Source: Levilactobacillus wangkuiensis
GTDB lineage: Bacteria; Bacillota; Bacilli; Lactobacillales; Lactobacillaceae
NCBI RefSeq assembly: GCF_016861605.1
Contig: NZ_BOLM01000002.1
Coordinates: 186,001 to 250,000 of the forward strand
DNA: 64,000 nt
Reading direction: 5' to 3'
In this document: in pieces, positions 1-64,000 of the stretch
Position numbering within the stretch: position 1 is the first letter of the stretch
How the letters are laid out: each line of letters starts with the position of its first letter
The notes under the pieces: model-generated
The model's input: the letters and a program-made list of their open reading frames with translations, nothing else
Database searches by the model: none
What the model was told of the DNA's origin: nothing
Made by a program: the position numbers and the translations under genes

Positions 1-943
1 TGGGACTTTCCTCAGTTTCATCTTAAACGGTGGTGTCTCCGTTATTGAACAATACGTTCAACGTGCTAGTTTAGCCAACGGTTTCGAATACGCCCACTCT
101 CGGGTTGGGGGTTCCGTTGCCGGGGTTGTTGCTTCATTAGTTGCCGGCCGGGTATTCCTCTGGAAGCCAAACTCAATCTTCTGGGCATGTACCATTGCTG
201 CTATTATTTTAACTGGTTTACTGATTTTCTCTGACAAAGTTGATATGGACAATGCCTCCGCTGCCGGTGATACTTCCGACTCCCTGGACATGAAGACGGT
301 TCTTTCCGTGTTCAAGATCAAGAACCTTTGGGTTTTGGCGATCTTCTACATGGGTGCCTCTGCCCTGTTCGATGTCTTTGACCAACAATTTATCATCTTC
401 TTCAAGACTTTCTTTGACACGGCTGCTCAAGGGACCTTGGTTTACTCTTACATGAGTTCCGCCCAAACGGCCATTGAATTCTGCTTAATGTTCCCAATGC
501 CTTGGATCATCAACAAGATTGGTTCTCGGAACGGGTTGATCATCTACGGGTTCCTGACTTGTATCCGGATCTTAGGGTCTGCTTTATCCCCTAACTGGAT
601 TTGGATCGTCGGCTTCCGTCTGTTGGCTGGTCTGGAAATGCCACTGCTGTTAACTTCTATTATGAAGTACATCGCTGGTGCCTTCGATATTCGTTTGTAC
701 GCCACGGTTTACGCCCTCGCGTCGAACTTCGCTAAACAAATTTCCGTCTTCATCTTCTCAACGGTTGCTGGGAGCATGTACGACAAGATTGGTTACCAAC
801 ACACTTACGTTATCATGGGTGTCGTTGTCTTCTTCATTACCTTGTTCGCTGCCTTCATGTTAAAGAAGGAAGACCCTGTCCAAGCTGGTGAAGTTGAAGC
901 ACCTGACGACGCTAAAACTGAAACGGCGACTAGTCAGGAATGA
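1..943 (+). CDS. MFS sugar transporter, LacY/oligosaccharide:H+ symporter type (5' end outside window)
   Basis: This is the C-terminal part of a cytoplasmic-membrane permease of the major facilitator superfamily. The open frame runs in from base 2 without a start codon, so the N-terminal segments lie upstream of the window. The visible part has several hydrophobic helices and the segment EYAHSRVGGSVAG, which resembles the conserved loop of oligosaccharide:H+ symporters such as LacY. It ends in a charged cytoplasmic tail (about 25 residues rich in E, D and K). The next gene on the same strand is a GH51 arabinofuranosidase, so arabinose-containing oligosaccharides are a reasonable guess for the substrate. 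The substrate is inferred from context only. A terminator hairpin follows at 975-1009. Confidence 0.85.
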   Translation, partial: GTFLSFILNGGVSVIEQYVQRASLANGFEYAHSRVGGSVAGVVASLVAGRVFLWKPNSIFWACTIAAIILTGLLIFSDKVDMDNASAAGDTSDSLDMKTVLSVFKIKNLWVLAIFYMGASALFDVFDQQFIIFFKTFFDTAAQGTLVYSYMSSAQTAIEFCLMFPMPWIINKIGSRNGLIIYGFLTCIRILGSALSPNWIWIVGFRLLAGLEMPLLLTSIMKYIAGAFDIRLYATVYALASNFAKQISVFIFSTVAGSMYDKIGYQHTYVIMGVVVFFITLFAAFMLKKEDPVQAGEVEAPDDAKTETATSQE

Positions 944-974
944 CCGTCAACGCTTAAATAATTAGATTTGAAAT

Positions 975-1009
975 GGAGGGGAGGCCAATCGCGGCCACCC
1001 CTCTTTTCT
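975..1009 (+). terminator. Rho-independent terminator after the MFS gene
   Basis: A GC-rich hairpin (GAGGGGAGGCC pairing with GGCCACCCCTC) is followed by a T-rich tract. It lies 30 bases after the MFS stop codon and before the first bookend element. Confidence 0.75.
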
Positions 1010-1019
1010 TTGGGGTTAC

Positions 1020-1321
1020 GGGTTACGCGGATGTTATTGTCGCCTCCGGGCTGGTGAAACTGAGCCTCGTCGCGGTGTCCGTCCGTTCCCGGCGGCGAGC
1101 TCAAAGTGCCCTGCTGTGGGGCCGGTTTCCGCCTGAGGACCGGGCTCCCACCTCAACTTTGCGCCTGAGAACCGGTCGCAAAGTTTGTCACGTGGACTAG
1201 GCTGGATAAGAACTCCAGCCAAGGCCACCGACACAGCTGGTCACTTTGGCCCGCCTCTGGTCACTAACATCCACCGACGTGGCCCATTTTCACCAGCCCT
1301 GCGGCTGACATCCGCTTAGCC
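1020..1321 (-). repeat. Bookend element 1 (type A, reverse)
   Basis: Full type A copy of the intergenic quasi-palindromic element. The core ends are CGCCTCCGGGCTGG (1041) and CCAGCCCTGCGGC (about 1292-1304). The outer arms continue the complementarity with locus-specific sequence: GTTACGCGGATGT on the left against ACATCCGCTTAGC on the right. The GCCTCC end faces the MFS gene. The arabinofuranosidase starts 150 bases to the right. Confidence 0.85.
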
Positions 1322-1473
1322 CCCATTCACTCAGCTTTATTCTCACCAGACTTTCTACAGGTGTCCTCATTATTTCTTCACGCATCTATCCACTCCTGTA
1401 GACGTCTATCACACGTAAACATGTACCCGATTCACCGATAACTGACGCATACTTAATTAGGAGGAAAACTTTC

Positions 1474-2964
1474 ATGCAAGGAAAATTAACCGTCGACCCA
1501 ACCAATCAGATTTCTAAAATTGACGACCGGCTCTTTAGTGCGCTGATTGAACACCTGGGCCGCGGCGTTTATGATGGGCTTTATAACCCGGGGAATCCCC
1601 TGTCCGATGCCAATGGCTTTCGGCAGGACGTGGTCAAAGCCGTTAAGGACCTCAATATCGACTTGATCCGTTACCCCGGTGGGAACTTTGTTTCTGGCTA
1701 CAACTGGGAAGATGGCATTGGGCCGAAAGACCAACGACCAACTCGACTGGACTTGGCCTGGCGGAGCATTGAAACCAACCAATTTGGCCTCCACGAATTC
1801 ATGAACTGGACCAAGCAGACCGGTACGCGACCCGATATGGCCGTTAACCTGGGCAGCCGCGGTATCGACGCCGCCCGCAACCTGGTTGAATACTGTAACT
1901 ACCCCGGTGGCACCTACTGGAGTGATCTACGGAAACAAAACGGCGCCGCAGAACCCTTTAACATTAAGACCTGGTGCCTGGGTAACGAAATGGATGGCGA
2001 CTGGCAGATTGGTCACAAGGACGCCGAAGAATATGGCAAATTGGCCCACGAAACGGCCAAGGTCATGCGGCTGGTCGATTCCGACCTAGATTTGGTCGTC
2101 AGCGGCAGTTCCACCCGGGAAATGGCCACGTTTGGTAGCTGGGAAGAAACCGTCCTTGACCACACCTACGACGACGTGCAATACCTCTCCCTGCACCGCT
2201 ACTACGATAATGAGGAAAACGACCTCCACAATTTCTTGGCCAAATCCGTCGACTTCGACGAATTTATCAGCGGCATCGTTGCCGTGTGTGACGCCGTCAA
2301 GGCCCGTAAACACAGCGATAAGACGCTCAATCTGGCCCTGGACGAATGGAACGTTTGGTACCACTCCCACAAACAAGACGATGAGACCGCGCCTTGGCAA
2401 CAAGCGCCACATTTGTTGGAAGACCACTACAACTTTGAGGACGCCCTGATGGTCGGGACCATGTTGATCACGTTATTAAAGCACGCCGACCGGGTGAAGA
2501 TTGCCTGCCTGGCCCAATTGGTCAACGTGATTGCGCCCATCATGACCGATGACACCGGCATCTGGCTGCAGTCCATCTTCTTCCCATTCATGCAGGTCTC
2601 CAAGTACGGTCGCGGTATCGCGCTCGCTCCTAAACAAACGGCGGATACCTACGACAGTAAAGACTTTACCGACGTGCCCTACCTCGATAGCCTGGCCGTC
2701 TACAATCCCGAACACCACGAAGTCGTGGTCTTTGCCGAAAATAAGGGTGAGGACGCCATGGACTTCAGCACCGAACTACGGGAATTCACCGCACAATCCG
2801 TGATTGAAGCCACCCAATTTGCCGGCTACGACATCAAGCAAACCAACGAAGATCAGGTCATGGCCATTAAACCTAACGACCACGTCACGCTGACCGACAA
2901 CACCTTACAAACGACACTCCAACCCCTTTCCTGGAACATGTTCCGGATTCAGGTTGCTGACTAA
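1474..2964 (+). CDS. abfA: Alpha-L-arabinofuranosidase, GH51
   Basis: A 496-residue retaining glycosidase that releases terminal arabinofuranose from arabino-oligosaccharides. It has no signal peptide, so it should act in the cytoplasm on imported oligosaccharides. The acid/base glutamate lies in WCLGNEMDG (E172) and the nucleophile in LALDEWNVW (E291), with the (beta/alpha)8 barrel between and around them and a beta-sandwich C-terminus after about residue 390. Length is normal for GH51. AGGAGG at 1461 with suitable spacing supports the ATG start. It follows a sugar symporter on the same strand, separated by a terminator and a bookend element, so it probably has its own promoter. Many lactobacilli pair such enzymes with MFS permeases. 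Confidence 0.95.
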   Translation: MQGKLTVDPTNQISKIDDRLFSALIEHLGRGVYDGLYNPGNPLSDANGFRQDVVKAVKDLNIDLIRYPGGNFVSGYNWEDGIGPKDQRPTRLDLAWRSIETNQFGLHEFMNWTKQTGTRPDMAVNLGSRGIDAARNLVEYCNYPGGTYWSDLRKQNGAAEPFNIKTWCLGNEMDGDWQIGHKDAEEYGKLAHETAKVMRLVDSDLDLVVSGSSTREMATFGSWEETVLDHTYDDVQYLSLHRYYDNEENDLHNFLAKSVDFDEFISGIVAVCDAVKARKHSDKTLNLALDEWNVWYHSHKQDDETAPWQQAPHLLEDHYNFEDALMVGTMLITLLKHADRVKIACLAQLVNVIAPIMTDDTGIWLQSIFFPFMQVSKYGRGIALAPKQTADTYDSKDFTDVPYLDSLAVYNPEHHEVVVFAENKGEDAMDFSTELREFTAQSVIEATQFAGYDIKQTNEDQVMAIKPNDHVTLTDNTLQTTLQPLSWNMFRIQVAD

Positions 2965-2990
2965 TTAGCTTCATTGATCGAACGACTAGC

Positions 2991-3036
2991 AAAAAGATTC
3001 GCATCCGCAACTTTGCGCGGACGCGAATCTTTTAGT
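2991..3036. terminator. Bidirectional terminator between abfA and the uvrA paralogue
   Basis: The inverted repeat AAAAGATTCGC...GCGAATCTTTT has an inner GC stem and T-rich tracts on both strands. It can end abfA (plus) and the convergent uvrA-like gene (minus). Confidence 0.85.
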
Positions 3037-3069
3037 TTTCATTATTTGTACTCACCAGCAATTAGTGAA

Positions 3070-3130
3070 CTTTCACAGGCTGGAACCGCCCCCACCACAG
3101 AGCAGCTTGAATTCGCCGCCGGGAACGGAT
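3070..3130 (+). repeat. Bookend element 2 (type A remnant, forward)
   Basis: Only the right third of a type A copy survives here: AGGCTGGAACC, a CCACAG block and GCCGCCGGGAACGGA, with several substitutions. It lies between the stop codon of the uvrA-like gene (3154) and the shared terminator at 2991-3036, with its gene-proximal end facing that gene. Confidence 0.7.
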
Positions 3131-3153
3131 AGACACGGACTCGTTTACAAATA

Positions 3154-5388
3154 CTATGCCGTCACCGAGCGTTCAGCCTGGTGGATGCCACTAACGGGGC
3201 CCTCGTACAGGACCTCGCCACCCTTGTCCCCGCCGTCCGGACCGATATCAATCAGCCAGTCCGCACTGCGCATGATGTCCAGGTTGTGCTCAATGACTAA
3301 TACCGTATTGCCCTTATCCACCAAACGGTTAATAATTTGAATCATGACCTTGATATCTGAGGGATGCAGGCCGGTCGTCGGCTCATCTAGAATATAGAGG
3401 TTCCCGCGCTTGTTGAGTTCCTTGGCAACCTTCAACCGCTGGCCCTCCCCGCCGGACAAGGTGTTCAGGGGCTGACCAAGTGCTAGGTAATCCAGACCGA
3501 CATTGGTCACGTGAGTCAACTTATTCGCCACCTTAGTGCCAGCAAAGAAGGTCACCGCCTCCTCAACCGTCATGGCCAAAATCTCGACGATGTTTTTCCC
3601 CTGGTAGGTATAGGTCAACACCTGCGGATCAAACCGTCCGCCGTGGCACAGTGAACAGGTCACCGTCGCGTTTTCCATAAATGACAGGTTCAATTCCACG
3701 ACGCCCTTGCCGCCACACTGGGGACAAGCACCCTTGGAGTTGTAACTGAAGAGGCTGTCACTCACGTCATTGGCCGTGGCCAACAACTTGCGAATGTCAT
3801 TCATCACGCCAATGTAGGTCGCCGGATTGGACCGACTGTTGGCGTGTAACGGCCGCTGATCGATTTGAATGGCGTCCGGCTGGTCATGAGCAAAGGCCTG
3901 CTCGACCAGCGTACTTTTGCCAGAACCCGCTACCCCGGTCACCACGGTAAATAGCCCCGTCGGTACCCGTAAGACAGCATCCTTGAGGTTATGTCGCCGA
4001 CTGGGTTGGCTGGTCAAAAAGGTCGTTGGTTGGCGCGGATTGGGGTTAATCGGCAGGCTTTGACTCAAAAACCGACTGGTCAACGTGTCTGCCTTCAACA
4101 ATTCCGGATAGGTCCCGGTGAAGGTGATCTCGCCCCCATGAATACCGGCGTGCGGGCCGACGTCGACCACGTAATCGGCCACCTTGATGACGTCCGGGTC
4201 GTGTTCGACCACGAGCACCGTGTTGCCATTATCTCGCAGGCGACAGAGCAAGTCGTTGAGTCGGTGAACATCGCGGGGGTGCAGGCTCGTACTGGGCTCA
4301 TCGAGAATGTACAACAGATTCGTCAGACTATTGGCCAAATACTTGACCGTCTTCACCCGCTGCGATTCCCCACCGGATAACGTGGTGGTCTCCCGCGTCA
4401 GGCTGAGATAATCCAGACCAACGTCGACCAGGCTTTGAACCCGGTCGCGAATGCTGGTGATCAGCCCCTGCATCCGCTCATCCGTAAACGTTTCTAGCGT
4501 GACCAGCAACTGGTCCAACTGAAGGTCCGTCAGGTCAAAAATATTGAACCCGTTGACCTTGGCGGCTAAGACCTCTGGCCGGTAACGTTGGCCATGACAG
4601 GTTGGACACGGCTGCATCGTCGCAAATTTTTCGATTTTCTTGCGCGCACCCTCGCTGATGCCCGTGCTGGTCTTTAGATTTTGCCGATAGAAGAGGCGTT
4701 CAACGCCCTCAAACGTCACGTTCATCTGTGCCCCCCGGTAATCGACCGTTAAGTGCTTCTCACCGTTCATCAGCTGGTCCATTTCGGCCGAGGTGAAGTC
4801 TTGCACCGGCTTATCGAGGTCGAAGTATCCGCTGTTTGCAATCATTTGAAAGTAAAAGCTGGTTGCCCCATAACCGGGTAGCTGGATGGCCCCTTCGTTC
4901 AGGGATTTCGTGACGTCCAACGCCGCCTCACGATTCAGCACGTAGGTCTTGCCAATTCCCTCACAGTCCGGACACATCCCCGCCGGATCATTGAAGGAAA
5001 AGGCGTTACTGGCGTTTCCGTACTGGGGGCGACCGAATCGCGAAAAGAGAATCCGTAAGAGTGCGTTGATGTCACTGACCGTCCCCAGCGTCGAGCGCGC
5101 ATTGCCGCCTAAGGGTTTCTGATCGATGACGATGGCCGTCGACAGATTATGCACCTCATCCACGTCCGGTCGGTGATAGTGCGGCAGGTACAGCCGGGTG
5201 AAACTATCGTATGTACTATTCAGTTGCCGCCCTGCCTCCTGCGCAATGGTGTCGAAGACAATGGAAGACTTTCCCGAACCGGATACCCCGGTAAAGACGG
5301 TCAATTTGTTCTTGGGAATCTTGAGACTCACGTTCTTCAAATTGTTTTCCCGGTCATTCACAATTTCAATAAAGTCTGGATTAGACAT
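3154..5388 (-). CDS. UvrA-family ABC ATPase, short paralogue (UvrA2/DrrC-like)
   Basis: A 744-residue tandem ABC ATPase of the UvrA family. It has two Walker A motifs (GVSGSGKSS, residue about 31; GVAGSGKST), two signature motifs (LSGGESQRV, LSGGEGQRL) and Walker B segments ILDEPS and ILDEPT. CxxC zinc-knuckle pairs (CPDCEGIG, CPTCHGQ, CPQCGGKG with CSLCHGG) are kept. Canonical UvrA is about 940-950 residues; the shorter length suggests loss of the UvrB-binding/insertion region, as in UvrA2 or drug-resistance paralogues. It is therefore probably not the main excision-repair UvrA and may bind DNA lesions or give resistance to intercalators. GGGAGG lies just upstream of the ATG. It is a lone gene convergent with abfA. 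Confidence 0.88.
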   Translation of the reverse strand: MSNPDFIEIVNDRENNLKNVSLKIPKNKLTVFTGVSGSGKSSIVFDTIAQEAGRQLNSTYDSFTRLYLPHYHRPDVDEVHNLSTAIVIDQKPLGGNARSTLGTVSDINALLRILFSRFGRPQYGNASNAFSFNDPAGMCPDCEGIGKTYVLNREAALDVTKSLNEGAIQLPGYGATSFYFQMIANSGYFDLDKPVQDFTSAEMDQLMNGEKHLTVDYRGAQMNVTFEGVERLFYRQNLKTSTGISEGARKKIEKFATMQPCPTCHGQRYRPEVLAAKVNGFNIFDLTDLQLDQLLVTLETFTDERMQGLITSIRDRVQSLVDVGLDYLSLTRETTTLSGGESQRVKTVKYLANSLTNLLYILDEPSTSLHPRDVHRLNDLLCRLRDNGNTVLVVEHDPDVIKVADYVVDVGPHAGIHGGEITFTGTYPELLKADTLTSRFLSQSLPINPNPRQPTTFLTSQPSRRHNLKDAVLRVPTGLFTVVTGVAGSGKSTLVEQAFAHDQPDAIQIDQRPLHANSRSNPATYIGVMNDIRKLLATANDVSDSLFSYNSKGACPQCGGKGVVELNLSFMENATVTCSLCHGGRFDPQVLTYTYQGKNIVEILAMTVEEAVTFFAGTKVANKLTHVTNVGLDYLALGQPLNTLSGGEGQRLKVAKELNKRGNLYILDEPTTGLHPSDIKVMIQIINRLVDKGNTVLVIEHNLDIMRSADWLIDIGPDGGDKGGEVLYEGPVSGIHQAERSVTA

Positions 5389-5486
5389 GGCGACCTCCCG
5401 TCGATTGACTAAGTAACTGACAGACTTCTAGATTACCATAGTTGATAACGTGAACAAAGTGAGACGTCTTGCCATTTTATGGCAGC

Positions 5487-5537
5487 AAAAAACGGTCAAC
5501 GATGGCGGGAAAATCCCGTTAATCGTTGACCGTTTGT
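5487..5537 (-). terminator. Terminator of recQ
   Basis: A long inverted repeat, AACGGTCAACGAT pairing with ATCGTTGACCGTT, has a CGGGA/TCCCG inner stem and a T6 run on the minus strand. It lies 10 bases after the recQ stop. Confidence 0.88.
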
Positions 5538-5546
5538 CGTTAGGCA

Positions 5547-7346
5547 TTAAGCTTCCTTGGATGATTTTTCCTGTTCCGTCGCCACGTATTCGCGAATGAT
5601 TGCCATGAACTCTTCGCCATACTTATCCAGCTTGCTCTGGCCGACACCCTTAACGTCGAGAAAGCTCTGGTCATCGGTCGGCAGGGCTTCACAGATGGCA
5701 TGGAGCGTCTTGTCCGAGAAAATGACAAATGGTGGCTTGCCAATGGCTTCGGCCAATTCACGACGCAAGGCGCGCAGTTGCTCAAAGAGCTCATCGTCCT
5801 CTGGGGCCAGGCGTTTAACCTGCCGAGCCATCTTCCGGAAGACCTGTTCGTCACCCTTCAAAACGGCACCACCCTCGGCCGTCACCTTTAACGTGGGGTA
5901 CTGGCCCCCAACGCTTGCCAGGTAGCCGGCCGCCGTCAGAAAGTCAATCAACTCCCCGACGGCCTTTTGCCGCTGCCCCTGCATGATACCATAGGTGGTC
6001 ACTTCATCTAAATGATTCTCGCGAACTCGCTGGTTATGCGCGCCGGTCAGCACCTGCGCGACTACGGCCTTGCCATAGCGTGACCGTAACCGAATAACAC
6101 AGGACAGAATTTTCTGGGCATCCGTCGTGACGTCTTGGGCTTCACGGTCATCGAGACAGTTGCTACAACGACCACAGGGTGCGGACTCTTCGCCAAAGTA
6201 ATGCAGAATGAACTGCTGCAGGCACCCCTGCGTATTGGCGTAGCGGTTCATCACCTGGAGCTTGCGGTAGGCGCGTTGCCGGTGCTCCTCGTCCATTTCG
6301 GATTGATCAATAAAGAACCGTTGAATCTGGAGGTCCGAGGCCCGGTAGAGCAAAATGGCCTCACTGGGCAACCCATCCCGGCCGGCCCGCCCCGCTTCTT
6401 GGTAATAGGCTTCAAGTGTGCCTGGCACCTGCGCGTGAATAACGAAGCGCACGTTACTCTTGTCGATGCCCATTCCAAAGGCATTGGTGGCGACCATCAC
6501 CTGAACCCGGTCGTAGAGAAAGTCTTCCTGATTCTGGCGCCGCACATCTTCGTCCAGCCCCGCATGGTATGGGGCCACGTCGATGTGGTGGCGTTGTAAG
6601 AGTTTCGTGACCCGGTCGACTTCCTTTCGGGTGCTGGCGTAAATGATGCCGGCCTCACCCTGATTGACCTTTAAGTAGTCTAAAATGTACCGGTCTGTGT
6701 CCTGGTCCTTGACCACGGTCAAATTCAAATTGTCCCGGGCAAACCCGGTGTTGACCTCGTTAGCCGCATCGATGCGCAATTGTTGACGGATGTCGGTGGC
6801 CACTTGTTCCGTGGCCGTGGCCGTCAGGGCTAAAACCTGCGGATGCGTTGGCAATTGTTCAATCGCCGTACTCAACGCCAGGTAGCTGGGCCGGAAGTCA
6901 TGCCCCCACTGGGAAATACAGTGGGCCTCATCGACCGCCAACAAATCAATTGGCAGGCTTGACAGCGCCTGAATAAATGCCGCTGAATCCAACCGTTCGG
7001 GGGCGATATAGAGTAATTTAAAGACGCCGTTGTGTAGGGCGTTCAAGCGTTCCTGAATATCGGGCCAGTCCAACGAACTGTTAATGAACGTGGCGGGGAT
7101 GCCACTGTCGTTCAACGCGTCGACCTGATCCTTCATCAAAGAAATCAAGGGGGACACGACCACGGTGATGCCATCAAACAACATGGCAGGGATTTGATAA
7201 CACAGGGACTTCCCACCCCCGGTCGGCATGATGGCCAAACTATTATCGCCAGCCATCACATGTTCGATGACGGCCTTTTGCCCCGGCCGGAACTCATCGT
7301 AGCCGAAGACTGTTTTTAAAACCTTTTGTGCTGCCGCTAACTCCAT
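5547..7346 (-). CDS. recQ: ATP-dependent DNA helicase RecQ
   Basis: A 599-residue 3'-5' DNA helicase acting in recombination and fork repair. In order it has: superfamily 2 helicase core with Walker A TGGGKSLCYQ, the DEAH box (VDEAHCISQWGHDFRPSY) and the motif VI region GRAGRDG; the RQC zinc-binding segment (C-x-Q-x-F-x-LHYFGE...CGRCSNC); and a C-terminal HRDC domain (about residues 510-590). Length is standard for bacterial RecQ. The frame opens with GTG ATG; the ATG at 7346 is better spaced from AAGGAG than the GTG at 7349. The tail is acidic and lysine-rich and probably disordered. Confidence 0.95.
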   Translation of the reverse strand: MELAAAQKVLKTVFGYDEFRPGQKAVIEHVMAGDNSLAIMPTGGGKSLCYQIPAMLFDGITVVVSPLISLMKDQVDALNDSGIPATFINSSLDWPDIQERLNALHNGVFKLLYIAPERLDSAAFIQALSSLPIDLLAVDEAHCISQWGHDFRPSYLALSTAIEQLPTHPQVLALTATATEQVATDIRQQLRIDAANEVNTGFARDNLNLTVVKDQDTDRYILDYLKVNQGEAGIIYASTRKEVDRVTKLLQRHHIDVAPYHAGLDEDVRRQNQEDFLYDRVQVMVATNAFGMGIDKSNVRFVIHAQVPGTLEAYYQEAGRAGRDGLPSEAILLYRASDLQIQRFFIDQSEMDEEHRQRAYRKLQVMNRYANTQGCLQQFILHYFGEESAPCGRCSNCLDDREAQDVTTDAQKILSCVIRLRSRYGKAVVAQVLTGAHNQRVRENHLDEVTTYGIMQGQRQKAVGELIDFLTAAGYLASVGGQYPTLKVTAEGGAVLKGDEQVFRKMARQVKRLAPEDDELFEQLRALRRELAEAIGKPPFVIFSDKTLHAICEALPTDDQSFLDVKGVGQSKLDKYGEEFMAIIREYVATEQEKSSKEA

Positions 7347-7642
7347 CACGTCTACTCCTTATGCTTGTTTCTAATTTCTGCGGATTAACTCTAGGCTCCA
7401 TTATACGCTAGGTTAGCCCGCAATACTCCCCTGGTCGTTAGACTGACCTGGCCAAATCTCAGTCCGGCTAGCGGGTCAGCTCGCTTTTAGCCATTTTACG
7501 CAAATGGTGCAAGCTAACCTTTTAGTGAAAAAATTTATTCAGCGTTTTTTTATTTATCCCATAACCCTATTCAACCGGGATTCGGTGACGGTTACAATGG
7601 TCTTAATTATCTCGGATTTTTCACAATATAACCCGAAGATAG

Positions 7643-7671
7643 TTGACAGGTAAGACAAATGCGCTTATAGT
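7643..7671 (+). promoter_or_regulatory. Consensus sigma-A promoter of the ohrR-like gene
   Basis: TTGACA at 7643, a 17-base spacer, then TATAGT at 7666. The predicted start is near 7678, giving a leader of about 35 bases. TACAGTATATCGTA (7671-7684) just after the -10 is an imperfect palindrome that could be an autoregulatory operator; that role is a guess. Confidence 0.8.
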
Positions 7672-7711
7672 ACAGTATATCGTACACAACTTAATTGGAG
7701 GCGAGGATACT

Positions 7712-8149
7712 GTGCAGGATGACTTAACTCTAGCCAATCAACTTTGTTTCTCAACTTACCATGCTAGCCGTTTGCTGATTAAACTCTATCAACAAGCGCT
7801 TCAGCCGTTTTCCCTGACGTATCCCCAGTATCTCGTTCTATTGAGTCTGTGGGAAAATGATCGGCAGCCCCTGCATGATCTAGGTGACCGCCTAGACTTT
7901 GGCAGTAACACGCTGACCCCACTGCTTCGGCGGATGGAATACAACGGTTGGCTCACGCGAGCCCCCCAGGTCGATGACCGGCGTCAATTGATCATCAGCT
8001 TGACGGAATACGGGCGAACATCCAAGCCAGCCATCTTCGACGCCATCCGAATCTGTGTGGATGCCCAAAACATCGACCCCGTTCAGTACAACGCCGCGTT
8101 ACAGATGAACCATGCACTCATCGAGAAACTGCAAAAAATGCTAAATTAG
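7712..8149 (+). CDS. ohrR: MarR/OhrR-family thiol peroxide-sensing repressor
   Basis: A 145-residue winged-helix regulator. The N-terminal block CFSTYHASRLLIKLYQ followed by LTYPQYLVLLSLWE is characteristic of OhrR, and the cysteine in it (residue about 13) corresponds to the single reactive Cys of OhrR-type organic-hydroperoxide sensors. The wing segment VDDRRQLIISLTEYG is typical of MarR. GTG at 7712 is chosen because GGAGG lies 10 bases upstream; a longer frame would begin inside the promoter. It is followed after 60 bases by a disulfide oxidoreductase gene, so it probably controls a thiol-redox operon. The usual ohr target gene is not in view. Confidence 0.83.
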   Translation: MQDDLTLANQLCFSTYHASRLLIKLYQQALQPFSLTYPQYLVLLSLWENDRQPLHDLGDRLDFGSNTLTPLLRRMEYNGWLTRAPQVDDRRQLIISLTEYGRTSKPAIFDAIRICVDAQNIDPVQYNAALQMNHALIEKLQKMLN

Positions 8150-8209
8150 TGTTTTTTGTCCTCCCAATCAATCGTTCACGACCAAAAACAGAAAGAGGTT
8201 ATTTAGTCA

Positions 8210-9577
8210 ATGTCACAATATGATGTCGCGTTTATCGGTAGCGGTCACGCCAATTGGCACGCCGCTGTCACCTTGAAACAAGCCGGAAAATCAGTCGTTA
8301 TTATCGAAAAGGACTTGGTTGCCGGCACCTGTACCAACTACGGCTGTGATGCCAAAATTTTACTGGATGGGCCTTCAGAACTGATTGCCAAACTTCACCA
8401 ATACGCTAACGTCGGGGTTCAGAGTACGACGAACGTTAACTGGGAACAGTTCATGGCGTACAAGCACCAGGTGATCGATCCCCTCCCAGACCAAATGACG
8501 GCCCTCTTCACCAAGCTGGGTATCGACGTCATCAATGGCCGGGGCATTCTGATGGGCAACCACCTCATCCAAGTTGGTAAGGAGATCATCAAGGCCGATA
8601 ATATTGTGATTGGCACCGGGCAAAAGCCTAAGCGCCTCGCCATCGTGGGCAATGAATTTCTGCACGACAGTCGTGAATTCCTCAGTCTCCCGAAATTGCC
8701 TAGTCACCTCACCTTTATTGGGGCAGGCATCATCTCGCTAGAATTTGCTTCCTTGGTGCTGGCTCTCGGGAGTCAGGTCACCATCATTGAACACGGCAAC
8801 CGGGCTGCTCGTGGCTTTAATACCGCGCACGTTGACAAGTTAGTGGCCCACTTAGAAGAAGCCGGCGCTACCTGCTACTTCAATGAATCAGCCTTATCCG
8901 TTGACGTCACCACCGATGGCTACCGGGTCACCACAGCTAGTGGCAAGAGCATCGACACCCAGTATGTCATCGACGCCACCGGTCGGGAGGCCAACGTCAC
9001 TCGCTTAGGCTTAGAAAATGCCAGCATCTACTCCAGCGCACGCGGCATCGAAGTCGATGACCACCTGCGGGCAAACGGCGACAACATTTACGCCAGCGGC
9101 GACGTTCTGGACAAGGACCAGCCCAAGCTCACACCGACGGCGATCTTCGAGTCCAACTATATTGCCGGCCAAATCTTAGGTAACTCAGACCCCATCGTTT
9201 ACCCTGCCATCCCCAGCGTGCTCTTCGCGCTCCCACGGTTGGCCCAAATTGGTGTCACCACTGAAGATGTGGCTGTCGATCCAGAGAGTTACCACGTTCA
9301 GACCATTCCCTACGGCAAACTCTTTGCCTTCGCCTACCAAAACGAAACCGATGCCGAACTGACGGCTGTATTTAATAATGCTAACCAATTGGTGGGTGCC
9401 TCGGTCTATGGCATGGATGCCCCAGATATTGTCAACGTCTTAGCCCTGATTATTGATCAACGACTGACCGCACTGGACCTTAGCAAAATGATTTTTGCCT
9501 TTCCAACGGCCACCCAGGGCATTATCGATGCGCTCTTACCAGCCATGATGCCCGCGCCGGTTGCCGAGATGGTCTAG
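8210..9577 (+). CDS. FAD/NAD(P)-dependent pyridine nucleotide-disulfide oxidoreductase (glutathione reductase-like)
   Basis: A 455-residue class I flavoprotein disulfide reductase. The FAD-binding GSGHANWHAA motif lies at residue 10, the redox-active disulfide in GTCTNYGCDAK (C44/C49 approximately), a second Rossmann motif GAGIISLEFASLVLALG near 175, and the second FAD segment YASGDV near 300. In the dimer interface the canonical HPT...E (the His-Glu pair that completes the partner's active site) reads FPTATQ at about residue 430, so both residues appear replaced. It may therefore reduce a small disulfide by another route or be altered in activity. It sits directly behind an OhrR-type regulator. 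The substrate is not known. Confidence 0.88.
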   Translation: MSQYDVAFIGSGHANWHAAVTLKQAGKSVVIIEKDLVAGTCTNYGCDAKILLDGPSELIAKLHQYANVGVQSTTNVNWEQFMAYKHQVIDPLPDQMTALFTKLGIDVINGRGILMGNHLIQVGKEIIKADNIVIGTGQKPKRLAIVGNEFLHDSREFLSLPKLPSHLTFIGAGIISLEFASLVLALGSQVTIIEHGNRAARGFNTAHVDKLVAHLEEAGATCYFNESALSVDVTTDGYRVTTASGKSIDTQYVIDATGREANVTRLGLENASIYSSARGIEVDDHLRANGDNIYASGDVLDKDQPKLTPTAIFESNYIAGQILGNSDPIVYPAIPSVLFALPRLAQIGVTTEDVAVDPESYHVQTIPYGKLFAFAYQNETDAELTAVFNNANQLVGASVYGMDAPDIVNVLALIIDQRLTALDLSKMIFAFPTATQGIIDALLPAMMPAPVAEMV

Positions 9578-9602
9578 TCTTCTAAATCTATGTAACCTGC
9601 TT

Positions 9603-9631
9603 GAGCCTGGGACTTGTCCTGGGTTCTTTTT
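9603..9631 (+). terminator. Terminator after the oxidoreductase gene
   Basis: The stem GAGCCTGGGAC pairs with GTCCTGGGTTC including G-U pairs and is followed by T5. It lies 25 bases after the stop codon. Confidence 0.75.
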
Positions 9632-9795
9632 GTCGCCCTGCCTATTATCTGGTCGAAACGTGCGGCTAAGGACAGCTGCTTCCGCTTTTCAAGTAAGCCC
9701 ACCGTCAATACCAGTCGCCCCCACACTCATTCTCTGGCTAAACGTGTCATACTAACCTTAATATGCGGGACAAATGACTGTGGGGAGTGATTACA

Positions 9796-10563
9796 TTGAC
9801 GACCGTTAAAAAAATCTACAATTTAATCGTCGTGGGACTGGCCTTAGTCTCGATTAGCCTGGCCGTCTTTGATTTTTCCGGCGTCATCAGCATCACCCAC
9901 TGGCCGTGGTCCGTACTGGATGACGGGATCCTGGCCTTCTTTACGGTGGATTATTTCGTTCGGCTATGGCGGGCGCCCCACAAATGGGCCTTCTTCCGCC
10001 ACAACATCTTTGACCTTCTGGCCATCATCCCCCTCAGTACCATTTTCAGTTTCTTCCGGCTGGCCCGAATCACGCGCCTCTTTCGGCTAGTCCGCCTCTT
10101 TCGGTTCGTCCGGCTTGTGGGCTTCATCGGTAAGCTCCGTCATACCCTAAAGGGCTTCCTAAAGACAAATGGCTTCGTCTACCTCCTCTGGGCCTGCACC
10201 GCCATTCTGATTCTAGCGGCCACCCTGTATTCCTACGCCGAACACGTTTCCTGGGGCGAGGCCCTCTGGTGGGCGATTGCCACCACGACCACGGTCGGCT
10301 ACGGGGACGTGGCCCCGCATACGGTCGTCGGCAAATGTGCGGCTACCCTGTTGATGCTGGTGGGGATTGGCTTTATTGGGGCACTAACCAGTACGATCAC
10401 CACCTATTTCGCCAACCGCGGGCGTGACTCCGAGTATCAACAGGTCGTTAACCGCCTGGCCACCATTGAGCAGCAGAACCAGGAGCTCAGAGACCTCTTG
10501 CGTGCGCAACGCCCCAAGACTGATGGCACATCTGACAAACACGCTGAAACGGCTGAAAAATAG
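9796..10563 (+). CDS. Voltage-gated-type potassium channel (VIC superfamily)
   Basis: A 255-residue integral membrane protein with six apparent transmembrane segments. The S4-like helix carries arginines at nearly every third position (RLFRLVRLFRFVRLV, residues about 93-107). The pore loop contains the K+ selectivity filter TTTVGYGDV near residue 167. The C-terminal 50 residues are polar and probably form a coiled coil (NRLATIEQQNQELRDLL). TTG at 9796 is favoured because GGGGAG lies eight bases upstream; an upstream GTG at 9787 overlaps that site. The small size is typical of prokaryotic Kv-like channels. It is a single gene. Confidence 0.9.
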   Translation: MTTVKKIYNLIVVGLALVSISLAVFDFSGVISITHWPWSVLDDGILAFFTVDYFVRLWRAPHKWAFFRHNIFDLLAIIPLSTIFSFFRLARITRLFRLVRLFRFVRLVGFIGKLRHTLKGFLKTNGFVYLLWACTAILILAATLYSYAEHVSWGEALWWAIATTTTVGYGDVAPHTVVGKCAATLLMLVGIGFIGALTSTITTYFANRGRDSEYQQVVNRLATIEQQNQELRDLLRAQRPKTDGTSDKHAETAEK

Positions 10564-10609
10564 CCGGCTGGAATTGCCGAACCACTTCTCTTCACCCTGA
10601 CGACAATGA

Positions 10610-10615
10610 TATAAT
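10610..10615 (+). promoter_or_regulatory. -10 element of the pepD promoter
   Basis: TATAAT lies 26 bases before the start codon of the dipeptidase gene. No good -35 hexamer is visible at the expected distance. Confidence 0.5.
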
Positions 10616-10640
10616 ATGGGTTAAAAGGAGTGCTGCATTT

Positions 10641-12044
10641 ATGGAAAAACGGATTAAAGGTTCATGTACCACTATTTTAGTTGGGAAAAAGGCCTCAATC
10701 GACGGCTCAACCATCATTTCACGGAACGACGATGGTCACGAAGCCCTCGACCCTGAGAAGTTTGTCGTGGTTAACCCCGCTGACCAACCCCGGGATTACC
10801 AAGCCGTTATCAGTGGTGTGCAAATTAAGCTGCCTGATAACCCCTTACGTTACACGTCAATTCCTAACTCAATTCTGACCAACGGTATCTGGCCAGCAGC
10901 CGGCATCAACAGCGATAACATCGCCATGTCAGCCACTGAAACCATCACCACGAACTCCCGCGTCTTGGGCATCGACCCTTACGTTGCCGGTGGGATTGGT
11001 GAAGAAGACCTGGTCACCTTAGTTCTGCCATATATCCACAGTGCCAAGGAAGGGGTCGAACGTTTGGGTGCCCTCCTGAAGGAATTCGGGACCTACGAAC
11101 CAAACGGAATCGCCTTCTCCGATAACAACGAAATCTGGTGGTTAGAAACCATCGGTGGTCATCACTGGGCTGCTAAGCGGATTCCAGATGACGCCTACGT
11201 GGTTGCCCCTAACCGGATGAACATTGACGACTTTGATTTCAACGCCGATGACACGCTGGCTTCAGATGACCTGGCTGACATGATTGCCACTTACAACCTG
11301 AACCCCGACTTCGATGGTGTTAACCTGCGTCACATCTTTGGGAGTGCGACTGACAAGGACACGGTTTACAACAACCCCCGTGCTTGGTTCGGTCAAAAGT
11401 ACTTCACCCCAGACGTTGAACAGGACCCACAAGGCCAAAACCTGCCATTCATTTGCCACGCCAACCGGAAGATCTCTATTGAAGACGTCAAGTACGTCCT
11501 GAGCTCTCATTTCCAAAACACGAAGTATGATGTTTACGGCGACGGCTCCGAAAGTGACAAGACGAAGTTCCGCCCAATCGGGATCAACCGGAACCACGAT
11601 GTCCACATCCTGCAGATTCGGAACAACGTGCCCGACAGCATTGCTGGGATTCACTGGTTAGCCTTTGGTGCCAACACGTTCAACACGGTCGTACCTTTCT
11701 ACGCCAACGTTGACGACACCCCAGCTGCCTACAAAGACGCTGACGGCACCTTCAACATGAACCACATGTACTGGTTGAGCTGCACCACGGCCCTCTTGGG
11801 TGACACGGACTTCGACCTGTACGAAGACTTCCGGAACACCTTTGCCTTAGACGCCATGGGTGCCTACCGTAAGATTCAAAACGATACGGATGCCGCAATT
11901 GTTAACGGTGCCGACGTCAAGATTTTGAAAGACGCTAACGAAAAATTGTCCAACGAATCATTCACCCGTCAAACCAAGTTATTGGGCGACATGGTGACCT
12001 TTGGTTCCGAACACATGAAGTTACGTTACAACTTGAACGACTAA
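10641..12044 (+). CDS. pepD: Dipeptidase, C69 (PepD) family
   Basis: A 467-residue cytoplasmic Ntn-hydrolase that cleaves dipeptides at the end of the proteolytic pathway. The nucleophile should be the cysteine in GSCTTILVG (C9), exposed after removal of the first residues, which is the usual arrangement in C69 PepD/PepDA. The region IDGSTIISRNDDGHEA and later blocks (NEIWWLETIGGHHWAAKRIPDD) match the family, as does the length. AAAGGAG precedes the ATG at good distance. It is monocistronic: its own -10 element lies upstream and a strong terminator at 12056-12086. Confidence 0.93.
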   Translation: MEKRIKGSCTTILVGKKASIDGSTIISRNDDGHEALDPEKFVVVNPADQPRDYQAVISGVQIKLPDNPLRYTSIPNSILTNGIWPAAGINSDNIAMSATETITTNSRVLGIDPYVAGGIGEEDLVTLVLPYIHSAKEGVERLGALLKEFGTYEPNGIAFSDNNEIWWLETIGGHHWAAKRIPDDAYVVAPNRMNIDDFDFNADDTLASDDLADMIATYNLNPDFDGVNLRHIFGSATDKDTVYNNPRAWFGQKYFTPDVEQDPQGQNLPFICHANRKISIEDVKYVLSSHFQNTKYDVYGDGSESDKTKFRPIGINRNHDVHILQIRNNVPDSIAGIHWLAFGANTFNTVVPFYANVDDTPAAYKDADGTFNMNHMYWLSCTTALLGDTDFDLYEDFRNTFALDAMGAYRKIQNDTDAAIVNGADVKILKDANEKLSNESFTRQTKLLGDMVTFGSEHMKLRYNLND

Positions 12045-12055
12045 TTGCGCTGATT

Positions 12056-12086
12056 GAGAGTCTGGAATTTTTCCAGGCTCTTTTTC
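12056..12086 (+). terminator. Terminator of pepD
   Basis: AGAGTCTGGAA pairs with TTCCAGGCTCT around a short T loop and is followed by T5. Confidence 0.88.
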
Positions 12087-12147
12087 TATTTCAATCGATT
12101 CTTGCAAGTATACCTGGCCCCCACCGAAATAACTAGCGAACACCCGC

Positions 12148-12213
12148 AAAAAAGGACAGAATCGTTTTAACCCGCGAGCCATTGCAGGCAAAAACGATTC
12201 TGTCTCTTTTTTA
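12148..12213. terminator. Bidirectional terminator between pepD and the minus-strand gene at 12232
   Basis: ACAGAATCGTTTT pairs with AAAACGATTCTGT across a 20-base loop. It is flanked by A6 on the left and T6 on the right, so it should work on both strands; it lies 19 bases after the stop of the minus-strand gene. Confidence 0.85.
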
Positions 12214-12231
12214 CTTAGGCACTGATGTCAG

Positions 12232-13308
12232 TTAGAATTTCAACTCATACGCAAACGCCAATTTCTTATAATAATCCTGTTCAATAAAGTCCGTGGGTTT
12301 GACCTCGCCATCTCGCTTGTCAAAGTAGGCGACGCCCGCCAACTTGAGCATCTTGTAAACGAACTGCGAACAGAATAGAATGTTGGGCTTCGCCGAGTGC
12401 TTAGAAACCAGGCCCACCATGTTGTAGGCGCTGCCTTCCCGGTTGATTTCTGCAATCTTGTCAATCACGAACTGTTTCTGCGCCCGCGTCACCGGCAAAC
12501 TATAGACCAAAAGCGACGCGCCCTGTTTCTGGTGGAAAAACTCCAGCGTTTCCGCGTTCATCCCCGGCGGATAGACGTTGTCCCCACCGTTGTACGAAAT
12601 AATCGTGGCCAGGTCGCGGTCAAAGGCCAGTGACACGTGATTAAACTGTTTGCGCGTGACCACCGAGATCATTTCGCTGGCGGCGCTCCCGGTATTGGAA
12701 ACGGCCAGGTACAGGTGCTCATCGGCTAGCGTCTCGGTGGCGGCCACAAAGTAGTCGTCCGTCAACGTGCCATGATTGATGTACCGTACGGAACTGTGAC
12801 GCGGCAAATCTGCCAGTATCGTTTTCAGATGATCAACGGACACCTTGTCTTTGGCGGCCGTCGCATCGTTCATCAGGCCGCTCAATTTGTCCGCGCTTTG
12901 CCGCAATTCATCGAAGCTGACCGTGGCCGCCTCTTCAACCGTTGGCAGGTAAAAGGCCACCTGATTGTTGGTCGTCACGAAACGTTCGACCCAAAGTGGT
13001 AACAACACAATGACGACCCCGATGATTTTTTCGGGGAAGTACACAATCGACCAACCGCGGTCCGGAAAAACCACGACCGAGACGAAGATAATCTGTAACG
13101 CCATTAAGAGACCGTAAACCGCCGTCAGTCCCCATTTAGCCAGTCGGGGAAACTGCGCCAACCACGTCCGCAGAATCATCATCGCGGCCAAGTAGATGTA
13201 CACCAAAATTAGCATCGGTTGGGTTGCAAATAAATACAAGCAGACCAGCAACAGCCAGCCCATCCCCCGAATCCGAATAGATTGAAAATAATCGACGAGT
13301 TCTCTCAC
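12232..13308 (-). CDS. Membrane-anchored permuted papain-fold (YiiX/YaeF-like) hydrolase, putative
   Basis: A protein of 358 residues with three or four N-terminal hydrophobic segments (about residues 10-110), a linker with coiled-coil potential, and a C-terminal globular domain. That domain contains FNHVSLAFDRD (candidate catalytic His) followed much later by LFCSQFVYKML (candidate Cys). His before Cys is the order seen in circularly permuted NlpC/P60-like enzymes such as YiiX/YaeF (peptidase family C92); this is family knowledge applied to two motifs. The substrate could be a lipid or peptide amide at the membrane. GTG at 13308 is preferred because GAAGGG precedes it. It is a single gene. 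Confidence 0.6.
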   Translation of the reverse strand: MRELVDYFQSIRIRGMGWLLLVCLYLFATQPMLILVYIYLAAMMILRTWLAQFPRLAKWGLTAVYGLLMALQIIFVSVVVFPDRGWSIVYFPEKIIGVVIVLLPLWVERFVTTNNQVAFYLPTVEEAATVSFDELRQSADKLSGLMNDATAAKDKVSVDHLKTILADLPRHSSVRYINHGTLTDDYFVAATETLADEHLYLAVSNTGSAASEMISVVTRKQFNHVSLAFDRDLATIISYNGGDNVYPPGMNAETLEFFHQKQGASLLVYSLPVTRAQKQFVIDKIAEINREGSAYNMVGLVSKHSAKPNILFCSQFVYKMLKLAGVAYFDKRDGEVKPTDFIEQDYYKKLAFAYELKF

Positions 13309-13337
13309 GCCATGCCCTTCTTCCACAATTGTTGTGC

Positions 13338-13561
13338 AAATCAAACTAGTTATGTCGTTCCCGGCGGTGGATTCAAGGTTCCCTGCTGTGGGGACCGGTT
13401 CCAGCCTGAGGGGCGGTCTGCCACCTCGCCTTGAAACCTCGCTGAAATACGCGAGTTTCCAAGGTCGTCCCGTGTTCTAAGCTGAGAAAGTCACTCAGCT
13501 AAGAACACCGACACAGCAGGGAACCTTGATCCATCTCTGGTCACTTGGACTAGCCTGATTT
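13338..13561 (-). repeat. Bookend element 3 (type A, reverse)
   Basis: Type A copy beginning GTTCCCGGCGG at 13356. Hairpin 2 is of the long variant with stem CCTTGGAAAC-type arms around CTCGC...GCGAG. Locus-specific outer arms AAATCAAACTAGT (left) and ACTAGCCTGATTT (right) are complementary. The gene-proximal end faces the start of the 12232-13308 gene. Confidence 0.85.
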
Positions 13562-13659
13562 GAACACAATTATTTTACACTACTTCATTTCAACTTAATT
13601 GAGACTATCAATAACTCATTGTAGTATACCATAAGCCCCGTCTTCCCTTATCCAGAACC

Positions 13660-13694
13660 GAAAAAGCCCCCACCATTGCTGATGAGGGCTTCCG
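13660..13694 (-). terminator. Terminator of pepN
   Basis: AAGCCCTC pairs with the GGGCTT arm on the minus strand and is followed by T5, 18 bases after the pepN stop codon. Confidence 0.8.
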
Positions 13695-13711
13695 TTTCAT
13701 TCAGTTAAGCT

Positions 13712-16243
13712 TTACTTCACCGTCTTGGCAACCGCAGCGTTCACGGCATCCTTTTCGGCTTCGACCAGGTCAACGCGGCTCTCGATGACCTTGGTGTCCA
13801 TTTTAATTTCCCGGGTTAAGCCTGGGGTGTTGATCTTAGGTTCGAAGAAGGCCTTGAATTCAGCCAACCGTTCTGGCGTGTGGAAGACACCCGTCGTCAC
13901 GGTGATGTAGGTGGTGAATTCCATGTCGCCACCGACCGTGTCTTCAAGCCATTGCCAGTCGTTCCGTAACCAATCCCATGCCGCCTGTTGCCCCTTGTGG
14001 GCTAACACGCCACGGTACCAAGCCCGCAAGTCTTGTGGCTTGATGGTGTCAGCATCTTCGAACGCGTTGATCAATTGCTTGATCAGGTCGGCGTCCGGCG
14101 TGGTTGGTAAGGCTGCAGCGATATCGGCCTTGTAGCTGGCGTCGCTGGACTTCCGGTAGTCGTTCAACAATTGGGCAAACAAGTCGGCGTTCCCGAAGTT
14201 TTCCACCTCGTTCGCTAAAATGTAGACCCGCACGGCAGCTGGCAAGCTAGCCAACTTATCCTGGTTAGCCGTGAAAATGGCGTGAGCGGCCTGTAACGTG
14301 GCTGGTTCCTTGGCGTACAGCACAGCGTTTAAAATCGTCGGCCGCGTCAACTGGTCATCGTTGGATTCGCCGGCTTGTGGTAACCACCCCAACCGGTCAG
14401 CCTGTGGCGCACTTAATTTACCAAACAAGGCCCGTAACTGGGTTTCTTCGGTCGAACCAGGCGTCACGAACTTCCGCAGGTTGTTGGCAACACCGTAGAG
14501 CACGTCGTTGACCACAGCGGAGTGACTCTTAGCGAACCGTGGCAATAATGGCACGATGTCCGCGTATGAAATTTGCCGACCTTCCGCGAGCAAACGCAGG
14601 TCTTGCAGCAATTGTAACTGCGTGATGGCGTCCAGGGACTCTAAGTTATCCAGGATGTCTTGCAGCAAGGTGGCGTCGTACTTCACGATGAAGTGGGAGT
14701 TGTTCCCGACGTTCAAGCGGAAAGGTTCGCCGCTGGCCTGACGCAACGCCGCGTAGTCGCCTAACGTGGCATCGGTGTCCGCGAAAATGGCCGGGGCAGC
14801 GTCGTAGTTGCTGTTCAATGGCACTTGCCATTGACGGCCGGCGTCCTTGCCCTCACCCACGAAGAATTGTTGTTGGTGAATGGTCAATTTGCCATCGACG
14901 ACTGCGGCGGAAACAACGGGGTAACCGGGTTGTTCGAGCCAAGAGGTCATGATGGCACCGACGTTCATGCCGGAAGCGGCCCCCAGAGCGGCCCAGAGGT
15001 CGGCCCCGGTGGCGTTGCCATAGTGGTGCGTGGCAAAGTAGTTCTTCAAGCCGGCACGTAAGGCGTCGTCACCGATCAAGGCGCGGACCATGACCAGCAT
15101 CCGCGCACCCTTGGCGTAGACGATGGCACTGTCAAACAGCGCGTCGATCTCGGCGGGGTCTTCAACCTGCACGTGAACGGATTGGACACCGTCCGTGGCA
15201 TCCCGTTGGAGGGCCATTGGGGCTTCACCCGTTTGGAAGGATTCCCAGATGTGCCAGTCGGGTTCGATGGCGTTGATGGCCACGTATTCCATCATGTTGG
15301 CAAAACTTTCGTTCAACCAGAGGTCATCCCACCACTTCATGGTTACCAGGTCACCGAACCATTGGTGCGCCAATTCGTGGGCGATAACCGTGGCTACCCG
15401 TTGCTTGGTTTCAAATGAGGTGTTGTCGGGATCTAACAGTAAGTAGGCTTCCCGGTACGTGACCAGGCCCCAGTTTTCCATGGCGCCGGCTGAGAAGTCT
15501 GGTAAGGCCAGTTGCCAGGAATGTGGGAGTGGATATGGCGTTTGGTAAAAGTCTTCGTAAAATTCAATTGAGCGCTTGGCAATGTCTAAGGCAAAGTCGA
15601 GTTCCTTGGCTTGGTGGGCCTTAGTCGCAAAGACGCCGACCTTGACGCCACTCTTGGTGGTCGTCAGCTTGCTCTGCATGTCCCCGAAAGCAAAGGCAAT
15701 CAGGTAGGAAGACATGCGAACCGTGGTGTCAAAATAGTGAACACCGTCAACCGTCTTAACTTCGGGCATGTTGCTGATGATGGTTTCGCCGTCATGCTCG
15801 TCGAACTTGATTGCCAGGTCAAACGTGGCCTTGGCTTCGGGTTCGTCGACACACGGGAAGGCTTGCCGGGCAGCGGTCGTTTCAAACTGCGTCCCGATCA
15901 ATTGCTTCTTCTCCCCATTTAACTCGTAGTAGGATGGGTAAATCCCCATCATGCTGTCGGTCAATGGTGCGGTAAAATCAATGGCCACCGTGGTCTCGCC
16001 GGTCTTGCCCAGGTCGATGTGGATACCTTCGGACTCGTCATCAAAGGTGAATGGCACGTCCTTGCCATCGGCTTTAACGGCGCTGATGGTCATGTATTTC
16101 TGGTGAATGGCGATACTTGTCTCTTTGGCGTCACCGGTAATGGTAGACGTCCCAGAGATCAGCTTGGTCGCACGGTTGATATCAAGGTAAACGTTGTAAT
16201 GCGTAGGTTGAAACAGTGCATAAAAATGTGTGGATTCTGCCAT
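13712..16243 (-). CDS. pepN: Aminopeptidase N (lysyl/alanyl aminopeptidase)
   Basis: An 843-residue zinc metallopeptidase of family M1 that removes N-terminal residues from peptides in the cytoplasm. The exopeptidase motif GAMENWG and the zinc site HELAHQWFGDLVT with the downstream NESFA glutamate are intact (residues about 255-315), and the C-terminal helical domain is full length. AAGGAG precedes the ATG, and TATAAT lies on the minus strand at 16275-16280. It is monocistronic between its own promoter and a terminator. It works with PepX, PepD and the Opp importer elsewhere in the window to use peptides. Confidence 0.97.
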   Translation of the reverse strand: MAESTHFYALFQPTHYNVYLDINRATKLISGTSTITGDAKETSIAIHQKYMTISAVKADGKDVPFTFDDESEGIHIDLGKTGETTVAIDFTAPLTDSMMGIYPSYYELNGEKKQLIGTQFETTAARQAFPCVDEPEAKATFDLAIKFDEHDGETIISNMPEVKTVDGVHYFDTTVRMSSYLIAFAFGDMQSKLTTTKSGVKVGVFATKAHQAKELDFALDIAKRSIEFYEDFYQTPYPLPHSWQLALPDFSAGAMENWGLVTYREAYLLLDPDNTSFETKQRVATVIAHELAHQWFGDLVTMKWWDDLWLNESFANMMEYVAINAIEPDWHIWESFQTGEAPMALQRDATDGVQSVHVQVEDPAEIDALFDSAIVYAKGARMLVMVRALIGDDALRAGLKNYFATHHYGNATGADLWAALGAASGMNVGAIMTSWLEQPGYPVVSAAVVDGKLTIHQQQFFVGEGKDAGRQWQVPLNSNYDAAPAIFADTDATLGDYAALRQASGEPFRLNVGNNSHFIVKYDATLLQDILDNLESLDAITQLQLLQDLRLLAEGRQISYADIVPLLPRFAKSHSAVVNDVLYGVANNLRKFVTPGSTEETQLRALFGKLSAPQADRLGWLPQAGESNDDQLTRPTILNAVLYAKEPATLQAAHAIFTANQDKLASLPAAVRVYILANEVENFGNADLFAQLLNDYRKSSDASYKADIAAALPTTPDADLIKQLINAFEDADTIKPQDLRAWYRGVLAHKGQQAAWDWLRNDWQWLEDTVGGDMEFTTYITVTTGVFHTPERLAEFKAFFEPKINTPGLTREIKMDTKVIESRVDLVEAEKDAVNAAVAKTVK

Positions 16244-16320
16244 AGTTTTCTCCTTAAATTCTTAGAATAAACCCATTATACGACAATTGTTTGCGGGGCG
16301 CCACGAATCACGCGACGAGA

Positions 16321-16803
16321 TTACCGATTCCCCCGTTTGATCCAGTCCTCGACCGCCGTGCCGGTGATGGCACTGGTGAACCGCTGGCTGGGTCCCCAAT
16401 TGATAGCCGGATAGTCCGTGGTCAGCTTGTCCGTTGACTTGGCGATGGGTGTCTCGCCAGAGGTGCAGAACTGGCGGACGTCCTTGCAGCGGAAGAAGCC
16501 GGTCTCCAGCAAGGTGTTGATGACGTGTGGCACCTGGCCCCACCAGAGCGGTGAGCCCAGGTAAATCGTGTCGGCGTTGGCAATCAGCGTCTTGTCTGGC
16601 ACCACGATGGCTGGCCGCGACGTTTCGTCATGGGTCTCCAGCGAGGTCCGACTGGTCGGGTCCTTGTAGTCGAGGTCGGCCGGCGTGTAGGGTTGTTCGG
16701 CCTGCAGTTGAACGAGTTGCGCGCCAGTCACGGCCGCAATCTTCTGGGCCACGGCAGCGGTGTGTCCGGTATTAGAAAAGTAGATAATCACTTGTTTTGA
16801 CAT
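16321..16803 (-). CDS. Flavodoxin-like protein (flavodoxin_4 type)
   Basis: A 160-residue FMN-binding-fold protein. It opens with a short beta strand and the phosphate-binding loop YFSNTGHTAAVA, and has the aromatic loop GSPLWWGQVPHVI and a later FCTSGETPIAKS segment. This pattern is seen in flavodoxin-like proteins of Firmicutes that probably serve as electron carriers or quinone/flavin reductases. ATG at 16803 is chosen over a longer frame because AGGAGG lies just upstream; TATAAT on the minus strand at 16843-16848 would give a short leader. A paralogue lies 650 bases away (17457-17933), sharing the YFSNTG, DPxSR and CTSG blocks. Confidence 0.88.
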   Translation of the reverse strand: MSKQVIIYFSNTGHTAAVAQKIAAVTGAQLVQLQAEQPYTPADLDYKDPTSRTSLETHDETSRPAIVVPDKTLIANADTIYLGSPLWWGQVPHVINTLLETGFFRCKDVRQFCTSGETPIAKSTDKLTTDYPAINWGPSQRFTSAITGTAVEDWIKRGNR

Positions 16804-16863
16804 GTAAAATCCTCCTGTGGTTGGATTTTTCTCTCTGCCTTTATTATACGACCAATTCTCGGC

Positions 16864-16895
16864 AAAAAAACACAATCCGATTGGGGATTGTGTTA
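16864..16895 (-). terminator. Terminator of the small secreted protein gene
   Basis: AACACAATCC pairs with GGATTGTGTT and is followed by T7 on the minus strand. Its stem resembles that of the hairpin at 18178-18211. Confidence 0.82.
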
Positions 16896-16901
16896 GTGTC
16901 C

Positions 16902-17315
16902 TTATTTAGCTCGCGTCATGAAAATGTCGCCACCACGCTGCTGGCCGAAATCGAGTTTCTTACCCCGACGACTTAAGAAATTCCATTTCGTAAACAGCGC
17001 ATCCCCGTGTAGCGTGACAACATCCTTACTGTACTGAAAGGCGTTGATCTTATGGATTTTATGATCATACCCCGTATCTGAAGGCAGGTAACCCTTCATC
17101 TGCCATTTGGCAGTCTTTTTGTAAACCACTAACTTCATTCTTGGTAACCACATGTTTTTCTTGATATGCGGCTTCTTATTGTACTGGGGCTTCGTTACCC
17201 AGGTTCCTCGCATGGACTTGGGAATCACCTTAACCTTAGCGCTAGCGGGTACGGTCATCACCGGTGCTAAAATCACGAGTGTTAACAAAGATACCCCAAC
17301 TTGTTTGAACGTCAT
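16902..17315 (-). CDS. Small secreted basic protein of unknown function
   Basis: A 137-residue protein with a clear signal peptide: a hydrophobic stretch (VSLLTLVILAPVMTV) ending in the signal peptidase I-like site ASA-KV. The mature part is lysine-rich, begins with SMRGTWVTKPQYNKKP and contains several short beta-type segments; the MRGTW opening recalls small lipocalin-like secreted proteins of lactobacilli. No catalytic motif is recognised. GGAGGAG upstream supports the ATG at 17315. The fragment at 18164-18362 may be the remains of a related gene, because both end near similar terminators. Confidence 0.7.
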   Translation of the reverse strand: MTFKQVGVSLLTLVILAPVMTVPASAKVKVIPKSMRGTWVTKPQYNKKPHIKKNMWLPRMKLVVYKKTAKWQMKGYLPSDTGYDHKIHKINAFQYSKDVVTLHGDALFTKWNFLSRRGKKLDFGQQRGGDIFMTRAK

Positions 17316-17456
17316 CTGAATCGCTCCTCCACTATGTATTCGGTACAAGCCCAGAATAGCACGGTGGACCTCACGATTACCAGTGTTGTGACGCACAATT
17401 TGTGGGTATTTACTTTCTAGTTAAAGAGACGACACACAATGACGTATTCGATTGAG

Positions 17457-17933
17457 TTAGTCTTCCGCTGCCCAATCACGAATCTCGTCTGCGGTCAGAC
17501 TGGTGGCGAAACGACGGCCGGCATGCCAATCAATGTGCGGGTAATTTGCCCGTAACCGTTCAACTGCCTCAGCGATTGGTGTCGACCCAGATGTGCAGAA
17601 GGGATGAACCGCCTTGCCGGTCAAATCCAAACTGTCGAGGAGCGTGTTGATTTCCCGTGGCACAGTCGCCCACCAGAGTGGGAAGCCCAGGTAGATGACG
17701 TCGGCTGCCGCAACCGGTGCCGGATCAATCGCCTCAATAGCTGGCCGCACCTTCCCGGCATGCATCTCGTGATAACTCCGACTGGCTGGGTCCTCCCAGT
17801 CTAAATCGGCTGGTGTATAGTCTTCCTTGGCGTGAACCCCAATGAGCTTAGAGCCCGTCGTAACCGCAATCTGTTCAGCGATAGCCTGGGTAGTCCCAGT
17901 ATTTGAAAAGTACATAACAACTGATTGCCCCAT
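17457..17933 (-). CDS. Flavodoxin-like protein, paralogue of the 16321-16803 gene
   Basis: A 158-residue protein with the same layout as the neighbouring flavodoxin: phosphate loop YFSNTGTTQAIA, the YTPADLDWEDPASRSYHEM block, the aromatic loop GFPLWWATVPREIN and FCTSGSTPIAEA. The close similarity and proximity suggest a local duplication split by the small secreted gene. GGGGGAATG lies upstream of the ATG. It probably carries FMN and transfers electrons to an unknown partner. Confidence 0.87.
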   Translation of the reverse strand: MGQSVVMYFSNTGTTQAIAEQIAVTTGSKLIGVHAKEDYTPADLDWEDPASRSYHEMHAGKVRPAIEAIDPAPVAAADVIYLGFPLWWATVPREINTLLDSLDLTGKAVHPFCTSGSTPIAEAVERLRANYPHIDWHAGRRFATSLTADEIRDWAAED

Positions 17934-18101
17934 TAGTCATTCCCCCATTTTATAAATAGCATTCTAACTTAGTTATACACCCTTTTAGTCCGCCTGTGGT
18001 CATCCCCGCGAAAGATTCCAAAAATACGTGATTAGACATTTACTTTGGGCATGGCGGTTGACGCATTTATGGACTTAGAAATTCAACATAAAGGATGGTT
18101 C

Positions 18102-18139
18102 AGGTAGGAAGACGACGCTATCCTTAGCATTCCCACCTA
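18102..18139. terminator. Weak inverted repeat, possible terminator
   Basis: AGGTAGGAA pairs imperfectly with TTCCCACCT around a 20-base loop and is followed by a CTTTT tract on the plus strand. No plus-strand gene precedes it, so its role is unclear. Confidence 0.3.
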
Positions 18140-18163
18140 ACTTTTAACTCTTACGCCAGTCAC

Positions 18164-18362
18164 TTAATAAAGATAATTTAAAAAGCACAATCCATTGGCG
18201 GACTGTGCTTCGAAGGACGTGGCTAGCTTGTTGGCGTGACTGAACGTGAAGTGACACATGTAGTCATTCAACTTGCCCTTCAACCGATACTTTTTGGCAC
18301 TTAATTCTTTGTACGAGCACTTAGTTGTGCCACCACCTCTACTATAAAAAGTAATGACTTTT
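18164..18362 (-). pseudogene. 3' fragment of a small secreted-protein gene
   Basis: Directly behind the tandem-HEPN gene, in another frame, lies a stretch coding for about 50 residues with protein-like composition (VITFYSRGGG, YKELSAKKYRLKGKLNDY, CHFTFSH). It has no start of its own and runs into a terminator hairpin (18178-18211). The lysine- and tyrosine-rich pattern resembles the C-terminus of small secreted lipocalin-like proteins. I read it as the 3' remnant of a gene displaced when the AT-rich cassette arrived. This interpretation is tentative. Confidence 0.4.
18178..18211 (-). terminator. Terminator at the left edge of the AT-rich cassette
   Basis: AGCACAGTCC pairs with GGATTGTGCT on the minus strand and is followed by T5. 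It should end the operon 20525-18342 as well as the gene remnant. Confidence 0.78.
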
Positions 18363-19577
18363 TTGGTTCTCAGCCGCTGAGCTGAAAGCACCATCGCAAC
18401 CTTCAAAAAAGTTCGTAACACTCCTAACACACCTTTGTACTTGCAAAAGATCCATAGGTTCAGGTAAATTATGACTGCCATGATTAAACTCCGCTGGATA
18501 TCGAAAAAAGTCCCCTTTTCGATCTAATTTGTCGAACTCGGATACCAAATAATCGACACTATCTAGTGGACTCGAAGCAGCACTGGAATTACCTATTTTT
18601 TCAACAACCGGTCTAATTTTCATCCAAAGCTTTGGTCTTAACCGATGACTCTTCAAACGAATTCGTAAATTCTTTATTTCTTGGAATTCTGAGCTCGCTA
18701 ACTGCTTTAATTCCAACTCTATAAGATGTCTTAACGAAAAAAGAATCGGAAAAGGAAAAAACATCTCCTCAGAATTTCTTTCCATATAAATTAGAAATTC
18801 ACTAACATCTTCATATCCTTCAATAACATCATAATAATTTTCATCGCAACTCCTGTTGTAACTCCCCCAGCCAATTCTACAGCCATCAACTCCATTACCG
18901 GCAGTAACAAAAAATTCAGGTGTTAATTCCAAATTATGTGAATTCGACTGAACCTCACAATCATGCAAAAGAGATTCGCTAATAATATCAAACGCTACCA
19001 GCATTCGATTTCCAACTTCACGAATGTCTAAAGAAGTCTCAGAATATTTCTTCAAAAAAGCCACTTCGAAGGGATAGCGAAACAGATTTGATTTTTTATC
19101 AAACATCTCAATTTCAAAAATATATTTTTTCAACCATTCTAAATCTTGTTCTGGAAAAGATACATTACTCTCAGCATTGACAATACAGTCTAGTAAGCCA
19201 CTTAAATCATGTCGCTCTTCGACCAATACTTGTTGCACCCGACGCTTATCCGGAAATGCCTTATACACCTTTGCCTTAAGCATTAATTCAATCGACTGCC
19301 TTAACATAAAAACCCCCGCAAGAAACCATGTATCAGTTTTTATGTGATTATTCTCTGATTGAATGACCTCGTTCAGTACGGCATAACCCGCATCTTTGTA
19401 CTGAGTCGCTAGATTAATATAATCTTCCACGTAGTTCCCTGTCCATTTAAAATCGGTCAATTCACTGTTATCTGACCTATCCCAAATGCTCGCATACTCG
19501 CCTGGCCACAATCCTTCAAGAGACCTATCATTAATCCACTTACCTATTTTCAATTCATTCCAACTTTCCTCAGACAA
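18342..19577 (-). CDS. Tandem HEPN-like domain protein, unknown function
   Basis: A 411-residue protein with an internal duplication. The first half has MLRQSIELML (R93, E97), a later ERHDLSGLL (H123) and NLFRYPFE (166-169). The second half repeats SLRHLIELEL (R283, E287), KSHRLRPKLW (H311) and DFFRYPAE (358-361). The R-x3-E helix followed about 30 residues later by His is reminiscent of HEPN domains, often RNases or their scaffolds in toxin-antitoxin and defence systems; the family call is by eye. It starts with TTG placed directly after the TAG of the upstream gene, in the same frame. Base composition is markedly AT-rich. No relative is recognised with certainty. Confidence 0.6.
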   Translation of the reverse strand: MSEESWNELKIGKWINDRSLEGLWPGEYASIWDRSDNSELTDFKWTGNYVEDYINLATQYKDAGYAVLNEVIQSENNHIKTDTWFLAGVFMLRQSIELMLKAKVYKAFPDKRRVQQVLVEERHDLSGLLDCIVNAESNVSFPEQDLEWLKKYIFEIEMFDKKSNLFRYPFEVAFLKKYSETSLDIREVGNRMLVAFDIISESLLHDCEVQSNSHNLELTPEFFVTAGNGVDGCRIGWGSYNRSCDENYYDVIEGYEDVSEFLIYMERNSEEMFFPFPILFSLRHLIELELKQLASSEFQEIKNLRIRLKSHRLRPKLWMKIRPVVEKIGNSSAASSPLDSVDYLVSEFDKLDRKGDFFRYPAEFNHGSHNLPEPMDLLQVQRCVRSVTNFFEGCDGAFSSAAENQKSHYFL

Positions 19578-19871
19578 CTAGTTATAAGAGCTGGCATTAA
19601 TTCTTTGGTCATCCAAAAACGCATCCATCATCGAAACATGATTAGAGTTAAACGCTTCACTAGCATTCTCCACAAAGGCTTCGACATTACATATGAACTC
19701 ATACTGCTTTCTCACCCCACCTGTTCGCCGCATGAGCTCTTCACATGCCCTCACAATATATTTTTCATCTTTTTGACACGTCCAGCGTTTTTCAACAGAA
19801 ATCTCACTCATACGGTTTAGGTTCACTCCGTTAACATCATATACCTTAAACAATTCAAAAATATCGCTCAT
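19578..19871 (-). CDS. Small acidic protein of unknown function, cassette gene 2
   Basis: A 97-residue protein starting MSDIFELFKVYDVNG, with GGAGG correctly spaced before the ATG. It contains a central RRTGGVRKQYEFICNVEAFVEN segment and a predicted mainly helical C-terminus. Its TAG stop is followed immediately, in the same frame, by the TTG of the tandem-HEPN gene. The two could therefore be translationally coupled, joined by stop-codon readthrough, or the halves of one gene broken by a nonsense mutation. No family is recognised. Confidence 0.55.
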   Translation of the reverse strand: MSDIFELFKVYDVNGVNLNRMSEISVEKRWTCQKDEKYIVRACEELMRRTGGVRKQYEFICNVEAFVENASEAFNSNHVSMMDAFLDDQRINASSYN

Positions 19872-20030
19872 ACAAATTTCCTCCACGACTAAGACAACCT
19901 TTTTTCTCTTACTCACACAGACTACGCTTTTTAGTTCTTATAGTCAACTAGTGTGGGCTTTTTTGTCTATAAAGCTAAACACCTATCGAATGCAGAACAA
20001 GGCTACTAAGGAGAAGGGAGGATACTCCCC

Positions 20031-20525
20031 TCATATTAGCAACTGCTTTACATCTATTTCCATCCTTTCTAAAATCAATAAAATCTTTTTCCATTGCTCT
20101 TCGGTAACTTCTTCTGCTACTTCCTTCCTGTAACTAGAAAAGATCTGAGAAACATCCTCCTCATCATGATCACCATTTCTTATCAATCCAGCCTTTAAAA
20201 CCATCCTAATCACGGCACCAATGGTCACATTTCGCGCTCCTAGCTGCTCGGCCATTACAACCTTCAACTTTTTTATTCCATGCTCAACATCACTATTAAT
20301 TTGTAATCTAGGCTTTAAAGCATTCGTCTTAATATCATACTTTTCACTAACCTTGACTTTCTTTATATATATATCTTGCCAATTACCTACCCATTCTGAA
20401 TCATAATAGGCTCTATTTAAAGTTTCACCTTTACTGATTGGCGTACATTCTTGCTTTTCATACAATTTTTTAAGTTCTTCGAAAAATTCAGCAGTTTCGT
20501 AAGAAATTCTGACCTCATAGCTCAT
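20031..20525 (-). CDS. Putative ribbon-helix-helix protein, cassette gene 3
   Basis: A 164-residue protein, first gene of the AT-rich minus-strand cassette. Residues about 72-115 read as a short strand (PRLQINSD) followed by two helices (VEHGIKKLKVVMAEQ, then TIGAVIRMVLKAGL). This order resembles a ribbon-helix-helix DNA-binding fold, so it may be the cassette's regulator or antitoxin. The N-terminal part (FFEELKKLYEKQE) and acidic C-terminus are of unknown role. A GGGG-containing site lies before the ATG. A 159-base gap separates it from gene 2. The assignment is by pattern only. Confidence 0.5.
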   Translation of the reverse strand: MSYEVRISYETAEFFEELKKLYEKQECTPISKGETLNRAYYDSEWVGNWQDIYIKKVKVSEKYDIKTNALKPRLQINSDVEHGIKKLKVVMAEQLGARNVTIGAVIRMVLKAGLIRNGDHDEEDVSQIFSSYRKEVAEEVTEEQWKKILLILERMEIDVKQLLI

Positions 20526-20587
20526 TTCACATGCCCCACTAAGTATAATTTAATTATCTACATTTCTATTTCTAAATTATTGTTTAC

Positions 20588-20625
20588 AAAAATAGCTTAG
20601 AAAGCATACGCCCACTAAGCTAAAA
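20588..20625 (-). terminator. Terminator of guaA
   Basis: TAGCTTAG pairs with CTAAGCTA across a 15-base loop and is followed by T5 on the minus strand, 30 bases after the guaA stop codon. Confidence 0.75.
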
Positions 20626-20653
20626 TATTACTTCACATTTTCATTATTCCCAC

Positions 20654-22210
20654 TTACTCCCACTCAATAGTCGAAGGCGGCTTGCTCGTAACATCATACA
20701 GGATACGGTTGACGTGATCCACTTCGTTTACGATGCGGACGGAAATCTCCTGTAAGACATCCCATGGAATGCGCGCGAAGTCCGCCGTCATCCCATCGAT
20801 GGACGTGACGGCCCGGATACCCACGGCATAGTCGTAGGTCCGGCCATCGCCCATGACGCCGACACTCTTGATGTTTGGTAAGACGGTAAAGTATTGCCAA
20901 ATATCACGGTCGAGGCCGGCCTTCTTGATTTCTTCACGCAGAATCAAGTCACTATCGCGAACGATTTGTAACTTTTCTGGCGTGATTTCACCAAGAACCC
21001 GAATTCCTAAACCGGGACCAGGGAACGGCTGACGCCAAACGAGGTCGCTTGGCATCCCTAATTTTTCACCCAACTCACGGGCTTCATCCTTGAACAAGGA
21101 ACGCAGGGGTTCAATCAGCTGGAAGTGCATGTCTTCCGGCAACCCACCCACGTTATGGTGAGACTTGATGGTTTGCGCCGTGTCCGTCCCACTTTCAATC
21201 ACGTCGGTGTACAACGTGCCTTGGGCCAAGAAGTCGATACCGTCGAGCTTTTGGGCTTCGTCGTTAAAGACTTGGATGAATTCATTCCCAATAATCTTAC
21301 GTTTCTTTTCGGGTTCAGTGACACCAGCCAACTTGCTCAGGAAACGGTCTTGGGCATCGACTTTAACGATGTTCAGGCCAAACTTCCCTTCCAGGCTCGC
21401 CATCACTTGTTCAGCTTCGCCCTTCCGCAACAGACCGTGATCTACGAAAATGCTGGTCAGTTGCGTCCCGATAGCCTTGTGCAACAGCACACCGACCACG
21501 GAGGAATCGACCCCACCAGACAGGCCCAACAAGACGCGCTTGTCGCCGACCGTCTCACGGATGTGTTCGATCTGCAGGTCAATGAAGTCGTCCATCGACC
21601 AGTTAGATTTTGCGCCACAGACATCAAAAGCAAAGTGCTTCAAGATGTCATTACCATATTCCGTGTTCCGAACTTCCGCGTGGAATTGAATCCCGTAGAA
21701 GTTGCGGTCAACGTCTTGCATGGCAGAAATCGGGCAATTTTCGCTCGTTGCCACGCGTTCAAAACCATCAGGCACCTGGGTCACTAAGTCACCGTGACTC
21801 ATCCAGACCGTCTGCGTCTTTGGCGTGTCCTTGAACAGTTTGGCATCGTCACTTAATACCGTGATGTCCGCCCGTCCGTATTCCCGGTTATCAGCGGATT
21901 CAACTTTCCCGCCAGCCAGGCTGTGGGCCATCAGTTGCATCCCGTAACAGATACCCAAGATAGGAACCCCTAACTTGAAGATCTCCGGGTCAACGTTAAA
22001 GGCACTGCTATCGTACACACTGTTAGGTCCCCCGGAGAAAATAATCCCCTTAGGGCCCCAAGCCTTGATCTCAGCCGCACTCATGGTGTGGGCCTTTAGT
22101 TCAGAGTAAACGCCCATGTCACGAATCCGGCGCGTAATCAATTGATTGTATTGACTTCCGAAGTCCAAGACGATAATTTTATCGAATTTGGACATATCAA
22201 CGTTTGCCAA
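20654..22210 (-). CDS. guaA: GMP synthase (glutamine-hydrolysing)
   Basis: A 518-residue enzyme converting XMP to GMP with ATP and glutamine, the last step of guanine nucleotide synthesis. The N-terminal class I amidotransferase has the nucleophile in [11 protein letters not shown] and the His/Glu in [12 protein letters not shown]. The ATP pyrophosphatase motif is [14 protein letters not shown] (near residue 230), and the C-terminal dimerisation domain ends in [13 protein letters not shown] at 22210 is the best start, because AAAGGG lies eight bases upstream; the frame also has a GTG nine bases earlier. A very good promoter lies at 22247-22275. The AT-rich cassette lies immediately downstream. 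Confidence 0.97.
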
Positions 22211-22246
22211 GCCATTCACCCTTTCTTCTTTTTAAACATTGGTTAT

Positions 22247-22275
22247 ATCATACCGATTTCTGAAACGCGGGTCAA
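22247..22275 (-). promoter_or_regulatory. Promoter of guaA
   Basis: On the minus strand: TTGACC, 17-base spacer, TATGAT. The leader is about 30 bases. No purine riboswitch is apparent in it. Confidence 0.78.
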
Positions 22276-22365
22276 TGTAAATCCACCACAATCGCTTCAC
22301 CCGGTGATGGAAAATTCACTTGGTCTCCACCTGCGGATGACAGCCCCACGTTAAAATAGTGCGCA

Positions 22366-22566
22366 AGTCCGTTCCCGACGACAGGCTCAAGACGCCCTGC
22401 TGTGGGGAACGGCTCCAGCCAAAGACCGGTCTTCCGCCTCGCCTTGAAACCTCGCTAAAGTTCGCGAGTTTCCAAGGTCGTCCCGTGCTCTAGGCAAGGA
22501 AAATACCCTTGCCAAGACCACCGACACAGCTGGGCATCTTGGCCTGCCTCTGGTCACTAACATTGA
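22366..22566 (-). repeat. Bookend element 4 (type A, reverse)
   Basis: Starts at TCCGTTCCCGACG and ends near TGGTCACTAAC. Hairpin 2 is the long variant (CCTTGAAACCTCGC against GCGAGTTTCCAAGG). The gene-proximal end faces the guaA promoter. It stands back to back with element 5. Confidence 0.83.
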
Positions 22567-22681
22567 CGCATCCATTTATAACGGGTCAAAACCACCCCAT
22601 GCCATCATTGTTCAAGTATGATATATATTTTCAACAAGCATAACCCTAGCAGCACACCAGCAAAACTGCCAACCAACTATC

Positions 22682-22983
22682 TGCGGTTCAAACCAGTGTC
22701 AGCCGCAGGGATGGGAAAACTGGGCCGGTCGTGGGAGTGACCAGAGGCGCGCCAAGGTGCCCGGCTGTGTCGATGGACTTGGCTGGCTGGGGTTCTATCC
22801 CAGCCTAGTTCCATGGGACAACCTTTGAGACCGCTTTTCAGGCTCAAAGTTGAGGTGAAAGCCCGCTTCACAGGCTGGAACCGGCCCCACAGCAGGGCTC
22901 CTTGAGCGTACCGCCGGGAACGGACGCGACCAGGCCCAGTTTTCACCAGCCCGGAGGCGCAAGTCACACCAGTTTCAACCGCA
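22682..22983 (+). repeat. Bookend element 5 (type A, forward); right arm overlaps the GNAT 3' end
   Basis: Core from GCCGCAGGGATGG to CCAGCCCGGAGGC. The outer arms TGCGGTTCAAACCAGTGT (22682) and ACACCAGTTTCAACCGCA (to 22983) are complementary with few mismatches. The right arm reads through the stop codon (22964-22966) and last codons of the GNAT gene. Confidence 0.88.
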
Positions 22984-23542
22984 AATGATAGTAAGTTTGG
23001 CGGTCTAGCTGGCGGCGTTGTGTGGCGACGAAACCGAACTCCGCCGCCAGCCCCGCCAGTGAACTCCCCGGCCGCACGTCCATCCCCATCACCGGCAACC
23101 CACTCTGCCGCGCGCGATGAATGGCATCGCCCAGCAGCCACTCGTCAAACCATTTCTGCTGGTAGGTCTTGCCCTTGGAGCGGTTGCGAACCGTCAAGAG
23201 ATCCAGGTACCACTCGTCCGGCAAGGCCCGCGGCGTCACCACGAGCTGTTGGGGTACCGTCAGCTGTTGCCGTTCAAACAACGTCGCCCATTGATTATCC
23301 AGCGCCCGCTCAGTTGCGGCGGGATACCCGTAAGCCACGCCAACCGCCACGCCCTGATTTTGATAAACTCTCGCCTGCGGATACCCGTAGCGAAAATCAG
23401 GCTGGTGGTAGCCGACAAATAACATTTGTGATAATTGTTCCTTGGTCACGCGGCGCAGGCGCCTGAGCTGCCGGCGTTCCACCTCGTGGAGTACCAGCAT
23501 GGTCACGGCGTCCGCGTCCACAATCGTGGCGTCTCGTAACAT
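22964..23542 (-). CDS. GNAT-family N-acetyltransferase, putative
   Basis: A 192-residue protein resembling acyl-CoA N-acyltransferases. It opens with a RDATIVDADAV strand-helix, and has an EWYLDLLTV strand, RNRSKGKTYQQKWFDEWLL in place of the acetyl-CoA pyrophosphate loop, then GLPVMGMDVRPGSSLAGLAAEFGF, the usual C-terminal GNAT pattern. The substrate is unknown. It lies 11 bases after coaA and is probably cotranscribed with it. Its last codons (HLRLKLV and the stop) fall within the outer arm of bookend element 5, so its C-terminus may have been shaped by that element. AGGGGG precedes the ATG. Confidence 0.7.
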   Translation of the reverse strand: MLRDATIVDADAVTMLVLHEVERRQLRRLRRVTKEQLSQMLFVGYHQPDFRYGYPQARVYQNQGVAVGVAYGYPAATERALDNQWATLFERQQLTVPQQLVVTPRALPDEWYLDLLTVRNRSKGKTYQQKWFDEWLLGDAIHRARQSGLPVMGMDVRPGSSLAGLAAEFGFVATQRRQLDRQTYYHLRLKLV

Positions 23543-23553
23543 CGCGCCGCCCC

Positions 23554-24477
23554 CTAGTACTTCCGCAACAGCAAGCGGTCGATGCGGTGGTGGAAGGATT
23601 TATGCAGAATCATGTCCGCCCGATTCCGGGTAGGCAAAATGTATTCCGTTAAATTTTTCAAATCAATGTCGCGCCAAACCTGCTTGCCCTTCGCGATGGC
23701 TTCCTCGTGACTGACCGTCGTATAAGGATAGTAATAGTTGGTCGGGTCCTGAAAAGCCGTTTGCAATAACAACTCGAACCGTTCCAGGAACCAGCTCTCA
23801 ATCAGCGTTGGATCAGCATCGACGTACAACGAAAAGTCGGTGAAGTCGCTGACATAAATCTGTTCATTGGTCGGTAACTGCAGGGTATTGATTCCTTCAA
23901 CAATCAAAACGTCCGGGTGCACGATGTACTCGAACTGATCCGGCACGATGTCATACACCTTGTGGGAGTATACGGGGGCCTTGATCAGCTCCTGCCCCGC
24001 CTTGACGTCGTTTAAGAACTGAATCAATGATGCCATATCATAGCTTTCCGGAAAGCCCTTACGCGCCATCAGGTTACGTTTTTTCAATTCCTCATTGCTG
24101 TATAAAAAGCCGTCGGTCGTAATCAGCTGAATGCGTTGCCCCTCAAAATAGTGATTGAGCAACACTTCCAGCAGGCGCGCCGCCGTACTCTTACCCACGG
24201 CTACACTGCCGGCGATGCCAATGATAAATGGGACCCGTCGCGGCTTTTGCTGGAGAAAGGCCGCCTTATCTTTTTGTAATTGGCGGTAGTGGTTAAATTC
24301 CAAGTGTAATAAATGCACCAACGGAATGTACACGTCCTGAACGTCTTGCAGGGAAATCCGGTCGTTAAACGCCTTGATCTGGCGCAGACTTTCCTGCGTC
24401 AGTGGGAGCGTTGCGTCATCGGAAAAGGCCCGCCACTGGGCGCGGGTAAACGCATTGTAATTGATGGGATCACTCAT
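23554..24477 (-). CDS. coaA: Pantothenate kinase, type I
   Basis: A 307-residue enzyme that phosphorylates pantothenate in the first step of coenzyme A synthesis. The N-terminal segment YNAFTRAQWRAF and the P-loop GIAGSVAVGKSTAARLL (near residue 97) are those of bacterial type I PanK. Further family blocks include TTDGFLYSNEEL and KRNLMARKGFPESYD, and the C-terminal region ends in HHRIDRLLLRKY. Length is normal. AGAGGTG lies upstream of the ATG. It forms a two-gene unit with the GNAT gene downstream; a variant bookend element lies just upstream. Confidence 0.97.
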   Translation of the reverse strand: MSDPINYNAFTRAQWRAFSDDATLPLTQESLRQIKAFNDRISLQDVQDVYIPLVHLLHLEFNHYRQLQKDKAAFLQQKPRRVPFIIGIAGSVAVGKSTAARLLEVLLNHYFEGQRIQLITTDGFLYSNEELKKRNLMARKGFPESYDMASLIQFLNDVKAGQELIKAPVYSHKVYDIVPDQFEYIVHPDVLIVEGINTLQLPTNEQIYVSDFTDFSLYVDADPTLIESWFLERFELLLQTAFQDPTNYYYPYTTVSHEEAIAKGKQVWRDIDLKNLTEYILPTRNRADMILHKSFHHRIDRLLLRKY

Positions 24478-24494
24478 GGAGACACCTCTACTTT

Positions 24495-24733
24495 GGTTAA
24501 AATAAACTGTTGTGCTGGGTCTTTCCGCCTGCGGGCGTTTAGCCTAGCCGGCCTGTGGGGCCCACCCGAAGCCAAAGAGCGGTCTTCGGGTTCGGTTTGA
24601 GCCACGAAAGTCACGTATCTCAAACGCGTCCCGTGCTGTAAGGCCGGAAAATCACCGGTCTAACACCACCGACACAGGCGCTGGCAAGCCTAACGCCCTC
24701 CGGCTCCAAGACCGACCATACGTTGATTTGAAC
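24495..24733 (-). repeat. Bookend element 6 (variant D, reverse)
   Basis: A diverged copy with core ends GCCTGCGGGCGTT and AACGCCCTCCGGC, the conserved AGCGGTCTT hairpin loop, hairpin 2 (GTTTGAG against CTCAAAC) and hairpin 1 (GGCCGG against CCGGTC). Outer arms GGTTAAAATAAAC and CGTTGATTTGAAC are partly complementary. The proximal end faces coaA. Confidence 0.78.
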
Positions 24734-24886
24734 TCGTACAAGTGTCTAGGCTTCTAAGCCTCGGCACTGCTTGTTTTCTATGCACAACAGGTCAAACAAT
24801 TAAATCCTATTATACCGCAGATACGCTGGTTACCGGGCATGATTTCACTAGATTGATAGCGGATTCAGTTGTGGCATGAGCGGATA

Positions 24887-24927
24887 CAAAAACATCCCCC
24901 ACCGGCCCGAAGGCTCGTGGAGGATGC
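24887..24927 (-). terminator. Terminator of helD
   Basis: On the minus strand GCATCCTCCAC pairs with GTGGGGGATG and is followed by T5. Confidence 0.82.
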
Positions 24928-24950
24928 GTGTCATTTCTTATTTAACAACT

Positions 24951-27245
24951 TTAAACCATTTCATACTCATCCGCCGGCACGTCGCTCAGCAGCGGTGACA
25001 ACTCGCCGACCGCAATCAAGCTCAGGCGGTGCATGGCACGTGAGCAGATGGTGTACAGCAGTTGCCGCTCGTCATCCGCGCCGTAGCGGCTGGCCGAGGC
25101 CTGCCACACGATGACGCCGTCAAATTCCAGCCCCTTGGCCAAGAAGGATGGCACCACGATGGTTCCCGGTGCGAGCCGTTGATTTTCGGATTGAATCAAC
25201 GTCACCGCCACGCCGGCCGCCTTCAAGCGCTCCGTCAGGTCGCGACAGTCCGCCAGGTCCTTGCCGATGATGGCCGTGGTCTCGTCCTCTTCTTCATTTT
25301 GCTTGATTTGGGCGATGACCTTTTGCAGGCCGGCTTCCTCATCGGCCGCCACCGTCATGGTTGGCAGCTCCCCTTCACGCGCAAAGGCGGTCACGGCCTC
25401 CCCATTTTTCAAAATATGCTTGGTGAAGTCGGTGACCTGTTGCGTTGACCGGTAAGACTGCGTCAGTTGAACGACGCGCGTCTTGTCGGGGTCGAACATG
25501 GTGCTCAGCTCCTGCAGCAGCGTCCGGCTATTTTCCTTGGTGAAGATGGCCTGGTTGAGGTCCCCCAGCATGGTAAAGCGGGCCCGCGGGAAGCTGAACT
25601 TCAGGAACGCCAGTTGAAAGGCGTTGTAATCCTGAATTTCATCCATGAAGACGTAACGCATGTCGCGTTCGCCGGACTTCCCGGTCATCTTGTCGTACAG
25701 GTACAGGTATGGCGTGGTGTCGACCAGTTGCATCCGGTGGTCACGCAGCTTTGCCACGGACTCCTCGACGCTGGCGTTCCAGTCGGCCACGGTGACCTGG
25801 TAGTCGCTCAGGTCGATGCGGTTCGGCATGTCGCGGAGCATGTGGACGTATTGGTTGTTGATGCTCAGGAAGCGGGCGCGCACGATGGCCTTCCGAATGG
25901 GTTCAAAGGCCTTCATGACCACCTTGCGTGCCAGGAATTGCATTTCCTTTTCGGAGGAATCAAACTCCCGGGGGTCATCCCCGTACAGCGTGTCCAACTG
26001 TTCCTTGCTCAAGTCTTGAATGGTATCTTCAACCCACTTGGTCTTCATTTCGCTGGTGATGCGGCGATTGAGGATCCGAATCAGGGCTTCCTTGGTGGCC
26101 TGGAGCCGGTTGCCCAGATGGTAATTGCGGTTGAAGCTGTAGTAAATTTCCTGAATTTTTTCCTTCGGGATAAAGACGTCACCCTGGAACTTGATGTTGC
26201 GGAAGACCATGTCCTTGGCTTCCAAATGGTCGGCGTAACCGGTCACGGCATCAAAGAACGCCAGGCTCCCCTTCATCTGATTGATTTTCTTTTGCGCGGG
26301 GGTGTTGGTCTCGTCAAAGCGTTGGGCCAACGTTTCCACTTCAATTTTTGGCAAACGACGGCCAGCGTACTGGTAATACGTCATTTGGACCATGTTGTGC
26401 TCGCCCAATTCTGGGAGCACCTGGTCGATATAATCGTTAAATAATTGGTTAGGCGAGAAGAGCATGACCTGGCCGGCGGTTAAATGCCCGCGGTACCGGT
26501 ACAAGAGGAACGCGACCCGCTGTAAAATGGCGGCCGTCTTCCCGGAACCCGCGGCCCCCTGCACGAATAACAGGTCGGAGCCGGTGTCCCGGATGATTTG
26601 GTTTTGTTCCTTTTGAATGGTTGTCACGATGCTCTTCATCTTGGTGTCGGAGTGCTCGCTCAAAGCCGACAGGAGCATCTGGTCGGTGACCGTCTGATCC
26701 GTGTCGTACAGGGTGATGATGGTGCCGTCTTCAATTTGAAATTGACGCTTTAGTTTGACATCCACCGTCTGCTCGCCATCTGGCGTTTGATAGCTGACGT
26801 TTCCCAGTTCGCCATCGTAGTAGATGCTGGAGATGGGCGCCCGCCAGTCATAGATCAGAAAATGGTCGGGCGTGTCGGAGAAGGACCCTAGGCCGATATA
26901 AATGGTTTCCACCTTGGCCTTGGGACCTTCCTGGAAGTCGATCCGAGCGAAATAAGCCTTCTGCTCCAAGCGTTTGAGCGTGCTCAGTTCCGTGGTCGCG
27001 TGTTGCCAACTGTTCTGCCGTTCGGCCAGCATCTGTTGCTGTTGCCGCACGGAGAGTGCCGTTTCCAAAATCCCTTCGTAACTATCCGTCTTGATTCGTA
27101 AATCATTGACAAAGTTCTTCCGGATCCCGGCCTCATCACTCTCGGCTACGTCGATCCGTTCCTTAGCTTCCTTTTCGGCGGTCTTGATCTTTGTGACCAC
27201 CGCGTCTAAATGTTCTTGCTCGTGGGCCTTGATTGAATCTGGCAA
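24951..27245 (-). CDS. helD: HelD-type UvrD/Rep-family ATPase (RNA polymerase recycling)
   Basis: A 764-residue superfamily 1 ATPase. The N-terminus is a charged helical hairpin (about residues 1-110) typical of HelD, which reaches into RNA polymerase to free stalled complexes from DNA. Then come the Walker A motif GAAGSGKTAAILQRVAFLLY (near 233), a DEIQDY Walker B, RFTMLGDLNQAIF, QSYRST and a C-terminal helicase-2A domain containing PSFLAKGLEFDGVIV. Length and order match Gram-positive HelD rather than PcrA or UvrD. TTG is used as start, with GGAGGG six bases before it. It is a single gene with its own terminator. Confidence 0.9.
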   Translation of the reverse strand: MPDSIKAHEQEHLDAVVTKIKTAEKEAKERIDVAESDEAGIRKNFVNDLRIKTDSYEGILETALSVRQQQQMLAERQNSWQHATTELSTLKRLEQKAYFARIDFQEGPKAKVETIYIGLGSFSDTPDHFLIYDWRAPISSIYYDGELGNVSYQTPDGEQTVDVKLKRQFQIEDGTIITLYDTDQTVTDQMLLSALSEHSDTKMKSIVTTIQKEQNQIIRDTGSDLLFVQGAAGSGKTAAILQRVAFLLYRYRGHLTAGQVMLFSPNQLFNDYIDQVLPELGEHNMVQMTYYQYAGRRLPKIEVETLAQRFDETNTPAQKKINQMKGSLAFFDAVTGYADHLEAKDMVFRNIKFQGDVFIPKEKIQEIYYSFNRNYHLGNRLQATKEALIRILNRRITSEMKTKWVEDTIQDLSKEQLDTLYGDDPREFDSSEKEMQFLARKVVMKAFEPIRKAIVRARFLSINNQYVHMLRDMPNRIDLSDYQVTVADWNASVEESVAKLRDHRMQLVDTTPYLYLYDKMTGKSGERDMRYVFMDEIQDYNAFQLAFLKFSFPRARFTMLGDLNQAIFTKENSRTLLQELSTMFDPDKTRVVQLTQSYRSTQQVTDFTKHILKNGEAVTAFAREGELPTMTVAADEEAGLQKVIAQIKQNEEEDETTAIIGKDLADCRDLTERLKAAGVAVTLIQSENQRLAPGTIVVPSFLAKGLEFDGVIVWQASASRYGADDERQLLYTICSRAMHRLSLIAVGELSPLLSDVPADEYEMV

Positions 27246-27307
27246 GCCAATCCCTCCTCAAATAACTGGGTAAACAACTACCACTCAAAATTACTGCGTT
27301 TCAGTCC

Positions 27308-27500
27308 GTTCTGCCTGCGTCAGTTAGGCATTCCACCCCTGTGTGGCAACCCTTTGAAGCCATAGTTCGGTCTTCAAAGGCGGCGGTGAGCCTTGCAAAA
27401 CCCACAAGTCTCCCCACACGACCCGTGAAGGCCGGCAACCCACCGGTCTAACAACACCGACACAGGGGTTCCATACCTAACTGTCTCCGGCGCCACTCAC
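27308..27500 (-). repeat. Bookend element 7 (variant D, reverse)
   Basis: Core CTGCCTGCGTCAGTTAGG pairs with CCTAACTGTCTCCGGCG. Hairpin 3 is CTTTGAAG...CTTCAAAG around the conserved CGGT loop, hairpin 2 CTTG...CAAG and hairpin 1 GGCCGG...CCGGTC. The proximal end faces helD. The stems share little sequence with type A yet fold in the same way. Confidence 0.78.
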
Positions 27501-27664
27501 ATGGTCATTGTAGTGGCTAAGTTAACTTATTTCATGCGACAACTTTATTCCATAACTCTATTTTAGTCTAAGCTACTAGATAAGTCATTGTCTTAACAGT
27601 TAGGCCGAATGATTAGTAAGGCGACCTACCGACACAAACAATGAAATCAACAACATTAATCAAC

Positions 27665-27911
27665 TATGCTTGACTACGGGCTAAACCAGTGAACGCCGCA
27701 GGGCTGGTGAAAATAGGCTCAGCCGTGGGACTTCCCTTAGTAGCGCTTTTCGCTGCTTAGGGAAGTGATAGCTTTGAGACTCGTTCTTAGAGGATCAAAG
27801 TAAGCCCGAAGACCGCTCTTTGGCTTCGGGCGTTCGCCCACAGCGTCACGGCCTATTTTCACCAGCCCGAAGGCACCAACAACGATTATTTTTTTGCCCG
27901 TATCAAGCATA
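27665..27911 (+). repeat. Bookend element 8 (type B, forward)
   Basis: Core GCCGCAGGGCTGGTGAAAAT to the matching CCAGCCCGAAGGC end. Hairpin 1 has arms ACTTCCCTTAG and CTTAGGGAAGT; hairpin 3 is CCCGAAG...CTTCGGG. Locus-specific outer arms TATGCTTGACTACGGGC and GCCCGTATCAAGCATA are complementary. The proximal end faces the antiporter gene at 28034. Confidence 0.88.
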
Positions 27912-27996
27912 ATTCGACTTTCCATTTTACACGTGTTCGACCTATAAAGAAAGTAAACTGACCGGCGTCAAACCAGTTCCTTCACGCGAACTTTGG

Positions 27997-28002
27997 TATA
28001 AT
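27997..28002 (+). promoter_or_regulatory. -10 element before the CPA2 antiporter gene
   Basis: TATAAT lies 32 bases before the start codon. The -35 region is not convincing. Confidence 0.5.
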
Positions 28003-28033
28003 GTAGGGGAACTTTTTTTGAGGGGATGAAACG

Positions 28034-29890
28034 ATGGATCAAGTATCCTTGTTAATTATTTTAACCGCCGCCCTGGTGACGCCACTAGTCATGGCCAAAT
28101 TCAAACTGACCGTGCTACCAACTGCCGTGGTGGAAATCTTGGTGGGAATTCTGTTGGGCCCTAGTGTCCTCAACATCGTTCACAGCAATTCAACGTTGTC
28201 CTTACTGTCGAGCACCGGGGTTATTTTCCTCCTGTTCCTCAGTGGGATGGAAATTGATTTCAGTCTGTTCAGCCGGCGCAAGGTCCCGCAGACCCCGTTA
28301 GCGGCCAAAGCGGCCGGGAGCGCGCCCAAGTACTCGCCGGTCTTTCTCGCCGTCTCGAGCTACGCGGCCATCATGGTCAGCTCGCTGTTGCTGGGGTTCA
28401 TTTGTCAGTGGACCGGGCTGTTCAAGGACCCGTGGCTGGCGGCCATTATCTTTATGACGATTTCTTTGGGGATCGTCATTGCCACGCTAAAGGAAAAGGA
28501 ACTGCTGAGCAAGCCGTTCGGGCAGACCGTTCTGTTGATCGCGGCGTTGGGTGAAATCATCCCGCTGTTTTCACTGACGATTTACGCGTCCGTCTTCGGT
28601 GACAACAGTAAATCCCTGTGGCTGCTCCTGCTGGTCTTCCTGGCCGCCGGGGTGCTCTTCCGCCGCTTCAAGCCGTTCTTCACCTTCTTCGACAGCATCA
28701 ACAAGTCCACGACCCAATTGGACATTCGGCTGGCCTTCTTCCTGATTTTTAGTCTGGTGGTCATTGCCGAATCCGTGGGGGCCGAGGGTATCCTGGGCGC
28801 CTTCGTGGCCGGCATCGTGATGAAACTCCTGCAACCACAGGAAAACACCATGGTCCGGCTCGACGGCATCGGGTACGGATTCTTCATCCCCATCTTCTTC
28901 ATGATGAGCGGGGCCGACCTCAACCTACGCACACTGCTGGCAGACCCGGCAACCTTGCTGCTGATTCCAGCCTTCTTTGCCGCCTACCTGCTGGCCAAGG
29001 CCGCCGTTTACTTCATCTTGCGGCTGCGGTTCAAACGTGGCAACGCCTTTGCGGGGACCGCCATTTCCGCGGCCACCATCACCATGGTCCTGGCCGTTTT
29101 GCAAGTCGCCAAGTCCATGAAGGTCGTCACCTCGCAACAATCTGGGGCCTTCTTACTGGCCGCCATTTTAACCTGTGTGCTGGGCCCCCTGCTCTTTAAC
29201 ACCGGCTATTCCGCCGAGGCTGAGGACTTGAAGAAGTCGACCGTTCACTTCATCGGGACCAACCTGCTGACCGTCCCCGTGGCGCAACAGCTGGCCGATA
29301 GCTGGTACGACATCAGTATGTATACCGACAAACCTGACAATTACAAAACTTATAACTCCGAGGTCAACGTCCATCTGCTGGATTCGCTGGAAAGTGACTA
29401 CGTGGAGGGACAAGACGCCTTCGACGCCGACATCGTGGTTCTGGGCCATTTCAATGCTAACAAGAACTATGAGCTGGCCAAGGCCGCCAAAGCCTACGGG
29501 GTCAAACGGGTCATCGCCCGCTTCGAGGACCGCAACGTGTTAGACGCCCGCGAAGACGAGCTGACCGACCTGGGCATCGAGGTCTACAACACGCCGAACG
29601 TGAACATCTCCATGCTCCGGAGCCTGATTGAAACGCCAACGACTCTGCGCCTATTGACGTCAACGACCGCCGCTGTCTACGAAGTGGCCCTTCACAACCG
29701 GCGCTACACCGGCCTGGAAATTCACAGTTTACCATTTGTTAAGGACATCACCATCAGTCAAATTTTCCGGGATGGTCACTTCGTCCGGCCAACCGGGAGT
29801 ACCACGCTGAAGCTAAACGACCGGATCATCTTCACCAGTAACGCGGCAACGGCTCGTGAAATCCGGCGCGAACTAGGCATTTTAAACTAA
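28034..29890 (+). CDS. CPA2-family cation:proton antiporter with RCK (TrkA) domains, KefB-like
   Basis: A 618-residue membrane protein. Residues 1 to about 390 form roughly 12 transmembrane helices of the Na+/H+ exchanger fold, with the family segment GVIFLLFLSGMEID near residue 70. A cytoplasmic TrkA-N/RCK domain follows (KKSTVHFIGTNLLTVPVAQQL, about 395-530); its nucleotide-binding glycine motif is degenerate (GTNLLT instead of GxGxxG). A TrkA-C domain (KDITISQIFRDGHFVRP to the end) closes the protein. It probably exports K+ or Na+ for pH or osmotic control; the ion is not readable from sequence. GAGGGGA precedes the ATG. Confidence 0.9.
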   Translation: MDQVSLLIILTAALVTPLVMAKFKLTVLPTAVVEILVGILLGPSVLNIVHSNSTLSLLSSTGVIFLLFLSGMEIDFSLFSRRKVPQTPLAAKAAGSAPKYSPVFLAVSSYAAIMVSSLLLGFICQWTGLFKDPWLAAIIFMTISLGIVIATLKEKELLSKPFGQTVLLIAALGEIIPLFSLTIYASVFGDNSKSLWLLLLVFLAAGVLFRRFKPFFTFFDSINKSTTQLDIRLAFFLIFSLVVIAESVGAEGILGAFVAGIVMKLLQPQENTMVRLDGIGYGFFIPIFFMMSGADLNLRTLLADPATLLLIPAFFAAYLLAKAAVYFILRLRFKRGNAFAGTAISAATITMVLAVLQVAKSMKVVTSQQSGAFLLAAILTCVLGPLLFNTGYSAEAEDLKKSTVHFIGTNLLTVPVAQQLADSWYDISMYTDKPDNYKTYNSEVNVHLLDSLESDYVEGQDAFDADIVVLGHFNANKNYELAKAAKAYGVKRVIARFEDRNVLDAREDELTDLGIEVYNTPNVNISMLRSLIETPTTLRLLTSTTAAVYEVALHNRRYTGLEIHSLPFVKDITISQIFRDGHFVRPTGSTTLKLNDRIIFTSNAATAREIRRELGILN

Positions 29891-29905
29891 AACTGTTAAG
29901 ATATT

Positions 29906-30125
29906 AACCAGTTGTGTGAGTACTCCCCCGCCTTACCGGGCAGCGAAAATGAGCCGGAACGCTGGGGGCAGGACGGTCGAAGACAAAGAGCGGTCTTCGA
30001 CCTCGCTTTGAACCGCCCAAACCGCGTTTCAAAGTCGCCATTCTCTGAAGAACACAGAGAATCCCCCGGCTGAGCTCATTTTCGCTGCCCTATCGGCTAC
30101 ACCGTGAGTATCCACACCATTGGTT
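29906..30125 (-). repeat. Bookend element 9 (variant of type B, reverse)
   Basis: Core GCAGCGAAAATGAGC pairs with GCTCATTTTCGCTGC, a pair of arms distinct from other copies. Hairpin 3 is GTCGAAG...CTTCGAC, hairpin 2 CTTTGAA...TTTCAAAG and hairpin 1 ATTCTCT...AGAGAAT. Outer arms AACCAGTTGTGTGAGTACTC and GAGTATCCACACCATTGGTT are complementary and locus-specific. The proximal end faces the antiporter stop. Confidence 0.87.
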
Positions 30126-30216
30126 ATGTCTTTCGGTTAGTTATCATCACTCATGCATTGGCATCACCATTGTATTGGTAACTAACAGAAAGTAGCTAGC
30201 ATTTAACGAACAGTTA

Positions 30217-30452
30217 AACTTATCCATGGTCTAACCGTTTATCAGCCGCAGGGATGGTGACAATAGGCTCAGCCGTGGGAGTTACCTTAGCGGCAAAGCC
30301 GCTTAGGTAACTGATGTCTTTGAGACTCGTACTTTGAGGCTCAAAGTAAGTCCGAAGACCGCTCTTTGGCTTCGGACGTTCGCCCACAGCGTCACGGCCT
30401 ATTTTCACCATCCCGGAGGCAATGACAACGACCGCAGACCATGGATGAAGTT
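30217..30452 (+). repeat. Bookend element 10 (type B, forward)
   Basis: Hairpin 1 is AGTTACCTTAGCGG...CCGCTTAGGTAACT and hairpin 3 TCCGAAG...CTTCGGA. Locus-specific outer arms AACTTATCCATGGTCT and AGACCATGGATGAAGTT are almost perfectly complementary. The right arm ends 24 bases before the start codon of the phosphatase gene. Confidence 0.9.
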
Positions 30453-30476
30453 TTTTGAAGAATAGGAGAGATTGAG

Positions 30477-31133
30477 ATGGCAACAGTTGAACTTTACTTG
30501 GTGCGTCACGGCCAAACTTATTTGAACAAATACCACCGGATTCAAGGGTGGTCCGACTCTCCGCTGACCGCTAAGGGAATCGCCGATGCCAAACGTGCCG
30601 GCGAGCGATTGGCGAAGATTCCTTTTGCCGCTGCCTATGCCAGTGACACGACGCGGGCCCAGAACACGGCCAAAAACATTTTAGCCGCTAACCAGGCCCC
30701 CGTTGCTTTGACGACGGAACCTGCCTTCCGTGAAGAAAACTTTGGGTACTTCGAAGGCCTCGACACCGGCCTCACCTGGCACACGCTGGGCACGCCGGTT
30801 GGCCTGGACTCGTTCAACGCCATGATCAAGGAATTGACGATTGAAAAGACCAAGGACATGTTCCACGCCCAAGACCCCTTCGGCGATGCTGAAGACAACG
30901 CGATGTTCTGGGCCCGGGTGCAACCTGGTTTGGACCACGCCATCGCCGCTGCCAAAGACGGCGACCGTATTCTGATTGCCACCCACAGCACGACCATCCG
31001 CAGTATCGTTTCCAAGTACTCGGACATCGACGTCTCCGTGCCGGTTGATAATGGCAGTATCACCAAGATTACCGTTAAGGACGGCACTTACAAGGTGAAC
31101 GACTACAACAACTCTGAGGGTAAAATTAAATAG
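30477..31133 (+). CDS. Histidine phosphatase (phosphoglycerate mutase-like) family protein
   Basis: A 218-residue protein with the catalytic LVRHGQTYLN motif (His10), the companion segment RIQGWSDSPLT, the EENFGYFEGL glutamate region and a second catalytic His in LIATHSTTIRS (near 169). These mark the branch 2-like cofactor-dependent mutase/phosphatase family. It is smaller and more divergent than glycolytic Gpm, so a general phosphatase is likelier than a mutase. TAGGAGAG precedes the ATG. It is a lone gene with a terminator at 31143-31177. Confidence 0.88.
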   Translation: MATVELYLVRHGQTYLNKYHRIQGWSDSPLTAKGIADAKRAGERLAKIPFAAAYASDTTRAQNTAKNILAANQAPVALTTEPAFREENFGYFEGLDTGLTWHTLGTPVGLDSFNAMIKELTIEKTKDMFHAQDPFGDAEDNAMFWARVQPGLDHAIAAAKDGDRILIATHSTTIRSIVSKYSDIDVSVPVDNGSITKITVKDGTYKVNDYNNSEGKIK

Positions 31134-31142
31134 TTTCGTATC

Positions 31143-31177
31143 GGCCTACTGACAAGCTTTTGTTGGCGGGCTTTTTA
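31143..31177 (+). terminator. Terminator of the phosphatase gene
   Basis: GCCTACTGACAA pairs with TTGTTGGCGGGC (one mismatch, some G-U) and is followed by T5. Confidence 0.7.
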
Positions 31178-31237
31178 TAACGAAATTTGTAAGTGATTGT
31201 CGTAGTCGTCCGGGTTAGAATATGCTATATTGTAAGC

Positions 31238-31350
31238 ATAGAAAAAGGCCGGCGTTGGACCGCCGACCTTACAAGCCGCTTCAAGAGCGGAGACAGTGAC
31301 AACGAATGAGTCGCCCTAATTCTGTCAAAGATTTAGAGGGCGGCTTTTTG
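31238..31350 (+). ncRNA. Type I antitoxin RNA, unit 1
   Basis: An extended -10 promoter (TGCTATATT, 31223-31231) is followed by a short structured RNA: hairpin 1 GGCCGGCG...CGCCGACC, hairpin 2 CCGCTTCAAGAGCGG, and a terminator GTCGCCCT...AGGGCGGC with T5 ending at 31349. It is convergent with, and overlaps the 3' end of, the toxin transcript from the minus strand, the arrangement of par/Fst-like type I systems. Boundaries are predicted, not measured. Confidence 0.72.
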
Positions 31351-31351
31351 A

Positions 31352-31435
31352 TTACTTCCGATCGTTATGACGATCAATTAGTATCATCAATGTGGCAAAA
31401 GCCAACATCAATGACAGCGCTTGGAACACGCTCAT
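31352..31435 (-). CDS. Fst/Hol-Tox-like type I toxin peptide, unit 1
   Basis: A 27-residue peptide starting MSVFQALSLMLAFATLMI, one hydrophobic membrane-spanning helix, ending in a charged DRHNDRK tail. This is the form of putative holin-like/Fst-type toxins that insert into the membrane when not repressed by their antitoxin RNA. The frame extends upstream in phase to give a longer candidate (start at 31480, MEQIQRK...), but comparison with unit 4 shows that the upstream part is not conserved as protein, so MSVF is the likely start. AGAAAGG lies about ten bases before it. Confidence 0.78.
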   Translation of the reverse strand: MSVFQALSLMLAFATLMILIDRHNDRK

Positions 31436-31671
31436 GGACTGCGAAACCTTTCTTTGGATTTGTTCCATGTACCTCACCTCAGAAGGAAAAAGACAGTCCC
31501 CGCTCACAAAACTTCCTGCATTCCCCAGTGTAACAGAGCGGTCGCCATTCTCCTGGTAATTTGCCTTATAAATAATTTGGTATGTGAATTTCAATTCTGC
31601 TCGTTGTAACGTCCGAATATTTTACAAACTGCAAAGCGCCTTTTCTCCTGAGAGTATGCTATATTATAGAC

Positions 31672-31787
31672 GTAGAAGAAAAAAGCCGGTGGTTGGACAC
31701 CGACTTTACAAGCCGCTTCAAGAGCGGAGACAGTAACGACAGATGAGTCGCCCTAACCTATCAAAGCTTATAGAGGGCGGCTTTTTG
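31672..31787 (+). ncRNA. Type I antitoxin RNA, unit 2
   Basis: Same layout as unit 1: TGCTATATT promoter at 31657-31665, hairpin 1 AGCCGGTG...CACCGACT, the invariant CCGCTTCAAGAGCGG hairpin and a terminator with T5 ending at 31786. Compared with unit 1, hairpin 1 has paired changes (C-G to T-A) that keep its stem. Confidence 0.72.
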
Positions 31788-31788
31788 A

Positions 31789-31872
31789 TTACCTTCGATC
31801 GTTATGACGATCAATTAATATCATTAACGTGGCGAAAGCCAGCATCAATGACAGCGTTTGGAACACGCTCAT
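31789..31872 (-). CDS. Fst/Hol-Tox-like type I toxin peptide, unit 2
   Basis: A 27-residue peptide differing from the unit 1 toxin by only two residues (Ala6 to Thr, final Lys to Arg). It has a single membrane helix with a charged C-terminal tail. The upstream in-frame extension (MEQIQRKVSQS) is present as in unit 1. It overlaps convergently with the antitoxin RNA at 31672-31787. Confidence 0.78.
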   Translation of the reverse strand: MSVFQTLSLMLAFATLMILIDRHNDRR

Positions 31873-32108
31873 GGACTGTGAAACCTTTCTTTGGATTTGT
31901 TCCATATACCTCACCTCAGAAGGAAAAAGACAGTCCCCGCTCACAAAACTTCCTGCATTGCCCAGTGTAACAGAGTTATCGCCATTATTTTGGTAATTCG
32001 TCTTATAAATAATTTGACATGTGAATTTGAATTTAGACCGTTGCATCGTCCTAACATTTTGCAAACTGCAAAGCGCCTTTTCTCCTGAGAGTATGCTATA
32101 TTATAGAC

Positions 32109-32218
32109 GTAGAAAAAAGCCGGTGGTTGGACACCGACTTTACAAGCCGCTTCAAGAGCGGAGACAGTAACGACAGATGAGTCGCCCTAATCCGTCAAAG
32201 ATTTAGAGGGCGGCTTTT
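32109..32218 (+). ncRNA. Type I antitoxin RNA, unit 3 (toxin lost)
   Basis: The antitoxin half of the module is complete: TGCTATATT at 32094-32102, hairpin AGCCGGTG...CACCGACT, CCGCTTCAAGAGCGG, and a terminator with a shortened T4 run ending at 32218. The toxin half is deleted: homology stops about 30 bases into the toxin 3' end (near 32250). It may be an orphan RNA able to repress the other copies in trans. Confidence 0.65.
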
Positions 32219-32361
32219 GATTATTTCCGATTGTTATGACGATCAACTATGGATTTGAATGATGTTTAGTACTATGGAATTGGTTTCAAATTCTCTATGC
32301 TTTCACGCTAATTTGAGTGGCTTGAATAGTTATTCGAGTTAGAATGTGCTATATTGTAAGC

Positions 32362-32473
32362 ATGGAAAAGGCCGGCGTTGGACCGCCGACCTTACAAACC
32401 GCTTCAAGAGCGGAGACAGTAACGACAGATGAGTCGCCCTAGCCTGTCAAAGCTTATACTGGGCGGCTTTTTT
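32362..32473 (+). ncRNA. Type I antitoxin RNA, unit 4
   Basis: TGCTATATT promoter at 32347-32355, hairpin GGCCGGCG...CGCCGACC as in unit 1, a CCGCTTCAAGAGCGG hairpin, and a terminator GTCGCCC...GGGCGGC with T6 ending at 32473. Confidence 0.72.
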
Positions 32474-32475
32474 GA

Positions 32476-32556
32476 TTACTTTCGATCGTGACGATCGATT
32501 AGTATCATCAATGTGGCAAACGCCAACATCAATGACAGCGCTTGAAACACGCTCAT
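32476..32556 (-). CDS. Fst/Hol-Tox-like type I toxin peptide, unit 4
   Basis: A 26-residue peptide, one asparagine shorter in the tail (DRHDRK) than units 1 and 2 but with the same membrane helix. The upstream ATG that gives a longer frame in units 1 and 2 is out of phase here because of an inserted base, while MSVF and the hydrophobic core are intact. The short form is thus the conserved product. Confidence 0.78.
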   Translation of the reverse strand: MSVFQALSLMLAFATLMILIDRHDRK

Positions 32557-32823
32557 AGACTGTAAAACCTTTCTTTGGGATTTTTTCCATACGCTTCACC
32601 TCAGAAGGAAAAAGACAGCCCCCGCTCACAAAACTTCCTGCATTTCCCAGTGTAACAGAGTTATCGCCATTCCCTCGGTAAGTCGACTTACAAATAATTC
32701 AATAAAACGTTCCATCTCTATGGCCAGCAACTAATCACGGTTGCTGGCCCTTTTTGCATCCTCCAAGTACATAAGCTGTGTAGCCAACTGTGAATGGTTT
32801 GTACCAAGTCAGCAAATTAAGTT

Positions 32824-32902
32824 GGGCTTCGGGCTTCGGGCTTCGGGCTTCGGGCTTCGGGCTTCGGGCTTCGGGCTTCGGGCTTCGGGCTTCGGGCTTC
32901 GG
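32824..32902 (+). repeat. Heptamer tandem repeat (GGGCTTC), about 11 copies
   Basis: GGGCTTC is repeated perfectly about 11.3 times without interruption. It lies in the left outer arm of bookend element 11; a shorter related complement (AAGCCCGAAACCCCAAGCCC) lies in the right arm at about 33170-33190. Such a tract is expected to vary in copy number by slippage. Confidence 0.95.
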
Positions 32903-32918
32903 ACCAAACCAGCGGCCT

Positions 32919-33141
32919 GGTCAACGCACAACCAGGAGCCGGAGGAAGCCAGGGTGGAGACGGCTGTGTCGGTGATGTTAGGCGGGTGGGCTTGCCGGCC
33001 TTACATCACGGGGCGACTTTTGAGACGCCGACCCTGGCGGCTTAAAAGCGAGCTGGAGGACCGCCCCTCAGGCCGGAAGCGGTCCCCACAGCAGGCGGAA
33101 CCCTGGAAGCCGCAGGCGGCCATCCCCCACTGTCCTTGACC
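32919..33141 (+). repeat. Bookend element 11 (diverged type A, forward)
   Basis: Hairpin 1 is GTGATGTTAGGC...GCCTTACATCAC, hairpin 2 CTTTTGAG...CTTAAAAG, then the conserved GGACCGCCCCTCAGG and CCCCACAGCAGG blocks. The closing arms GGTCAA and TTGACC pair. Nearly every stem differs from other type A copies but remains paired. The proximal end faces oppF. Confidence 0.78.
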
Positions 33142-33194
33142 CAAAAGCCTTTGACCTAAATCCCCAAACCAAGCCCGAAACCCCAAGCCCAAAG

Positions 33195-33230
33195 AAAAAA
33201 GCACCGCAGCCAGGAAAACAGCTGCGGTGC
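33195..33230 (-). terminator. Terminator of the opp operon
   Basis: GCACCGCAGC pairs perfectly with GCTGCGGTGC and is followed by T6 on the minus strand, just after the oppF stop codon. Confidence 0.9.
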
Positions 33231-33238
33231 CAAAACAC

Positions 33239-34198
33239 TTACTTGCGAATCAACGAAGCCTCGTGGGCCCGTTGGGTGTACATGTCAATTTCATCATCGG
33301 CAGCCCGCACCCAGTGACGTGGGGCGATTTCAACCAGGTGACGTTCCTTGCCATCGTTCTCACCGCTACCGTCGTACGCAATCTCTTCCCGGGTCCGTTC
33401 GAACTCAGGATCAGGGACAGGCACAGCGGACAGCAAACTCTTGGTGTAGTCATGCAAGGGATGGGCGTAGATTTCGTCAGAGTCGGCGATTTCCAACATC
33501 CGGCCGTAATGCATAACCCCAATCCGGTCCGAAATGTATTTCACCATGGAGAGGTCATGGGCGATGAACAGGTACGTTAAGCCCTGTTCGCGCTGGAGCT
33601 TCTTCATCAGGTTAACCACTTGGGCCTGGATGGAAACATCCAAGGCTGAGATGGGTTCATCGGCAATCACGAACTTAGGATCAACGGCTAATGCCCGGGC
33701 AATCCCGATCCGTTGCCGTTGCCCACCGGAGAATTCGTGGGGGTACCGGCTGGAGTGGTCCTTGTTCAGACCTACAGTTTCCAGCAAGTCTTCCACTCGC
33801 TTGGTCCGGTCGGCGTCGTCCTTAGCCAAATGGTTAATGTCGATACCTTCGGCCACGATATCCTTGACCTTCATCCGCGGATTTAAGGACGCGTAAGGGT
33901 CTTGGAAAATCATTTGCATGTCTTGCCGGAATTCGCGTTGGTCGTCTTTACTAGTAAAGTTATCAACGTTCTTGCCGTTAAACAAGATTTCACCAGAGGT
34001 GGGTTCGTACAAATGGATGATGGCCCGTCCGGTCGTGGTCTTCCCAGAACCGGATTCACCAACCAGCCCAAAGGTTTCCCCGCGGTAGATATCAAACGAG
34101 ATATCATCGACGGCGCGAACCTCATCGGCCTTACCCACGTTGAAGTATTGCTTGAGGTGCTTGACCTCGAGGATTTTTTCGGCATTTTCGTAATCCAT
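33239..34198 (-). CDS. oppF: Oligopeptide ABC transporter ATP-binding protein OppF
   Basis: A 319-residue ABC ATPase, one of the two that power oligopeptide import. It has Walker A GESGSGKTT (near residue 48), the signature FSGGQRQRIGIARAL, Walker B FVIADEPISALD, and the C-terminal oligopeptide/dipeptide extension (HPLHDYTKSLLSAVPVPDP). The start ATG overlaps the last base of the oppD stop codon (TAATG), so translation is coupled. It is the last gene of oppABCDF, with a perfect terminator right behind. Confidence 0.96.
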   Translation of the reverse strand: MDYENAEKILEVKHLKQYFNVGKADEVRAVDDISFDIYRGETFGLVGESGSGKTTTGRAIIHLYEPTSGEILFNGKNVDNFTSKDDQREFRQDMQMIFQDPYASLNPRMKVKDIVAEGIDINHLAKDDADRTKRVEDLLETVGLNKDHSSRYPHEFSGGQRQRIGIARALAVDPKFVIADEPISALDVSIQAQVVNLMKKLQREQGLTYLFIAHDLSMVKYISDRIGVMHYGRMLEIADSDEIYAHPLHDYTKSLLSAVPVPDPEFERTREEIAYDGSGENDGKERHLVEIAPRHWVRAADDEIDMYTQRAHEASLIRK

Positions 34199-35298
34199 TA
34201 TTGCTGTTCCTCCTCTTCTTCAACTGGGACACTTGGCCGTTGCTTGGCGACCAAGGCCTGTTGCATCTCAGCGTACTTCTTTTGCCGCGCCACGATTTGG
34301 GCTGGTGGCGTGACCTTTGGTGCATCCGGATGGAGCAACCAAGTGGCCGCGTAGTGCGTGTCAGAAACCTTAAAGAATGGGGGTTCCTGTTCCGTGTCAA
34401 TCTTCAGGGCGTACGCGTTACGGGCAGCGAAAGCATCCCCGGTTGGTGGATCGAGTAAGTCAGGTGGCGTCCCGGGAATCGATGGCAATTCATCCCCACT
34501 CGAATCAAGCGTTGGCATAGAGCTCAAGAGGCCCCACGTGTACGGATGCTTCGGGTTGTAGAAGATTTCATCGACGGTCCCGTATTCCACGATCTTCCCG
34601 GCATACATAACGGCGACCCGGTCGGCCATGCCGGCCACGACACCCAAGTCATGCGTGATAAAGATGATTGACGTGGAAATCTTGTCTTGCAGTTCCTTCA
34701 TCAGGTTCAAAATTTGCGCCTGGATTGTCACGTCCAAGGCAGTCGTTGGTTCATCGGCAATCAGAATTTCTGGATAGTTGATCAAGGCAATCGCAATCAC
34801 GATCCGTTGCCGCATCCCACCAGAGAATTGGTGCGGATAATCATTGATCCGGTTTTCTGCGTCGGTGATTCCAACTAATTTCATCATTTCCAAGGCTTGT
34901 GCCAAGGCTTTTTCTTTCTTCATTCCCTTGTGGACCATCAGGGGTTCGGCGATTTGCTTACCGATCTTCATGGTTGGGTCCAGCGAGGTCATTGGGTCTT
35001 GGAAAATTTCGGCGATATCTTGTCCCCGGAATTGTTCCATTTCCTTGTCGCTCTTCTTCAACAGGTCTTGGTCCTTGTACAGGATCGAGCCACTGGTGAT
35101 GTCGGCGTTACGGGCGTTTAAGCCCATAATCGTCCGGGTGGTTACGGATTTACCGGAACCAGATTCCCCAACGATGGCTAAGGTTTCACCCTTCCGCAGA
35201 TCAAAGCTGACGTTCCGGATGGCCTTAACGTCACCGGCGTAAGTTTTGAAATTAACCTGCAGGTTGCGTACTTCCAAAATGTTTTTATCGTTCTCCAT
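34198..35298 (-). CDS. oppD: Oligopeptide ABC transporter ATP-binding protein OppD
   Basis: A 366-residue ABC ATPase partnering OppF. It has Walker A GESGSGKSVTTR, the signature FSGGMRQRIVIAIAL, Walker B ILIADEPTTALD, and the oligopeptide-transporter extension with PHPYTWGLLSSMPTL followed by PPDLLDPPTGDAFAAR. The very C-terminus is acidic (VEEEEEQQ). It sits between oppC (13-base gap) and oppF (one-base overlap) in the operon. Confidence 0.96.
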   Translation of the reverse strand: MENDKNILEVRNLQVNFKTYAGDVKAIRNVSFDLRKGETLAIVGESGSGKSVTTRTIMGLNARNADITSGSILYKDQDLLKKSDKEMEQFRGQDIAEIFQDPMTSLDPTMKIGKQIAEPLMVHKGMKKEKALAQALEMMKLVGITDAENRINDYPHQFSGGMRQRIVIAIALINYPEILIADEPTTALDVTIQAQILNLMKELQDKISTSIIFITHDLGVVAGMADRVAVMYAGKIVEYGTVDEIFYNPKHPYTWGLLSSMPTLDSSGDELPSIPGTPPDLLDPPTGDAFAARNAYALKIDTEQEPPFFKVSDTHYAATWLLHPDAPKVTPPAQIVARQKKYAEMQQALVAKQRPSVPVEEEEEQQ

Positions 35299-35311
35299 GA
35301 CGTTAGTTCAC

Positions 35312-36337
35312 CTACTCTTTCGTCCGCGGATCAAAGGCATCCCGTAAGCCATCACCCAGAAGGTTAAAGGCTAACATGATGATGGAAAGAATCAACGCCG
35401 GCCACCACATTTGATATGGTAGGAATTGGAAGTTCTTCTGTCCATCGTTCAACAACGTCCCTAGTGAAGCCTGTGGTGAGGAAATCCCAATCCCAATGTA
35501 GGACAAGGTGGCTTCGAAGAAGATGGCGTTAGGGATGGTAAACATCGTGTTAATGATGATGACACTGGAGAGGTTTGGCAGAAGATGCTTGAAGGCTATC
35601 TTCAGCGGTCGCTCACCCAGCGTTCTCGCCGCCAGAATGTATTCTTGTTCCTTTATCTCCATTGTCTGCGCTCGGACAAGTCGGGCCATGTTGGTCCACG
35701 ACGTCAGCGCGATGGCAATGATGATTGACGTCATCCCGGGTTTCAGAATCAAAATCAACAGGACGATGACAACTAGGTTAGGGATGGACAAGATGATTTC
35801 AATGATCCGCTGCATAATGGTATCTATGCGGCCACCTTTCCACCCCGAGAACATCCCGTAGGTCACCCCAATCGTTAAATCAAAGAGGGTCGCCACTAAC
35901 GCAATGATCAAGGAGATCCGAGTCCCGTAGAGAACCCGTGAGAACAGGTCCCGACCTAAGTAGTCGGTCCCCATGATGTAAAACTTACTGGAAGCCCCAG
36001 CCTGCTTATAAGCATCGATTCGTTGGCCCGCTTGAACCAACGTCCCGTTGAACCCATTGATGCCAATGCCAGGAATCTTAGATGGCAAGTTGGCGTATGA
36101 CGGGTTCACGGCGTTTGGGTTGTGTGGTGAGACCACCAGGGACCCAAAGGCCATGATGAACACGATGGCTAAGACAATCAAGGATACCCAAGCACCCTTG
36201 TTCTTCCGTAACCGCCGCCATGCATCTTGCGCGAAGGTTAACGAAGGCGCCGCAATTTTTTCACTGTCGAGCGCTGCCCGGTCATCGGCATTGATTCGCT
36301 TAAAGCTATCTTCAGGGAGTTTAACTGTATCTGCCAT
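35312..36337 (-). CDS. oppC: Oligopeptide ABC transporter permease OppC
   Basis: A 341-residue inner-membrane permease with six hydrophobic segments. A long extracellular insertion lies after the first helix (PHNPNAVNPSYANLPS). The EAA-type coupling loop reads EYILAARTLGERPLKIAFKH, close to the OppC consensus. The N-terminal cytoplasmic leader is 45 residues, as usual. It sits 11 bases after oppB. Confidence 0.95.
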   Translation of the reverse strand: MADTVKLPEDSFKRINADDRAALDSEKIAAPSLTFAQDAWRRLRKNKGAWVSLIVLAIVFIMAFGSLVVSPHNPNAVNPSYANLPSKIPGIGINGFNGTLVQAGQRIDAYKQAGASSKFYIMGTDYLGRDLFSRVLYGTRISLIIALVATLFDLTIGVTYGMFSGWKGGRIDTIMQRIIEIILSIPNLVVIVLLILILKPGMTSIIIAIALTSWTNMARLVRAQTMEIKEQEYILAARTLGERPLKIAFKHLLPNLSSVIIINTMFTIPNAIFFEATLSYIGIGISSPQASLGTLLNDGQKNFQFLPYQMWWPALILSIIMLAFNLLGDGLRDAFDPRTKE

Positions 36338-36348
36338 TTATTTACCTC

Positions 36349-37278
36349 CTAGTTAGCCTTTCCTGTGATCCGGATCCGTGGGTCCACGATACCGTATAAG
36401 ATATCGGTGAACAACAGAACGACACAGAGCATGAATGAGTAGATGATGGTCAAGCCCATGATGGTTGGGTAATCGTTCGTCAAGACAGACTTAACGAATT
36501 GTTCCCCGATACCAGGAATGGAGAAAATGTTTTCCACAACCATGGATCCAGTCATGATGTTCACAGCTAACGGTCCAACGATCGTAATCAGCGGAATTAA
36601 ACTGTTCCGCAGCGCATGGTGGTAAATAACCCCCGTGCGACTCAACCCTTTCGCTTTGGCCAGTTCAATGTAATCCGAACTGAGCACGTCGACCATTTCG
36701 GTTCGGACGAACCGCGCCGACTCGGCTAGCGGTGTCGCGCCTAACGCCAGGGTTGGCAAGACCGTGTAGATAAAGCCACCCCATTCGGCGATTGGGAACC
36801 AGCCCAATTTCAACCCCAAGTAGTATTGGAGTAAAACGGCTAAGACGAAAGATGGAATCGAAATCCCTAAGATAGAAACAACCGTAGCCGTGGTATCAAC
36901 CCACGAGTTCTGCCGCATGGCCCCAAAGGCCCCGACAACGATCCCAACAATGACCCCTAAGATCATGGCTTGCAGCCCAATCTGCAAGGATGGTCCGATC
37001 CGACTTGAAAGCAAGTAGGACACTGGTTGGTCGCTGAATTGGAAAGACGTTCCGAAGTTACCCCGCACAGCCCCTGCTAGGTACAGCAGGTACTGTTGCC
37101 AGACTGGCTTGTTCAAACCATATTGTTCGTAGATCAGCGCAATCTGACTCTTGGACAACTTAGCTTGGTTAGTCAGTGGCGTCCCGGGTAACAACTTCAT
37201 TAGGAAGAACGTCAAGGTAATAACGATGAATAAGGTCAGGATCAGGTAAAAGATCCGTTTTGCTAGATACTTTGCCAT
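36349..37278 (-). CDS. oppB: Oligopeptide ABC transporter permease OppB
   Basis: A 309-residue inner-membrane permease of the BPD transporter family with six helices. The opening YLAKRIFYLILTLFIVITLTF and the coupling loop DYIELAKAKGLSRTGVIYHH are typical of OppB. The ATG at 37278 is chosen because an AGAGG site lies nearby; the open frame begins 15 bases earlier with TTG. A 200-base gap containing a weak hairpin separates it from oppA. Confidence 0.95.
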   Translation of the reverse strand: MAKYLAKRIFYLILTLFIVITLTFFLMKLLPGTPLTNQAKLSKSQIALIYEQYGLNKPVWQQYLLYLAGAVRGNFGTSFQFSDQPVSYLLSSRIGPSLQIGLQAMILGVIVGIVVGAFGAMRQNSWVDTTATVVSILGISIPSFVLAVLLQYYLGLKLGWFPIAEWGGFIYTVLPTLALGATPLAESARFVRTEMVDVLSSDYIELAKAKGLSRTGVIYHHALRNSLIPLITIVGPLAVNIMTGSMVVENIFSIPGIGEQFVKSVLTNDYPTIMGLTIIYSFMLCVVLLFTDILYGIVDPRIRITGKAN

Positions 37279-37435
37279 TTGTTTACCTCTCAATCAGTAG
37301 ACTTATTTGTTACCGTTAAGTCGTTAAACTTAACAAGAACTCCACGAAAACAACAAGATGATAAATGATTGCAATAATATCGAAAAGTAAGGACCAACTC
37401 GCGTTAATCCTTACTCCCCGATAAAGCTTATTTAA

Positions 37436-37453
37436 GTCGGGCCTTCGCCTGAC
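37436..37453 (-). promoter_or_regulatory. Hairpin between oppA and oppB, possible attenuator
   Basis: GTCAGGC pairs with GCCCGAC around GAAG, without a proper T run. It may stabilise the oppA mRNA 3' end or partly stop transcription so that oppA exceeds oppBCDF. The role is inferred. Confidence 0.45.
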
Positions 37454-37479
37454 CGTCATAACTGATTTAAACGTGTTGC

Positions 37480-39108
37480 TTACTTAGCAATGTAAGCGCG
37501 ACTGAAGTCCCAGTTAGCACCGGTTGGGAAGTAAATCAATCCCTTGACATCGGACTTGACCAGTTGGGCTTTCCCTTGTTGGTAGACGGGGATGATCCCT
37601 TGGTCATTTAAGATAGTCTTTTGGGCGTTAACCATGTCATTCCAACGAGCAGTGTTATTGTTGGCATCCTTACCAGTGGCTGCGGCAACGTCCTTGTCGT
37701 AAGCCTTGGAAGACCATTTCCCGTTGTTGTAAGAGTTACCTGAAGTGAACAGAGACAGGAATGAAATTGGGTCAGGGAAGTCAGCACCCCAAGCAGAGAT
37801 AACGGCATCGAATTGGCCATTTTGTGAACGGCTCAAACGCGTCTTGAATGGCAAGTTACTGTTGGTAACCTTTAAACCATCCAACTTAGCCCATTGACTC
37901 TGGATGAATTCAGCACTGTTCTTACCGGCTGGCGTGTCATCGGCCATTAAGGTCAGTGAGTAGCTAGAACGGCCCGTTTCCTTCAAAGCTTGCTTCCAAA
38001 GCTTCTTAGCCTTGGCCAGGTCTTGTGAAGTTGCGGATGGAACAGCAGCAGCGGTGTTGAAGTCTGTGCCCTTGTTTTCAGCTAAACCAGTTGAAACTAA
38101 GCCCTTTGCGGCAGTAGAACCATCAGCTAAGACCTTGTTGACAAATTGGTTCCGGTTGATAGCCAGTGATAAGGCTTGACGAGCCTTCTTGTTCTTCATC
38201 ATTGAATCTTTCTTTTCGTTCAATTCAATGTAGAAGGTTGAGGCACTCTTGCGTTCAACGTATTGCTTGTCGTTCTTGTAGTTCTTAGGTTGTTGACCGC
38301 TCAAGTAAGTTGCGTCAAGCTTGCCACTTTGGTACTGACTCAAAGAAGTTTGGGGATCCTTCATCGTCTTGAAGTTGATCTTCTTTAGTTTAACATTCTT
38401 AGCGTCCCAGTACTTAGTGTTTTTGCTTAATGTCCAGTTATCGGACGTACCAGTCCAGTAAGTTAACTTAAATGGACCGTTGTAGACGTTGTCCTGGGCA
38501 TTCGTTGCGTATTTCTTACCGTACTTTTGAACAACTGATTCATTTTGTGGGAAGAACATTGGACTTGCAACCAATGAAGGGAAGTAACTGGTAGCTTGCG
38601 TTAACGTTACAACGACTTTGTAATCCCCTTCGGCCTTAATCCCTAAGCTAGAAACTGGCTTCTTCTTGTTCATGATGGCGTTGGCGTTCTTAACCTGCGC
38701 GTACATGTAAGCGTATTGTGAAGCGGTCTTAGGGTTAACGGTCCGTTGCCAGGCGTAAACGAAGTCTTTAGCGGTTACCTTGTCGCCGTTACTCCAGTTA
38801 GACTTACGCAAGTTGAAGGTGTAAGTCTTACCATCTTTGGACTTGGTGTAGCTCTTAGCGACCCCTGGGTGAATGGAACTGTTCTTGCCGATCCGGAGAA
38901 GACCTTCACCGGTGTTGTTCATCGTTTCCCCAGAAACAACGTCCGTGGCGGTAGAAGAATCCATTGAAGGTAATGCGGAATTTTCCATCCAGTTTAACGT
39001 CTGCTTGCTAGCCTCGCTAGAACTGTTTGATGATGATCCACACGCTGCAAGTAACACAGCGGCAAATGTCGCGACCGTTCCGAGTTTGACTGCCGAATTG
39101 ATTTTCAT
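37480..39108 (-). CDS. oppA: Oligopeptide-binding lipoprotein OppA (copy 1)
   Basis: A 542-residue substrate-binding lipoprotein (SBP family 5) of the peptide importer. The signal peptide ends in the lipobox LLAAC-GSSS, so the mature protein is anchored at the outer face of the membrane. The SBP_bac_5 region includes the block KTYTFNLRKSNWSNGDKVTA, close to the usual signature. ATG at 39108 is preferred over a TTG 12 bases upstream; AGAGGGG precedes. It is first gene of oppABCDF with a good promoter at 39173-39201. Copy 2 (40024-41652) has exactly the same length and very similar sequence. Confidence 0.95.
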   Translation of the reverse strand: MKINSAVKLGTVATFAAVLLAACGSSSNSSSEASKQTLNWMENSALPSMDSSTATDVVSGETMNNTGEGLLRIGKNSSIHPGVAKSYTKSKDGKTYTFNLRKSNWSNGDKVTAKDFVYAWQRTVNPKTASQYAYMYAQVKNANAIMNKKKPVSSLGIKAEGDYKVVVTLTQATSYFPSLVASPMFFPQNESVVQKYGKKYATNAQDNVYNGPFKLTYWTGTSDNWTLSKNTKYWDAKNVKLKKINFKTMKDPQTSLSQYQSGKLDATYLSGQQPKNYKNDKQYVERKSASTFYIELNEKKDSMMKNKKARQALSLAINRNQFVNKVLADGSTAAKGLVSTGLAENKGTDFNTAAAVPSATSQDLAKAKKLWKQALKETGRSSYSLTLMADDTPAGKNSAEFIQSQWAKLDGLKVTNSNLPFKTRLSRSQNGQFDAVISAWGADFPDPISFLSLFTSGNSYNNGKWSSKAYDKDVAAATGKDANNNTARWNDMVNAQKTILNDQGIIPVYQQGKAQLVKSDVKGLIYFPTGANWDFSRAYIAK

Positions 39109-39172
39109 TTTATAATCCAACCCCTCTTAGTTGTTTGATAAATAAATTGACAACCTCAAATTTGATATTGCA

Positions 39173-39201
39173 ATTGTATATTAGAAAACAATTAAAATCA
39201 A
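39173..39201 (-). promoter_or_regulatory. Promoter of oppA copy 1
   Basis: On the minus strand: TTGATT, 17-base spacer, TACAAT, with a leader of about 60 bases. The -35 is the same hexamer as in the promoter of oppA copy 2. Confidence 0.68.
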
Positions 39202-39309
39202 TGGTAAAAGCTAATTTAATTTAAAAAAGTTTCTAGAAACGTTGTTGTAGCGCGTTTTAAAATAAAAAATTAAAATCTGATGTCACATTTAGAATTGGCT
39301 GAACTTTCG

Positions 39310-39335
39310 TTTTCTGTATACCGTATACAGGAAAA
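39310..39335. promoter_or_regulatory. Perfect palindrome upstream of the oppA promoter, candidate operator
   Basis: TGTATAC-C-GTATACA is embedded in TTTTC/GGAAAA arms, giving a 26-base inverted repeat about 110 bases upstream of the -35. A DNA-binding regulator (for example GntR-like) is plausible but unidentified. Confidence 0.45.
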
Positions 39336-39434
39336 CAGCATAAAGTTACGATGCTGAATGACTGTTATACCAGCAATGGTGACGATTACATAGAGTTAGT
39401 AAACCCTTTTATGAGAGTTCAAGGAGCGCACGCT

Positions 39435-39486
39435 GACGGGATTCAGTCGCTGATGGTGCCGCTACCAGTTAACTGGGTTACCCGTC
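39435..39486. other. GC-rich stem-loop in the 39.1-39.7 kb gap
   Basis: GACGGG pairs with CCCGTC and encloses a second stem, CCAGTT-AACTGG. The rest of the 39.2-39.66 kb gap is AT-rich with no open frame. It is not a recognisable T-box or riboswitch. Confidence 0.4.
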
Positions 39487-39663
39487 CAAGTCGGTGAATT
39501 CTAATATTCATTTTTCTAAAATAATCATTCTAAGTTTTCCGTAAGAGTGGCCAGCTGAAAAAATTAAGGTGTTTATAACGCAGAGATAGGTTAGAAGCCC
39601 TCTCTGAGTCCACACACGACCGTTTATGCCCCGACCCCCGGTAAATTCCTACATATACAAAAA

Positions 39664-39702
39664 CAGGACTGACACGCCCAGTTAGGGGCTAATCAGTCCT
39701 GA
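39664..39702 (-). terminator. Terminator of oppA copy 2
   Basis: CAGGACTGA pairs with TCAGTCCTG with an inner CCC/GGG stem and is followed by T5 on the minus strand. Bookend element 12 lies between the gene's stop codon and this terminator. Confidence 0.85.
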
Positions 39703-39734
39703 AAAATTATCAGTTGTTTAGTTCTTGAAAGATA

Positions 39735-40015
39735 GATGTTACCGGTGCCGTCAAAACGGGAAAATGAGATGGTTCCGACCAATGTGAGTGACCAGAGGTG
39801 GGCCAAGCTGGCCAGCTGTGTCGATGCTCTTAGCTGAGTGATTTTTCTCAGCTTAGAGCATGGGACAACCTTTGCGACCGATTTTCAGGCGCAAAGTTGA
39901 GGTGGAAGACCGCTCCTCAGGCTGGAACCGGCCCCATAGCAGGCCCGCTTGAGCCCACCGCCGGGAACGGACGTCACCGACCACCCTCTCATTTTCACTG
40001 CCGAAGCGGCATCTG
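39735..40015 (+). repeat. Bookend element 12 (type A, forward), in the oppA2 3' UTR
   Basis: Ends are GGGAAAATGAGA on the left and TCTCATTTTC on the right, a stem pair not seen in most copies. Hairpin 2 is CTTTGCG...CGCAAAG, again with paired changes. It ends nine bases from the oppA2 stop codon and precedes that gene's terminator, so it should be transcribed. Confidence 0.86.
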
Positions 40016-40023
40016 CAATCAAC

Positions 40024-41652
40024 TTACTTAGCGATGTAAGCTTTGCTGAAGTCCCAGTTGGAACTAACTGGGAAGTAAGTGACGCCCTTAACCTTTGACT
40101 TGACCAATTGTGGCTTGCCACTCTGGTAAACCGGAATGATCCCCTGGTCCTTCAACAGAACCTTTTGGGCATCAATCAGATTTTGCCACCGGGCAGCCGG
40201 CTTGTTGGCGTTGGTCGTCGTGGCTTCCTTGACCAGCTTGTCGTAAGTCTTGTTCTTCCATTTCCCGTTGTTGTAGGAATTGTCGGACGTGAACAGCGAC
40301 AGGTCGGTGATTGGGTCTGGGAAGTCAGCCCCCCAGAGCGTCACCACGGCGTCAAATTGGCCACTAGCAGAACGCGCTAACCGCGTCTTGTATGGCAAAT
40401 TAGAGTTGGTAACCTTGAAGTTAGGCAGCTTCGACCATTGACTTTGGACAAATTCGGTCGTGCTCTTGCCTTCGGCGGTATCGTCAGCCATCAGGGTCAG
40501 CGAGTAACTCTTACGCCCAGTTTCCTTCAACGCTTCGTTCCACAACTTCTTAGCCTTGGCCAGGTTGTGTTCGGTAGCAGCGGGAATCGTGCCCTCCGTT
40601 GCGAAGTCCTTGCCGTTGCGGATGGCCAGGCCACTCGTGACGATTCCGGTTGCGACCTTCGAGCCATTGTCGAGCACTTTATTGACAAATTGGTTCCGGT
40701 TGATGACTAATGACAAGGCTTGACGCGCCTTCTTGTTCCGCATCATGGAATCCTTCTTCTCGTTGAGTTCCAGGTAAGCGACCCGGGAACTGTTGCGCGC
40801 ATGGTATTCCTTGTTGTTCTTGTAGTTCTTTGGTTGTTGACCACTCAGGTAAATGGCGTCAAGCTTGCCACTCTGGTATTGGCTCAAAGCCGTTTGGGGA
40901 TCCTTAACAGCACTAAATTTGATATGCTTAAGCTTAACGGACTTGGCATTCCAGTACTTCGTGTTCTTGGTCAGCGTCCAGTTGTCTGACGTCCCGGTCC
41001 AGTAGCTCAGCTTAAAGGCCCCGTTGTAGACGTTGTCCTGGGCGTTGGTGCCGTATTTCTTACCGTACTTTTGAACAACTGATTCATTTTGTGGGAAGAA
41101 CGCGGTTTGCGCGACCAGCGTTGGGAAGTAACTGACGGGATGAACCAGGGTCACTTGGACCTTGTAATCCCCGACGGCCTTGATGCCCAGCGTGGAAACG
41201 GCCTTCTTGCCATTCATGATGGCGTTGGCGTTCTTCACATCAGCGTAAAGGTAGGCGTATTGGGACCCCGTCTTCGGGTTGACTGTGCGTTGCCAGCCGT
41301 AAACGAAATCTTTGGCGGTTACTTTGTCCCCGTTGCTCCAGTTGGATTTCCGAAGATTAAACGTGTAGGTCTTGCCGTCCTTGGACTTGCTGTAGCTCTT
41401 GGCGACGGCAGGATGCGTGGTACTATTCTTGCCAAACTTCAACAGACCCTCACCTGTGTTGTTCAGCGTTTCACCGGAAACGACGTCGGTTGCCAACGAA
41501 CTGTCCATGGTTGGTAACGCGGAGCTTTCCATCCAGGTCAAGGTTTGATCCTTGGCTTGGCTACTGCTGCTAGAAGATGAGCCACACGCGGCTAACGCAA
41601 TGGTGGTTAGCGCGGCGACCGTCCCTAACTTAATGACTGATTTAACTCTCAT
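40024..41652 (-). CDS. oppA2: Oligopeptide-binding lipoprotein, OppA paralogue (copy 2)
   Basis: A 542-residue lipoprotein with the lipobox LAAC-GSSS and the same SBP family 5 body as oppA copy 1 (shared blocks such as KTYTFNLRKSNWSNGDKVTA and QSGKLDAIYLSGQQPKNYKN). It is transcribed alone from its own promoter to the terminator at 39664-39702, upstream of the opp operon. It probably feeds the same OppBCDF permease with a different peptide range, as additional OppA proteins do in other lactic acid bacteria; that role is inferred. The ATG at 41652 has AGAGGGG nine bases upstream; a longer frame is not supported. Confidence 0.94.
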   Translation of the reverse strand: MRVKSVIKLGTVAALTTIALAACGSSSSSSSQAKDQTLTWMESSALPTMDSSLATDVVSGETLNNTGEGLLKFGKNSTTHPAVAKSYSKSKDGKTYTFNLRKSNWSNGDKVTAKDFVYGWQRTVNPKTGSQYAYLYADVKNANAIMNGKKAVSTLGIKAVGDYKVQVTLVHPVSYFPTLVAQTAFFPQNESVVQKYGKKYGTNAQDNVYNGAFKLSYWTGTSDNWTLTKNTKYWNAKSVKLKHIKFSAVKDPQTALSQYQSGKLDAIYLSGQQPKNYKNNKEYHARNSSRVAYLELNEKKDSMMRNKKARQALSLVINRNQFVNKVLDNGSKVATGIVTSGLAIRNGKDFATEGTIPAATEHNLAKAKKLWNEALKETGRKSYSLTLMADDTAEGKSTTEFVQSQWSKLPNFKVTNSNLPYKTRLARSASGQFDAVVTLWGADFPDPITDLSLFTSDNSYNNGKWKNKTYDKLVKEATTTNANKPAARWQNLIDAQKVLLKDQGIIPVYQSGKPQLVKSKVKGVTYFPVSSNWDFSKAYIAK

Positions 41653-41704
41653 AAAATCCGACCCCTCTAAGTTAGTATGCCTAAGCAACTTGTTGATAAA
41701 GACC

Positions 41705-41733
41705 ACTATAGATTAAAATAAAATGAGAATCAA
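41705..41733 (-). promoter_or_regulatory. Promoter of oppA copy 2
   Basis: On the minus strand: TTGATT, 17-base spacer, TATAGT. It is close to consensus, with a leader of about 45 bases. Confidence 0.75.
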
Positions 41734-41748
41734 TACCAAATTCTCATT
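41722..41748. promoter_or_regulatory. Inverted repeat over the oppA2 -35, candidate operator
   Basis: AATGAGAAT and ATTCTCATT are perfect complements separated by nine bases and cover the -35 hexamer. The position suits a repressor site. The binding protein is unknown; it does not match CodY or CcpA consensus by eye. Confidence 0.5.
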
Positions 41749-41774
41749 TATGGCAGTTTCTGTGGGTCTTTGTC

Positions 41775-42034
41775 ATCGCCTCCAGGCTGGTAAAAAATGG
41801 ACCTGGTCGCGTCCGTTCCCGCCGGTGAGCTCAAGGATCCCTGCTATGGGGCCGGTTCCAGCCTGAAGAACGGGCTTCCACCTCAACTTTGAGCCTGAGA
41901 AACGGTCTCAAAGATTGTCCCGTGGACTAGGCTGGCAAAAAACACCAGCCAAGGCCACCGACACAGCCGGGCACCTTGGCTCGCCTCTGGTCACTTCCAC
42001 AACCGGCCCATTTTCACCAGCCCTCCGGCTAACA
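41775..42034 (-). repeat. Bookend element 13 (type A, reverse)
   Basis: Core CGCCTCCAGGCTGG to CCAGCCCTCCGGC. Hairpin 2 is CTTTGAG...CTCAAAG and hairpin 1 GGCTGG...CCAGCC. The proximal end faces the oppA2 promoter. Confidence 0.87.
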
Positions 42035-42198
42035 TCGGCCAACGCAACGATGGTTGTGGAGTTGCTTCTCAGAAATGACTTATTTCTATCGGGCTTTAGA
42101 ATCAGAGGCCAATCAACAGTTTCACCAGTGTCGCCACAAATTGCCGCAGATTCACATTAAAAAACGATTGGCAACGTTCCCCCTACCACACTTTCAAT

Positions 42199-42250
42199 CC
42201 AGTGAAAATGTGGTCATGTGTGAATGACCAGAGGCGAGCCACACACTAGA
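42199..42250 (+). repeat. Bookend element 14 (type A fragment, forward)
   Basis: Only the left end remains: CCAGTGAAAATGTGG, then TGACCAGAGGCGAGCC. It is one of three partial or full forward copies in a row. Confidence 0.65.
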
Positions 42251-42261
42251 AAAGCTATCCA

Positions 42262-42425
42262 CAACACACCCAACCACCAGCCAATACCAATCCAGTGAAA
42301 ATAAGCGGTCAATGTGAGTGACCAGAGGTGGGCCAAGCCGGCCAGCTGTGTCGGTGTTCTTAGCTAAGAACACGGGGCGACCACCTTTCAGTCTGTAACT
42401 CACTCCCGAGAACAGATGCCAACCA
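42262..42425 (+). repeat. Bookend element 15 (type A, truncated, forward)
   Basis: It starts with a direct repeat (CCACCAGCCAATACC...) shared with element 16 at 42468, keeps the left half and hairpin 1 (TGTTCTTAGCTAAGAACA), then breaks off near 42385. Confidence 0.7.
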
Positions 42426-42451
42426 CCTAGGTGATTACCGCGCCCTCACAC

Positions 42452-42742
42452 CGGAAAAATTATCAACGACACACCCACCAGCCAATACCAATCCAGTGAA
42501 AATACGCGGTCAATGTGAGTGACCAGAGGCGAGCCAAGGTGACCAGCCGTGTCGATGGTCTTAGCTGAGGTTTCTCACTCAGCTTAGCCCATGGGACAAC
42601 CTTTGAGACCGCCCTTCGGCTCAAAGTTGAGGTGGAAGCCCGCCCCTCAGGCTGAAACCGGCCCCATAGCAGGGCACCTTGAGCTCGCCGCCGGGAACGG
42701 ACAACTAACCGCCACCTGATTTTCACTAGTTTGGGACAGGTG
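42452..42742 (+). repeat. Bookend element 16 (type A, forward)
   Basis: Full copy with hairpins TTAGCTGAG...CTCAGCTTAG, TTTGAG...CTCAAA and AGCC...GGCT. Its GCCGCCGGGAACGG end faces hflX. The left flank duplicates that of element 15. Confidence 0.85.
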
Positions 42743-42785
42743 GAATCCTAACAACGCTTAATTTTTCGGTGTTTGCAAAGGAACA

Positions 42786-42794
42786 TGTTATACT
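42786..42794 (+). promoter_or_regulatory. Extended -10 promoter of hflX
   Basis: TGTTATACT lies 32 bases before the start codon. No good -35 is at 17 bases, as often with extended -10 promoters. Confidence 0.6.
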
Positions 42795-42825
42795 CAACGT
42801 ATAGACTTTAAAGGAGGGTGATCTT

Positions 42826-44103
42826 TTGGAAGAAACCCCACGAACACCAGTCATCACGATTGGGTTGAACGCTGGTCAAGCCACGTTCGGCTACTCGATG
42901 ACTGAACTGAAAAACTTGGTAGAGGCCAACAACATGACGGTCGCTGAAGAAGTTCAGCAGTCATTGCCGAAGCCAAATCCAGGGACTTACTTTGGGACTG
43001 GTAAGGTTGAGGAATTAGCGACGATTGTTGCGGACGATGGTGTCGATACCATTGTCGTGAACGATGAGCTGTCCCCTAGCCAAATCCGGAACCTGGAGGC
43101 TGGCACCAAGGCCCGCATCATGGACCGGACCGGTTTAATTTTGGAAATCTTCGCTAACCGGGCACAATCCCGTGAAGCCAAGCTCCAAGTTCAACTCGCC
43201 ATGTTGCAATACCAACTCCCTCGTTTGCACACCAGCGCTTCGCAACGGCTGGACCAACAAACCGGTAGCGGTGGCGGCGGTGGGTTCACCAACCGTGGTG
43301 CCGGTGAATCTCAAACTGAAATGAGTCGGCGGACCATTCAACGGTCGATCAACCACGTTAACCATGAACTGAAGGAAATCAACCAGGCGGCCGCCACACA
43401 ACGGCAACAACGGGAACGAAATGAACTCCCTTCCGTTGCGCTGGTCGGTTACACCAACGCCGGCAAGTCCACGTTGATGAACGCCCTGGTTCGTGAATTT
43501 GGTAAGAGCGAAGAAAAACAGGTCTTCGTGAAGAACATGCTGTTCGCTACGCTGGACACCAGCGTCCGTCAGCTGACCTTCCCCGACCAAAAGAAGATGC
43601 TGCTAAGTGACACCGTTGGGTTCGTGAGCCAACTCCCTACCCAATTGGTCAAGGCCTTCCGTTCCACGTTAGCTGAAGCTGCCAACGCCGACCTATTGAT
43701 TCAGGTCGTTGACTATGCTGACCCGAACAAGGAATCAATGATGGCCACCACGGAACAGACGCTGCAAGACATCGGCGTCACCGACGTGCCGATGATCACC
43801 GTCTTCAACAAGGCCGACCTGACGGAAGCCCATTACCCGAACCGCGTGGGTGATCAACTCATCCTGTCAGCCAAGGACCCAGCGTCCATCGATGCCCTGG
43901 TTACGGCCATCAAGGAAAAGGTCTTCCACAACTACGTAACGGCCAACTTCCTGGTCCCATTCGCAGACGGTGAAGTCGTTGCCTACATGAACGACCACGC
44001 CAACGTTTTGGACACCAACTACGAAGCAGAAGGCACGGCCCTGAAGGTTGAACTTCAAGAAGCCGACTTCGACCGCTTCAAGAAATACGTCGTCACCGAA
44101 TAA
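42826..44103 (+). CDS. hflX: GTPase HflX
   Basis: A 425-residue translational GTPase-family protein that binds the 50S subunit and helps split stalled ribosomes under stress. It has the N-terminal HflX domain, a glycine-rich linker (GSGGGGGFTNRGAGESQTEM, near 147) and a coiled-coil region. The G domain carries VALVGYTNAGKSTLMNAL (G1, near 207), DTVGFV (G3) and NKAD (G4). It starts with TTG at 42826, with AAAGGAGGGTGAT correctly spaced. It is a single gene with its own promoter and terminator. Confidence 0.96.
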   Translation: MEETPRTPVITIGLNAGQATFGYSMTELKNLVEANNMTVAEEVQQSLPKPNPGTYFGTGKVEELATIVADDGVDTIVVNDELSPSQIRNLEAGTKARIMDRTGLILEIFANRAQSREAKLQVQLAMLQYQLPRLHTSASQRLDQQTGSGGGGGFTNRGAGESQTEMSRRTIQRSINHVNHELKEINQAAATQRQQRERNELPSVALVGYTNAGKSTLMNALVREFGKSEEKQVFVKNMLFATLDTSVRQLTFPDQKKMLLSDTVGFVSQLPTQLVKAFRSTLAEAANADLLIQVVDYADPNKESMMATTEQTLQDIGVTDVPMITVFNKADLTEAHYPNRVGDQLILSAKDPASIDALVTAIKEKVFHNYVTANFLVPFADGEVVAYMNDHANVLDTNYEAEGTALKVELQEADFDRFKKYVVTE

Positions 44104-44113
44104 TTTACACACC

Positions 44114-44153
44114 AAAGGCATCCCCCGACAAATAGTCAGACGGATGCCTTTTT
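44114..44153 (+). terminator. Terminator of hflX
   Basis: AAAGGCATCC pairs with GGATGCCTTT and is followed by a T run. Confidence 0.9.
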
Positions 44154-44171
44154 GTTTACGATAAATGAAAA

Positions 44172-44219
44172 GAGCTCACCCACGCCAGTTCCAACGAACT
44201 GAAGTGAGTGAGCTCAATT
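44172..44219 (-). terminator. Terminator of the amino acid ABC operon
   Basis: GAGCTCACTCACTTCAGTTC pairs with the GAACTGG...GTGAGCTC arm and is followed by CTTTT on the minus strand. Bookend element 17 lies between the last gene's stop and this terminator. Confidence 0.82.
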
Positions 44220-44275
44220 TAAACAATTTAAAATCAAAACGAAAACAACAACCACCCTGGTAAACGACCAGCGAA

Positions 44276-44581
44276 GTCCCGGGCTAAACCAGTGTCAGCC
44301 GCAGGGCTGGGAAAACTGGGCCGGTCGTGGAAGTGACCAGAGGCGAGCCAAGGTGACCAGCTGTGTCGATGGTCTTAGCTGAGGTTTCTCACTCAGCTTA
44401 GAGCATGGGACAACCTTTGAGACCGCTCCTCAGGCTCAAAGTTGAGGTGGAAGCCCGCCCTTCGGCTGGAACCGACCCCACAGCAGGGCTCCTTGAGCTC
44501 GCCGCCGGGAACGGACGCGACCAGGCCCAGTTTTCACCAGCCCGGAGGCGCTGCCAAGCACAAAAGTTCAGCCCAGAGGAC
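44276..44581 (+). repeat. Bookend element 17 (type A, forward), in the 3' UTR of the ABC operon
   Basis: A near-consensus copy: TGACCAGAGGCGAGCC, hairpin 1 GCTGAG...CTCAGC, hairpin 2 TTTGAG...CTCAAA, CCCCACAGCAGGGC and GCCGCCGGGAACGG. Outer arms GTCCCGGGCTAAAC and GTTCAGCCCAGAGGAC are complementary, and the right arm reaches the stop codon of the permease gene. Confidence 0.9.
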
Positions 44582-45237
44582 TAAGCTTGGCGTTTTTCCA
44601 GGTAACGGGCCAGGACGGAAAGGCAGTAGCAAACCACAAAGTACATCAAAGCAATCGCCACGAACATCGGAATGATGTAGTTGGTGTTTTGCCCATAAAT
44701 AATTTGTGACCGGTACAGCATTTCTGGCAAGAGAATGATGGTTGCCAGTGACGTATCCTTGACCAGTGAGATGAATTGACTCACGATGGCCGGAATCATT
44801 TTGACCATGGCTTGGGGCAAGACAATGTGCCACAGCCCTTGCCAGTAGGTTAACCCGTTGGCGCGGGCCCCTTCCATCTGGCCGGGGTCGACCGCTTGAA
44901 TCCCGGAGCGGACAATTTCTGCCAGCATGGTGGATTCAAAGATGGTCATGGCGAGAATGGCCGCTGGAATAATTTCTGGTTTGACCCCCAGGTTCGGTAA
45001 CCCGAAGTAGGTAAAGAACAGAATTAAAATCAACGGTAAATTCCGAATGATATCGATGATAAACCCAACGATAGCTGAAAAATACTTAATTTTTACGTAG
45101 CGGATGATCCCAAGAATCGAGCCAATAATGAAACTCCCAATGATGGACACCACGGAAACCAGAATTGTGATTCCCAGTCCACCAAACAGGTAGCGTAAGT
45201 TATCTGGGGAGTAGGCGTCAATAAAGTTTTGTAACAT
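44581..45237 (-). CDS. Polar amino acid ABC transporter permease (second)
   Basis: A 218-residue inner-membrane permease of the HisM/GlnP type with about five helices. The coupling loop reads DPGQMEGARANGLTYWQGLWHIVLPQA, matching the amino acid transporter EAA motif. It is the last gene of a four-gene operon (ATPase, binding protein, permease, permease). The two permeases are clearly related and presumably form a heterodimer. The stop codon adjoins the outer arm of bookend element 17. Confidence 0.92.
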   Translation of the reverse strand: MLQNFIDAYSPDNLRYLFGGLGITILVSVVSIIGSFIIGSILGIIRYVKIKYFSAIVGFIIDIIRNLPLILILFFTYFGLPNLGVKPEIIPAAILAMTIFESTMLAEIVRSGIQAVDPGQMEGARANGLTYWQGLWHIVLPQAMVKMIPAIVSQFISLVKDTSLATIILLPEMLYRSQIIYGQNTNYIIPMFVAIALMYFVVCYCLSVLARYLEKRQA

Positions 45238-45253
45238 AATTTATTCTCCTCCC

Positions 45254-45892
45254 CTAAGCTAACCGTTTTTCTAAGTAACGCATGTAGTAACTGATTGGCA
45301 TCGTGATGACCAGGTAGAGGACCCCGACCGCGGAGTATGCCGCAATGGTTTCCAGTGAGCTGGACGCGATAACGTTCCCTTGGTACATCAGGTCAAAGCC
45401 ACCCACGAAGGCTAACGTTGAGGAGTTCTTGACCAGGTTCACGAATTGGTTACCCAGTGGCGGAATGACATAGCGAAAGGCTTGGGGCAAGATGATGAAC
45501 CGCATGGCCTGCCAGAAGGATAACCCGTTGGCGCGGGCCCCTTCCATTTGGCCAGGATCAACGGACTGAATCCCAGCCCGCACCGTTTCGGCAATGAAGG
45601 CGGACGTGTAGAGCGTCAACCCAATCGTCCCGGCGGTAAACCCGTTCATCTTGACAACGTACAGCGGAAAGACCACGTAGAAGAACATGGTGATAACCAG
45701 CAACGGGATGTTCCGGAAAATTTCGATGTAGACCCGGGCCACGCCGCGGGCAAACTTACTTGGTGATTCTTCTAGTAAGGCGAAGAGCGTTCCCAGAATC
45801 AAACTGAAGATCAAGGCGAGCACACTGCATAGCAACGTCTGCCCTAACCCATACAGGAGGGTGCCTCCGTAATTTGCAAAGATATGAATCAT
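45254..45892 (-). CDS. Polar amino acid ABC transporter permease (first)
   Basis: A 212-residue inner-membrane permease with the coupling loop DPGQMEGARANGLSFWQAMRFIILPQA, nearly the same as that of the downstream permease. Its ATG overlaps the TGA of the binding-protein gene (ATGA), showing coupled translation. It probably pairs with the 44581-45237 permease. Confidence 0.92.
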   Translation of the reverse strand: MIHIFANYGGTLLYGLGQTLLCSVLALIFSLILGTLFALLEESPSKFARGVARVYIEIFRNIPLLVITMFFYVVFPLYVVKMNGFTAGTIGLTLYTSAFIAETVRAGIQSVDPGQMEGARANGLSFWQAMRFIILPQAFRYVIPPLGNQFVNLVKNSSTLAFVGGFDLMYQGNVIASSSLETIAAYSAVGVLYLVITMPISYYMRYLEKRLA

Positions 45893-46725
45893 TCTTTAGC
45901 CGCCTCCTTGTAGTCAAAGCCCTTCACGTTGTGGAACCACTTGTGCAGGAGTTTGTTATAAGTGCCATTGGCCCGTAACTCGGTCAAAGCCTGGTTCGTG
46001 GCGTTTCTAAACGGCGTCTGGCCCTTGTCCATGGCGATCCCGTAAGGTTCGGACACGAACGTTCCCCCGGTAACTTCATAACCCGGGTTTTGAACCGACA
46101 TCCCGTATAAAATACCGTTATCGGTGGTCAGCGCTTGGCCTTGCCCGGACTTCAATGCCGTCATGGCTTGCGCGTAGTCGGTCAGTTGTAAGACCTTCGC
46201 GTCAGGCGCAACCTTGGCCACGTTTTCCACGGAGTCAGAACCAACGACCCCGAGGACCGTGCCCTTTTGCTTGTTTAAATCTTTGACGTTTTTAATGGAA
46301 CTGCCCTTCTTGACCAGCAAGGATTGCCCGGCAAAGAAGTACGTGTTAGAAAAGGTGACTTGCTTGCGCCGCTCTGGCGTGTTGGTCATGGTGGCGATAA
46401 TGGCGTCGATGTTCCCGTTCTTTAGCATGGGCATCCGCGTTGAACTCGTCACTTGAATGAACTTGGCCTTGGCATCCTTACCCAGCATTTGCTTAGTCAG
46501 TGCCGTCGCCAAATCCACTTCGAACCCTTTGATCTTCCCGTCTTTGGTATCCAGCAACCCGAACAGCCGGGTATCTGCCTTAACTCCCCAAGTAATCGTC
46601 TTGGTTTGTTGGTCGGTCTTGTACACGTTCCGCGCGGATAATGGCTTACTGCCACACGCACTAACCACGACCGTCAAGGCAACCAGGGAGAACAGCAGGC
46701 CCAAACTGCGAATTAATTTTTTCAT
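45889..46725 (-). CDS. Amino acid ABC transporter substrate-binding lipoprotein (glutamine/glutamate type)
   Basis: A 278-residue SBP family 3 protein. The signal peptide ends in the lipobox VVSAC-GSK, so it is membrane-anchored outside. The conserved segment GLLDTKDGKIKGFEVDLATALTK corresponds to the family opening, and VTFSNTYFFAGQSLLV with PERRKQ follow. Glutamate, glutamine or aspartate is the likely ligand from the family, not proven. It lies 20 bases after the ATPase gene and overlaps the permease gene by four bases. Confidence 0.91.
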   Translation of the reverse strand: MKKLIRSLGLLFSLVALTVVVSACGSKPLSARNVYKTDQQTKTITWGVKADTRLFGLLDTKDGKIKGFEVDLATALTKQMLGKDAKAKFIQVTSSTRMPMLKNGNIDAIIATMTNTPERRKQVTFSNTYFFAGQSLLVKKGSSIKNVKDLNKQKGTVLGVVGSDSVENVAKVAPDAKVLQLTDYAQAMTALKSGQGQALTTDNGILYGMSVQNPGYEVTGGTFVSEPYGIAMDKGQTPFRNATNQALTELRANGTYNKLLHKWFHNVKGFDYKEAAKE

Positions 46726-46745
46726 AGTGAGCGTTCCTCCCCGTT

Positions 46746-47486
46746 TTAGTGTGTCAAAATCTTGCTTAAGAATTGACGAGCCCGTTCGTTGGTTGGCTGG
46801 CCGTCGAAGAAGGTTTCTTTAGAGTCGTCTTCCAAAATGCGGCCGTCAGCCATGAAGATCACCCGGTTGGCCACTTCACGCGCGAAGCCCATTTCGTGAG
46901 TCACGACTAAGGATGTCATACTGGAGTCACGGGCGATGGTCTTCATAACGTTCAGCACGTCGTCGATCATTTCAGGGTCCAAGGCACTGGTTGGTTCGTC
47001 AAACAAGAGGCACTTGGGCTTCATGGCTAACGAGCGTGCAATGGCGATTCGTTGTTGTTGCCCCCCAGAAAGTTGGGATGGCATCTTAGGTGCTTGGTCG
47101 GCTAACCCAACCCGGTCGAGCATTTCCATGGCGACCTTCTTGTTTTCCTCTTCGCCCCGGTGTAACACGATTCGGGGTGACAACATGATGTTTTCCAGAA
47201 TCGTCTTGTTGGCGTAGAGATTAAAGTGTTGGAACACCATCCCCACGTTCTTGCGAATCCGGTTCATATCCGTCTTCGGATTGGCCAAGTCTTGGCCGTT
47301 AACGATCAATTGGCCATCGCGAATCTGTTCCAGCCCATTGACGGTCCGAATCAAAGTTGATTTCCCGGAACCAGAAGGCCCGATTAAAACAACCGTTTCC
47401 CCGGCTTCAATCGTTAAATTAATGTTATGCAGCGCGTGAAAATCGCCGTAGTACTTTTCCACGTTGTGAAATTCGATCATTGACAT
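46746..47486 (-). CDS. glnQ: Amino acid ABC transporter ATP-binding protein
   Basis: A 246-residue ABC ATPase of the GlnQ/HisP class. It has Walker A LIGPSGSGKSTLIRTVNGLE (near residue 37), the signature LSGGQQQRIAIARSLAM, Walker B CLLFDEPTSALDPEM and the switch His in VVTHEMGFAREVAN. The ATG at 47486 has GGAGGG upstream; the longer frame is discarded. It is the first gene of the operon, with a consensus-like promoter at 47584-47612. Confidence 0.93.
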   Translation of the reverse strand: MSMIEFHNVEKYYGDFHALHNINLTIEAGETVVLIGPSGSGKSTLIRTVNGLEQIRDGQLIVNGQDLANPKTDMNRIRKNVGMVFQHFNLYANKTILENIMLSPRIVLHRGEEENKKVAMEMLDRVGLADQAPKMPSQLSGGQQQRIAIARSLAMKPKCLLFDEPTSALDPEMIDDVLNVMKTIARDSSMTSLVVTHEMGFAREVANRVIFMADGRILEDDSKETFFDGQPTNERARQFLSKILTH

Positions 47487-47583
47487 AAGTATTCCCTCCA
47501 CTAGTGATTTGGTTGCCGTGCTTGCGGCGGACTAGCGCCTCATCCAATCCCTTGAGACCAGATTTTTACAGTGTCTAACGTAA

Positions 47584-47612
47584 AGTTTAAACCAAAAAAT
47601 TTACCCGGTCAA
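47584..47612 (-). promoter_or_regulatory. Promoter of the amino acid ABC operon
   Basis: On the minus strand: TTGACC, 17-base spacer, TAAACT, about 95 bases before the glnQ start. Confidence 0.7.
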
Positions 47613-47780
47613 AGTAAACCACTCCAGGTTACCCAACCCTACTGACCGTTTTGGGGTTCAAAGATTAGATGTACCACGGGTCCGGTCTGCTTTCAAAAAT
47701 ATTTCACGCTTGTGATTCCCATGAGGAAGCGGTGAGACCGTTTTCGGGTGCGGTTCATAACATCCCCTGTCACCTTCCCA

Positions 47781-48022
47781 GATTGGTGGAAATGAGGGGT
47801 GTGCCTTGGTTTTCGTTCCCGACGGTGGGCTCAAGCGGGCCGGCTATGGGGTCGGTTCCAGCCTGAGGACCGGGCTTCCACCTCGACTTTGTGCCTGAAA
47901 TACGGTCACAAAGGTCGTCCCGTGGGCTAAGCTGAGAAAGGACCTCAGCTAAGACCACCGACACAGCTGGCCCGCTTGGCCCACCTCTGGTCACTGACAT
48001 GGCTTGATCATTTTCACCAATT
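47781..48022 (-). repeat. Bookend element 18 (type A, reverse)
   Basis: Closing arms ATTGGTGGAAATGA and its counterpart at 48005-48022 (TCATTTTCACCAAT) pair. Hairpin 2 is CTTTGTG...CACAAAG with paired changes. The proximal end faces the glnQ operon promoter. Confidence 0.85.
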
Positions 48023-48100
48023 GCTCACCAATCCGGTTACCTTTATCCTGGTTATCCCCTTTTCGTTACTGCCACGTCTATGTCACTTTGCTCGCAGCAC

Positions 48101-48140
48101 AAAAAAATCAACCTGCCCAGTCCGGGTCGGTTGATTTTTG
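48101..48140 (-). terminator. Terminator of the 48174-49142 gene
   Basis: AAAATCAACC pairs with GGTTGATTTT with an inner GC stem and T/A runs on both sides. It is placed after the minus-strand gene. Confidence 0.85.
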
Positions 48141-48173
48141 CTGAGTCATTTTCAGTTTTGCCGGTCGCCTAAC

Positions 48174-49142
48174 TTAGTGATGGTACCGTGACGTTCTGGT
48201 CATCGGTTCATCATCGTTGTTGGTCGACGTGGGTTGGTCATTATCATAACGGGCGCGGCGACTGGTGGTCGTTTGCGTTGGCGTCGTGGTAGCTTGACCA
48301 TAGCCCCGGTCGTAGGTGTTCGTCGTGGATTGGTCGCTGTGCTTGTAGGCCAGTTGGACCGCTACTTGGAAGTCACCCGGTTGCTCGATCAGAGACGTGC
48401 GGCCTAAGACCTTGAAGGGACCACCGACCAGTGTAGCGTTGGCTAAATACAGTTCGAATTGGTCACGCACATCGGCCACATTTTGTAGGCCAACCGTGCT
48501 GACCACGCCAACCCGTTGCTTCTCTGCTTGGTTGATGCCGGCGTAGACGACCAGTTGGTTGCCTTCCGTTTGCATGTCGAAGTAGGGAATCAGGGTGCCG
48601 GGGCCAGACGCGTAAACGGGCTTGCCGTTCTGGCGTGTCTGTTCCATGATTTCACGGTCGCCCAACCCGGAATAATCCAGCTGTAAGAGCTGATTTTGTT
48701 GGAGTTGCGTGGCGAGGTTCTGCACGTTGCGCGCGTCCATCCCACTCATGGTCAGCTTCCCGGGGAGAATCTTCTTTTCATCAAAGTAGCCGTTGGCCGG
48801 AATATTGCGCCCGCCACGGACCGCCGTCTTAGCAGCGTCCTCTTCGGCTTCCTTGGGCTTCATGTGCAGCATCTTTTCAATCTTAGGCGAGATGTCGAAC
48901 GGGGCCGTCTTCTCGGTAAAATAATAGATGGTGTTCAGGTAGACAAAGTACAAGAGAATGATGGCTACCAGTAAGATCAGTAAGCCCCAGAACGGATGGC
49001 CGTTTTGCAGGTAACGAACCGCGATGTAGAACAGGTAGAGGTCACCCAACGCACCAATGATCACGTAGATGCGATTTTTAATTTTAGCGTTGACGTTGAT
49101 GTAGCCTAAATAATGGTTAACCATATCAAGGAAACTAAGCAT
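48174..49142 (-). CDS. Conserved membrane protein of unknown function (possibly DUF6681)
   Basis: A 322-residue protein with two or three N-terminal hydrophobic helices (residues about 24-75), a soluble middle domain with GYFDEKKILPGKLTMSG and VVYAGINQAEKQRVGVVSTVG, and a Thr/Ser/Arg-rich disordered tail from about 275. I recall similar proteins in lactobacilli under DUF6681 but could not verify it. It follows the Ser-rich protein gene by 20 bases, so the two are probably cotranscribed. No catalytic residues are recognised. Confidence 0.72.
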   Translation of the reverse strand: MLSFLDMVNHYLGYINVNAKIKNRIYVIIGALGDLYLFYIAVRYLQNGHPFWGLLILLVAIILLYFVYLNTIYYFTEKTAPFDISPKIEKMLHMKPKEAEEDAAKTAVRGGRNIPANGYFDEKKILPGKLTMSGMDARNVQNLATQLQQNQLLQLDYSGLGDREIMEQTRQNGKPVYASGPGTLIPYFDMQTEGNQLVVYAGINQAEKQRVGVVSTVGLQNVADVRDQFELYLANATLVGGPFKVLGRTSLIEQPGDFQVAVQLAYKHSDQSTTNTYDRGYGQATTTPTQTTTSRRARYDNDQPTSTNNDDEPMTRTSRYHH

Positions 49143-49162
49143 TATCGGTCCCCCTTCCTTCG

Positions 49163-49690
49163 TTATTGATTTGTGCCGTCATTGGTCGTGCCATTAGTCG
49201 TTTGGCCAGCCGTGTCGGTATTGTCAGTCGTGTCGTTTGCCGTATCGGCGTCGTTCGTGGAACTTTCTTCAGTAGTCGCTGAAGAGCTAACGGCGCTCGA
49301 TGAGGTCTTCTTCTTTTTAGACGTGGTCGTGCCGGTGGTCCCGGTCTTGTTGCCAGTGGTATTCTCCGCGGTGCTGGACTCGGTCGAAGAGGTCTTCTTG
49401 GCCGAGGAACTTTCCGTGTCCGTGGATGACTCGTCCTTGGATGAAGAATCACTGCTATCGGAACTGCTCTTAGAAGAGTCAGAATCCTTCTTCTTACTGT
49501 CGTCACTAGCCTTTTTCTTCGAATCGCTCGACGACAGATTGTTGACCAGTGATGAGCTGGTGTTCGACACCCGCGTGGCGCCTTCATTGGTCTTCGTCAC
49601 CGTGTTTGTCACCACGTTAGTTGCCCCCAAGGCCAGCGCCATTGAGACAATTGCGAACGGCGTAATCAAGGGTGGTGTGCGATACCCCAT
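49163..49690 (-). CDS. Ser/Thr-rich low-complexity surface or membrane-anchored protein
   Basis: A 175-residue protein. A hydrophobic N-terminal segment (ITPFAIVSMALALGA) could be a signal anchor. The remainder is almost entirely Ser, Thr, Asp, Lys and Asn in short repeats and must be disordered. There is no LPxTG sorting motif, so it is likely anchored by its N-terminus. It lies immediately before the DUF6681-like gene, suggesting a joint cell-envelope role. GGAGGAATG lies just upstream of the ATG. Confidence 0.65.
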   Translation of the reverse strand: MGYRTPPLITPFAIVSMALALGATNVVTNTVTKTNEGATRVSNTSSSLVNNLSSSDSKKKASDDSKKKDSDSSKSSSDSSDSSSKDESSTDTESSSAKKTSSTESSTAENTTGNKTGTTGTTTSKKKKTSSSAVSSSATTEESSTNDADTANDTTDNTDTAGQTTNGTTNDGTNQ

Positions 49691-49764
49691 GCGTCATTCC
49701 TCCTTCGTTTTGCCTAATTACGACCATTGTCGCATAGGAAACTCAAAAATCTTTCAAATTTATC

Positions 49765-50223
49765 TTAATTTTTCACTAAGTCTGCTTCCTGAACGCCGGC
49801 CGCCTTGCAGTCAGCGCAGAGGCCGTACAGTTCAAAGCTGTGCCCCGCAATTTCACAACCCGGTAATTGATCTGTGAAAAAGTCCATCGGACACATCTGT
49901 AATTCAATCACCTTACCACAATTTTGACACACAAAATGATGATGGTGTTGGTGATGCAGGTCACACTGATACTTGACCCGTGCCCGTTCCTGCTCCGTGT
50001 TTTGCTCAACGATACCAACCTCTTCGAATTCCTTGAGGTTGCGGTAAACCGTGTTGTGGCTCATCCCCGGAAACTCCGTCCGCATGTAAGCATCCACGGT
50101 CACCACGTCGGTGTAATGGGCTTGGTTCGTCAGCAGAAACTCCAAGAGAGCGTGCCGTTGCTTGGTCATCTTCAGTTTGTTCTTCTTTAAAATGGCGACG
50201 GCGGTGGTTAACGATTCTGCCAT
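49765..50223 (-). CDS. Fur-family metalloregulator (Fur/PerR/Zur)
   Basis: A 152-residue repressor. The N-terminal winged helix includes KMTKQRHALLEFLL and the recognition helix region MSHNTVYRNLKEFEEVG. The dimerisation domain has a His-rich metal site (HHQHHHHFVC) and two CxxC pairs (CQNC, CADC) that form the structural zinc site. The sequence alone does not separate Fur, PerR and Zur. ATG at 50223 is supported by AAGGAGG; the longer frame is not. The outer arm of bookend element 19 reaches to within about 32 bases of this start. Confidence 0.9.
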   Translation of the reverse strand: MAESLTTAVAILKKNKLKMTKQRHALLEFLLTNQAHYTDVVTVDAYMRTEFPGMSHNTVYRNLKEFEEVGIVEQNTEQERARVKYQCDLHHQHHHHFVCQNCGKVIELQMCPMDFFTDQLPGCEIAGHSFELYGLCADCKAAGVQEADLVKN

Positions 50224-50254
50224 AGTGCCCAACCTCCTTCTTTCTCTGTTCATG

Positions 50255-50513
50255 GGTTTTGATGGAAATAAACGTTTTGGTGTGCGTGTGCTGGTCGTTC
50301 CCGACGGCGGGCGCAACCTGCCCTGCTGTGGGGTCGCTTTCAGCCTGAGGGCGGGCTTTCAGCTCGACTTGAAACCTCGCTGAGGTACGCGAGTTTCCAA
50401 GGTCGTCCCGTGGACTAGGCTGAGAAAGGACCTCAGCCAAGACCGCCGACACAGCTGGTCAAGTTGGCCCGCCTCTGGTCACTGAAAAGGTGTGGTGATT
50501 TCCACTAACCGCT
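50255..50513 (-). repeat. Bookend element 19 (type A, reverse)
   Basis: Core from GGTCGTTCCCGACGG to CTCTGGTCACTG with the long hairpin 2 (CTTGAAACCTCGC against GCGAGTTTCCAAG). Outer arms GGGTTTTGATGGAAAT and ATTTCCACTAACC are complementary. The proximal end faces the Fur-family gene. Confidence 0.84.
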
Positions 50514-50643
50514 TAGCCCTAACCAGTGGTAACCAATCAACTGTCTTTATATTCTAATTTAATTCATCTGAAATTGATTCACGAACTAAACACTTTCAGT
50601 TTAAACTCACTGACTAACCAACCCAGCCACTAGGCCTAACAGC

Positions 50644-50860
50644 CAATTCGGTTTAAACCAGTGTTAGCCGTGAGGACGAGAAAAACTGACTCAGCCGTGG
50701 GATTTCTAACGCGGTTCGCGTTAGAAATGGCGACTTTGAAACTCGCCCTTTGAGGTTCAAAGCGAGCTTCGAGACCGCTCTTCGGCTCGGAGCGTCCTGC
50801 CCACCGCGTTCCGGTTCTATTAAGCCTGAAAATCTAAGAAACAGACCGACCACTCGATAA
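50644..50860 (+). repeat. Bookend element 20 (type B variant, forward; tandem copy 1)
   Basis: Hairpin 1 is a perfect ATTTCTAACGCG-GTT-CGCGTTAGAAAT, hairpin 2 TTTGAGG-type arms and hairpin 3 CTTCGAG...CTCGGAG. It is repeated after 228 bases by element 21, with the flank CTAACAGCCAATTCGG in common. Its right closing arm is damaged (TTCTATTAAGCC). Confidence 0.85.
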
Positions 50861-51092
50861 GTCTAACAGCCAATTCGGTTCAAACCAATGTTAGCCGTGA
50901 GGACGAGAAAAAATGACTCAGCCGTGGGATTTCTAACGCGGTTCGCGTTAGAAATGGCGACTTTGAAACTCGCCCTTTGAGGTTCAAAGCGAGCTTCGAG
51001 ACCGCTCCTTGGCTCGGAGCGTCCTGCCCACCGCGTTCCGGTCAGTTTTTCTCGTCCGGTAAGGCGACTTCGACCTGTGTAAACCCGAATTC
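50861..51092 (+). repeat. Bookend element 21 (type B variant, forward; tandem copy 2)
   Basis: Almost identical to element 20 but with an intact right arm (GTCAGTTTTTCTCGTC pairing with GACGAGAAAAAATGAC). The outer arm TAAACCCGAATTC is complementary to AATTCGGTTTAA of the left flanks. The proximal end faces the Gmk-like gene's 3' end. Confidence 0.87.
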
Positions 51093-51122
51093 CCTGTTAG
51101 TTTATCATATTTACTGGGAAAC

Positions 51123-51698
51123 TCAACTATCAGCCGTCTCTCCCTGTCGCAACTGCGTCATCAATGCATCCAGCTTGACCTGGGTCTGTTGCCAGTCGTC
51201 GTTGTTTAACTGAATGGCTTTACCCCGCAGTGCCAGCGGCATGGTCAGGTCGCGACGATACTCCGGACTGGCCAAGCGCTGGGCCATCATTTCCTCATCA
51301 TCGCCCCGTTTGCTCAAGCGATGGGCCAACTTGGTAGACTCGCTAACCGTGAGGAAAATGATCACGGCCTGGTCGCCCAGCTCTTCGGCGTAGGTGATGG
51401 CCCCCTTGCTATCTAACACGATGGCGTCAAAGGGTGCCCGTTCAAAACCGCGGGCCAGCCCTTCGCGTGAGGAGCCGTAGTGGTAGCCGGCGTACGTTAC
51501 GGATTCCAGGTAATGGTTCTTGGGGAAGCTGGCTTCCGTTTCAAAATAGTAGTCGACGCCATCGACTTCACCCTGACGCGGCGGCCGTGTCGTGTGGGTG
51601 ATGACCTTGGTCACGGGATAGTGGGCCACCAGATAATCTTGCACCGTGGTCTTGCCGGTCCCCGTCGCCCCGGTGATCACCAAAACTTTATTCGGCAT
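51123..51698 (-). CDS. Guanylate kinase-like P-loop protein
   Basis: A 191-residue nucleotide-binding protein with Walker A ITGATGTGKTT at residue 8 and the guanylate kinase-type segment THTTRPPRQGEVDGVDYYF (GMP-binding region). A helical lid (RLSKRGDDEEMMAQRLASPEYR) follows. It is closest to guanylate kinases but diverged (VVLVG replaced by VLVITGATG), so it is probably an accessory paralogue rather than the essential Gmk. It overlaps the NUDIX gene by 11 bases, forming a small operon. Confidence 0.82.
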   Translation of the reverse strand: MPNKVLVITGATGTGKTTVQDYLVAHYPVTKVITHTTRPPRQGEVDGVDYYFETEASFPKNHYLESVTYAGYHYGSSREGLARGFERAPFDAIVLDSKGAITYAEELGDQAVIIFLTVSESTKLAHRLSKRGDDEEMMAQRLASPEYRRDLTMPLALRGKAIQLNNDDWQQTQVKLDALMTQLRQGETADS

Positions 51699-52110
51699 GC
51701 TGCTCCTCCAAGTACGTGTTGGCTTGGTCTAATAAGCCCTTTAAGTTGTCATAACTCAGGCGTTCGCGGGCAATCTTGTAGTCGAACCAGCCAAATTCAC
51801 TGATTTCTTCAACCTGCCGCTTAATTTTACTGTCGGCTGGCACCAATGACGTGTAGAGCACCACGTGTTTGTGATGGCCGTTCTTCATGTCGTAGTCCAA
51901 GTCGGCGTGAAACTCGGGATTGATGGCGACGACTAAACTGGTCTCTTCTTTAATTTCGCGCACAGCCGTCTGGAGATCCGTTTCATCCCCCTCGACGTGG
52001 CCCTTGGGAAAGCCCCAGAAGTTACTGGTGGCACTCTTTAACAGTAAATATTGGATTTGATTGTCGACGAGCCGGTAAACGACCGCGCCGCTAGCATTTT
52101 CGGTAATCAT
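51688..52110 (-). CDS. NUDIX hydrolase (diadenosine tetraphosphatase-like)
   Basis: A 140-residue hydrolase with a complete Nudix box, GHVEGDETDLQTAVREIKEE, near residue 40, preceded by FWGFPKGH. The opening SGAVVYRL and the compact length resemble bis(5'-nucleosyl)-tetraphosphatases. It would clean up nucleotide by-products; the substrate is inferred. It precedes and overlaps the Gmk-like gene on the same strand. Confidence 0.87.
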   Translation of the reverse strand: MITENASGAVVYRLVDNQIQYLLLKSATSNFWGFPKGHVEGDETDLQTAVREIKEETSLVVAINPEFHADLDYDMKNGHHKHVVLYTSLVPADSKIKRQVEEISEFGWFDYKIARERLSYDNLKGLLDQANTYLEEQHAE

Positions 52111-52517
52111 GTTGCATTGCCCCCTCGGAATTAAATAAACTCCTTCTATTTTAAATCGAAACCACTCAAAATGGGTAAAATAAACCCGACTTTCTCAAAA
52201 ACAACCGCTTACTCTCATTGACTTTTAATTTAATTCCACGGTACACTATCCCAGACATCATCGCGAATGGTAGGCGAATGGTAGCCGCAGCCTACCAAAT
52301 TAATCACAAAAAAGGCTGAAACTGCGCGCGACAATGTGTATCATCATTATATAAGGAAAGTTTTGGTTTAGGTGATTTTCGCTGGTTGGGCTAAATGACA
52401 TGCGCTTTTGATGAATAATCCTAAGAACAACTATTTTAATTTAGCAGCCTCACAAACACATGGTAAGTTCACTCGTTCAAGTCGGCGAGTCAACCGCAGG
52501 ACGGGAACCACTGACCG
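52111..52517. other. Non-coding gap before the APC permease gene
   Basis: No gene is visible. On the plus strand TTGACT (52218), an 18-base spacer and TACACT (52242) could form a promoter for the permease with a leader of nearly 500 bases. GGTAGGC...GCCTACC (about 52268-52298) forms a hairpin just after it. Neither is certain. Confidence 0.4.
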
Positions 52518-52715
52518 GTTTAGCTTTACCGCCAACGTCAGCCGTGAGGTCAGAGAAAATGGGCTCAGCCGTGGGAGTTACCTTTGAGACGTGAACTTCG
52601 GCTCAAAGTAAGGCCGAAGACCGCCCCTCAGGCTTCGGCCGTGCACCCACAGCGCCCCGGCCCATTTTCTCTGACCGGTAAGGCGCTGCCAACCACCGTT
52701 TAACCACCTAAACCA
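52518..52715 (+). repeat. Bookend element 22 (type B lacking hairpin 1, forward)
   Basis: The closing stem is GTCAGAGAAAATGGGC with GCCCATTTTCTCTGAC, another private stem. Hairpin 2 is TTTGAG...CTCAAA and hairpin 3 GCCGAAG...CTTCGGC; hairpin 1 is absent. The proximal end faces the APC gene. Confidence 0.85.
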
Positions 52716-52745
52716 AACAGTTTCAACGACATAAGGAGGCTTTTT

Positions 52746-54140
52746 ATGGGACTTGCGCGAATATTTCGTCGCGAACGCTTAGATAATTACTTAAAGAGTG
52801 ACCAGCACTTTGCCAAAACAATGACGGCAAAGGATCTGATGTCACTCGGCATTGGGGCCGTGATTGGGACCGGGATCTTCATTCTCCCCGGCACCATCGC
52901 CGCTCAGTACAGTGGGCCCGGCATCGTTTTATCCTTTCTGATAGCCGCCATCGTCTGTTCCACGGCCGCCATGTGCTACGCCGAATTTGCTTCCGTTCTA
53001 CCGGTGGCTGGGTCCGCCTATTCTTACGGTAACCTGGTCTTCGGCGAAATCATCGGCTGGATTCTGGGCTGGGCGTTGATTCTGGAATACGTGCTGGCCG
53101 TGGCCGCCGTGGCTAACGCCTTTGGAGCCTATTTCAAATCCTTCTTGGCCGGCTTCGGGCTCAACTTGCCCAACGCCATCAGTGGCCCCTACAATCCGGC
53201 CGGGGGCACGTACGGCAACCTGATTGCCATCCTGGTGGTCTTCTTCATCAGCTGGCTGTTAAACCGGGGGATGCGCGAGTCCATGCGGATCAATAACACG
53301 ATTGTCATCATCAAGATTGCCATTATCATTTTATTTGTGGTCGTCGGTGTTTTCTACGTGAAGCCTAGCAACTGGCAACCGTTCGCCCCATTTGGCTCCA
53401 AAGGGATCCTGCGGGGGGCCTCGACCGTGTTCTTCGCCTACCTGGGCTTTGACGTGGTTTCCGCCTCGGCTGCGGAAGTGAAGAACCCTAAGAAGAACAT
53501 GCCCATTGGGATTATCGGCACGCTCATCGTGGCCACCGTGCTCTACATGCTGGTCGCCATCGTGCTGACCGGGATGGTCCACTACACCAAGCTCAACGTC
53601 GCGGACCCCGTGGCCTTTGCGCTCACGTTGGTCCACCAAAACTGGACGTCCGGTATCATTTCACTGGGCGCACTGGCGGGGATGTTTACCATGATGGTCA
53701 CCATGATCTATAGTTCCTCGCGGCTGATCTACTCGGTCGGACGTGACGGTCTGTTGCCAAAATTCTTAGGCAAAATCGACGACAAGACGGGCACGCCTAA
53801 ACACAGTCTGGCCGTGATTACCATCGTGATTGCTCTGCTAGGTGGCTTCGTGCCTCTGGCTCAGCTGACCAACCTGGTTAACATCGGGACGTTGGTTGCC
53901 TTCCTGTTCGTCTCGTTTGGAATTCTCCGGCTGCGCCATTTACCGGAAATGCCCCACAACACGGGCTTCAAGGTACCGTTCTACCCGGTACTACCCATCA
54001 TCTCGGGCCTGCTGTGCTTCTACATGATGCTCCAACTCCCCGCAGAAACCTGGATTGCCTCATCGATCTGGTTTGCGCTGGGCCTGGTCATCTACTTCAG
54101 CTATGGTATCCGTCACAGCCGGTTGAACGAAGAGGAGTAA
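52746..54140 (+). CDS. APC-family amino acid permease (CAT-like)
   Basis: A 464-residue membrane protein with about 12 helices. The N-terminal motif SLGIGAVIGTGIFILPGTIA (residues 33-52) is the APC substrate/ion site in the unwound first helix. VVSASAAEVKNPKKNMPIGI in the middle is typical of the cationic amino acid transporter (YfnA-like) subgroup. The substrate is not determined; the subgroup moves branched-chain or basic amino acids with protons. AGGAGG precedes the ATG by seven bases. It is a single gene flanked on both sides by inward-facing bookend elements. Confidence 0.92.
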   Translation: MGLARIFRRERLDNYLKSDQHFAKTMTAKDLMSLGIGAVIGTGIFILPGTIAAQYSGPGIVLSFLIAAIVCSTAAMCYAEFASVLPVAGSAYSYGNLVFGEIIGWILGWALILEYVLAVAAVANAFGAYFKSFLAGFGLNLPNAISGPYNPAGGTYGNLIAILVVFFISWLLNRGMRESMRINNTIVIIKIAIIILFVVVGVFYVKPSNWQPFAPFGSKGILRGASTVFFAYLGFDVVSASAAEVKNPKKNMPIGIIGTLIVATVLYMLVAIVLTGMVHYTKLNVADPVAFALTLVHQNWTSGIISLGALAGMFTMMVTMIYSSSRLIYSVGRDGLLPKFLGKIDDKTGTPKHSLAVITIVIALLGGFVPLAQLTNLVNIGTLVAFLFVSFGILRLRHLPEMPHNTGFKVPFYPVLPIISGLLCFYMMLQLPAETWIASSIWFALGLVIYFSYGIRHSRLNEEE

Positions 54141-54141
54141 C

Positions 54142-54324
54142 TCGCCTCCAGGATGCTGAAAACTGGCCGGATTGGCGGTGGACGGACGCCCCGAGCCAAA
54201 GGACGGTCTCAGGACTTAGGGTTGAGCCGAAGTTCACGTCTCAACCCGACCAATCCCCTAAGTGGCAAATACCGCCACAAAGGGGATTCCCACGGCCAGG
54301 CCAGTTTTCAGCATCCTTGCGGCT
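54142..54324 (-). repeat. Bookend element 23 (variant F, reverse)
   Basis: It starts two bases after the APC stop codon. Closing arms GCCTCCAGGATGCTGAAAAC and GTTTTCAGCATCCTTGCGGC pair with almost no mismatch. Hairpin 2 is GGTTGAG...CTCAACC. The sequence is far from type A and B but the fold is the same. Confidence 0.85.
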
Positions 54325-54517
54325 TACATCTGTTCACCCCGCTGATTGGTTTCTTCAATTATTTATTGTTCCAACAATTAATCTTTGCGTTACACTTACT
54401 GCAAGACAATTGTTTCACCCCGACTTCTAGTTTAAAAATCATGTACCACCCGGAAGCCAGGACAGTCAATCCAATGCAACCTTGAGCACCAACATTAACC
54501 ATTTTATTCACCACTCG

Positions 54518-54744
54518 TTGGCACTTAAAATCAGTGTCAGCCGCAGGGCTGGTGAAAATGGGCTAAGCCGTGGGAGTTCCCTTAGCGGGGGAACCCGCTT
54601 AGGGAACTGCTATCTTTGAGACGTGAACTTCGGCTCAAAGTAAGTCCGAAGACCGCTCCTCAGGCTTCGGACGTGCGCCCACAGCGTCACGGCCCATTTT
54701 CACCAGCCCGGAGGCGCTGACAACACACTGTTTCGAGTTCCAAC
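54518..54744 (+). repeat. Bookend element 24 (type B, forward)
   Basis: A model type B copy: closing arms GCAGGGCTGGTGAAAATGGGC and partner, hairpin 1 AGTTCCCTTAGCGGG...CCCGCTTAGGGAACT, hairpin 2 TTTGAG...CTCAAA, hairpin 3 TCCGAAG...CTTCGGA. Outer arms contain GTTGGCACTTAAAATCAGTG against CACTGTTTCGAGTTCCAAC. The proximal end faces pepX. Confidence 0.9.
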
Positions 54745-54788
54745 CACAGTTACGTTGATTTTTAAAATTGATAAGGTAGGCGATATTT

Positions 54789-57233
54789 ATGCGTAACCAA
54801 CAATTTGCCATTCGGCCCACAGCACCCGCTCAGGCCCTAGACGAACTTCAACGAATCCATTTCTTAAACGAACAAACGGAAAAACTCACCACCCCGAGCC
54901 AACTGCTCTGCAACTTCTACGACCGGAGCTGGCCCGAATTTACCACGCCCGACGCCGTTTCCCAACAGCTCAGTAACCTGATGGCGACGCCCGACACCGA
55001 TGGCCTGGACTTTCTCAGCAACCACGACAACGTTCCCGTCACGGTCTTCTACAACCTGGCCCTACAGCGGCTGGAATTTTCCGTCGACCTCGACTTTAAG
55101 CTGAGCGACCCCTTAGCCGCCATGGCCAAGATGCAACTGCCCGTGGCCGACCACGCCGGTGCGAACTTCACCTTGGACGAGCTCAAGCAGGCCTGGTACT
55201 TGCTCCTGACGACGCACACCAAGAATGGCCAGAGCTTCCTGGATCACCTGACCACGAAGGGCTACTTTGACCCCTTCGTTCACGACGCCCACGTCGACAA
55301 GCCCCTGATTTTTAACGGGAAGTCGCAGGCCGTCTTCGATACGACCAAACTGATTCGTGAAGTCGTTTACGTGGAAAGTCCCCAAGACACCGATCACGAT
55401 GGCAAGCGCGACCTGTTAAAGGCCGAGGTCATTCGCCCGGCCGAAACGGAAGCCGGTTTAAAGGTCCCCGTGCTCTACACCGCCAGTCCTTACAACCAGG
55501 GCACCAACGATGAAGCCGGTGACCAAATGATGCACAACGTGAACGTCCCGCTGCAACCGAAGCAGCCCAACGACCTCACGCTGGCTGACGTGACCGCCCA
55601 ACCGGACGACACGCCATTGCCCGCCCCTCGCACCGTGACCGCTACGACCAAGGAAGCCGCGCAGACCTTTGCCCGGGAACAATCCTACACGTTGAACGAC
55701 TACTTCTTGGCCCGCGGGTTCGCCGTGGTCTACGCTGCTGGTATCGGGACCCTAGATTCCGACGGCGTCCGCACGACCGGTGACCCCCAGGAAACGACCT
55801 CGACCATTGCCATCATTGAATGGTTAGCCGGCAACCGGACGGCCTTTACCAGCCGCGCCGCTACTCAGGCCATTCCCGCTTGGTGGAGCAATCACGCCGT
55901 TGCCATGACCGGCCGTTCCTACTTGGGAACCCTGGCCACAGCCGCCGCGACCACCGGTGTCGAAGGCCTCAAGACGGTCATTTCCGAAGCCGCCATTTCC
56001 AACTGGTACGACTACTACCGTGACGGCGGACTGGTCATCGCGCCCGGTGGCTTCCCTGGCGAAGACGCCGACGTGCTGGCCGAGGAAACGTTTAGCCGTC
56101 AGCTCCAGGCTGGGGACTATCATCGGATTCAGGCCAAATGGCAAGCCGACCTGGCCGCCATTACCCACGGCCAAGACCGCTCGACCGGGAACTACAATTC
56201 CTTCTGGGACGCGCGCAACTACCTAAAGAACGCCAAGAACATCAAGGCGGACCTCCTGTTAGTCCACGGCCTGAATGATTGGAACGTCAAGCCACGCAAC
56301 GTCAACAATCTCTGGAACGCCGTGCGCGACCTGCCCGTCACCAAGAAGCTGATCCTGCACCAAGGCCAACACATTTACATCAATGCCTTTCGCTCCATTG
56401 ACTACACGGACATCGTCAATCTCTGGTTGACCCACGAACTCCTGGGCGTCGACAACCAAGCGGAAACGCTGCTGCCAAACGTCATCATTCAGGACAACGT
56501 CCAGCCGGAAACGTGGCACGCCTACGAAGACTGGGATGCGCCAACCAACCCGACTCGTAACTTTAACCTGCAGGCCGATGAGCTGGTCGATCAAAGCACC
56601 CATGAGCCCCTGGCCTACGCCACGAGTTTCAACGACCAGTTACCCGTTGAGCAATTTAACAAGTACACCCACCATATCGATCAGTGGCAAACTGATTTGC
56701 TGGGTGACAAGCACAACGACATGTTCAATCACCGGTTAATCTTTAAGTCAGCCGTCTTGACGGACGACCTCCTGTTAGATGGGAAGCCGACTGTTGACCT
56801 GCGCGTGGCCGTGAACCAACCGGTCGGGATGTTGAGCTTCCAGCTGGTGGACTACGGGGATGCCAAACGCCTCGGCGTCTCACCAACCATCCTGGCGCGC
56901 AAGGCTCTGGACGAGGGTTACCGTTGGCGTGAGGACGACCTGCGTGAATTCAAGCCGGCCGCAACCACGCCATTTAAGATGATCACCAAGGGCCACCGTA
57001 ACCTGCAAAACCGGACCAACGCCTACCACGTCGATGAACTCAAGGCCAACGAATTCTACGACCTCAGCGTGACGCTACAACCAACCCACTACCGGCTGCT
57101 AGCGGGCCACCAACTGGGCTTGGTCATCTACGCAACCGACTTCGGCATGACCGTGCGCGGGAACCAGGACCTGCAGTACTCCATCCAGCTCGGCAATTCC
57201 GCCCTGCACCTGCCATTCTTACCAGAAAACTAG
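54789..57233 (+). CDS. pepX: Xaa-Pro dipeptidyl-peptidase
   Basis: An 814-residue serine peptidase (family S15) that releases X-Pro dipeptides from proline-rich peptides in the cytoplasm. The nucleophile lies in GRSYLGTL (near residue 380), the acid in [14 protein letters not shown] and the histidine in [12 protein letters not shown]. The N-terminal helical domain and C-terminal jelly-roll are complete, and length is standard. AAGGTAGG precedes the ATG. It is monocistronic, ending at the terminator 57528-57563 with bookend element 25 in between. Confidence 0.97.
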
Positions 57234-57255
57234 GTTAGTGTGTGGGATTGGCTTT

Positions 57256-57441
57256 GCGTTCCCGGCGGTGGGCTCAACCTGCCCTGCTGTGAGGTCGCTT
57301 CCAGCCGTAGTGCGGGCTTCCAGCTCGACTTTGAGCCTGAAAGGCGGTCTCAAAGCTCGCCCCGTGGACTAGGCTGAATGAGAAACTTCAGCCAAGACCA
57401 CCGACACAGCTGGGCAAGTTGCCCCACCTCTGGTCACTCAG
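57256..57441 (-). repeat. Bookend element 25 (type A, reverse), in the pepX 3' UTR
   Basis: From GCGTTCCCGGCGG to CTCTGGTCACTC with hairpins CTTTGAG...CTCAAAG and GGCTGAA...TTCAGCC. It lies between the pepX stop and its terminator; the proximal end faces pepX. The terminal closing arms are poorly kept. Confidence 0.82.
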
Positions 57442-57527
57442 ACTGGCCGTTGTTGCTGGTATGCTGGCTGGTTGGACGTGATTGCTCACGTTCACATTAG
57501 CTTATCCATCAAATTATCTATAACGCT

Positions 57528-57563
57528 AAAGAGCTAACGCCAATGACGTTAGCTCTTTTTAGG
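57528..57563 (+). terminator. Terminator of pepX
   Basis: AAAGAGCTAACG pairs with CGTTAGCTCTTT and is followed by T5. Confidence 0.9.
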
Positions 57564-57622
57564 TCACTTGGAGACACATGGAATCCATCATCAAGGTACA
57601 TCCCCCACCATCACCACCAACA

Positions 57623-57690
57623 GAATGCTGGTTAAACAGGTATCAGCCGTGAGATCAGAGGAAACGGGTTCAGCCGTGGGAGTTACCTAC
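57623..57690 (+). repeat. Bookend element 26 (type B fragment, forward)
   Basis: Left end only: GAATGCTGGTTAAACAGG, then GTGAGATCAGAGGAAACGGG and CAGCCGTGGGAGTTACC. It breaks off into a junction sequence (CGAGGAACCCACCGAATGCTG) that recurs at 58000, indicating insertion or duplication among adjacent copies. Confidence 0.72.
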
Positions 57691-57713
57691 AGACTACTCG
57701 CGAGGAACCCACC

Positions 57714-57985
57714 GAATGCTGACCAAACTAGTGTGAGCCGCAGGGCTGAGAAAATTGGGCCGGTCGTGGGAGTGACCAGAGGCGAGCCAAGGTACCCGGC
57801 TGTGTCGATGGTCTTAGCTGAGCGATTTTCCTCAGCTTAGAGCATGGGACAACCTTTGAGACCGTTCTTTGGCTCAAAGTTGAGGTGGAAGCCCGCCTTT
57901 TGGCTGGAACCGGCCCCACAGCAGGGTTCCTTGAGCGCGCCGTCGGGAACAGACGCAGCCAAACCCAGTTGTCACCAAATTAGTA
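57714..57985 (+). repeat. Bookend element 27 (type A, forward)
   Basis: Full type A copy starting at GCTGACCAAACTAGTGTG and ending near CCCAGTTGTCACC. Hairpin 1 is GCTGAG...CTCAGC. It is one of three forward elements in a row before the 58314 gene, each preceded by GAATGCTG. Confidence 0.85.
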
Positions 57986-58011
57986 AGACTCCACCCACGA
58001 GGAACACACCG

Positions 58012-58237
58012 AATGCTGGCTAAACTAGTGTCAGCCGCAGGGCTGGTGAAAATGGGCTCAGCCGTGGGAGTTGCCTTAGCGGGTTTCCCGCTTAGGCAAC
58101 TGCTATCTTTGAGACTCGTTTCTCAGAGGCTCAAAGTAAGTCTGGAGACCGCCCTTCGGCTCCAGACGTGCGCCCACAGCGTCACGGCCCATTTTCACCA
58201 GCCCGGAGGCGGCCCAACAACACAAGTTTAACCAGCA
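58012..58237 (+). repeat. Bookend element 28 (type B, forward)
   Basis: Hairpin 1 is AGTTGCCTTAGCGGG...CCCGCTTAGGCAACT and hairpin 3 TCTGGAG...CTCCAGA. Outer arms GCTGGCTAAACTAGTGT and ACACAAGTTTAACCAGC are complementary. The proximal end faces the hydrolase gene. Confidence 0.9.
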
Positions 58238-58251
58238 AAGAAGGTTGGGTG

Positions 58252-58280
58252 TTTAGAAATGACGCCGTTAGTGATAAACT
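58252..58280 (+). promoter_or_regulatory. Promoter of the proline iminopeptidase-like gene
   Basis: TTTAGA, 17-base spacer, TAAACT, 15 bases beyond the outer arm of bookend element 28. It is a moderate match to consensus. Confidence 0.5.
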
Positions 58281-58313
58281 ATTAATAACTCATTAGAAAC
58301 GGGGGAATCTCTC

Positions 58314-59225
58314 ATGAAACAAGGCACCACGATTATCACCTTAGACAACGGTTACCACCTTTGGACCAACACCCAAGGCACTGGTGACATCCACCTGCTC
58401 GCCTTACACGGTGGCCCTGGTGGCAACCATGAATACTGGGAAGACACTGCCAAGCAATTAGCCGCCCAAGGCCTGAACGTTCAGGTCCACATGTACGACC
58501 AATTGGGTTCTTGGTACTCCGATCAACCCGACTATAGCGACCCCGAAACGGCTAAGAAGTATCTGACTTACGATTACTTCTTGGATGAAGTTGAAGAAGT
58601 TCGGCAAAAGCTGGGCATCGACAAGTTCTACCTGATTGGCCAATCATGGGGTGGCGCCTTGGTTCAAATGTACGCTGCTAAGTATGGCCAACATTTAAAG
58701 GGTGCCATCATTTCCTCCATGGTTGACAACATCGACGAATACGTTGAAAGCATCAACCATATCCGGGAAACGGTTTTGACGGCTGACCAAGTGGCCTACA
58801 TGAAGCAAGTTGAAAAAGATGGGAACTACGACGACGCCAAGTACCAAAGCTACGTCGACATCTTAAACGACGGCTACGTGGACCGCAAGAAGCCCGCTGC
58901 CATTTCTCACCTGATCAGCACCATGGCCACCGACGTTTACGGTGCCTTCCAGGGTGACAACGAATTTGTCATCAAGGGTAAGCTGAAGGAATGGAACTTC
59001 CGTGAACATTTGAAGGAAATCAAGGTCCCAACCCTGTTGACCTTTGGGGAACACGAAACCATGCCAATCGCCACGGGTAAGAAGATGGCGGAACTCATCC
59101 CCCACTCTCGCTTCGTGACAACGCCTGAAGGTGGCCACCACCACATGATCGACAACGCACCCGTTTACTACGATCACTTGGCAACGTTCATCCGCGACGT
59201 GGAATCCGATAACTTTAACGCCTAA
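58314..59225 (+). CDS. pepI: Proline iminopeptidase-type alpha/beta hydrolase
   Basis: A 303-residue alpha/beta hydrolase. The oxyanion segment HGGPGGNHEYW (near residue 31), MYDQLGSW, the nucleophile elbow GQSWGGAL (Ser near 108) and the C-terminal HHHMIDNAP around the catalytic His fit the proline iminopeptidase/prolyl aminopeptidase family S33. It would free N-terminal proline from peptides, complementing PepX directly upstream. GGGGGA precedes the ATG. It has its own promoter and terminator. Confidence 0.88.
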   Translation: MKQGTTIITLDNGYHLWTNTQGTGDIHLLALHGGPGGNHEYWEDTAKQLAAQGLNVQVHMYDQLGSWYSDQPDYSDPETAKKYLTYDYFLDEVEEVRQKLGIDKFYLIGQSWGGALVQMYAAKYGQHLKGAIISSMVDNIDEYVESINHIRETVLTADQVAYMKQVEKDGNYDDAKYQSYVDILNDGYVDRKKPAAISHLISTMATDVYGAFQGDNEFVIKGKLKEWNFREHLKEIKVPTLLTFGEHETMPIATGKKMAELIPHSRFVTTPEGGHHHMIDNAPVYYDHLATFIRDVESDNFNA

Positions 59226-59233
59226 GTTTGATG

Positions 59234-59273
59234 AAAAAATCCCGCTCTAATCACTGATTAGGCGGGATTTTTG
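59234..59273. terminator. Bidirectional terminator between the iminopeptidase and L,D-transpeptidase genes
   Basis: AAAAATCCCGC pairs with GCGGGATTTTT and encloses a CTAATC/GATTAG stem. Confidence 0.92.
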
Positions 59274-59339
59274 TCTGCAATCAAAAACAGCGACCGGCCA
59301 TCTCTGGCTAATCACTGCTCTGAAATTACCTATTTGTGC

Positions 59340-59936
59340 TTAATGGATAACAACTTTCATCCCGTAAGGCACGTGATTGTAGACCCATTTGGCATCGGCC
59401 ACGGACAGGCGGACACACCCGTGTGAAGCGGCGGTCTTGCCTAGCTCCTCGGCTTCACTCTTGATGTAGTTCCCGTTCTGGTCGGTTGGCACACTGTGGA
59501 ACAAGTAGATGCCGTGGTCCTTCCAGGAGACCCAGTACTTGGCTCCCTCACCAGAATTCTGGTTGAAGAAGAACTTCCCGCGTTCCTCCTGAATGGCGTA
59601 CGTGCCGTGTGGCGTCTTGTTTTCCTTGCCCGTCCCGGTTGAGCAATACATGGTGTAAAGCACCCGGTGATTGCCGTCGCGAATGTACACCCGTTGCCGA
59701 CTGGTATTCACGTCCAGCCACGCGTTGGGATGTTTATCTAAATTGGGATAAGGCTTGCTTTCCGACGGCTTGCGCCAATTAATGGTATCGGCCTTGGCCG
59801 TCTTCTTTGTCGTCGTCTGGGTCGTCTGCTGACTCGGGTGCGAAGTCGCGGTCATCTTCTGAAAGACCCGGTTGACCCCAAGTGCCGCAACGATGATCAG
59901 CGCGACAACCACGAGTAACTGTCTAAAACGTCTCAT
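59340..59936 (-). CDS. L,D-transpeptidase (YkuD family)
   Basis: A 198-residue membrane-anchored enzyme. An N-terminal helix (residues about 8-24) is followed by a Thr/Lys-rich linker and a YkuD domain ending in the catalytic motif ASHGCVRLSVADA (Cys near residue 174, preceding His). Such enzymes crosslink or modify peptidoglycan outside the membrane. Length is typical of single-domain YkuD proteins. It converges with the iminopeptidase gene at a shared terminator. Confidence 0.92.
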   Translation of the reverse strand: MRRFRQLLVVVALIIVAALGVNRVFQKMTATSHPSQQTTQTTTKKTAKADTINWRKPSESKPYPNLDKHPNAWLDVNTSRQRVYIRDGNHRVLYTMYCSTGTGKENKTPHGTYAIQEERGKFFFNQNSGEGAKYWVSWKDHGIYLFHSVPTDQNGNYIKSEAEELGKTAASHGCVRLSVADAKWVYNHVPYGMKVVIH

Positions 59937-60035
59937 ACTCTGCCGTCCTTTTCGAATTTTTCCTAACTACGACTACTGTAACGGATTTTTCAGAAAAAAG
60001 GAACGCCTTTTACCAAAACGTAATCTACATGCAAC

Positions 60036-61589
60036 TTAGTTTGCAGAATTCTTTAAACTCAGCTTCTCCACGTTCAAAATCTTGTCGACGAGTCCGGTGT
60101 AGAAACTGGCCTCATGGCTGACGATGATTGCATTGCCTTGAAAGTTCAAGATGGCTTGCTTCAAGGCTTGCTTGGTCTCGTCATCCAAATGGTTCGTGGG
60201 TTCGTCCATGATCAGGAAGTTCGCGGGTTCAAATTCCATCAAGGCCAGCTTGACCTTGGTTTGTTCCCCACCAGATAGCTCGCCAATGGGCTTCATCGCG
60301 TTGGCGGAATCCAACCCACACTTGGACAGCTTGGTCCGAATGGCCTTTTGTGGCAATTTTTCGTACTTCTCTTGAATGATCTGTAGTGGCGTCTGTTGGT
60401 TGTTATCCCAGACCAGGTCCTGGCTGAAGTAACTGATACGCGCGGATGGCGAGAAGTGGGCTTCCCCACCCTTAGCCTTGATCAGTCCCAGAATGGATTT
60501 GATCAGCGTCGACTTTCCGACCCCGTTAAACCCGGTCAACCCAACCTTTTGGTCAGTCGTCACGGAGAAGGTCACGGGCTTCAACAGTGGCCGGTCGTAA
60601 CCAACGGACAGTTGGTCCACCACCAGCGCGTTTTGCGACCCGGTTTCCTGGTAAGGAAAATCAAAGTGAGCTTGCACGTTGGTCGAAGGTGGATCGACCC
60701 GGTCCAACCGGTTGAGCATCTTTTCCCGTGACTTGGCCATGGTCGACTTGGACCCGGCCTTGTTCTTGCGGATAAAGCGTTCGGCCTTTTCGATAACGAC
60801 CTGTTGCTTGTCAAATTCCCGTTGTTGGGCCTTTTCGCGTTCGTCCCGCTGACGCATGGCTTGCTTGAAATTGCCCCGGTACTTGGTGATCTGCCCAAAC
60901 GCCACGTTAATGATACAGTTCGTCACGTTTTGCAGGAAGTCGTAATCATGGGACACAATCAAGGCGGCCCCATCAAAGTTGTTCAGGTAGTCTTCCAACC
61001 ACGCAATGTGGGCAACGTCCAGGTAGTTAGTCGGTTCGTCCAACAGAATCACGTCGGGATTTTCCAGCAATAATTTTGCCAGGATAATCTTCGACCGTTG
61101 GCCCCCAGACATCTTCGCCACTTCATGGTCCCGGCCAATGTCGTCCAGGCCTAACCCGGAGATGACCCGTTCGATTTCAGTTTCGATGTCGTAGAAGTTC
61201 CGGGCATCCAATTCTTCTTGGAGCCGGCCGGCCCGTTCGAGCAGCTTGTCTTCCATGGTTTCGGCGTATTCCGTGTACAACGCCGTCATCCTGTCGTTCT
61301 TTTCGTACAGGTCAGCGTAGGCCGTATGGAGGAAATCAATCAGCTGCATGCCTTCAGGAATGTCTGCGTATTGGTCCAAATAACCGATGTGGGTCTTCTT
61401 TTGCCATTTCACAGAGCCCGTCAATGGCAGCTCTTGTTCCGTAATAATTTTAATCAGTGTGGACTTCCCCACACCATTTTGCCCGACAACCCCCATGTGT
61501 TCACCCTTGTTTAAGGTGAAGCTGGCGTTCTCGTAAAGTTTCTTGTCGGCGAAGCTCATGCTCAGGTCGTCGACTTCTAATAATGGCAC
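60036..61589 (-). CDS. ABC-F family ATPase
   Basis: A 517-residue soluble protein with two ABC domains. Walker A motifs are GQNGVGKSTLIKI and GFNGVGKSTLIKS; signatures are MSGGQRSKIILAKLL and LSGGEQTKVKLALM; Walker B motifs are LLDEPTNYLD and IMDEPTNHLD. A charged interdomain linker (RFIRKNKAGSKSTMAKSREK) is the part that reaches the peptidyl-transferase centre in this family. It probably acts on translating ribosomes; the YkpA/YbiT-like subgroup is the likely one. GTG at 61589 is favoured because GAAGGGAAGGG lies just upstream; the frame extends nine codons further through that site. Confidence 0.9.
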   Translation of the reverse strand: MPLLEVDDLSMSFADKKLYENASFTLNKGEHMGVVGQNGVGKSTLIKIITEQELPLTGSVKWQKKTHIGYLDQYADIPEGMQLIDFLHTAYADLYEKNDRMTALYTEYAETMEDKLLERAGRLQEELDARNFYDIETEIERVISGLGLDDIGRDHEVAKMSGGQRSKIILAKLLLENPDVILLDEPTNYLDVAHIAWLEDYLNNFDGAALIVSHDYDFLQNVTNCIINVAFGQITKYRGNFKQAMRQRDEREKAQQREFDKQQVVIEKAERFIRKNKAGSKSTMAKSREKMLNRLDRVDPPSTNVQAHFDFPYQETGSQNALVVDQLSVGYDRPLLKPVTFSVTTDQKVGLTGFNGVGKSTLIKSILGLIKAKGGEAHFSPSARISYFSQDLVWDNNQQTPLQIIQEKYEKLPQKAIRTKLSKCGLDSANAMKPIGELSGGEQTKVKLALMEFEPANFLIMDEPTNHLDDETKQALKQAILNFQGNAIIVSHEASFYTGLVDKILNVEKLSLKNSAN

Positions 61590-61741
61590 TTGTAGTCCCT
61601 TCCCTTCTTCTCTCACGCAGAAAAGGCCCCGACAACGTCAAGGCCGTATCGTAAACATATATTAGGTAGTAATTTACCACGAAACGCCCGGGTTCGTCAA
61701 CTTCCCCACCTGGGATTGCCCCCACATTCTATGCTATAATA

Positions 61742-61998
61742 GGTGAAATTCACCCGAATTGGCGTGGGTCTAAATAGTAAATTGTCTGAGTCGGACCGTT
61801 CCCGACGGCGGGTTCAAACTGCCCTGCTGTGGGGCCGGTTCCAGCCTGAGGGGCGGGCTTCCACCTCAACTTTGAGCCAAAGTGCGGTCTCAAAGGTTGT
61901 CCCATGCTCTAAATAGAGAAAATCACTCTATTAAGACCATCGACACAGCTGGTCAGTTTGACCCGCCTCTGGTCACTGACTGTGGTTGAATTCACGTT
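61742..61998 (-). repeat. Bookend element 29 (type A, reverse)
   Basis: Core from GACCGTTCCCGACGG to CTCTGGTCACTG. Hairpin 1 is AAATAGAG...CTCTATT, changed on both arms compared with the usual GCTGAG/CTCAGC. Outer arms around GGTGAAATTCACC and GGTTGAATTCAC are related by complement. The proximal end faces the ABC-F gene. Confidence 0.82.
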
Positions 61999-62127
61999 AC
62001 GTTTTCTCTGCCAATTCTGGTGACTGCTGTGTGGTTAACGCCAACACGCAATTGCCGGCTGACATTCCGGTTGACCAAACCGATGGATGAGCGGACGATT
62101 GCTTTTATGGTGACACGCGTCGTTGCC

Positions 62128-62332
62128 AGTCACATCTACGTAAGCCGCAGGGCGGGTGAAAATAAGCTCAGCCGTGGGAGTGGCCTTGGCGGTTTACCGC
62201 TTAGACCACTGCTATCTTTGAGACGTGACTTTCGGCTCAAAGTAAGTCCGGAGACCGCCTTTCGGCTCCGGACGGCGCCCACAGCGTCACGGCTTATTTT
62301 CACCCGCCCGGAGGCGACGGCAAACACGTATC
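62128..62332 (+). repeat. Bookend element 30 (type B, forward)
   Basis: Closing arms GCGGGTGAAAATAAGC and GCTTATTTTCACCCGC pair, differing from consensus at both arms. Hairpin 1 is AGTGGCCTTGGCGG against CCGCTTAGACCACT and hairpin 3 TCCGGAG...CTCCGGA. The proximal end faces the VOC gene. Confidence 0.88.
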
Positions 62333-62383
62333 TCCGCACCAAACTAAAACCAATCATAAAAACCAAAAAAGGACTGACTCTGA

Positions 62384-62767
62384 ATGAATATCCGTAACAT
62401 TGATCACATCACCTTAACCGTTAGCGACGAGGAACGTTCCGTTCGCTGGTACCACGAAGTCTTTGACCTCCCCATCATTGAATTTGACAATGGTCGGCGC
62501 GGCGTCAAGCTTGGCAAGCAAAAAATCAACTTCCAGCAGAGCGATGCCCCTCATTTGCCAGTCGCTAAGCATCCCCTGGCCGGGAGCGCCGACTTCGCCA
62601 TCATCGCGACCGACCCGCTGGCCAACATTCTCTCGCACCTAACCAACTATGCCGTGGAAATCGTCGACGGTCCGCTCCCCAAGGAAGGCGCCCTGGGCCC
62701 CATGACCTCGGTCTACGTCCGCGATCCTGACGAAAACTTGATTGAAATCGGCAAGTACGACAAGTAG
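62384..62767 (+). CDS. VOC (glyoxalase/fosfomycin resistance-like) family protein
   Basis: A 127-residue metalloenzyme-fold protein. It has the N-terminal IDHITLTVSDEERSVRWYHEV segment (metal-ligand His at residue 8), a central SADFAIIAT strand and the C-terminal VRDPDENLIEI with the glutamate ligand. Its role could be a lyase, dioxygenase or binding protein; the sequence does not say which. Its stop is 15 bases before the CPBP protease gene, so they are cotranscribed. Confidence 0.85.
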   Translation: MNIRNIDHITLTVSDEERSVRWYHEVFDLPIIEFDNGRRGVKLGKQKINFQQSDAPHLPVAKHPLAGSADFAIIATDPLANILSHLTNYAVEIVDGPLPKEGALGPMTSVYVRDPDENLIEIGKYDK

Positions 62768-62783
62768 GAGGTCCCCGCAGTTC

Positions 62784-63485
62784 ATGAACAAATTAAATCA
62801 ACTCCTGACGGCCGCTGGCAGTTGGCTGATTCGCAGTCTGAAATGGGTTGGCTTTCTTGTGATTTATCTGGCCGACTCGCTCATCCTGCAAGCAGCCACC
62901 AGCAAGGCCAGTCATCCCCAGGTGGCGACGCGCTTGATTGGCATCATGCTGATCTACTCGGCGTTTCTCCTGGCCTTTCTGACCTGGCGCTACTGGCAAC
63001 AGTTAAAGAAAAACAACCCGCGCCACATTGGCAAGACGCCGTTCACGGCCAAACGCTCGTGGCAATTGGCTGGTCTTTTTATCCTAATGCTGGTCATTCA
63101 ATTCGGCTGGACCATCCTGATCAACACCCACGTTCTGAGCAGTCCCGCCAATCAAACGGCGCTCAACACGCAGATCCTGCAACTGCCCTTCTGGAACTTG
63201 GCCTACGCGATTCTGTTAGCCCCATTCGTTGAAGAAATGATTTTCCGCGGTATCTTTTTAAACTATTTCTTCCGCGAAAACTCCCGGATGATGAACTTCC
63301 TTGGCGTCTTCATGTCTGGCTTGATTTTTGGCATGATGCACGTCATGAGTTTCTCGTTCACGCTCCTAATGTACTCGGCCTTGGGCTGGGTGCTGGGCTA
63401 CACGTACCTAAAGTTCCGCGACTTGCGCTACAACGTGACGTTGCACTTCTTGAATAATGCGTTGTCATTGTTGTCCTTTATTTAA
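62784..63485 (+). CDS. CPBP-family intramembrane metalloprotease (Abi/Rce1-like)
   Basis: A 233-residue membrane protein with about six helices. The family motifs are APFVEEMIFRGIFLNY (EExxxR, near residue 152), FGMMHVMSF and HFLNNALSLL, which hold the glutamate and histidine/asparagine of the active site. Related proteins in lactic acid bacteria are linked to bacteriocin immunity; here no bacteriocin gene is present. ATG at 62784 has AGGAGG upstream; the longer frame overlapping the VOC gene is discarded. Confidence 0.88.
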   Translation: MNKLNQLLTAAGSWLIRSLKWVGFLVIYLADSLILQAATSKASHPQVATRLIGIMLIYSAFLLAFLTWRYWQQLKKNNPRHIGKTPFTAKRSWQLAGLFILMLVIQFGWTILINTHVLSSPANQTALNTQILQLPFWNLAYAILLAPFVEEMIFRGIFLNYFFRENSRMMNFLGVFMSGLIFGMMHVMSFSFTLLMYSALGWVLGYTYLKFRDLRYNVTLHFLNNALSLLSFI

Positions 63486-63499
63486 ATTGATTCTATGCG

Positions 63500-63549
63500 A
63501 AAAAGCTCCGACTGCACACCAATTCTAGGTGTGCGGTCGGAGCCTTTTT
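63500..63549. terminator. Bidirectional terminator after the CPBP gene
   Basis: AAAAAGCTCCGAC pairs with GTCGGAGCCTTTTT, with an inner GCACACC/GGTGTGC stem. It serves the CPBP gene and the convergent antitoxin gene. Confidence 0.92.
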
Positions 63550-63560
63550 AGAAATGTTTC

Positions 63561-63863
63561 TTAATTCATAGAGACATCGATTTTGTCAAATTGCACATTC
63601 AACGTCCGATGCGTTTTGATGGCAATATCAATTAACGTCTGCGAGCTAGCCTTATCAAAGCCCGTTTCAATTCGAGCAATCGTCGAAGTAGACTTACCAA
63701 CTAGCTCAGCAAACTGCTTTTGAGTCAACCCAAGTTCAGCTCGCAGATTCTTAACCCCCATCGCGATTTTTAAATTCATTTCTGCGTCAGCCAGCTTGGC
63801 ATCAAAGTTCGGATCTTCCTGCCGTAAGTCATCAGCATAGTCATCGATTGATTTCAACTTCAT
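63561..63863 (-). CDS. XRE-family antitoxin (HigA-like)
   Basis: A 100-residue protein with a central helix-turn-helix (LGLTQKQFAELVGKSTSTIARIE, about residues 44-66) and an N-terminal helix that would embrace the toxin. Its ATG overlaps the TGA of the upstream RelE/HigB-type gene (ATGA), giving the toxin-first order typical of higBA. It should bind DNA and autoregulate the pair. It ends near a strong shared terminator. Confidence 0.87.
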   Translation of the reverse strand: MKLKSIDDYADDLRQEDPNFDAKLADAEMNLKIAMGVKNLRAELGLTQKQFAELVGKSTSTIARIETGFDKASSQTLIDIAIKTHRTLNVQFDKIDVSMN

Positions 63864-64000
63864 TTCCGATCATCTCCATGTTCTAAGTAGAATTTTCTTA
63901 ACTGCCGTCCTCGACGCTTTTCCCATTCTGGCGTTCTATCGGTTTTCTTAGTAAATCCATGCGTGATAATAAACCCATCTTCATAAGCCTTAAAATAGAT
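63860..64000 (-). CDS. RelE/HigB-type toxin, C-terminal part (rest outside window)
   Basis: The minus strand encodes the last 46 residues of a protein with AYEDGFIITHGFTKKTDRTP followed by a basic helix (EWEKRRGRQLRKFYLEHG). The strand FIITHGFTKKT is the hallmark of phage Gp49-like/HigB mRNA interferases. The frame is open to the window edge, and its stop overlaps the start of the XRE gene. Together they form a type II toxin-antitoxin pair. Confidence 0.8.
   Translation of the reverse strand: MYFKAYEDGFIITHGFTKKTDRTPEWEKRRGRQLRKFYLEHGDDRK

Follow-up and report, generated by a model that had tools for sequence, protein, structure and literature searches.

Structured intergenic repeats in the genome of Levilactobacillus wangkuiensis obey an orientation rule which our analysis confirmed and found to be sharper than first claimed. 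In an 864-kb sample, elements lying within 100 nt of a gene turned their 3' end towards it in 139 of 140 cases (counted without a lower distance limit; 137/138 with bins starting at -50), while 20,000 strand permutations averaged 70.9 facing elements and never exceeded 92. The rule was proposed in a sequence-only reading of one stretch of 64,000 nucleotides, here called the window, according to which the left elements are reverse and the right ones forward in all eight gaps with two or more elements, single elements mostly face the nearer gene, and genes are thus bracketed by inward-facing copies at either edge. All eight gaps are arranged in this way (- reverse, + forward), namely those at 22.4-23.0 kb (A-,A+), 27.3-27.9 kb (divergent -,B+), 29.9-30.5 kb (B-,B+), 41.8-42.7 kb (A-,A+ partial,A+), 50.3-51.1 kb (A-,B+,B+), 54.1-54.7 kb (B-,B+), 57.3-58.2 kb (A-,B+ fragment,A+,B+) and 61.7-62.3 kb (A-,B+). 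Nine of the ten single elements, and 26 of the 28 elements overall, face the nearer gene in the window (Table 1), and their strand is unambiguous, since none of the 28 was overlapped by an opposite-strand hit with the final profiles (E<=1e-3).

The proposal also held beyond the window. Orientations in the 864-kb sample were not near random, with 211 of 233 elements facing the nearer gene; five of the 238 hits were omitted from these counts because one side carried no called gene. Stretches outside the window that were chosen for holding hits gave 117/127, and 20 stretches over nine contigs chosen regardless of hits gave 68/78 (singles 30/34), rising to 24/24 where the two gene distances differed by more than 100 nt. 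The inward-facing brackets were recovered whatever the gene strand, single elements conforming in 32/36 cases at 5' gene edges and 55/58 at 3' edges. The forward-left/reverse-right arrangement (+-), sought among the 82 adjacent pairs of 57 multi-element gaps, was found in none, the remainder being 47 -+, 22 ++ and 13 --. The rule is local: the 3' end lay less than 100 nt from a gene in 139/233 elements and the 5' end in only 5/233. No wrong-way outermost element was closer than 100 nt (0/61 in L. wangkuiensis, 0/87 in L. lanxiensis), and the rule was lost beyond about 200 nt, where outermost elements of multi-element gaps faced the gene in 12/20 and 13/31 cases, respectively.

The elements belong to two related types, A and B, with profile cores of 227 and 197 nt. 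Both are multi-branched palindromes with terminal inverted repeats, the arms pairing in each type, and their fold is conserved with strong covariation. None of the 238 profile hits in the 864-kb L. wangkuiensis sample fell within a gene called by our own script, which was used in place of a standard annotator. Extrapolation from 81 elements in 400 kb sampled regardless of hits gives about 635 per genome, and elements occupy 198 of 906 gene edges, about one fifth, in gaps of at least 80 nt. The family is carried by 16 of 23 congeners in addition to L. wangkuiensis, and A and B interiors have been swapped between species at a kept site and strand. A covariance model built from 55 sequences gave 221 matches, which were counted separately from the profile hits and added the divergent 27.3-kb element; a third sequence class was rejected after a profile built from that element matched only two places. 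Rfam yielded no match at gathering score across the window and, under relaxed scoring of 57200-58300, no credible hit, and a single A element used as query found no match in 72,556 plasmid records.

Table 1. Repeat elements of the window, with positions, strand and profile scores (bits) unless another model is named
Element	Positions	Strand	Score and remarks
A	1077..1296	-	199.6; 1042-1317 including arms; absent from L. lanxiensis
A fragment	3072..3144	+	41.1
A	13352..13555	-	180.4
A, left of pair	22363..22577	-	179.3
A, right of pair	22711..22941	+	216.9
B/A-like	24548..24681	-	profile hit 24553-24624; covariance model 114.9
Divergent, left of pair	27287..27499	-	single-sequence profile; covariance model 27336-27469, 92.1 (element itself among the model's 55 sequences)
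B, right of pair	27682..27877	+	178.3
B, left of pair	29929..30100	-	131.7
B, right of pair	30232..30426	+	191.5
A core	32960..33095	+	77.8; covariance model 134.1
A	39776..39979	+	209.9
A, left of group	41796..42020	-	225.0
A, partial	42295..42395	+	58.9
A, right of group	42496..42706	+	215.6
A	44307..44532	+	228.9
A	47807..48019	-	209.9; exception, faces the farther gene
A, left of group	50289..50507	-	177.1
B	50654..50821	+	129.0
B	50882..51068	+	140.9; tandem copy of 50654..50821
B	52533..52689	+	123.5; insert missing in L. cerevisiae
B, left of pair	54141..54335	-	126.0
B, right of pair	54528..54721	+	187.7; site occupied by A in L. lanxiensis
A	57252..57448	-	185.4; pepX stop on one side, terminator on the other
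B fragment	57633..57689	+	30.8; exception
A	57746..57969	+	216.5
B, right of group	58021..58212	+	199.3
A, left of pair	61787..61983	-	202.9
B, right of pair	62134..62320	+	163.0

The same rule was found in three related species. In L. lanxiensis, which is not an independent sample because many sites are common to it and L. wangkuiensis, the nearer gene is faced by 258/286 elements (180/184 at distances up to 100 nt) and 52 of 90 adjacent pairs are -+. The corresponding values are 60/62, 30/31 and 25/29 for L. brevis CD0817, and 64/74, 46/49 and 16/19 for L. andaensis. The +- arrangement, in which 3' ends face one another, was absent from all three (0/90, 0/29 and 0/19) and hence from all 220 pairs over the four species.

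Random insertion does not produce such a pattern, as the sequence-only reading had anticipated: symmetric simulation placed 52-55% of elements facing the nearer gene, compared with 94% of 78 singles. Geometry alone would come closer if about 100 nt of unconserved sequence on the 5' side left the 3' side nearer a gene after random insertion into short gaps. Lop-sided footprints of 100-200 nt gave 90-92% facing in simulations using each gap once, and single-element gaps are indeed 60-147 nt longer than expected. However, the simulated 3' distances fit poorly, with medians of 78-109 nt against the 38.5 nt observed and a share of 42-61% for 3' ends up to 100 nt from a gene against 82%, and independent random insertions would be expected to yield +- pairs too. 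We consider geometry as the sole cause very improbable. Directed insertion, by an integration process that sets the 3' end against gene boundaries, would account for 3' ends crowding closer to genes (median 38.5 nt) than random simulation permits (median at least 77 nt), and it would also accord with the equal occupancy of all four kinds of gene edge and the narrow element-to-terminator distance (quartiles 112, 130 and 144 nt in 33 cases). Some eukaryotic retroelements target gene starts. Nevertheless, we know of no DNA signature common to the stop-codon and promoter sides of genes, no enzyme was found among the Y1 family, and no clear fresh insertion was seen beyond one candidate at about 1.06 kb of the window, with a candidate 4-nt target duplication. 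Directed insertion appears improbable.

The best explanation, held at a little under even confidence, is that the elements were laid down in short gaps as back-to-back doublets with their tails outward, many of which later lost one partner. The unit laid down would consist of two elements in opposite orientation with 5' ends together and 3' tails outward, so that each gene flanking a short intergenic gap with a doublet would have one tail set against it. Where one partner decayed or suffered an interior deletion, the other would persist alone, its tail unmoved beside the gene and its 5' side bordered by remnants of the lost copy. Tandem duplication would add copies on the 5' side (++ or --), and recombination among dispersed copies via the conserved arms would exchange A and B interiors without altering orientation at the site. 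We infer the mode of spreading, the doublet as its unit, and the origin of most singles as decayed doublets.

Support comes from the pairs of all four species, most of them -+ and none +-, from the rarity of 5' ends close to genes, from the restriction of wrong-way outermost elements to distances beyond 100 nt, and from L. brevis CD0817, in which 25 of the 33 occupied gaps contain at least two elements (21 -+, 3 -++, 1 --+) and eight a single one. Its 25 -+ pairs comprise 17 A/B, 8 B/B and no A/A, where 2.9 A/A are expected from the frequencies, and the A/B doublets are tightly spaced (10-90% range 47-78 nt). Partners that have collapsed or are missing occur in orthologous gaps: an A- collapsed in L. 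wangkuiensis is intact in L. lanxiensis (gap L016/7), a B- whole in L. lanxiensis survives in L. wangkuiensis as no more than its outer end (gap L017/0), a collapsed A- occurs in L. lanxiensis itself (L010:11898) and A-A+ in L. lanxiensis appears to correspond to A- in L. wangkuiensis (L020/12). L. cerevisiae carries the opposite partner at the sites of window positions 39.1 kb and 47.5 kb. After subtraction of the element and its arms, single-element gaps exceed element-free gaps by a median of 60-147 nt in all four gap types, and a scan of 74 of the 94 single gaps for partner traces gave nine reverse and four forward at scores of at least 26.

Several observations weigh against doublets. That threshold was reached, in either orientation, in only 13 of the 74 gaps. 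Type A singles of L. wangkuiensis fit the profile better than copies in multi-element gaps (median 208 versus 179 bits, p=5e-5); the L. lanxiensis type A values were 195 and 127 bits (p=0.07), and no significant difference was seen for L. wangkuiensis B, lanxiensis, brevis B or andaensis. The -+ pairs of L. wangkuiensis and L. lanxiensis show no A/B enrichment and are broadly spaced, and an extra element in an orthologous gap is a same-strand neighbour (++/--) at least as often as an opposite partner. At the pepX locus of L. brevis ATCC 14869 (L037) no element is present; the pepX gaps of element-free congeners measure 67-83 nt, except for L027 (250 nt) and L042 (423 nt), in genus-wide counts that omit L023 and L040.

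A further difficulty for the doublet model arises at gene ends. Among the 91 elements that lie no farther than 200 nt from the gene they face and have 170 nt or more of 5' zone, a terminator lay beyond the element in 29 of 53 cases at gene ends and in none of 38 at gene starts. This placement between stop codon and terminator, which puts the element inside the transcript, does not follow from doublet insertion. It favours the main rival, which we regard as possible and clearly the less probable, namely that polarity is under selection. Wrong-way copies would be eliminated on account of damage done by the 5' side to a gene less than about 100 nt away, or of a benefit conferred by the 3' side at such range; an element at a gene end would form part of a giant 3'-UTR mRNA hairpin taking in the coding end, and one upstream of a gene would lie outside the promoter. 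The scarcity of 5' ends near genes is in keeping with this, as is the extension of the outer stem, in a subset of gene-end elements, as complementarity to the coding end. For elements with sufficient flank and a profile coverage of 80% or more (170, then 169, of 233), the 5' flank was complementary to the coding end in the top 5% for 18/76 at 3' edges (p=3e-8) and 3/46 at 5' edges, and the complementarity recurred in L. lanxiensis (18/85) as well as L. andaensis (9/29). An example is the element at 22711, whose 5' arm is complementary to the coding end of a gene on the minus strand that ends at 22964 (z 5.6-7.4). Moreover, type A outer arms show a G.U bias on the transcript strand at 3' edges (151:36) which is lacking at 5' edges (60:74).

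Selection on polarity is less readily reconciled with the cores, whose wobble pairs are close to strand parity (212:180 and 73:55), where nine tRNAs gave 14 G.T to 0 A.C. Type B arms show no transcript-strand bias, the cores of this type lean the opposite way at 3' edges (G.T:A.C 22:4 on the element strand), and transcript-strand wobble was consequently rejected as a general RNA signature, being contradictory between the types. Pairing with the coding end gave no clear signal in L. brevis CD0817 (2/20), arm and coding end showed no co-evolution among 11 pepX loci, and the same element would have to play a different part at each edge. On the doublet model, elements at gene 3' ends may have gained a role in the transcript later.

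The sequence-only reading also raised the idea of an insulator role. An insulator or one-way terminator of transcription at unit boundaries would be in keeping with the bracketing of genes by elements whose strand always reads into the gene, but we judge this highly unlikely. Occupancy in gaps of at least 80 nt is the same with or without a risk of read-through, both at 5' edges (56/291 co-directional, 41/194 divergent) and at 3' edges (69/291 co-directional, 32/130 convergent). The element carries no T-run terminator signature, terminators are found near it solely where a gene end calls for one and there often lie beyond the element, and the rule fails beyond 200 nt. An element-borne terminator was rejected, since terminators lead out of the element at gene ends and never at gene starts, and erosion of the 3' flank by deletion because the terminator is still present on the far side in those cases. 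Explanation as sense leaders failed since the rule also holds at 3' edges, and promoters in the 5' flank because promoter hits there are at background density and crowd instead between element and gene.

The most far-reaching reading, which we consider rather unlikely, is a genome-wide gene-boundary code. Hundreds of genes would carry one polarised structured element which, at gene ends, would lie between stop codon and terminator, the last 40 or so coding nucleotides forming one strand of a giant mRNA hairpin enclosing the stop codon; at gene starts the same polarity would hold outside the promoter, and the interior would consist of two interchangeable cassettes.

No enzyme for spreading was found in a search confined to the Y1 family. 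PF01797 had no match in the L. wangkuiensis genome and matched 5 of 14 control genomes, and a Y1 transposase was accordingly rejected as the mobilising enzyme. No recent transposition of the query element was seen, its best other copy being 92% identical.

MITEs and pneumococcal BOX/RUP repeats are non-coding, intergenic and structured, with terminal inverted repeats and interchangeable modules. The Levilactobacillus elements share all these traits. They show a single candidate target duplication, no parent transposase was found among the Y1 family, and we know of no comparable polarity towards genes for MITEs or BOX/RUP repeats. With structured RNAs of the Rfam kind they have in common a conserved multi-branch fold with strong covariation, while they lack a curated match and, unlike tRNAs, show core wobble near strand parity. 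To our knowledge, repeats that occupy roughly one gene edge in five with near-absolute polarity on both sides have not been described in bacteria, and literature searches of mainly open-access papers found nothing on such repeats in Levilactobacillus among the top-ranked entries.

The closest likeness is to REPINs and BIMEs, palindromic repeats which likewise number in the hundreds outside genes and are arranged as inverted doublets, single copies or clusters in tandem (PMC3116915, PMC2817692); in Pseudomonas fluorescens SBW25, 93% of 430 REP doublets are inverted (PMC3116915). As to inverted doublets as the main arrangement, they make up 25 of 29 adjacent pairs in L. brevis CD0817, with eight of 33 gaps single, and in L. 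wangkuiensis 94 of 151 occupied gaps contain one element. The Levilactobacillus units differ in their multi-branched cores of about 200-230 nt with arms, compared with 16-40 nt for REPs, in the lack of a Y1/RAYT-type transposase in the L. wangkuiensis genome, and in their near-absolute polarity towards genes; paired REPIN copies are reported to be better conserved, whereas L. wangkuiensis type A shows the opposite. Should the doublet model be true, the family would resemble REPINs but lack a Y1 transposase, have units roughly tenfold larger and actively exchange cassettes. If, instead, polarity is selected, a boundary or mRNA 3'-end function would be exposed. Under either reading, the coding-end pairing constitutes a concrete, testable claim on mRNA structure.

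Two related types of structured intergenic repeat, A and B, were located in the 3.14-Mb genome of Levilactobacillus wangkuiensis, whose contig NZ_BOLM01000002.1 contains the window (186001-250000), with strand-specific, iteratively built profiles of 227 positions (A, 87 sequences) and 197 positions (B, 38 sequences), the direction of the profile itself defining the 5' and 3' ends of an element. Neither profile gave opposite-strand matches overlapping the window elements and, therefore, their orientation is unambiguous despite the near-palindromic sequence. A further 800 kb of the genome was sampled, half around known matches and half hit-blind over nine contigs; in the total of 864 kb, where genes were called by a custom script at a coding fraction of only 77%, 233 of 238 elements were placed between two genes and none lay inside a called gene. 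By DNA search with one A element, family members were detected in 16 of 23 other Levilactobacillus genomes, in none of 16 genomes from outside the genus and in no plasmid record.

The sequence-only reading held that, in eight gaps with multiple elements, the left ones are reverse and the right ones forward, and this order was borne out in all eight. In the larger sample, the 3' end was directed towards the nearer gene for 211 of the 233 elements. The nearest gene was faced by 137/138 elements at distances of -50 to 100 nt, 29/31 at 100-150 nt, 13/14 at 150-200 nt, 5/11 at 200-300 nt and 25/37 farther out. Up to 100 nt from a gene, 139 of 140 face it (strand permutation mean 70.9, maximum 92), and the 5' end comes this close for 5 of 233. 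Gene strand is without influence on the rule, and elements that are alone in their gap face the gene both when nearest a gene start (32/36) and when nearest a gene end (55/58). Together, the distance bins, permutation and edge counts define a rule of contact: the 3' end may touch a gene, the 5' end hardly ever does.

In L. wangkuiensis, adjacent pairs were reverse-forward (-+), tails outward, in 47 cases, ++ in 22 and -- in 13, with median spacings of 232, 82 and 66 nt, respectively. The corresponding counts were 52, 28 and 10 in L. lanxiensis, 25, 3 and 1 in L. brevis CD0817, 16, 1 and 2 in L. andaensis and, for pairs less than 600 nt apart at 14 pepX loci with elements in other records, 22, 3 and 1; +- pairs numbered zero in each set. 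Stretches retrieved from L. brevis CD0817 (L193-L212) mostly carry tight back-to-back A/B doublets, unlike the species of the window.

Random insertion with a lop-sided footprint fitted poorly in simulation: in the best case 90-92% of elements faced the nearer gene, but 3' distances were at least twice too long with too few elements near genes. Such insertion should also produce +- pairs. If the elements were insulators, exposed edges should be richer in them, yet occupancy shows no such excess.

Comparison with L. lanxiensis yielded 201 orthologous gaps, 87 of them with elements in at least one genome; 47 are identical, 8 retain the strands with a change of type, 27 differ in number and 5 are empty in one genome. 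The two A/B interior swaps inspected represent cassette exchange among dispersed repeats, and several absent elements proved to be interior deletions with the arms left in place. The window pepX protein is 99% identical to those of L. lanxiensis and L. mulengensis, which places the host in Levilactobacillus. Downstream of pepX, the gap measures 633-1080 nt in element-bearing relatives and 67-83 nt in eight of ten element-free loci (L033-L037, L043, L046 and L066), the others having 250 nt (L027) and 423 nt (L042). Own-genome gaps without elements have medians of 109-226 nt, depending on gap type.

Features of the window and of one retrieved stretch (L010)
Position	Strand	Feature	Comparison
943-1474		346-nt insert with A element directly past a terminator; candidate 4-nt target duplication	L. 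lanxiensis lacks it
3154-5388	-	UvrA-like ABC protein, 744 aa, matching the UvrA DNA-binding domain	
27.3-27.9 kb		Multi-element gap; left member divergent, not covered by the A and B profiles	
31243-32700		Direct repeats of ~437-nt period inside a 2.1-kb intergenic gap	L. lanxiensis gap 1.1 kb
37480-39120, 40024-41706		Adjacent paralogous genes, stretches 71-81% identical at 2544-nt offset; element-bearing gap in between	
52110-52746		Insert with a promoter-like stretch on one side and the ribosome-binding site on the other; outer inverted repeat around it	L. cerevisiae lacks it
54140-54789		Type swap: arms kept, interior replaced	Between sister species
L010:6827-7803		Type swap: arms kept, interior replaced	Between sister species

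At gene starts with an element, a promoter-like site separated it from the gene in 20 of 81 cases and was solely upstream of it in 11; at edges without an element the frequency was 134/274. Among gene-proximal elements whose 5' zone measures 170 nt or more, a terminator directed out of the gene lay beyond the element at 29 of 53 gene ends and 0 of 38 gene starts. In a wider set of 76 gene ends it lay beyond the element in 33 and between stop codon and element in 9, so that the order stop codon, element, terminator is frequent there. In a subset, the 5' flank is complementary to the last ~40 coding nt: the element's own gene ranked among the top 5% for 18 of 76 (3.8 would be expected; p=3e-8), against 3/46 at gene starts and 1/36 in an other-gene control. 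Pairing and arms are collinear, and the 30 strongest cases extend a median of 40 nt inside the coding region. L. lanxiensis (18/85; gene starts 1/50) and L. andaensis (9/29) show the complementarity as well, but it is not clear in L. brevis CD0817 (2/20). The complementarity could stem from inverted copying of the gene end or from selection for pairing; mismatches in 25 strong arms favour mRNA-strand G.U (57:18), for which the A/C-rich flank accounts in part, and co-evolution of arm and coding end was not found among 11 pepX loci.

Consensus folding gave 70 pairs common to both strands in A (112 copies) and 63 in B (57 copies), with up to three and four Watson-Crick types, respectively, at one pair. 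Among non-Watson-Crick cells, the two strands are almost equally represented (G.T:A.C 212:180 in A, 73:55 in B); nine tRNAs gave 14:0 and 145 terminators from the same sequence 133:67. This suggests that the fold is maintained largely at the DNA level, or by a process copying one arm from the other. Type A outer arms are the exception, with transcript-strand G.U bias at gene ends (151:36) and not at gene starts (60:74). In type B, the arms do not differ between the two edges (15:18 and 7:12), and the cores at gene ends favour G.T on the element strand (22:4), which argues against an RNA reading.

REPINs are inverted REP doublets whose singles are read as remnants (PMC3116915), and BIMEs carry REPs in alternating orientation (PMC2817692). 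CRISPR are the sole repeats named in the passages found of an L. brevis comparative genomics study (PMC6533708). In PMC2267715 Lactobacillus occurs in one table passage only, as L. johnsonii. A comparable origin here, in which back-to-back, tails-out pairs were laid down and many later lost one partner, is possible if not quite probable. It would explain why +- pairs are absent, why there is free space at the 5' side, why partners have collapsed and why wrong-facing outermost elements are confined to positions far from genes. The case is strongest in L. brevis CD0817, since 17 of its 25 -+ pairs are A/B, spaced 47-78 nt apart (10-90% range), and none is A/A. It is weakest in L. wangkuiensis itself because singles predominate, type A singles fit the profile better than paired copies, extra elements in relatives are same-strand neighbours as often as opposite partners, and a partner trace occurs in only 13 of 74 single gaps, 9 of them in the predicted orientation. 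Selection against a harmful 5' side is a serious rival to this doublet origin, and both may be acting.
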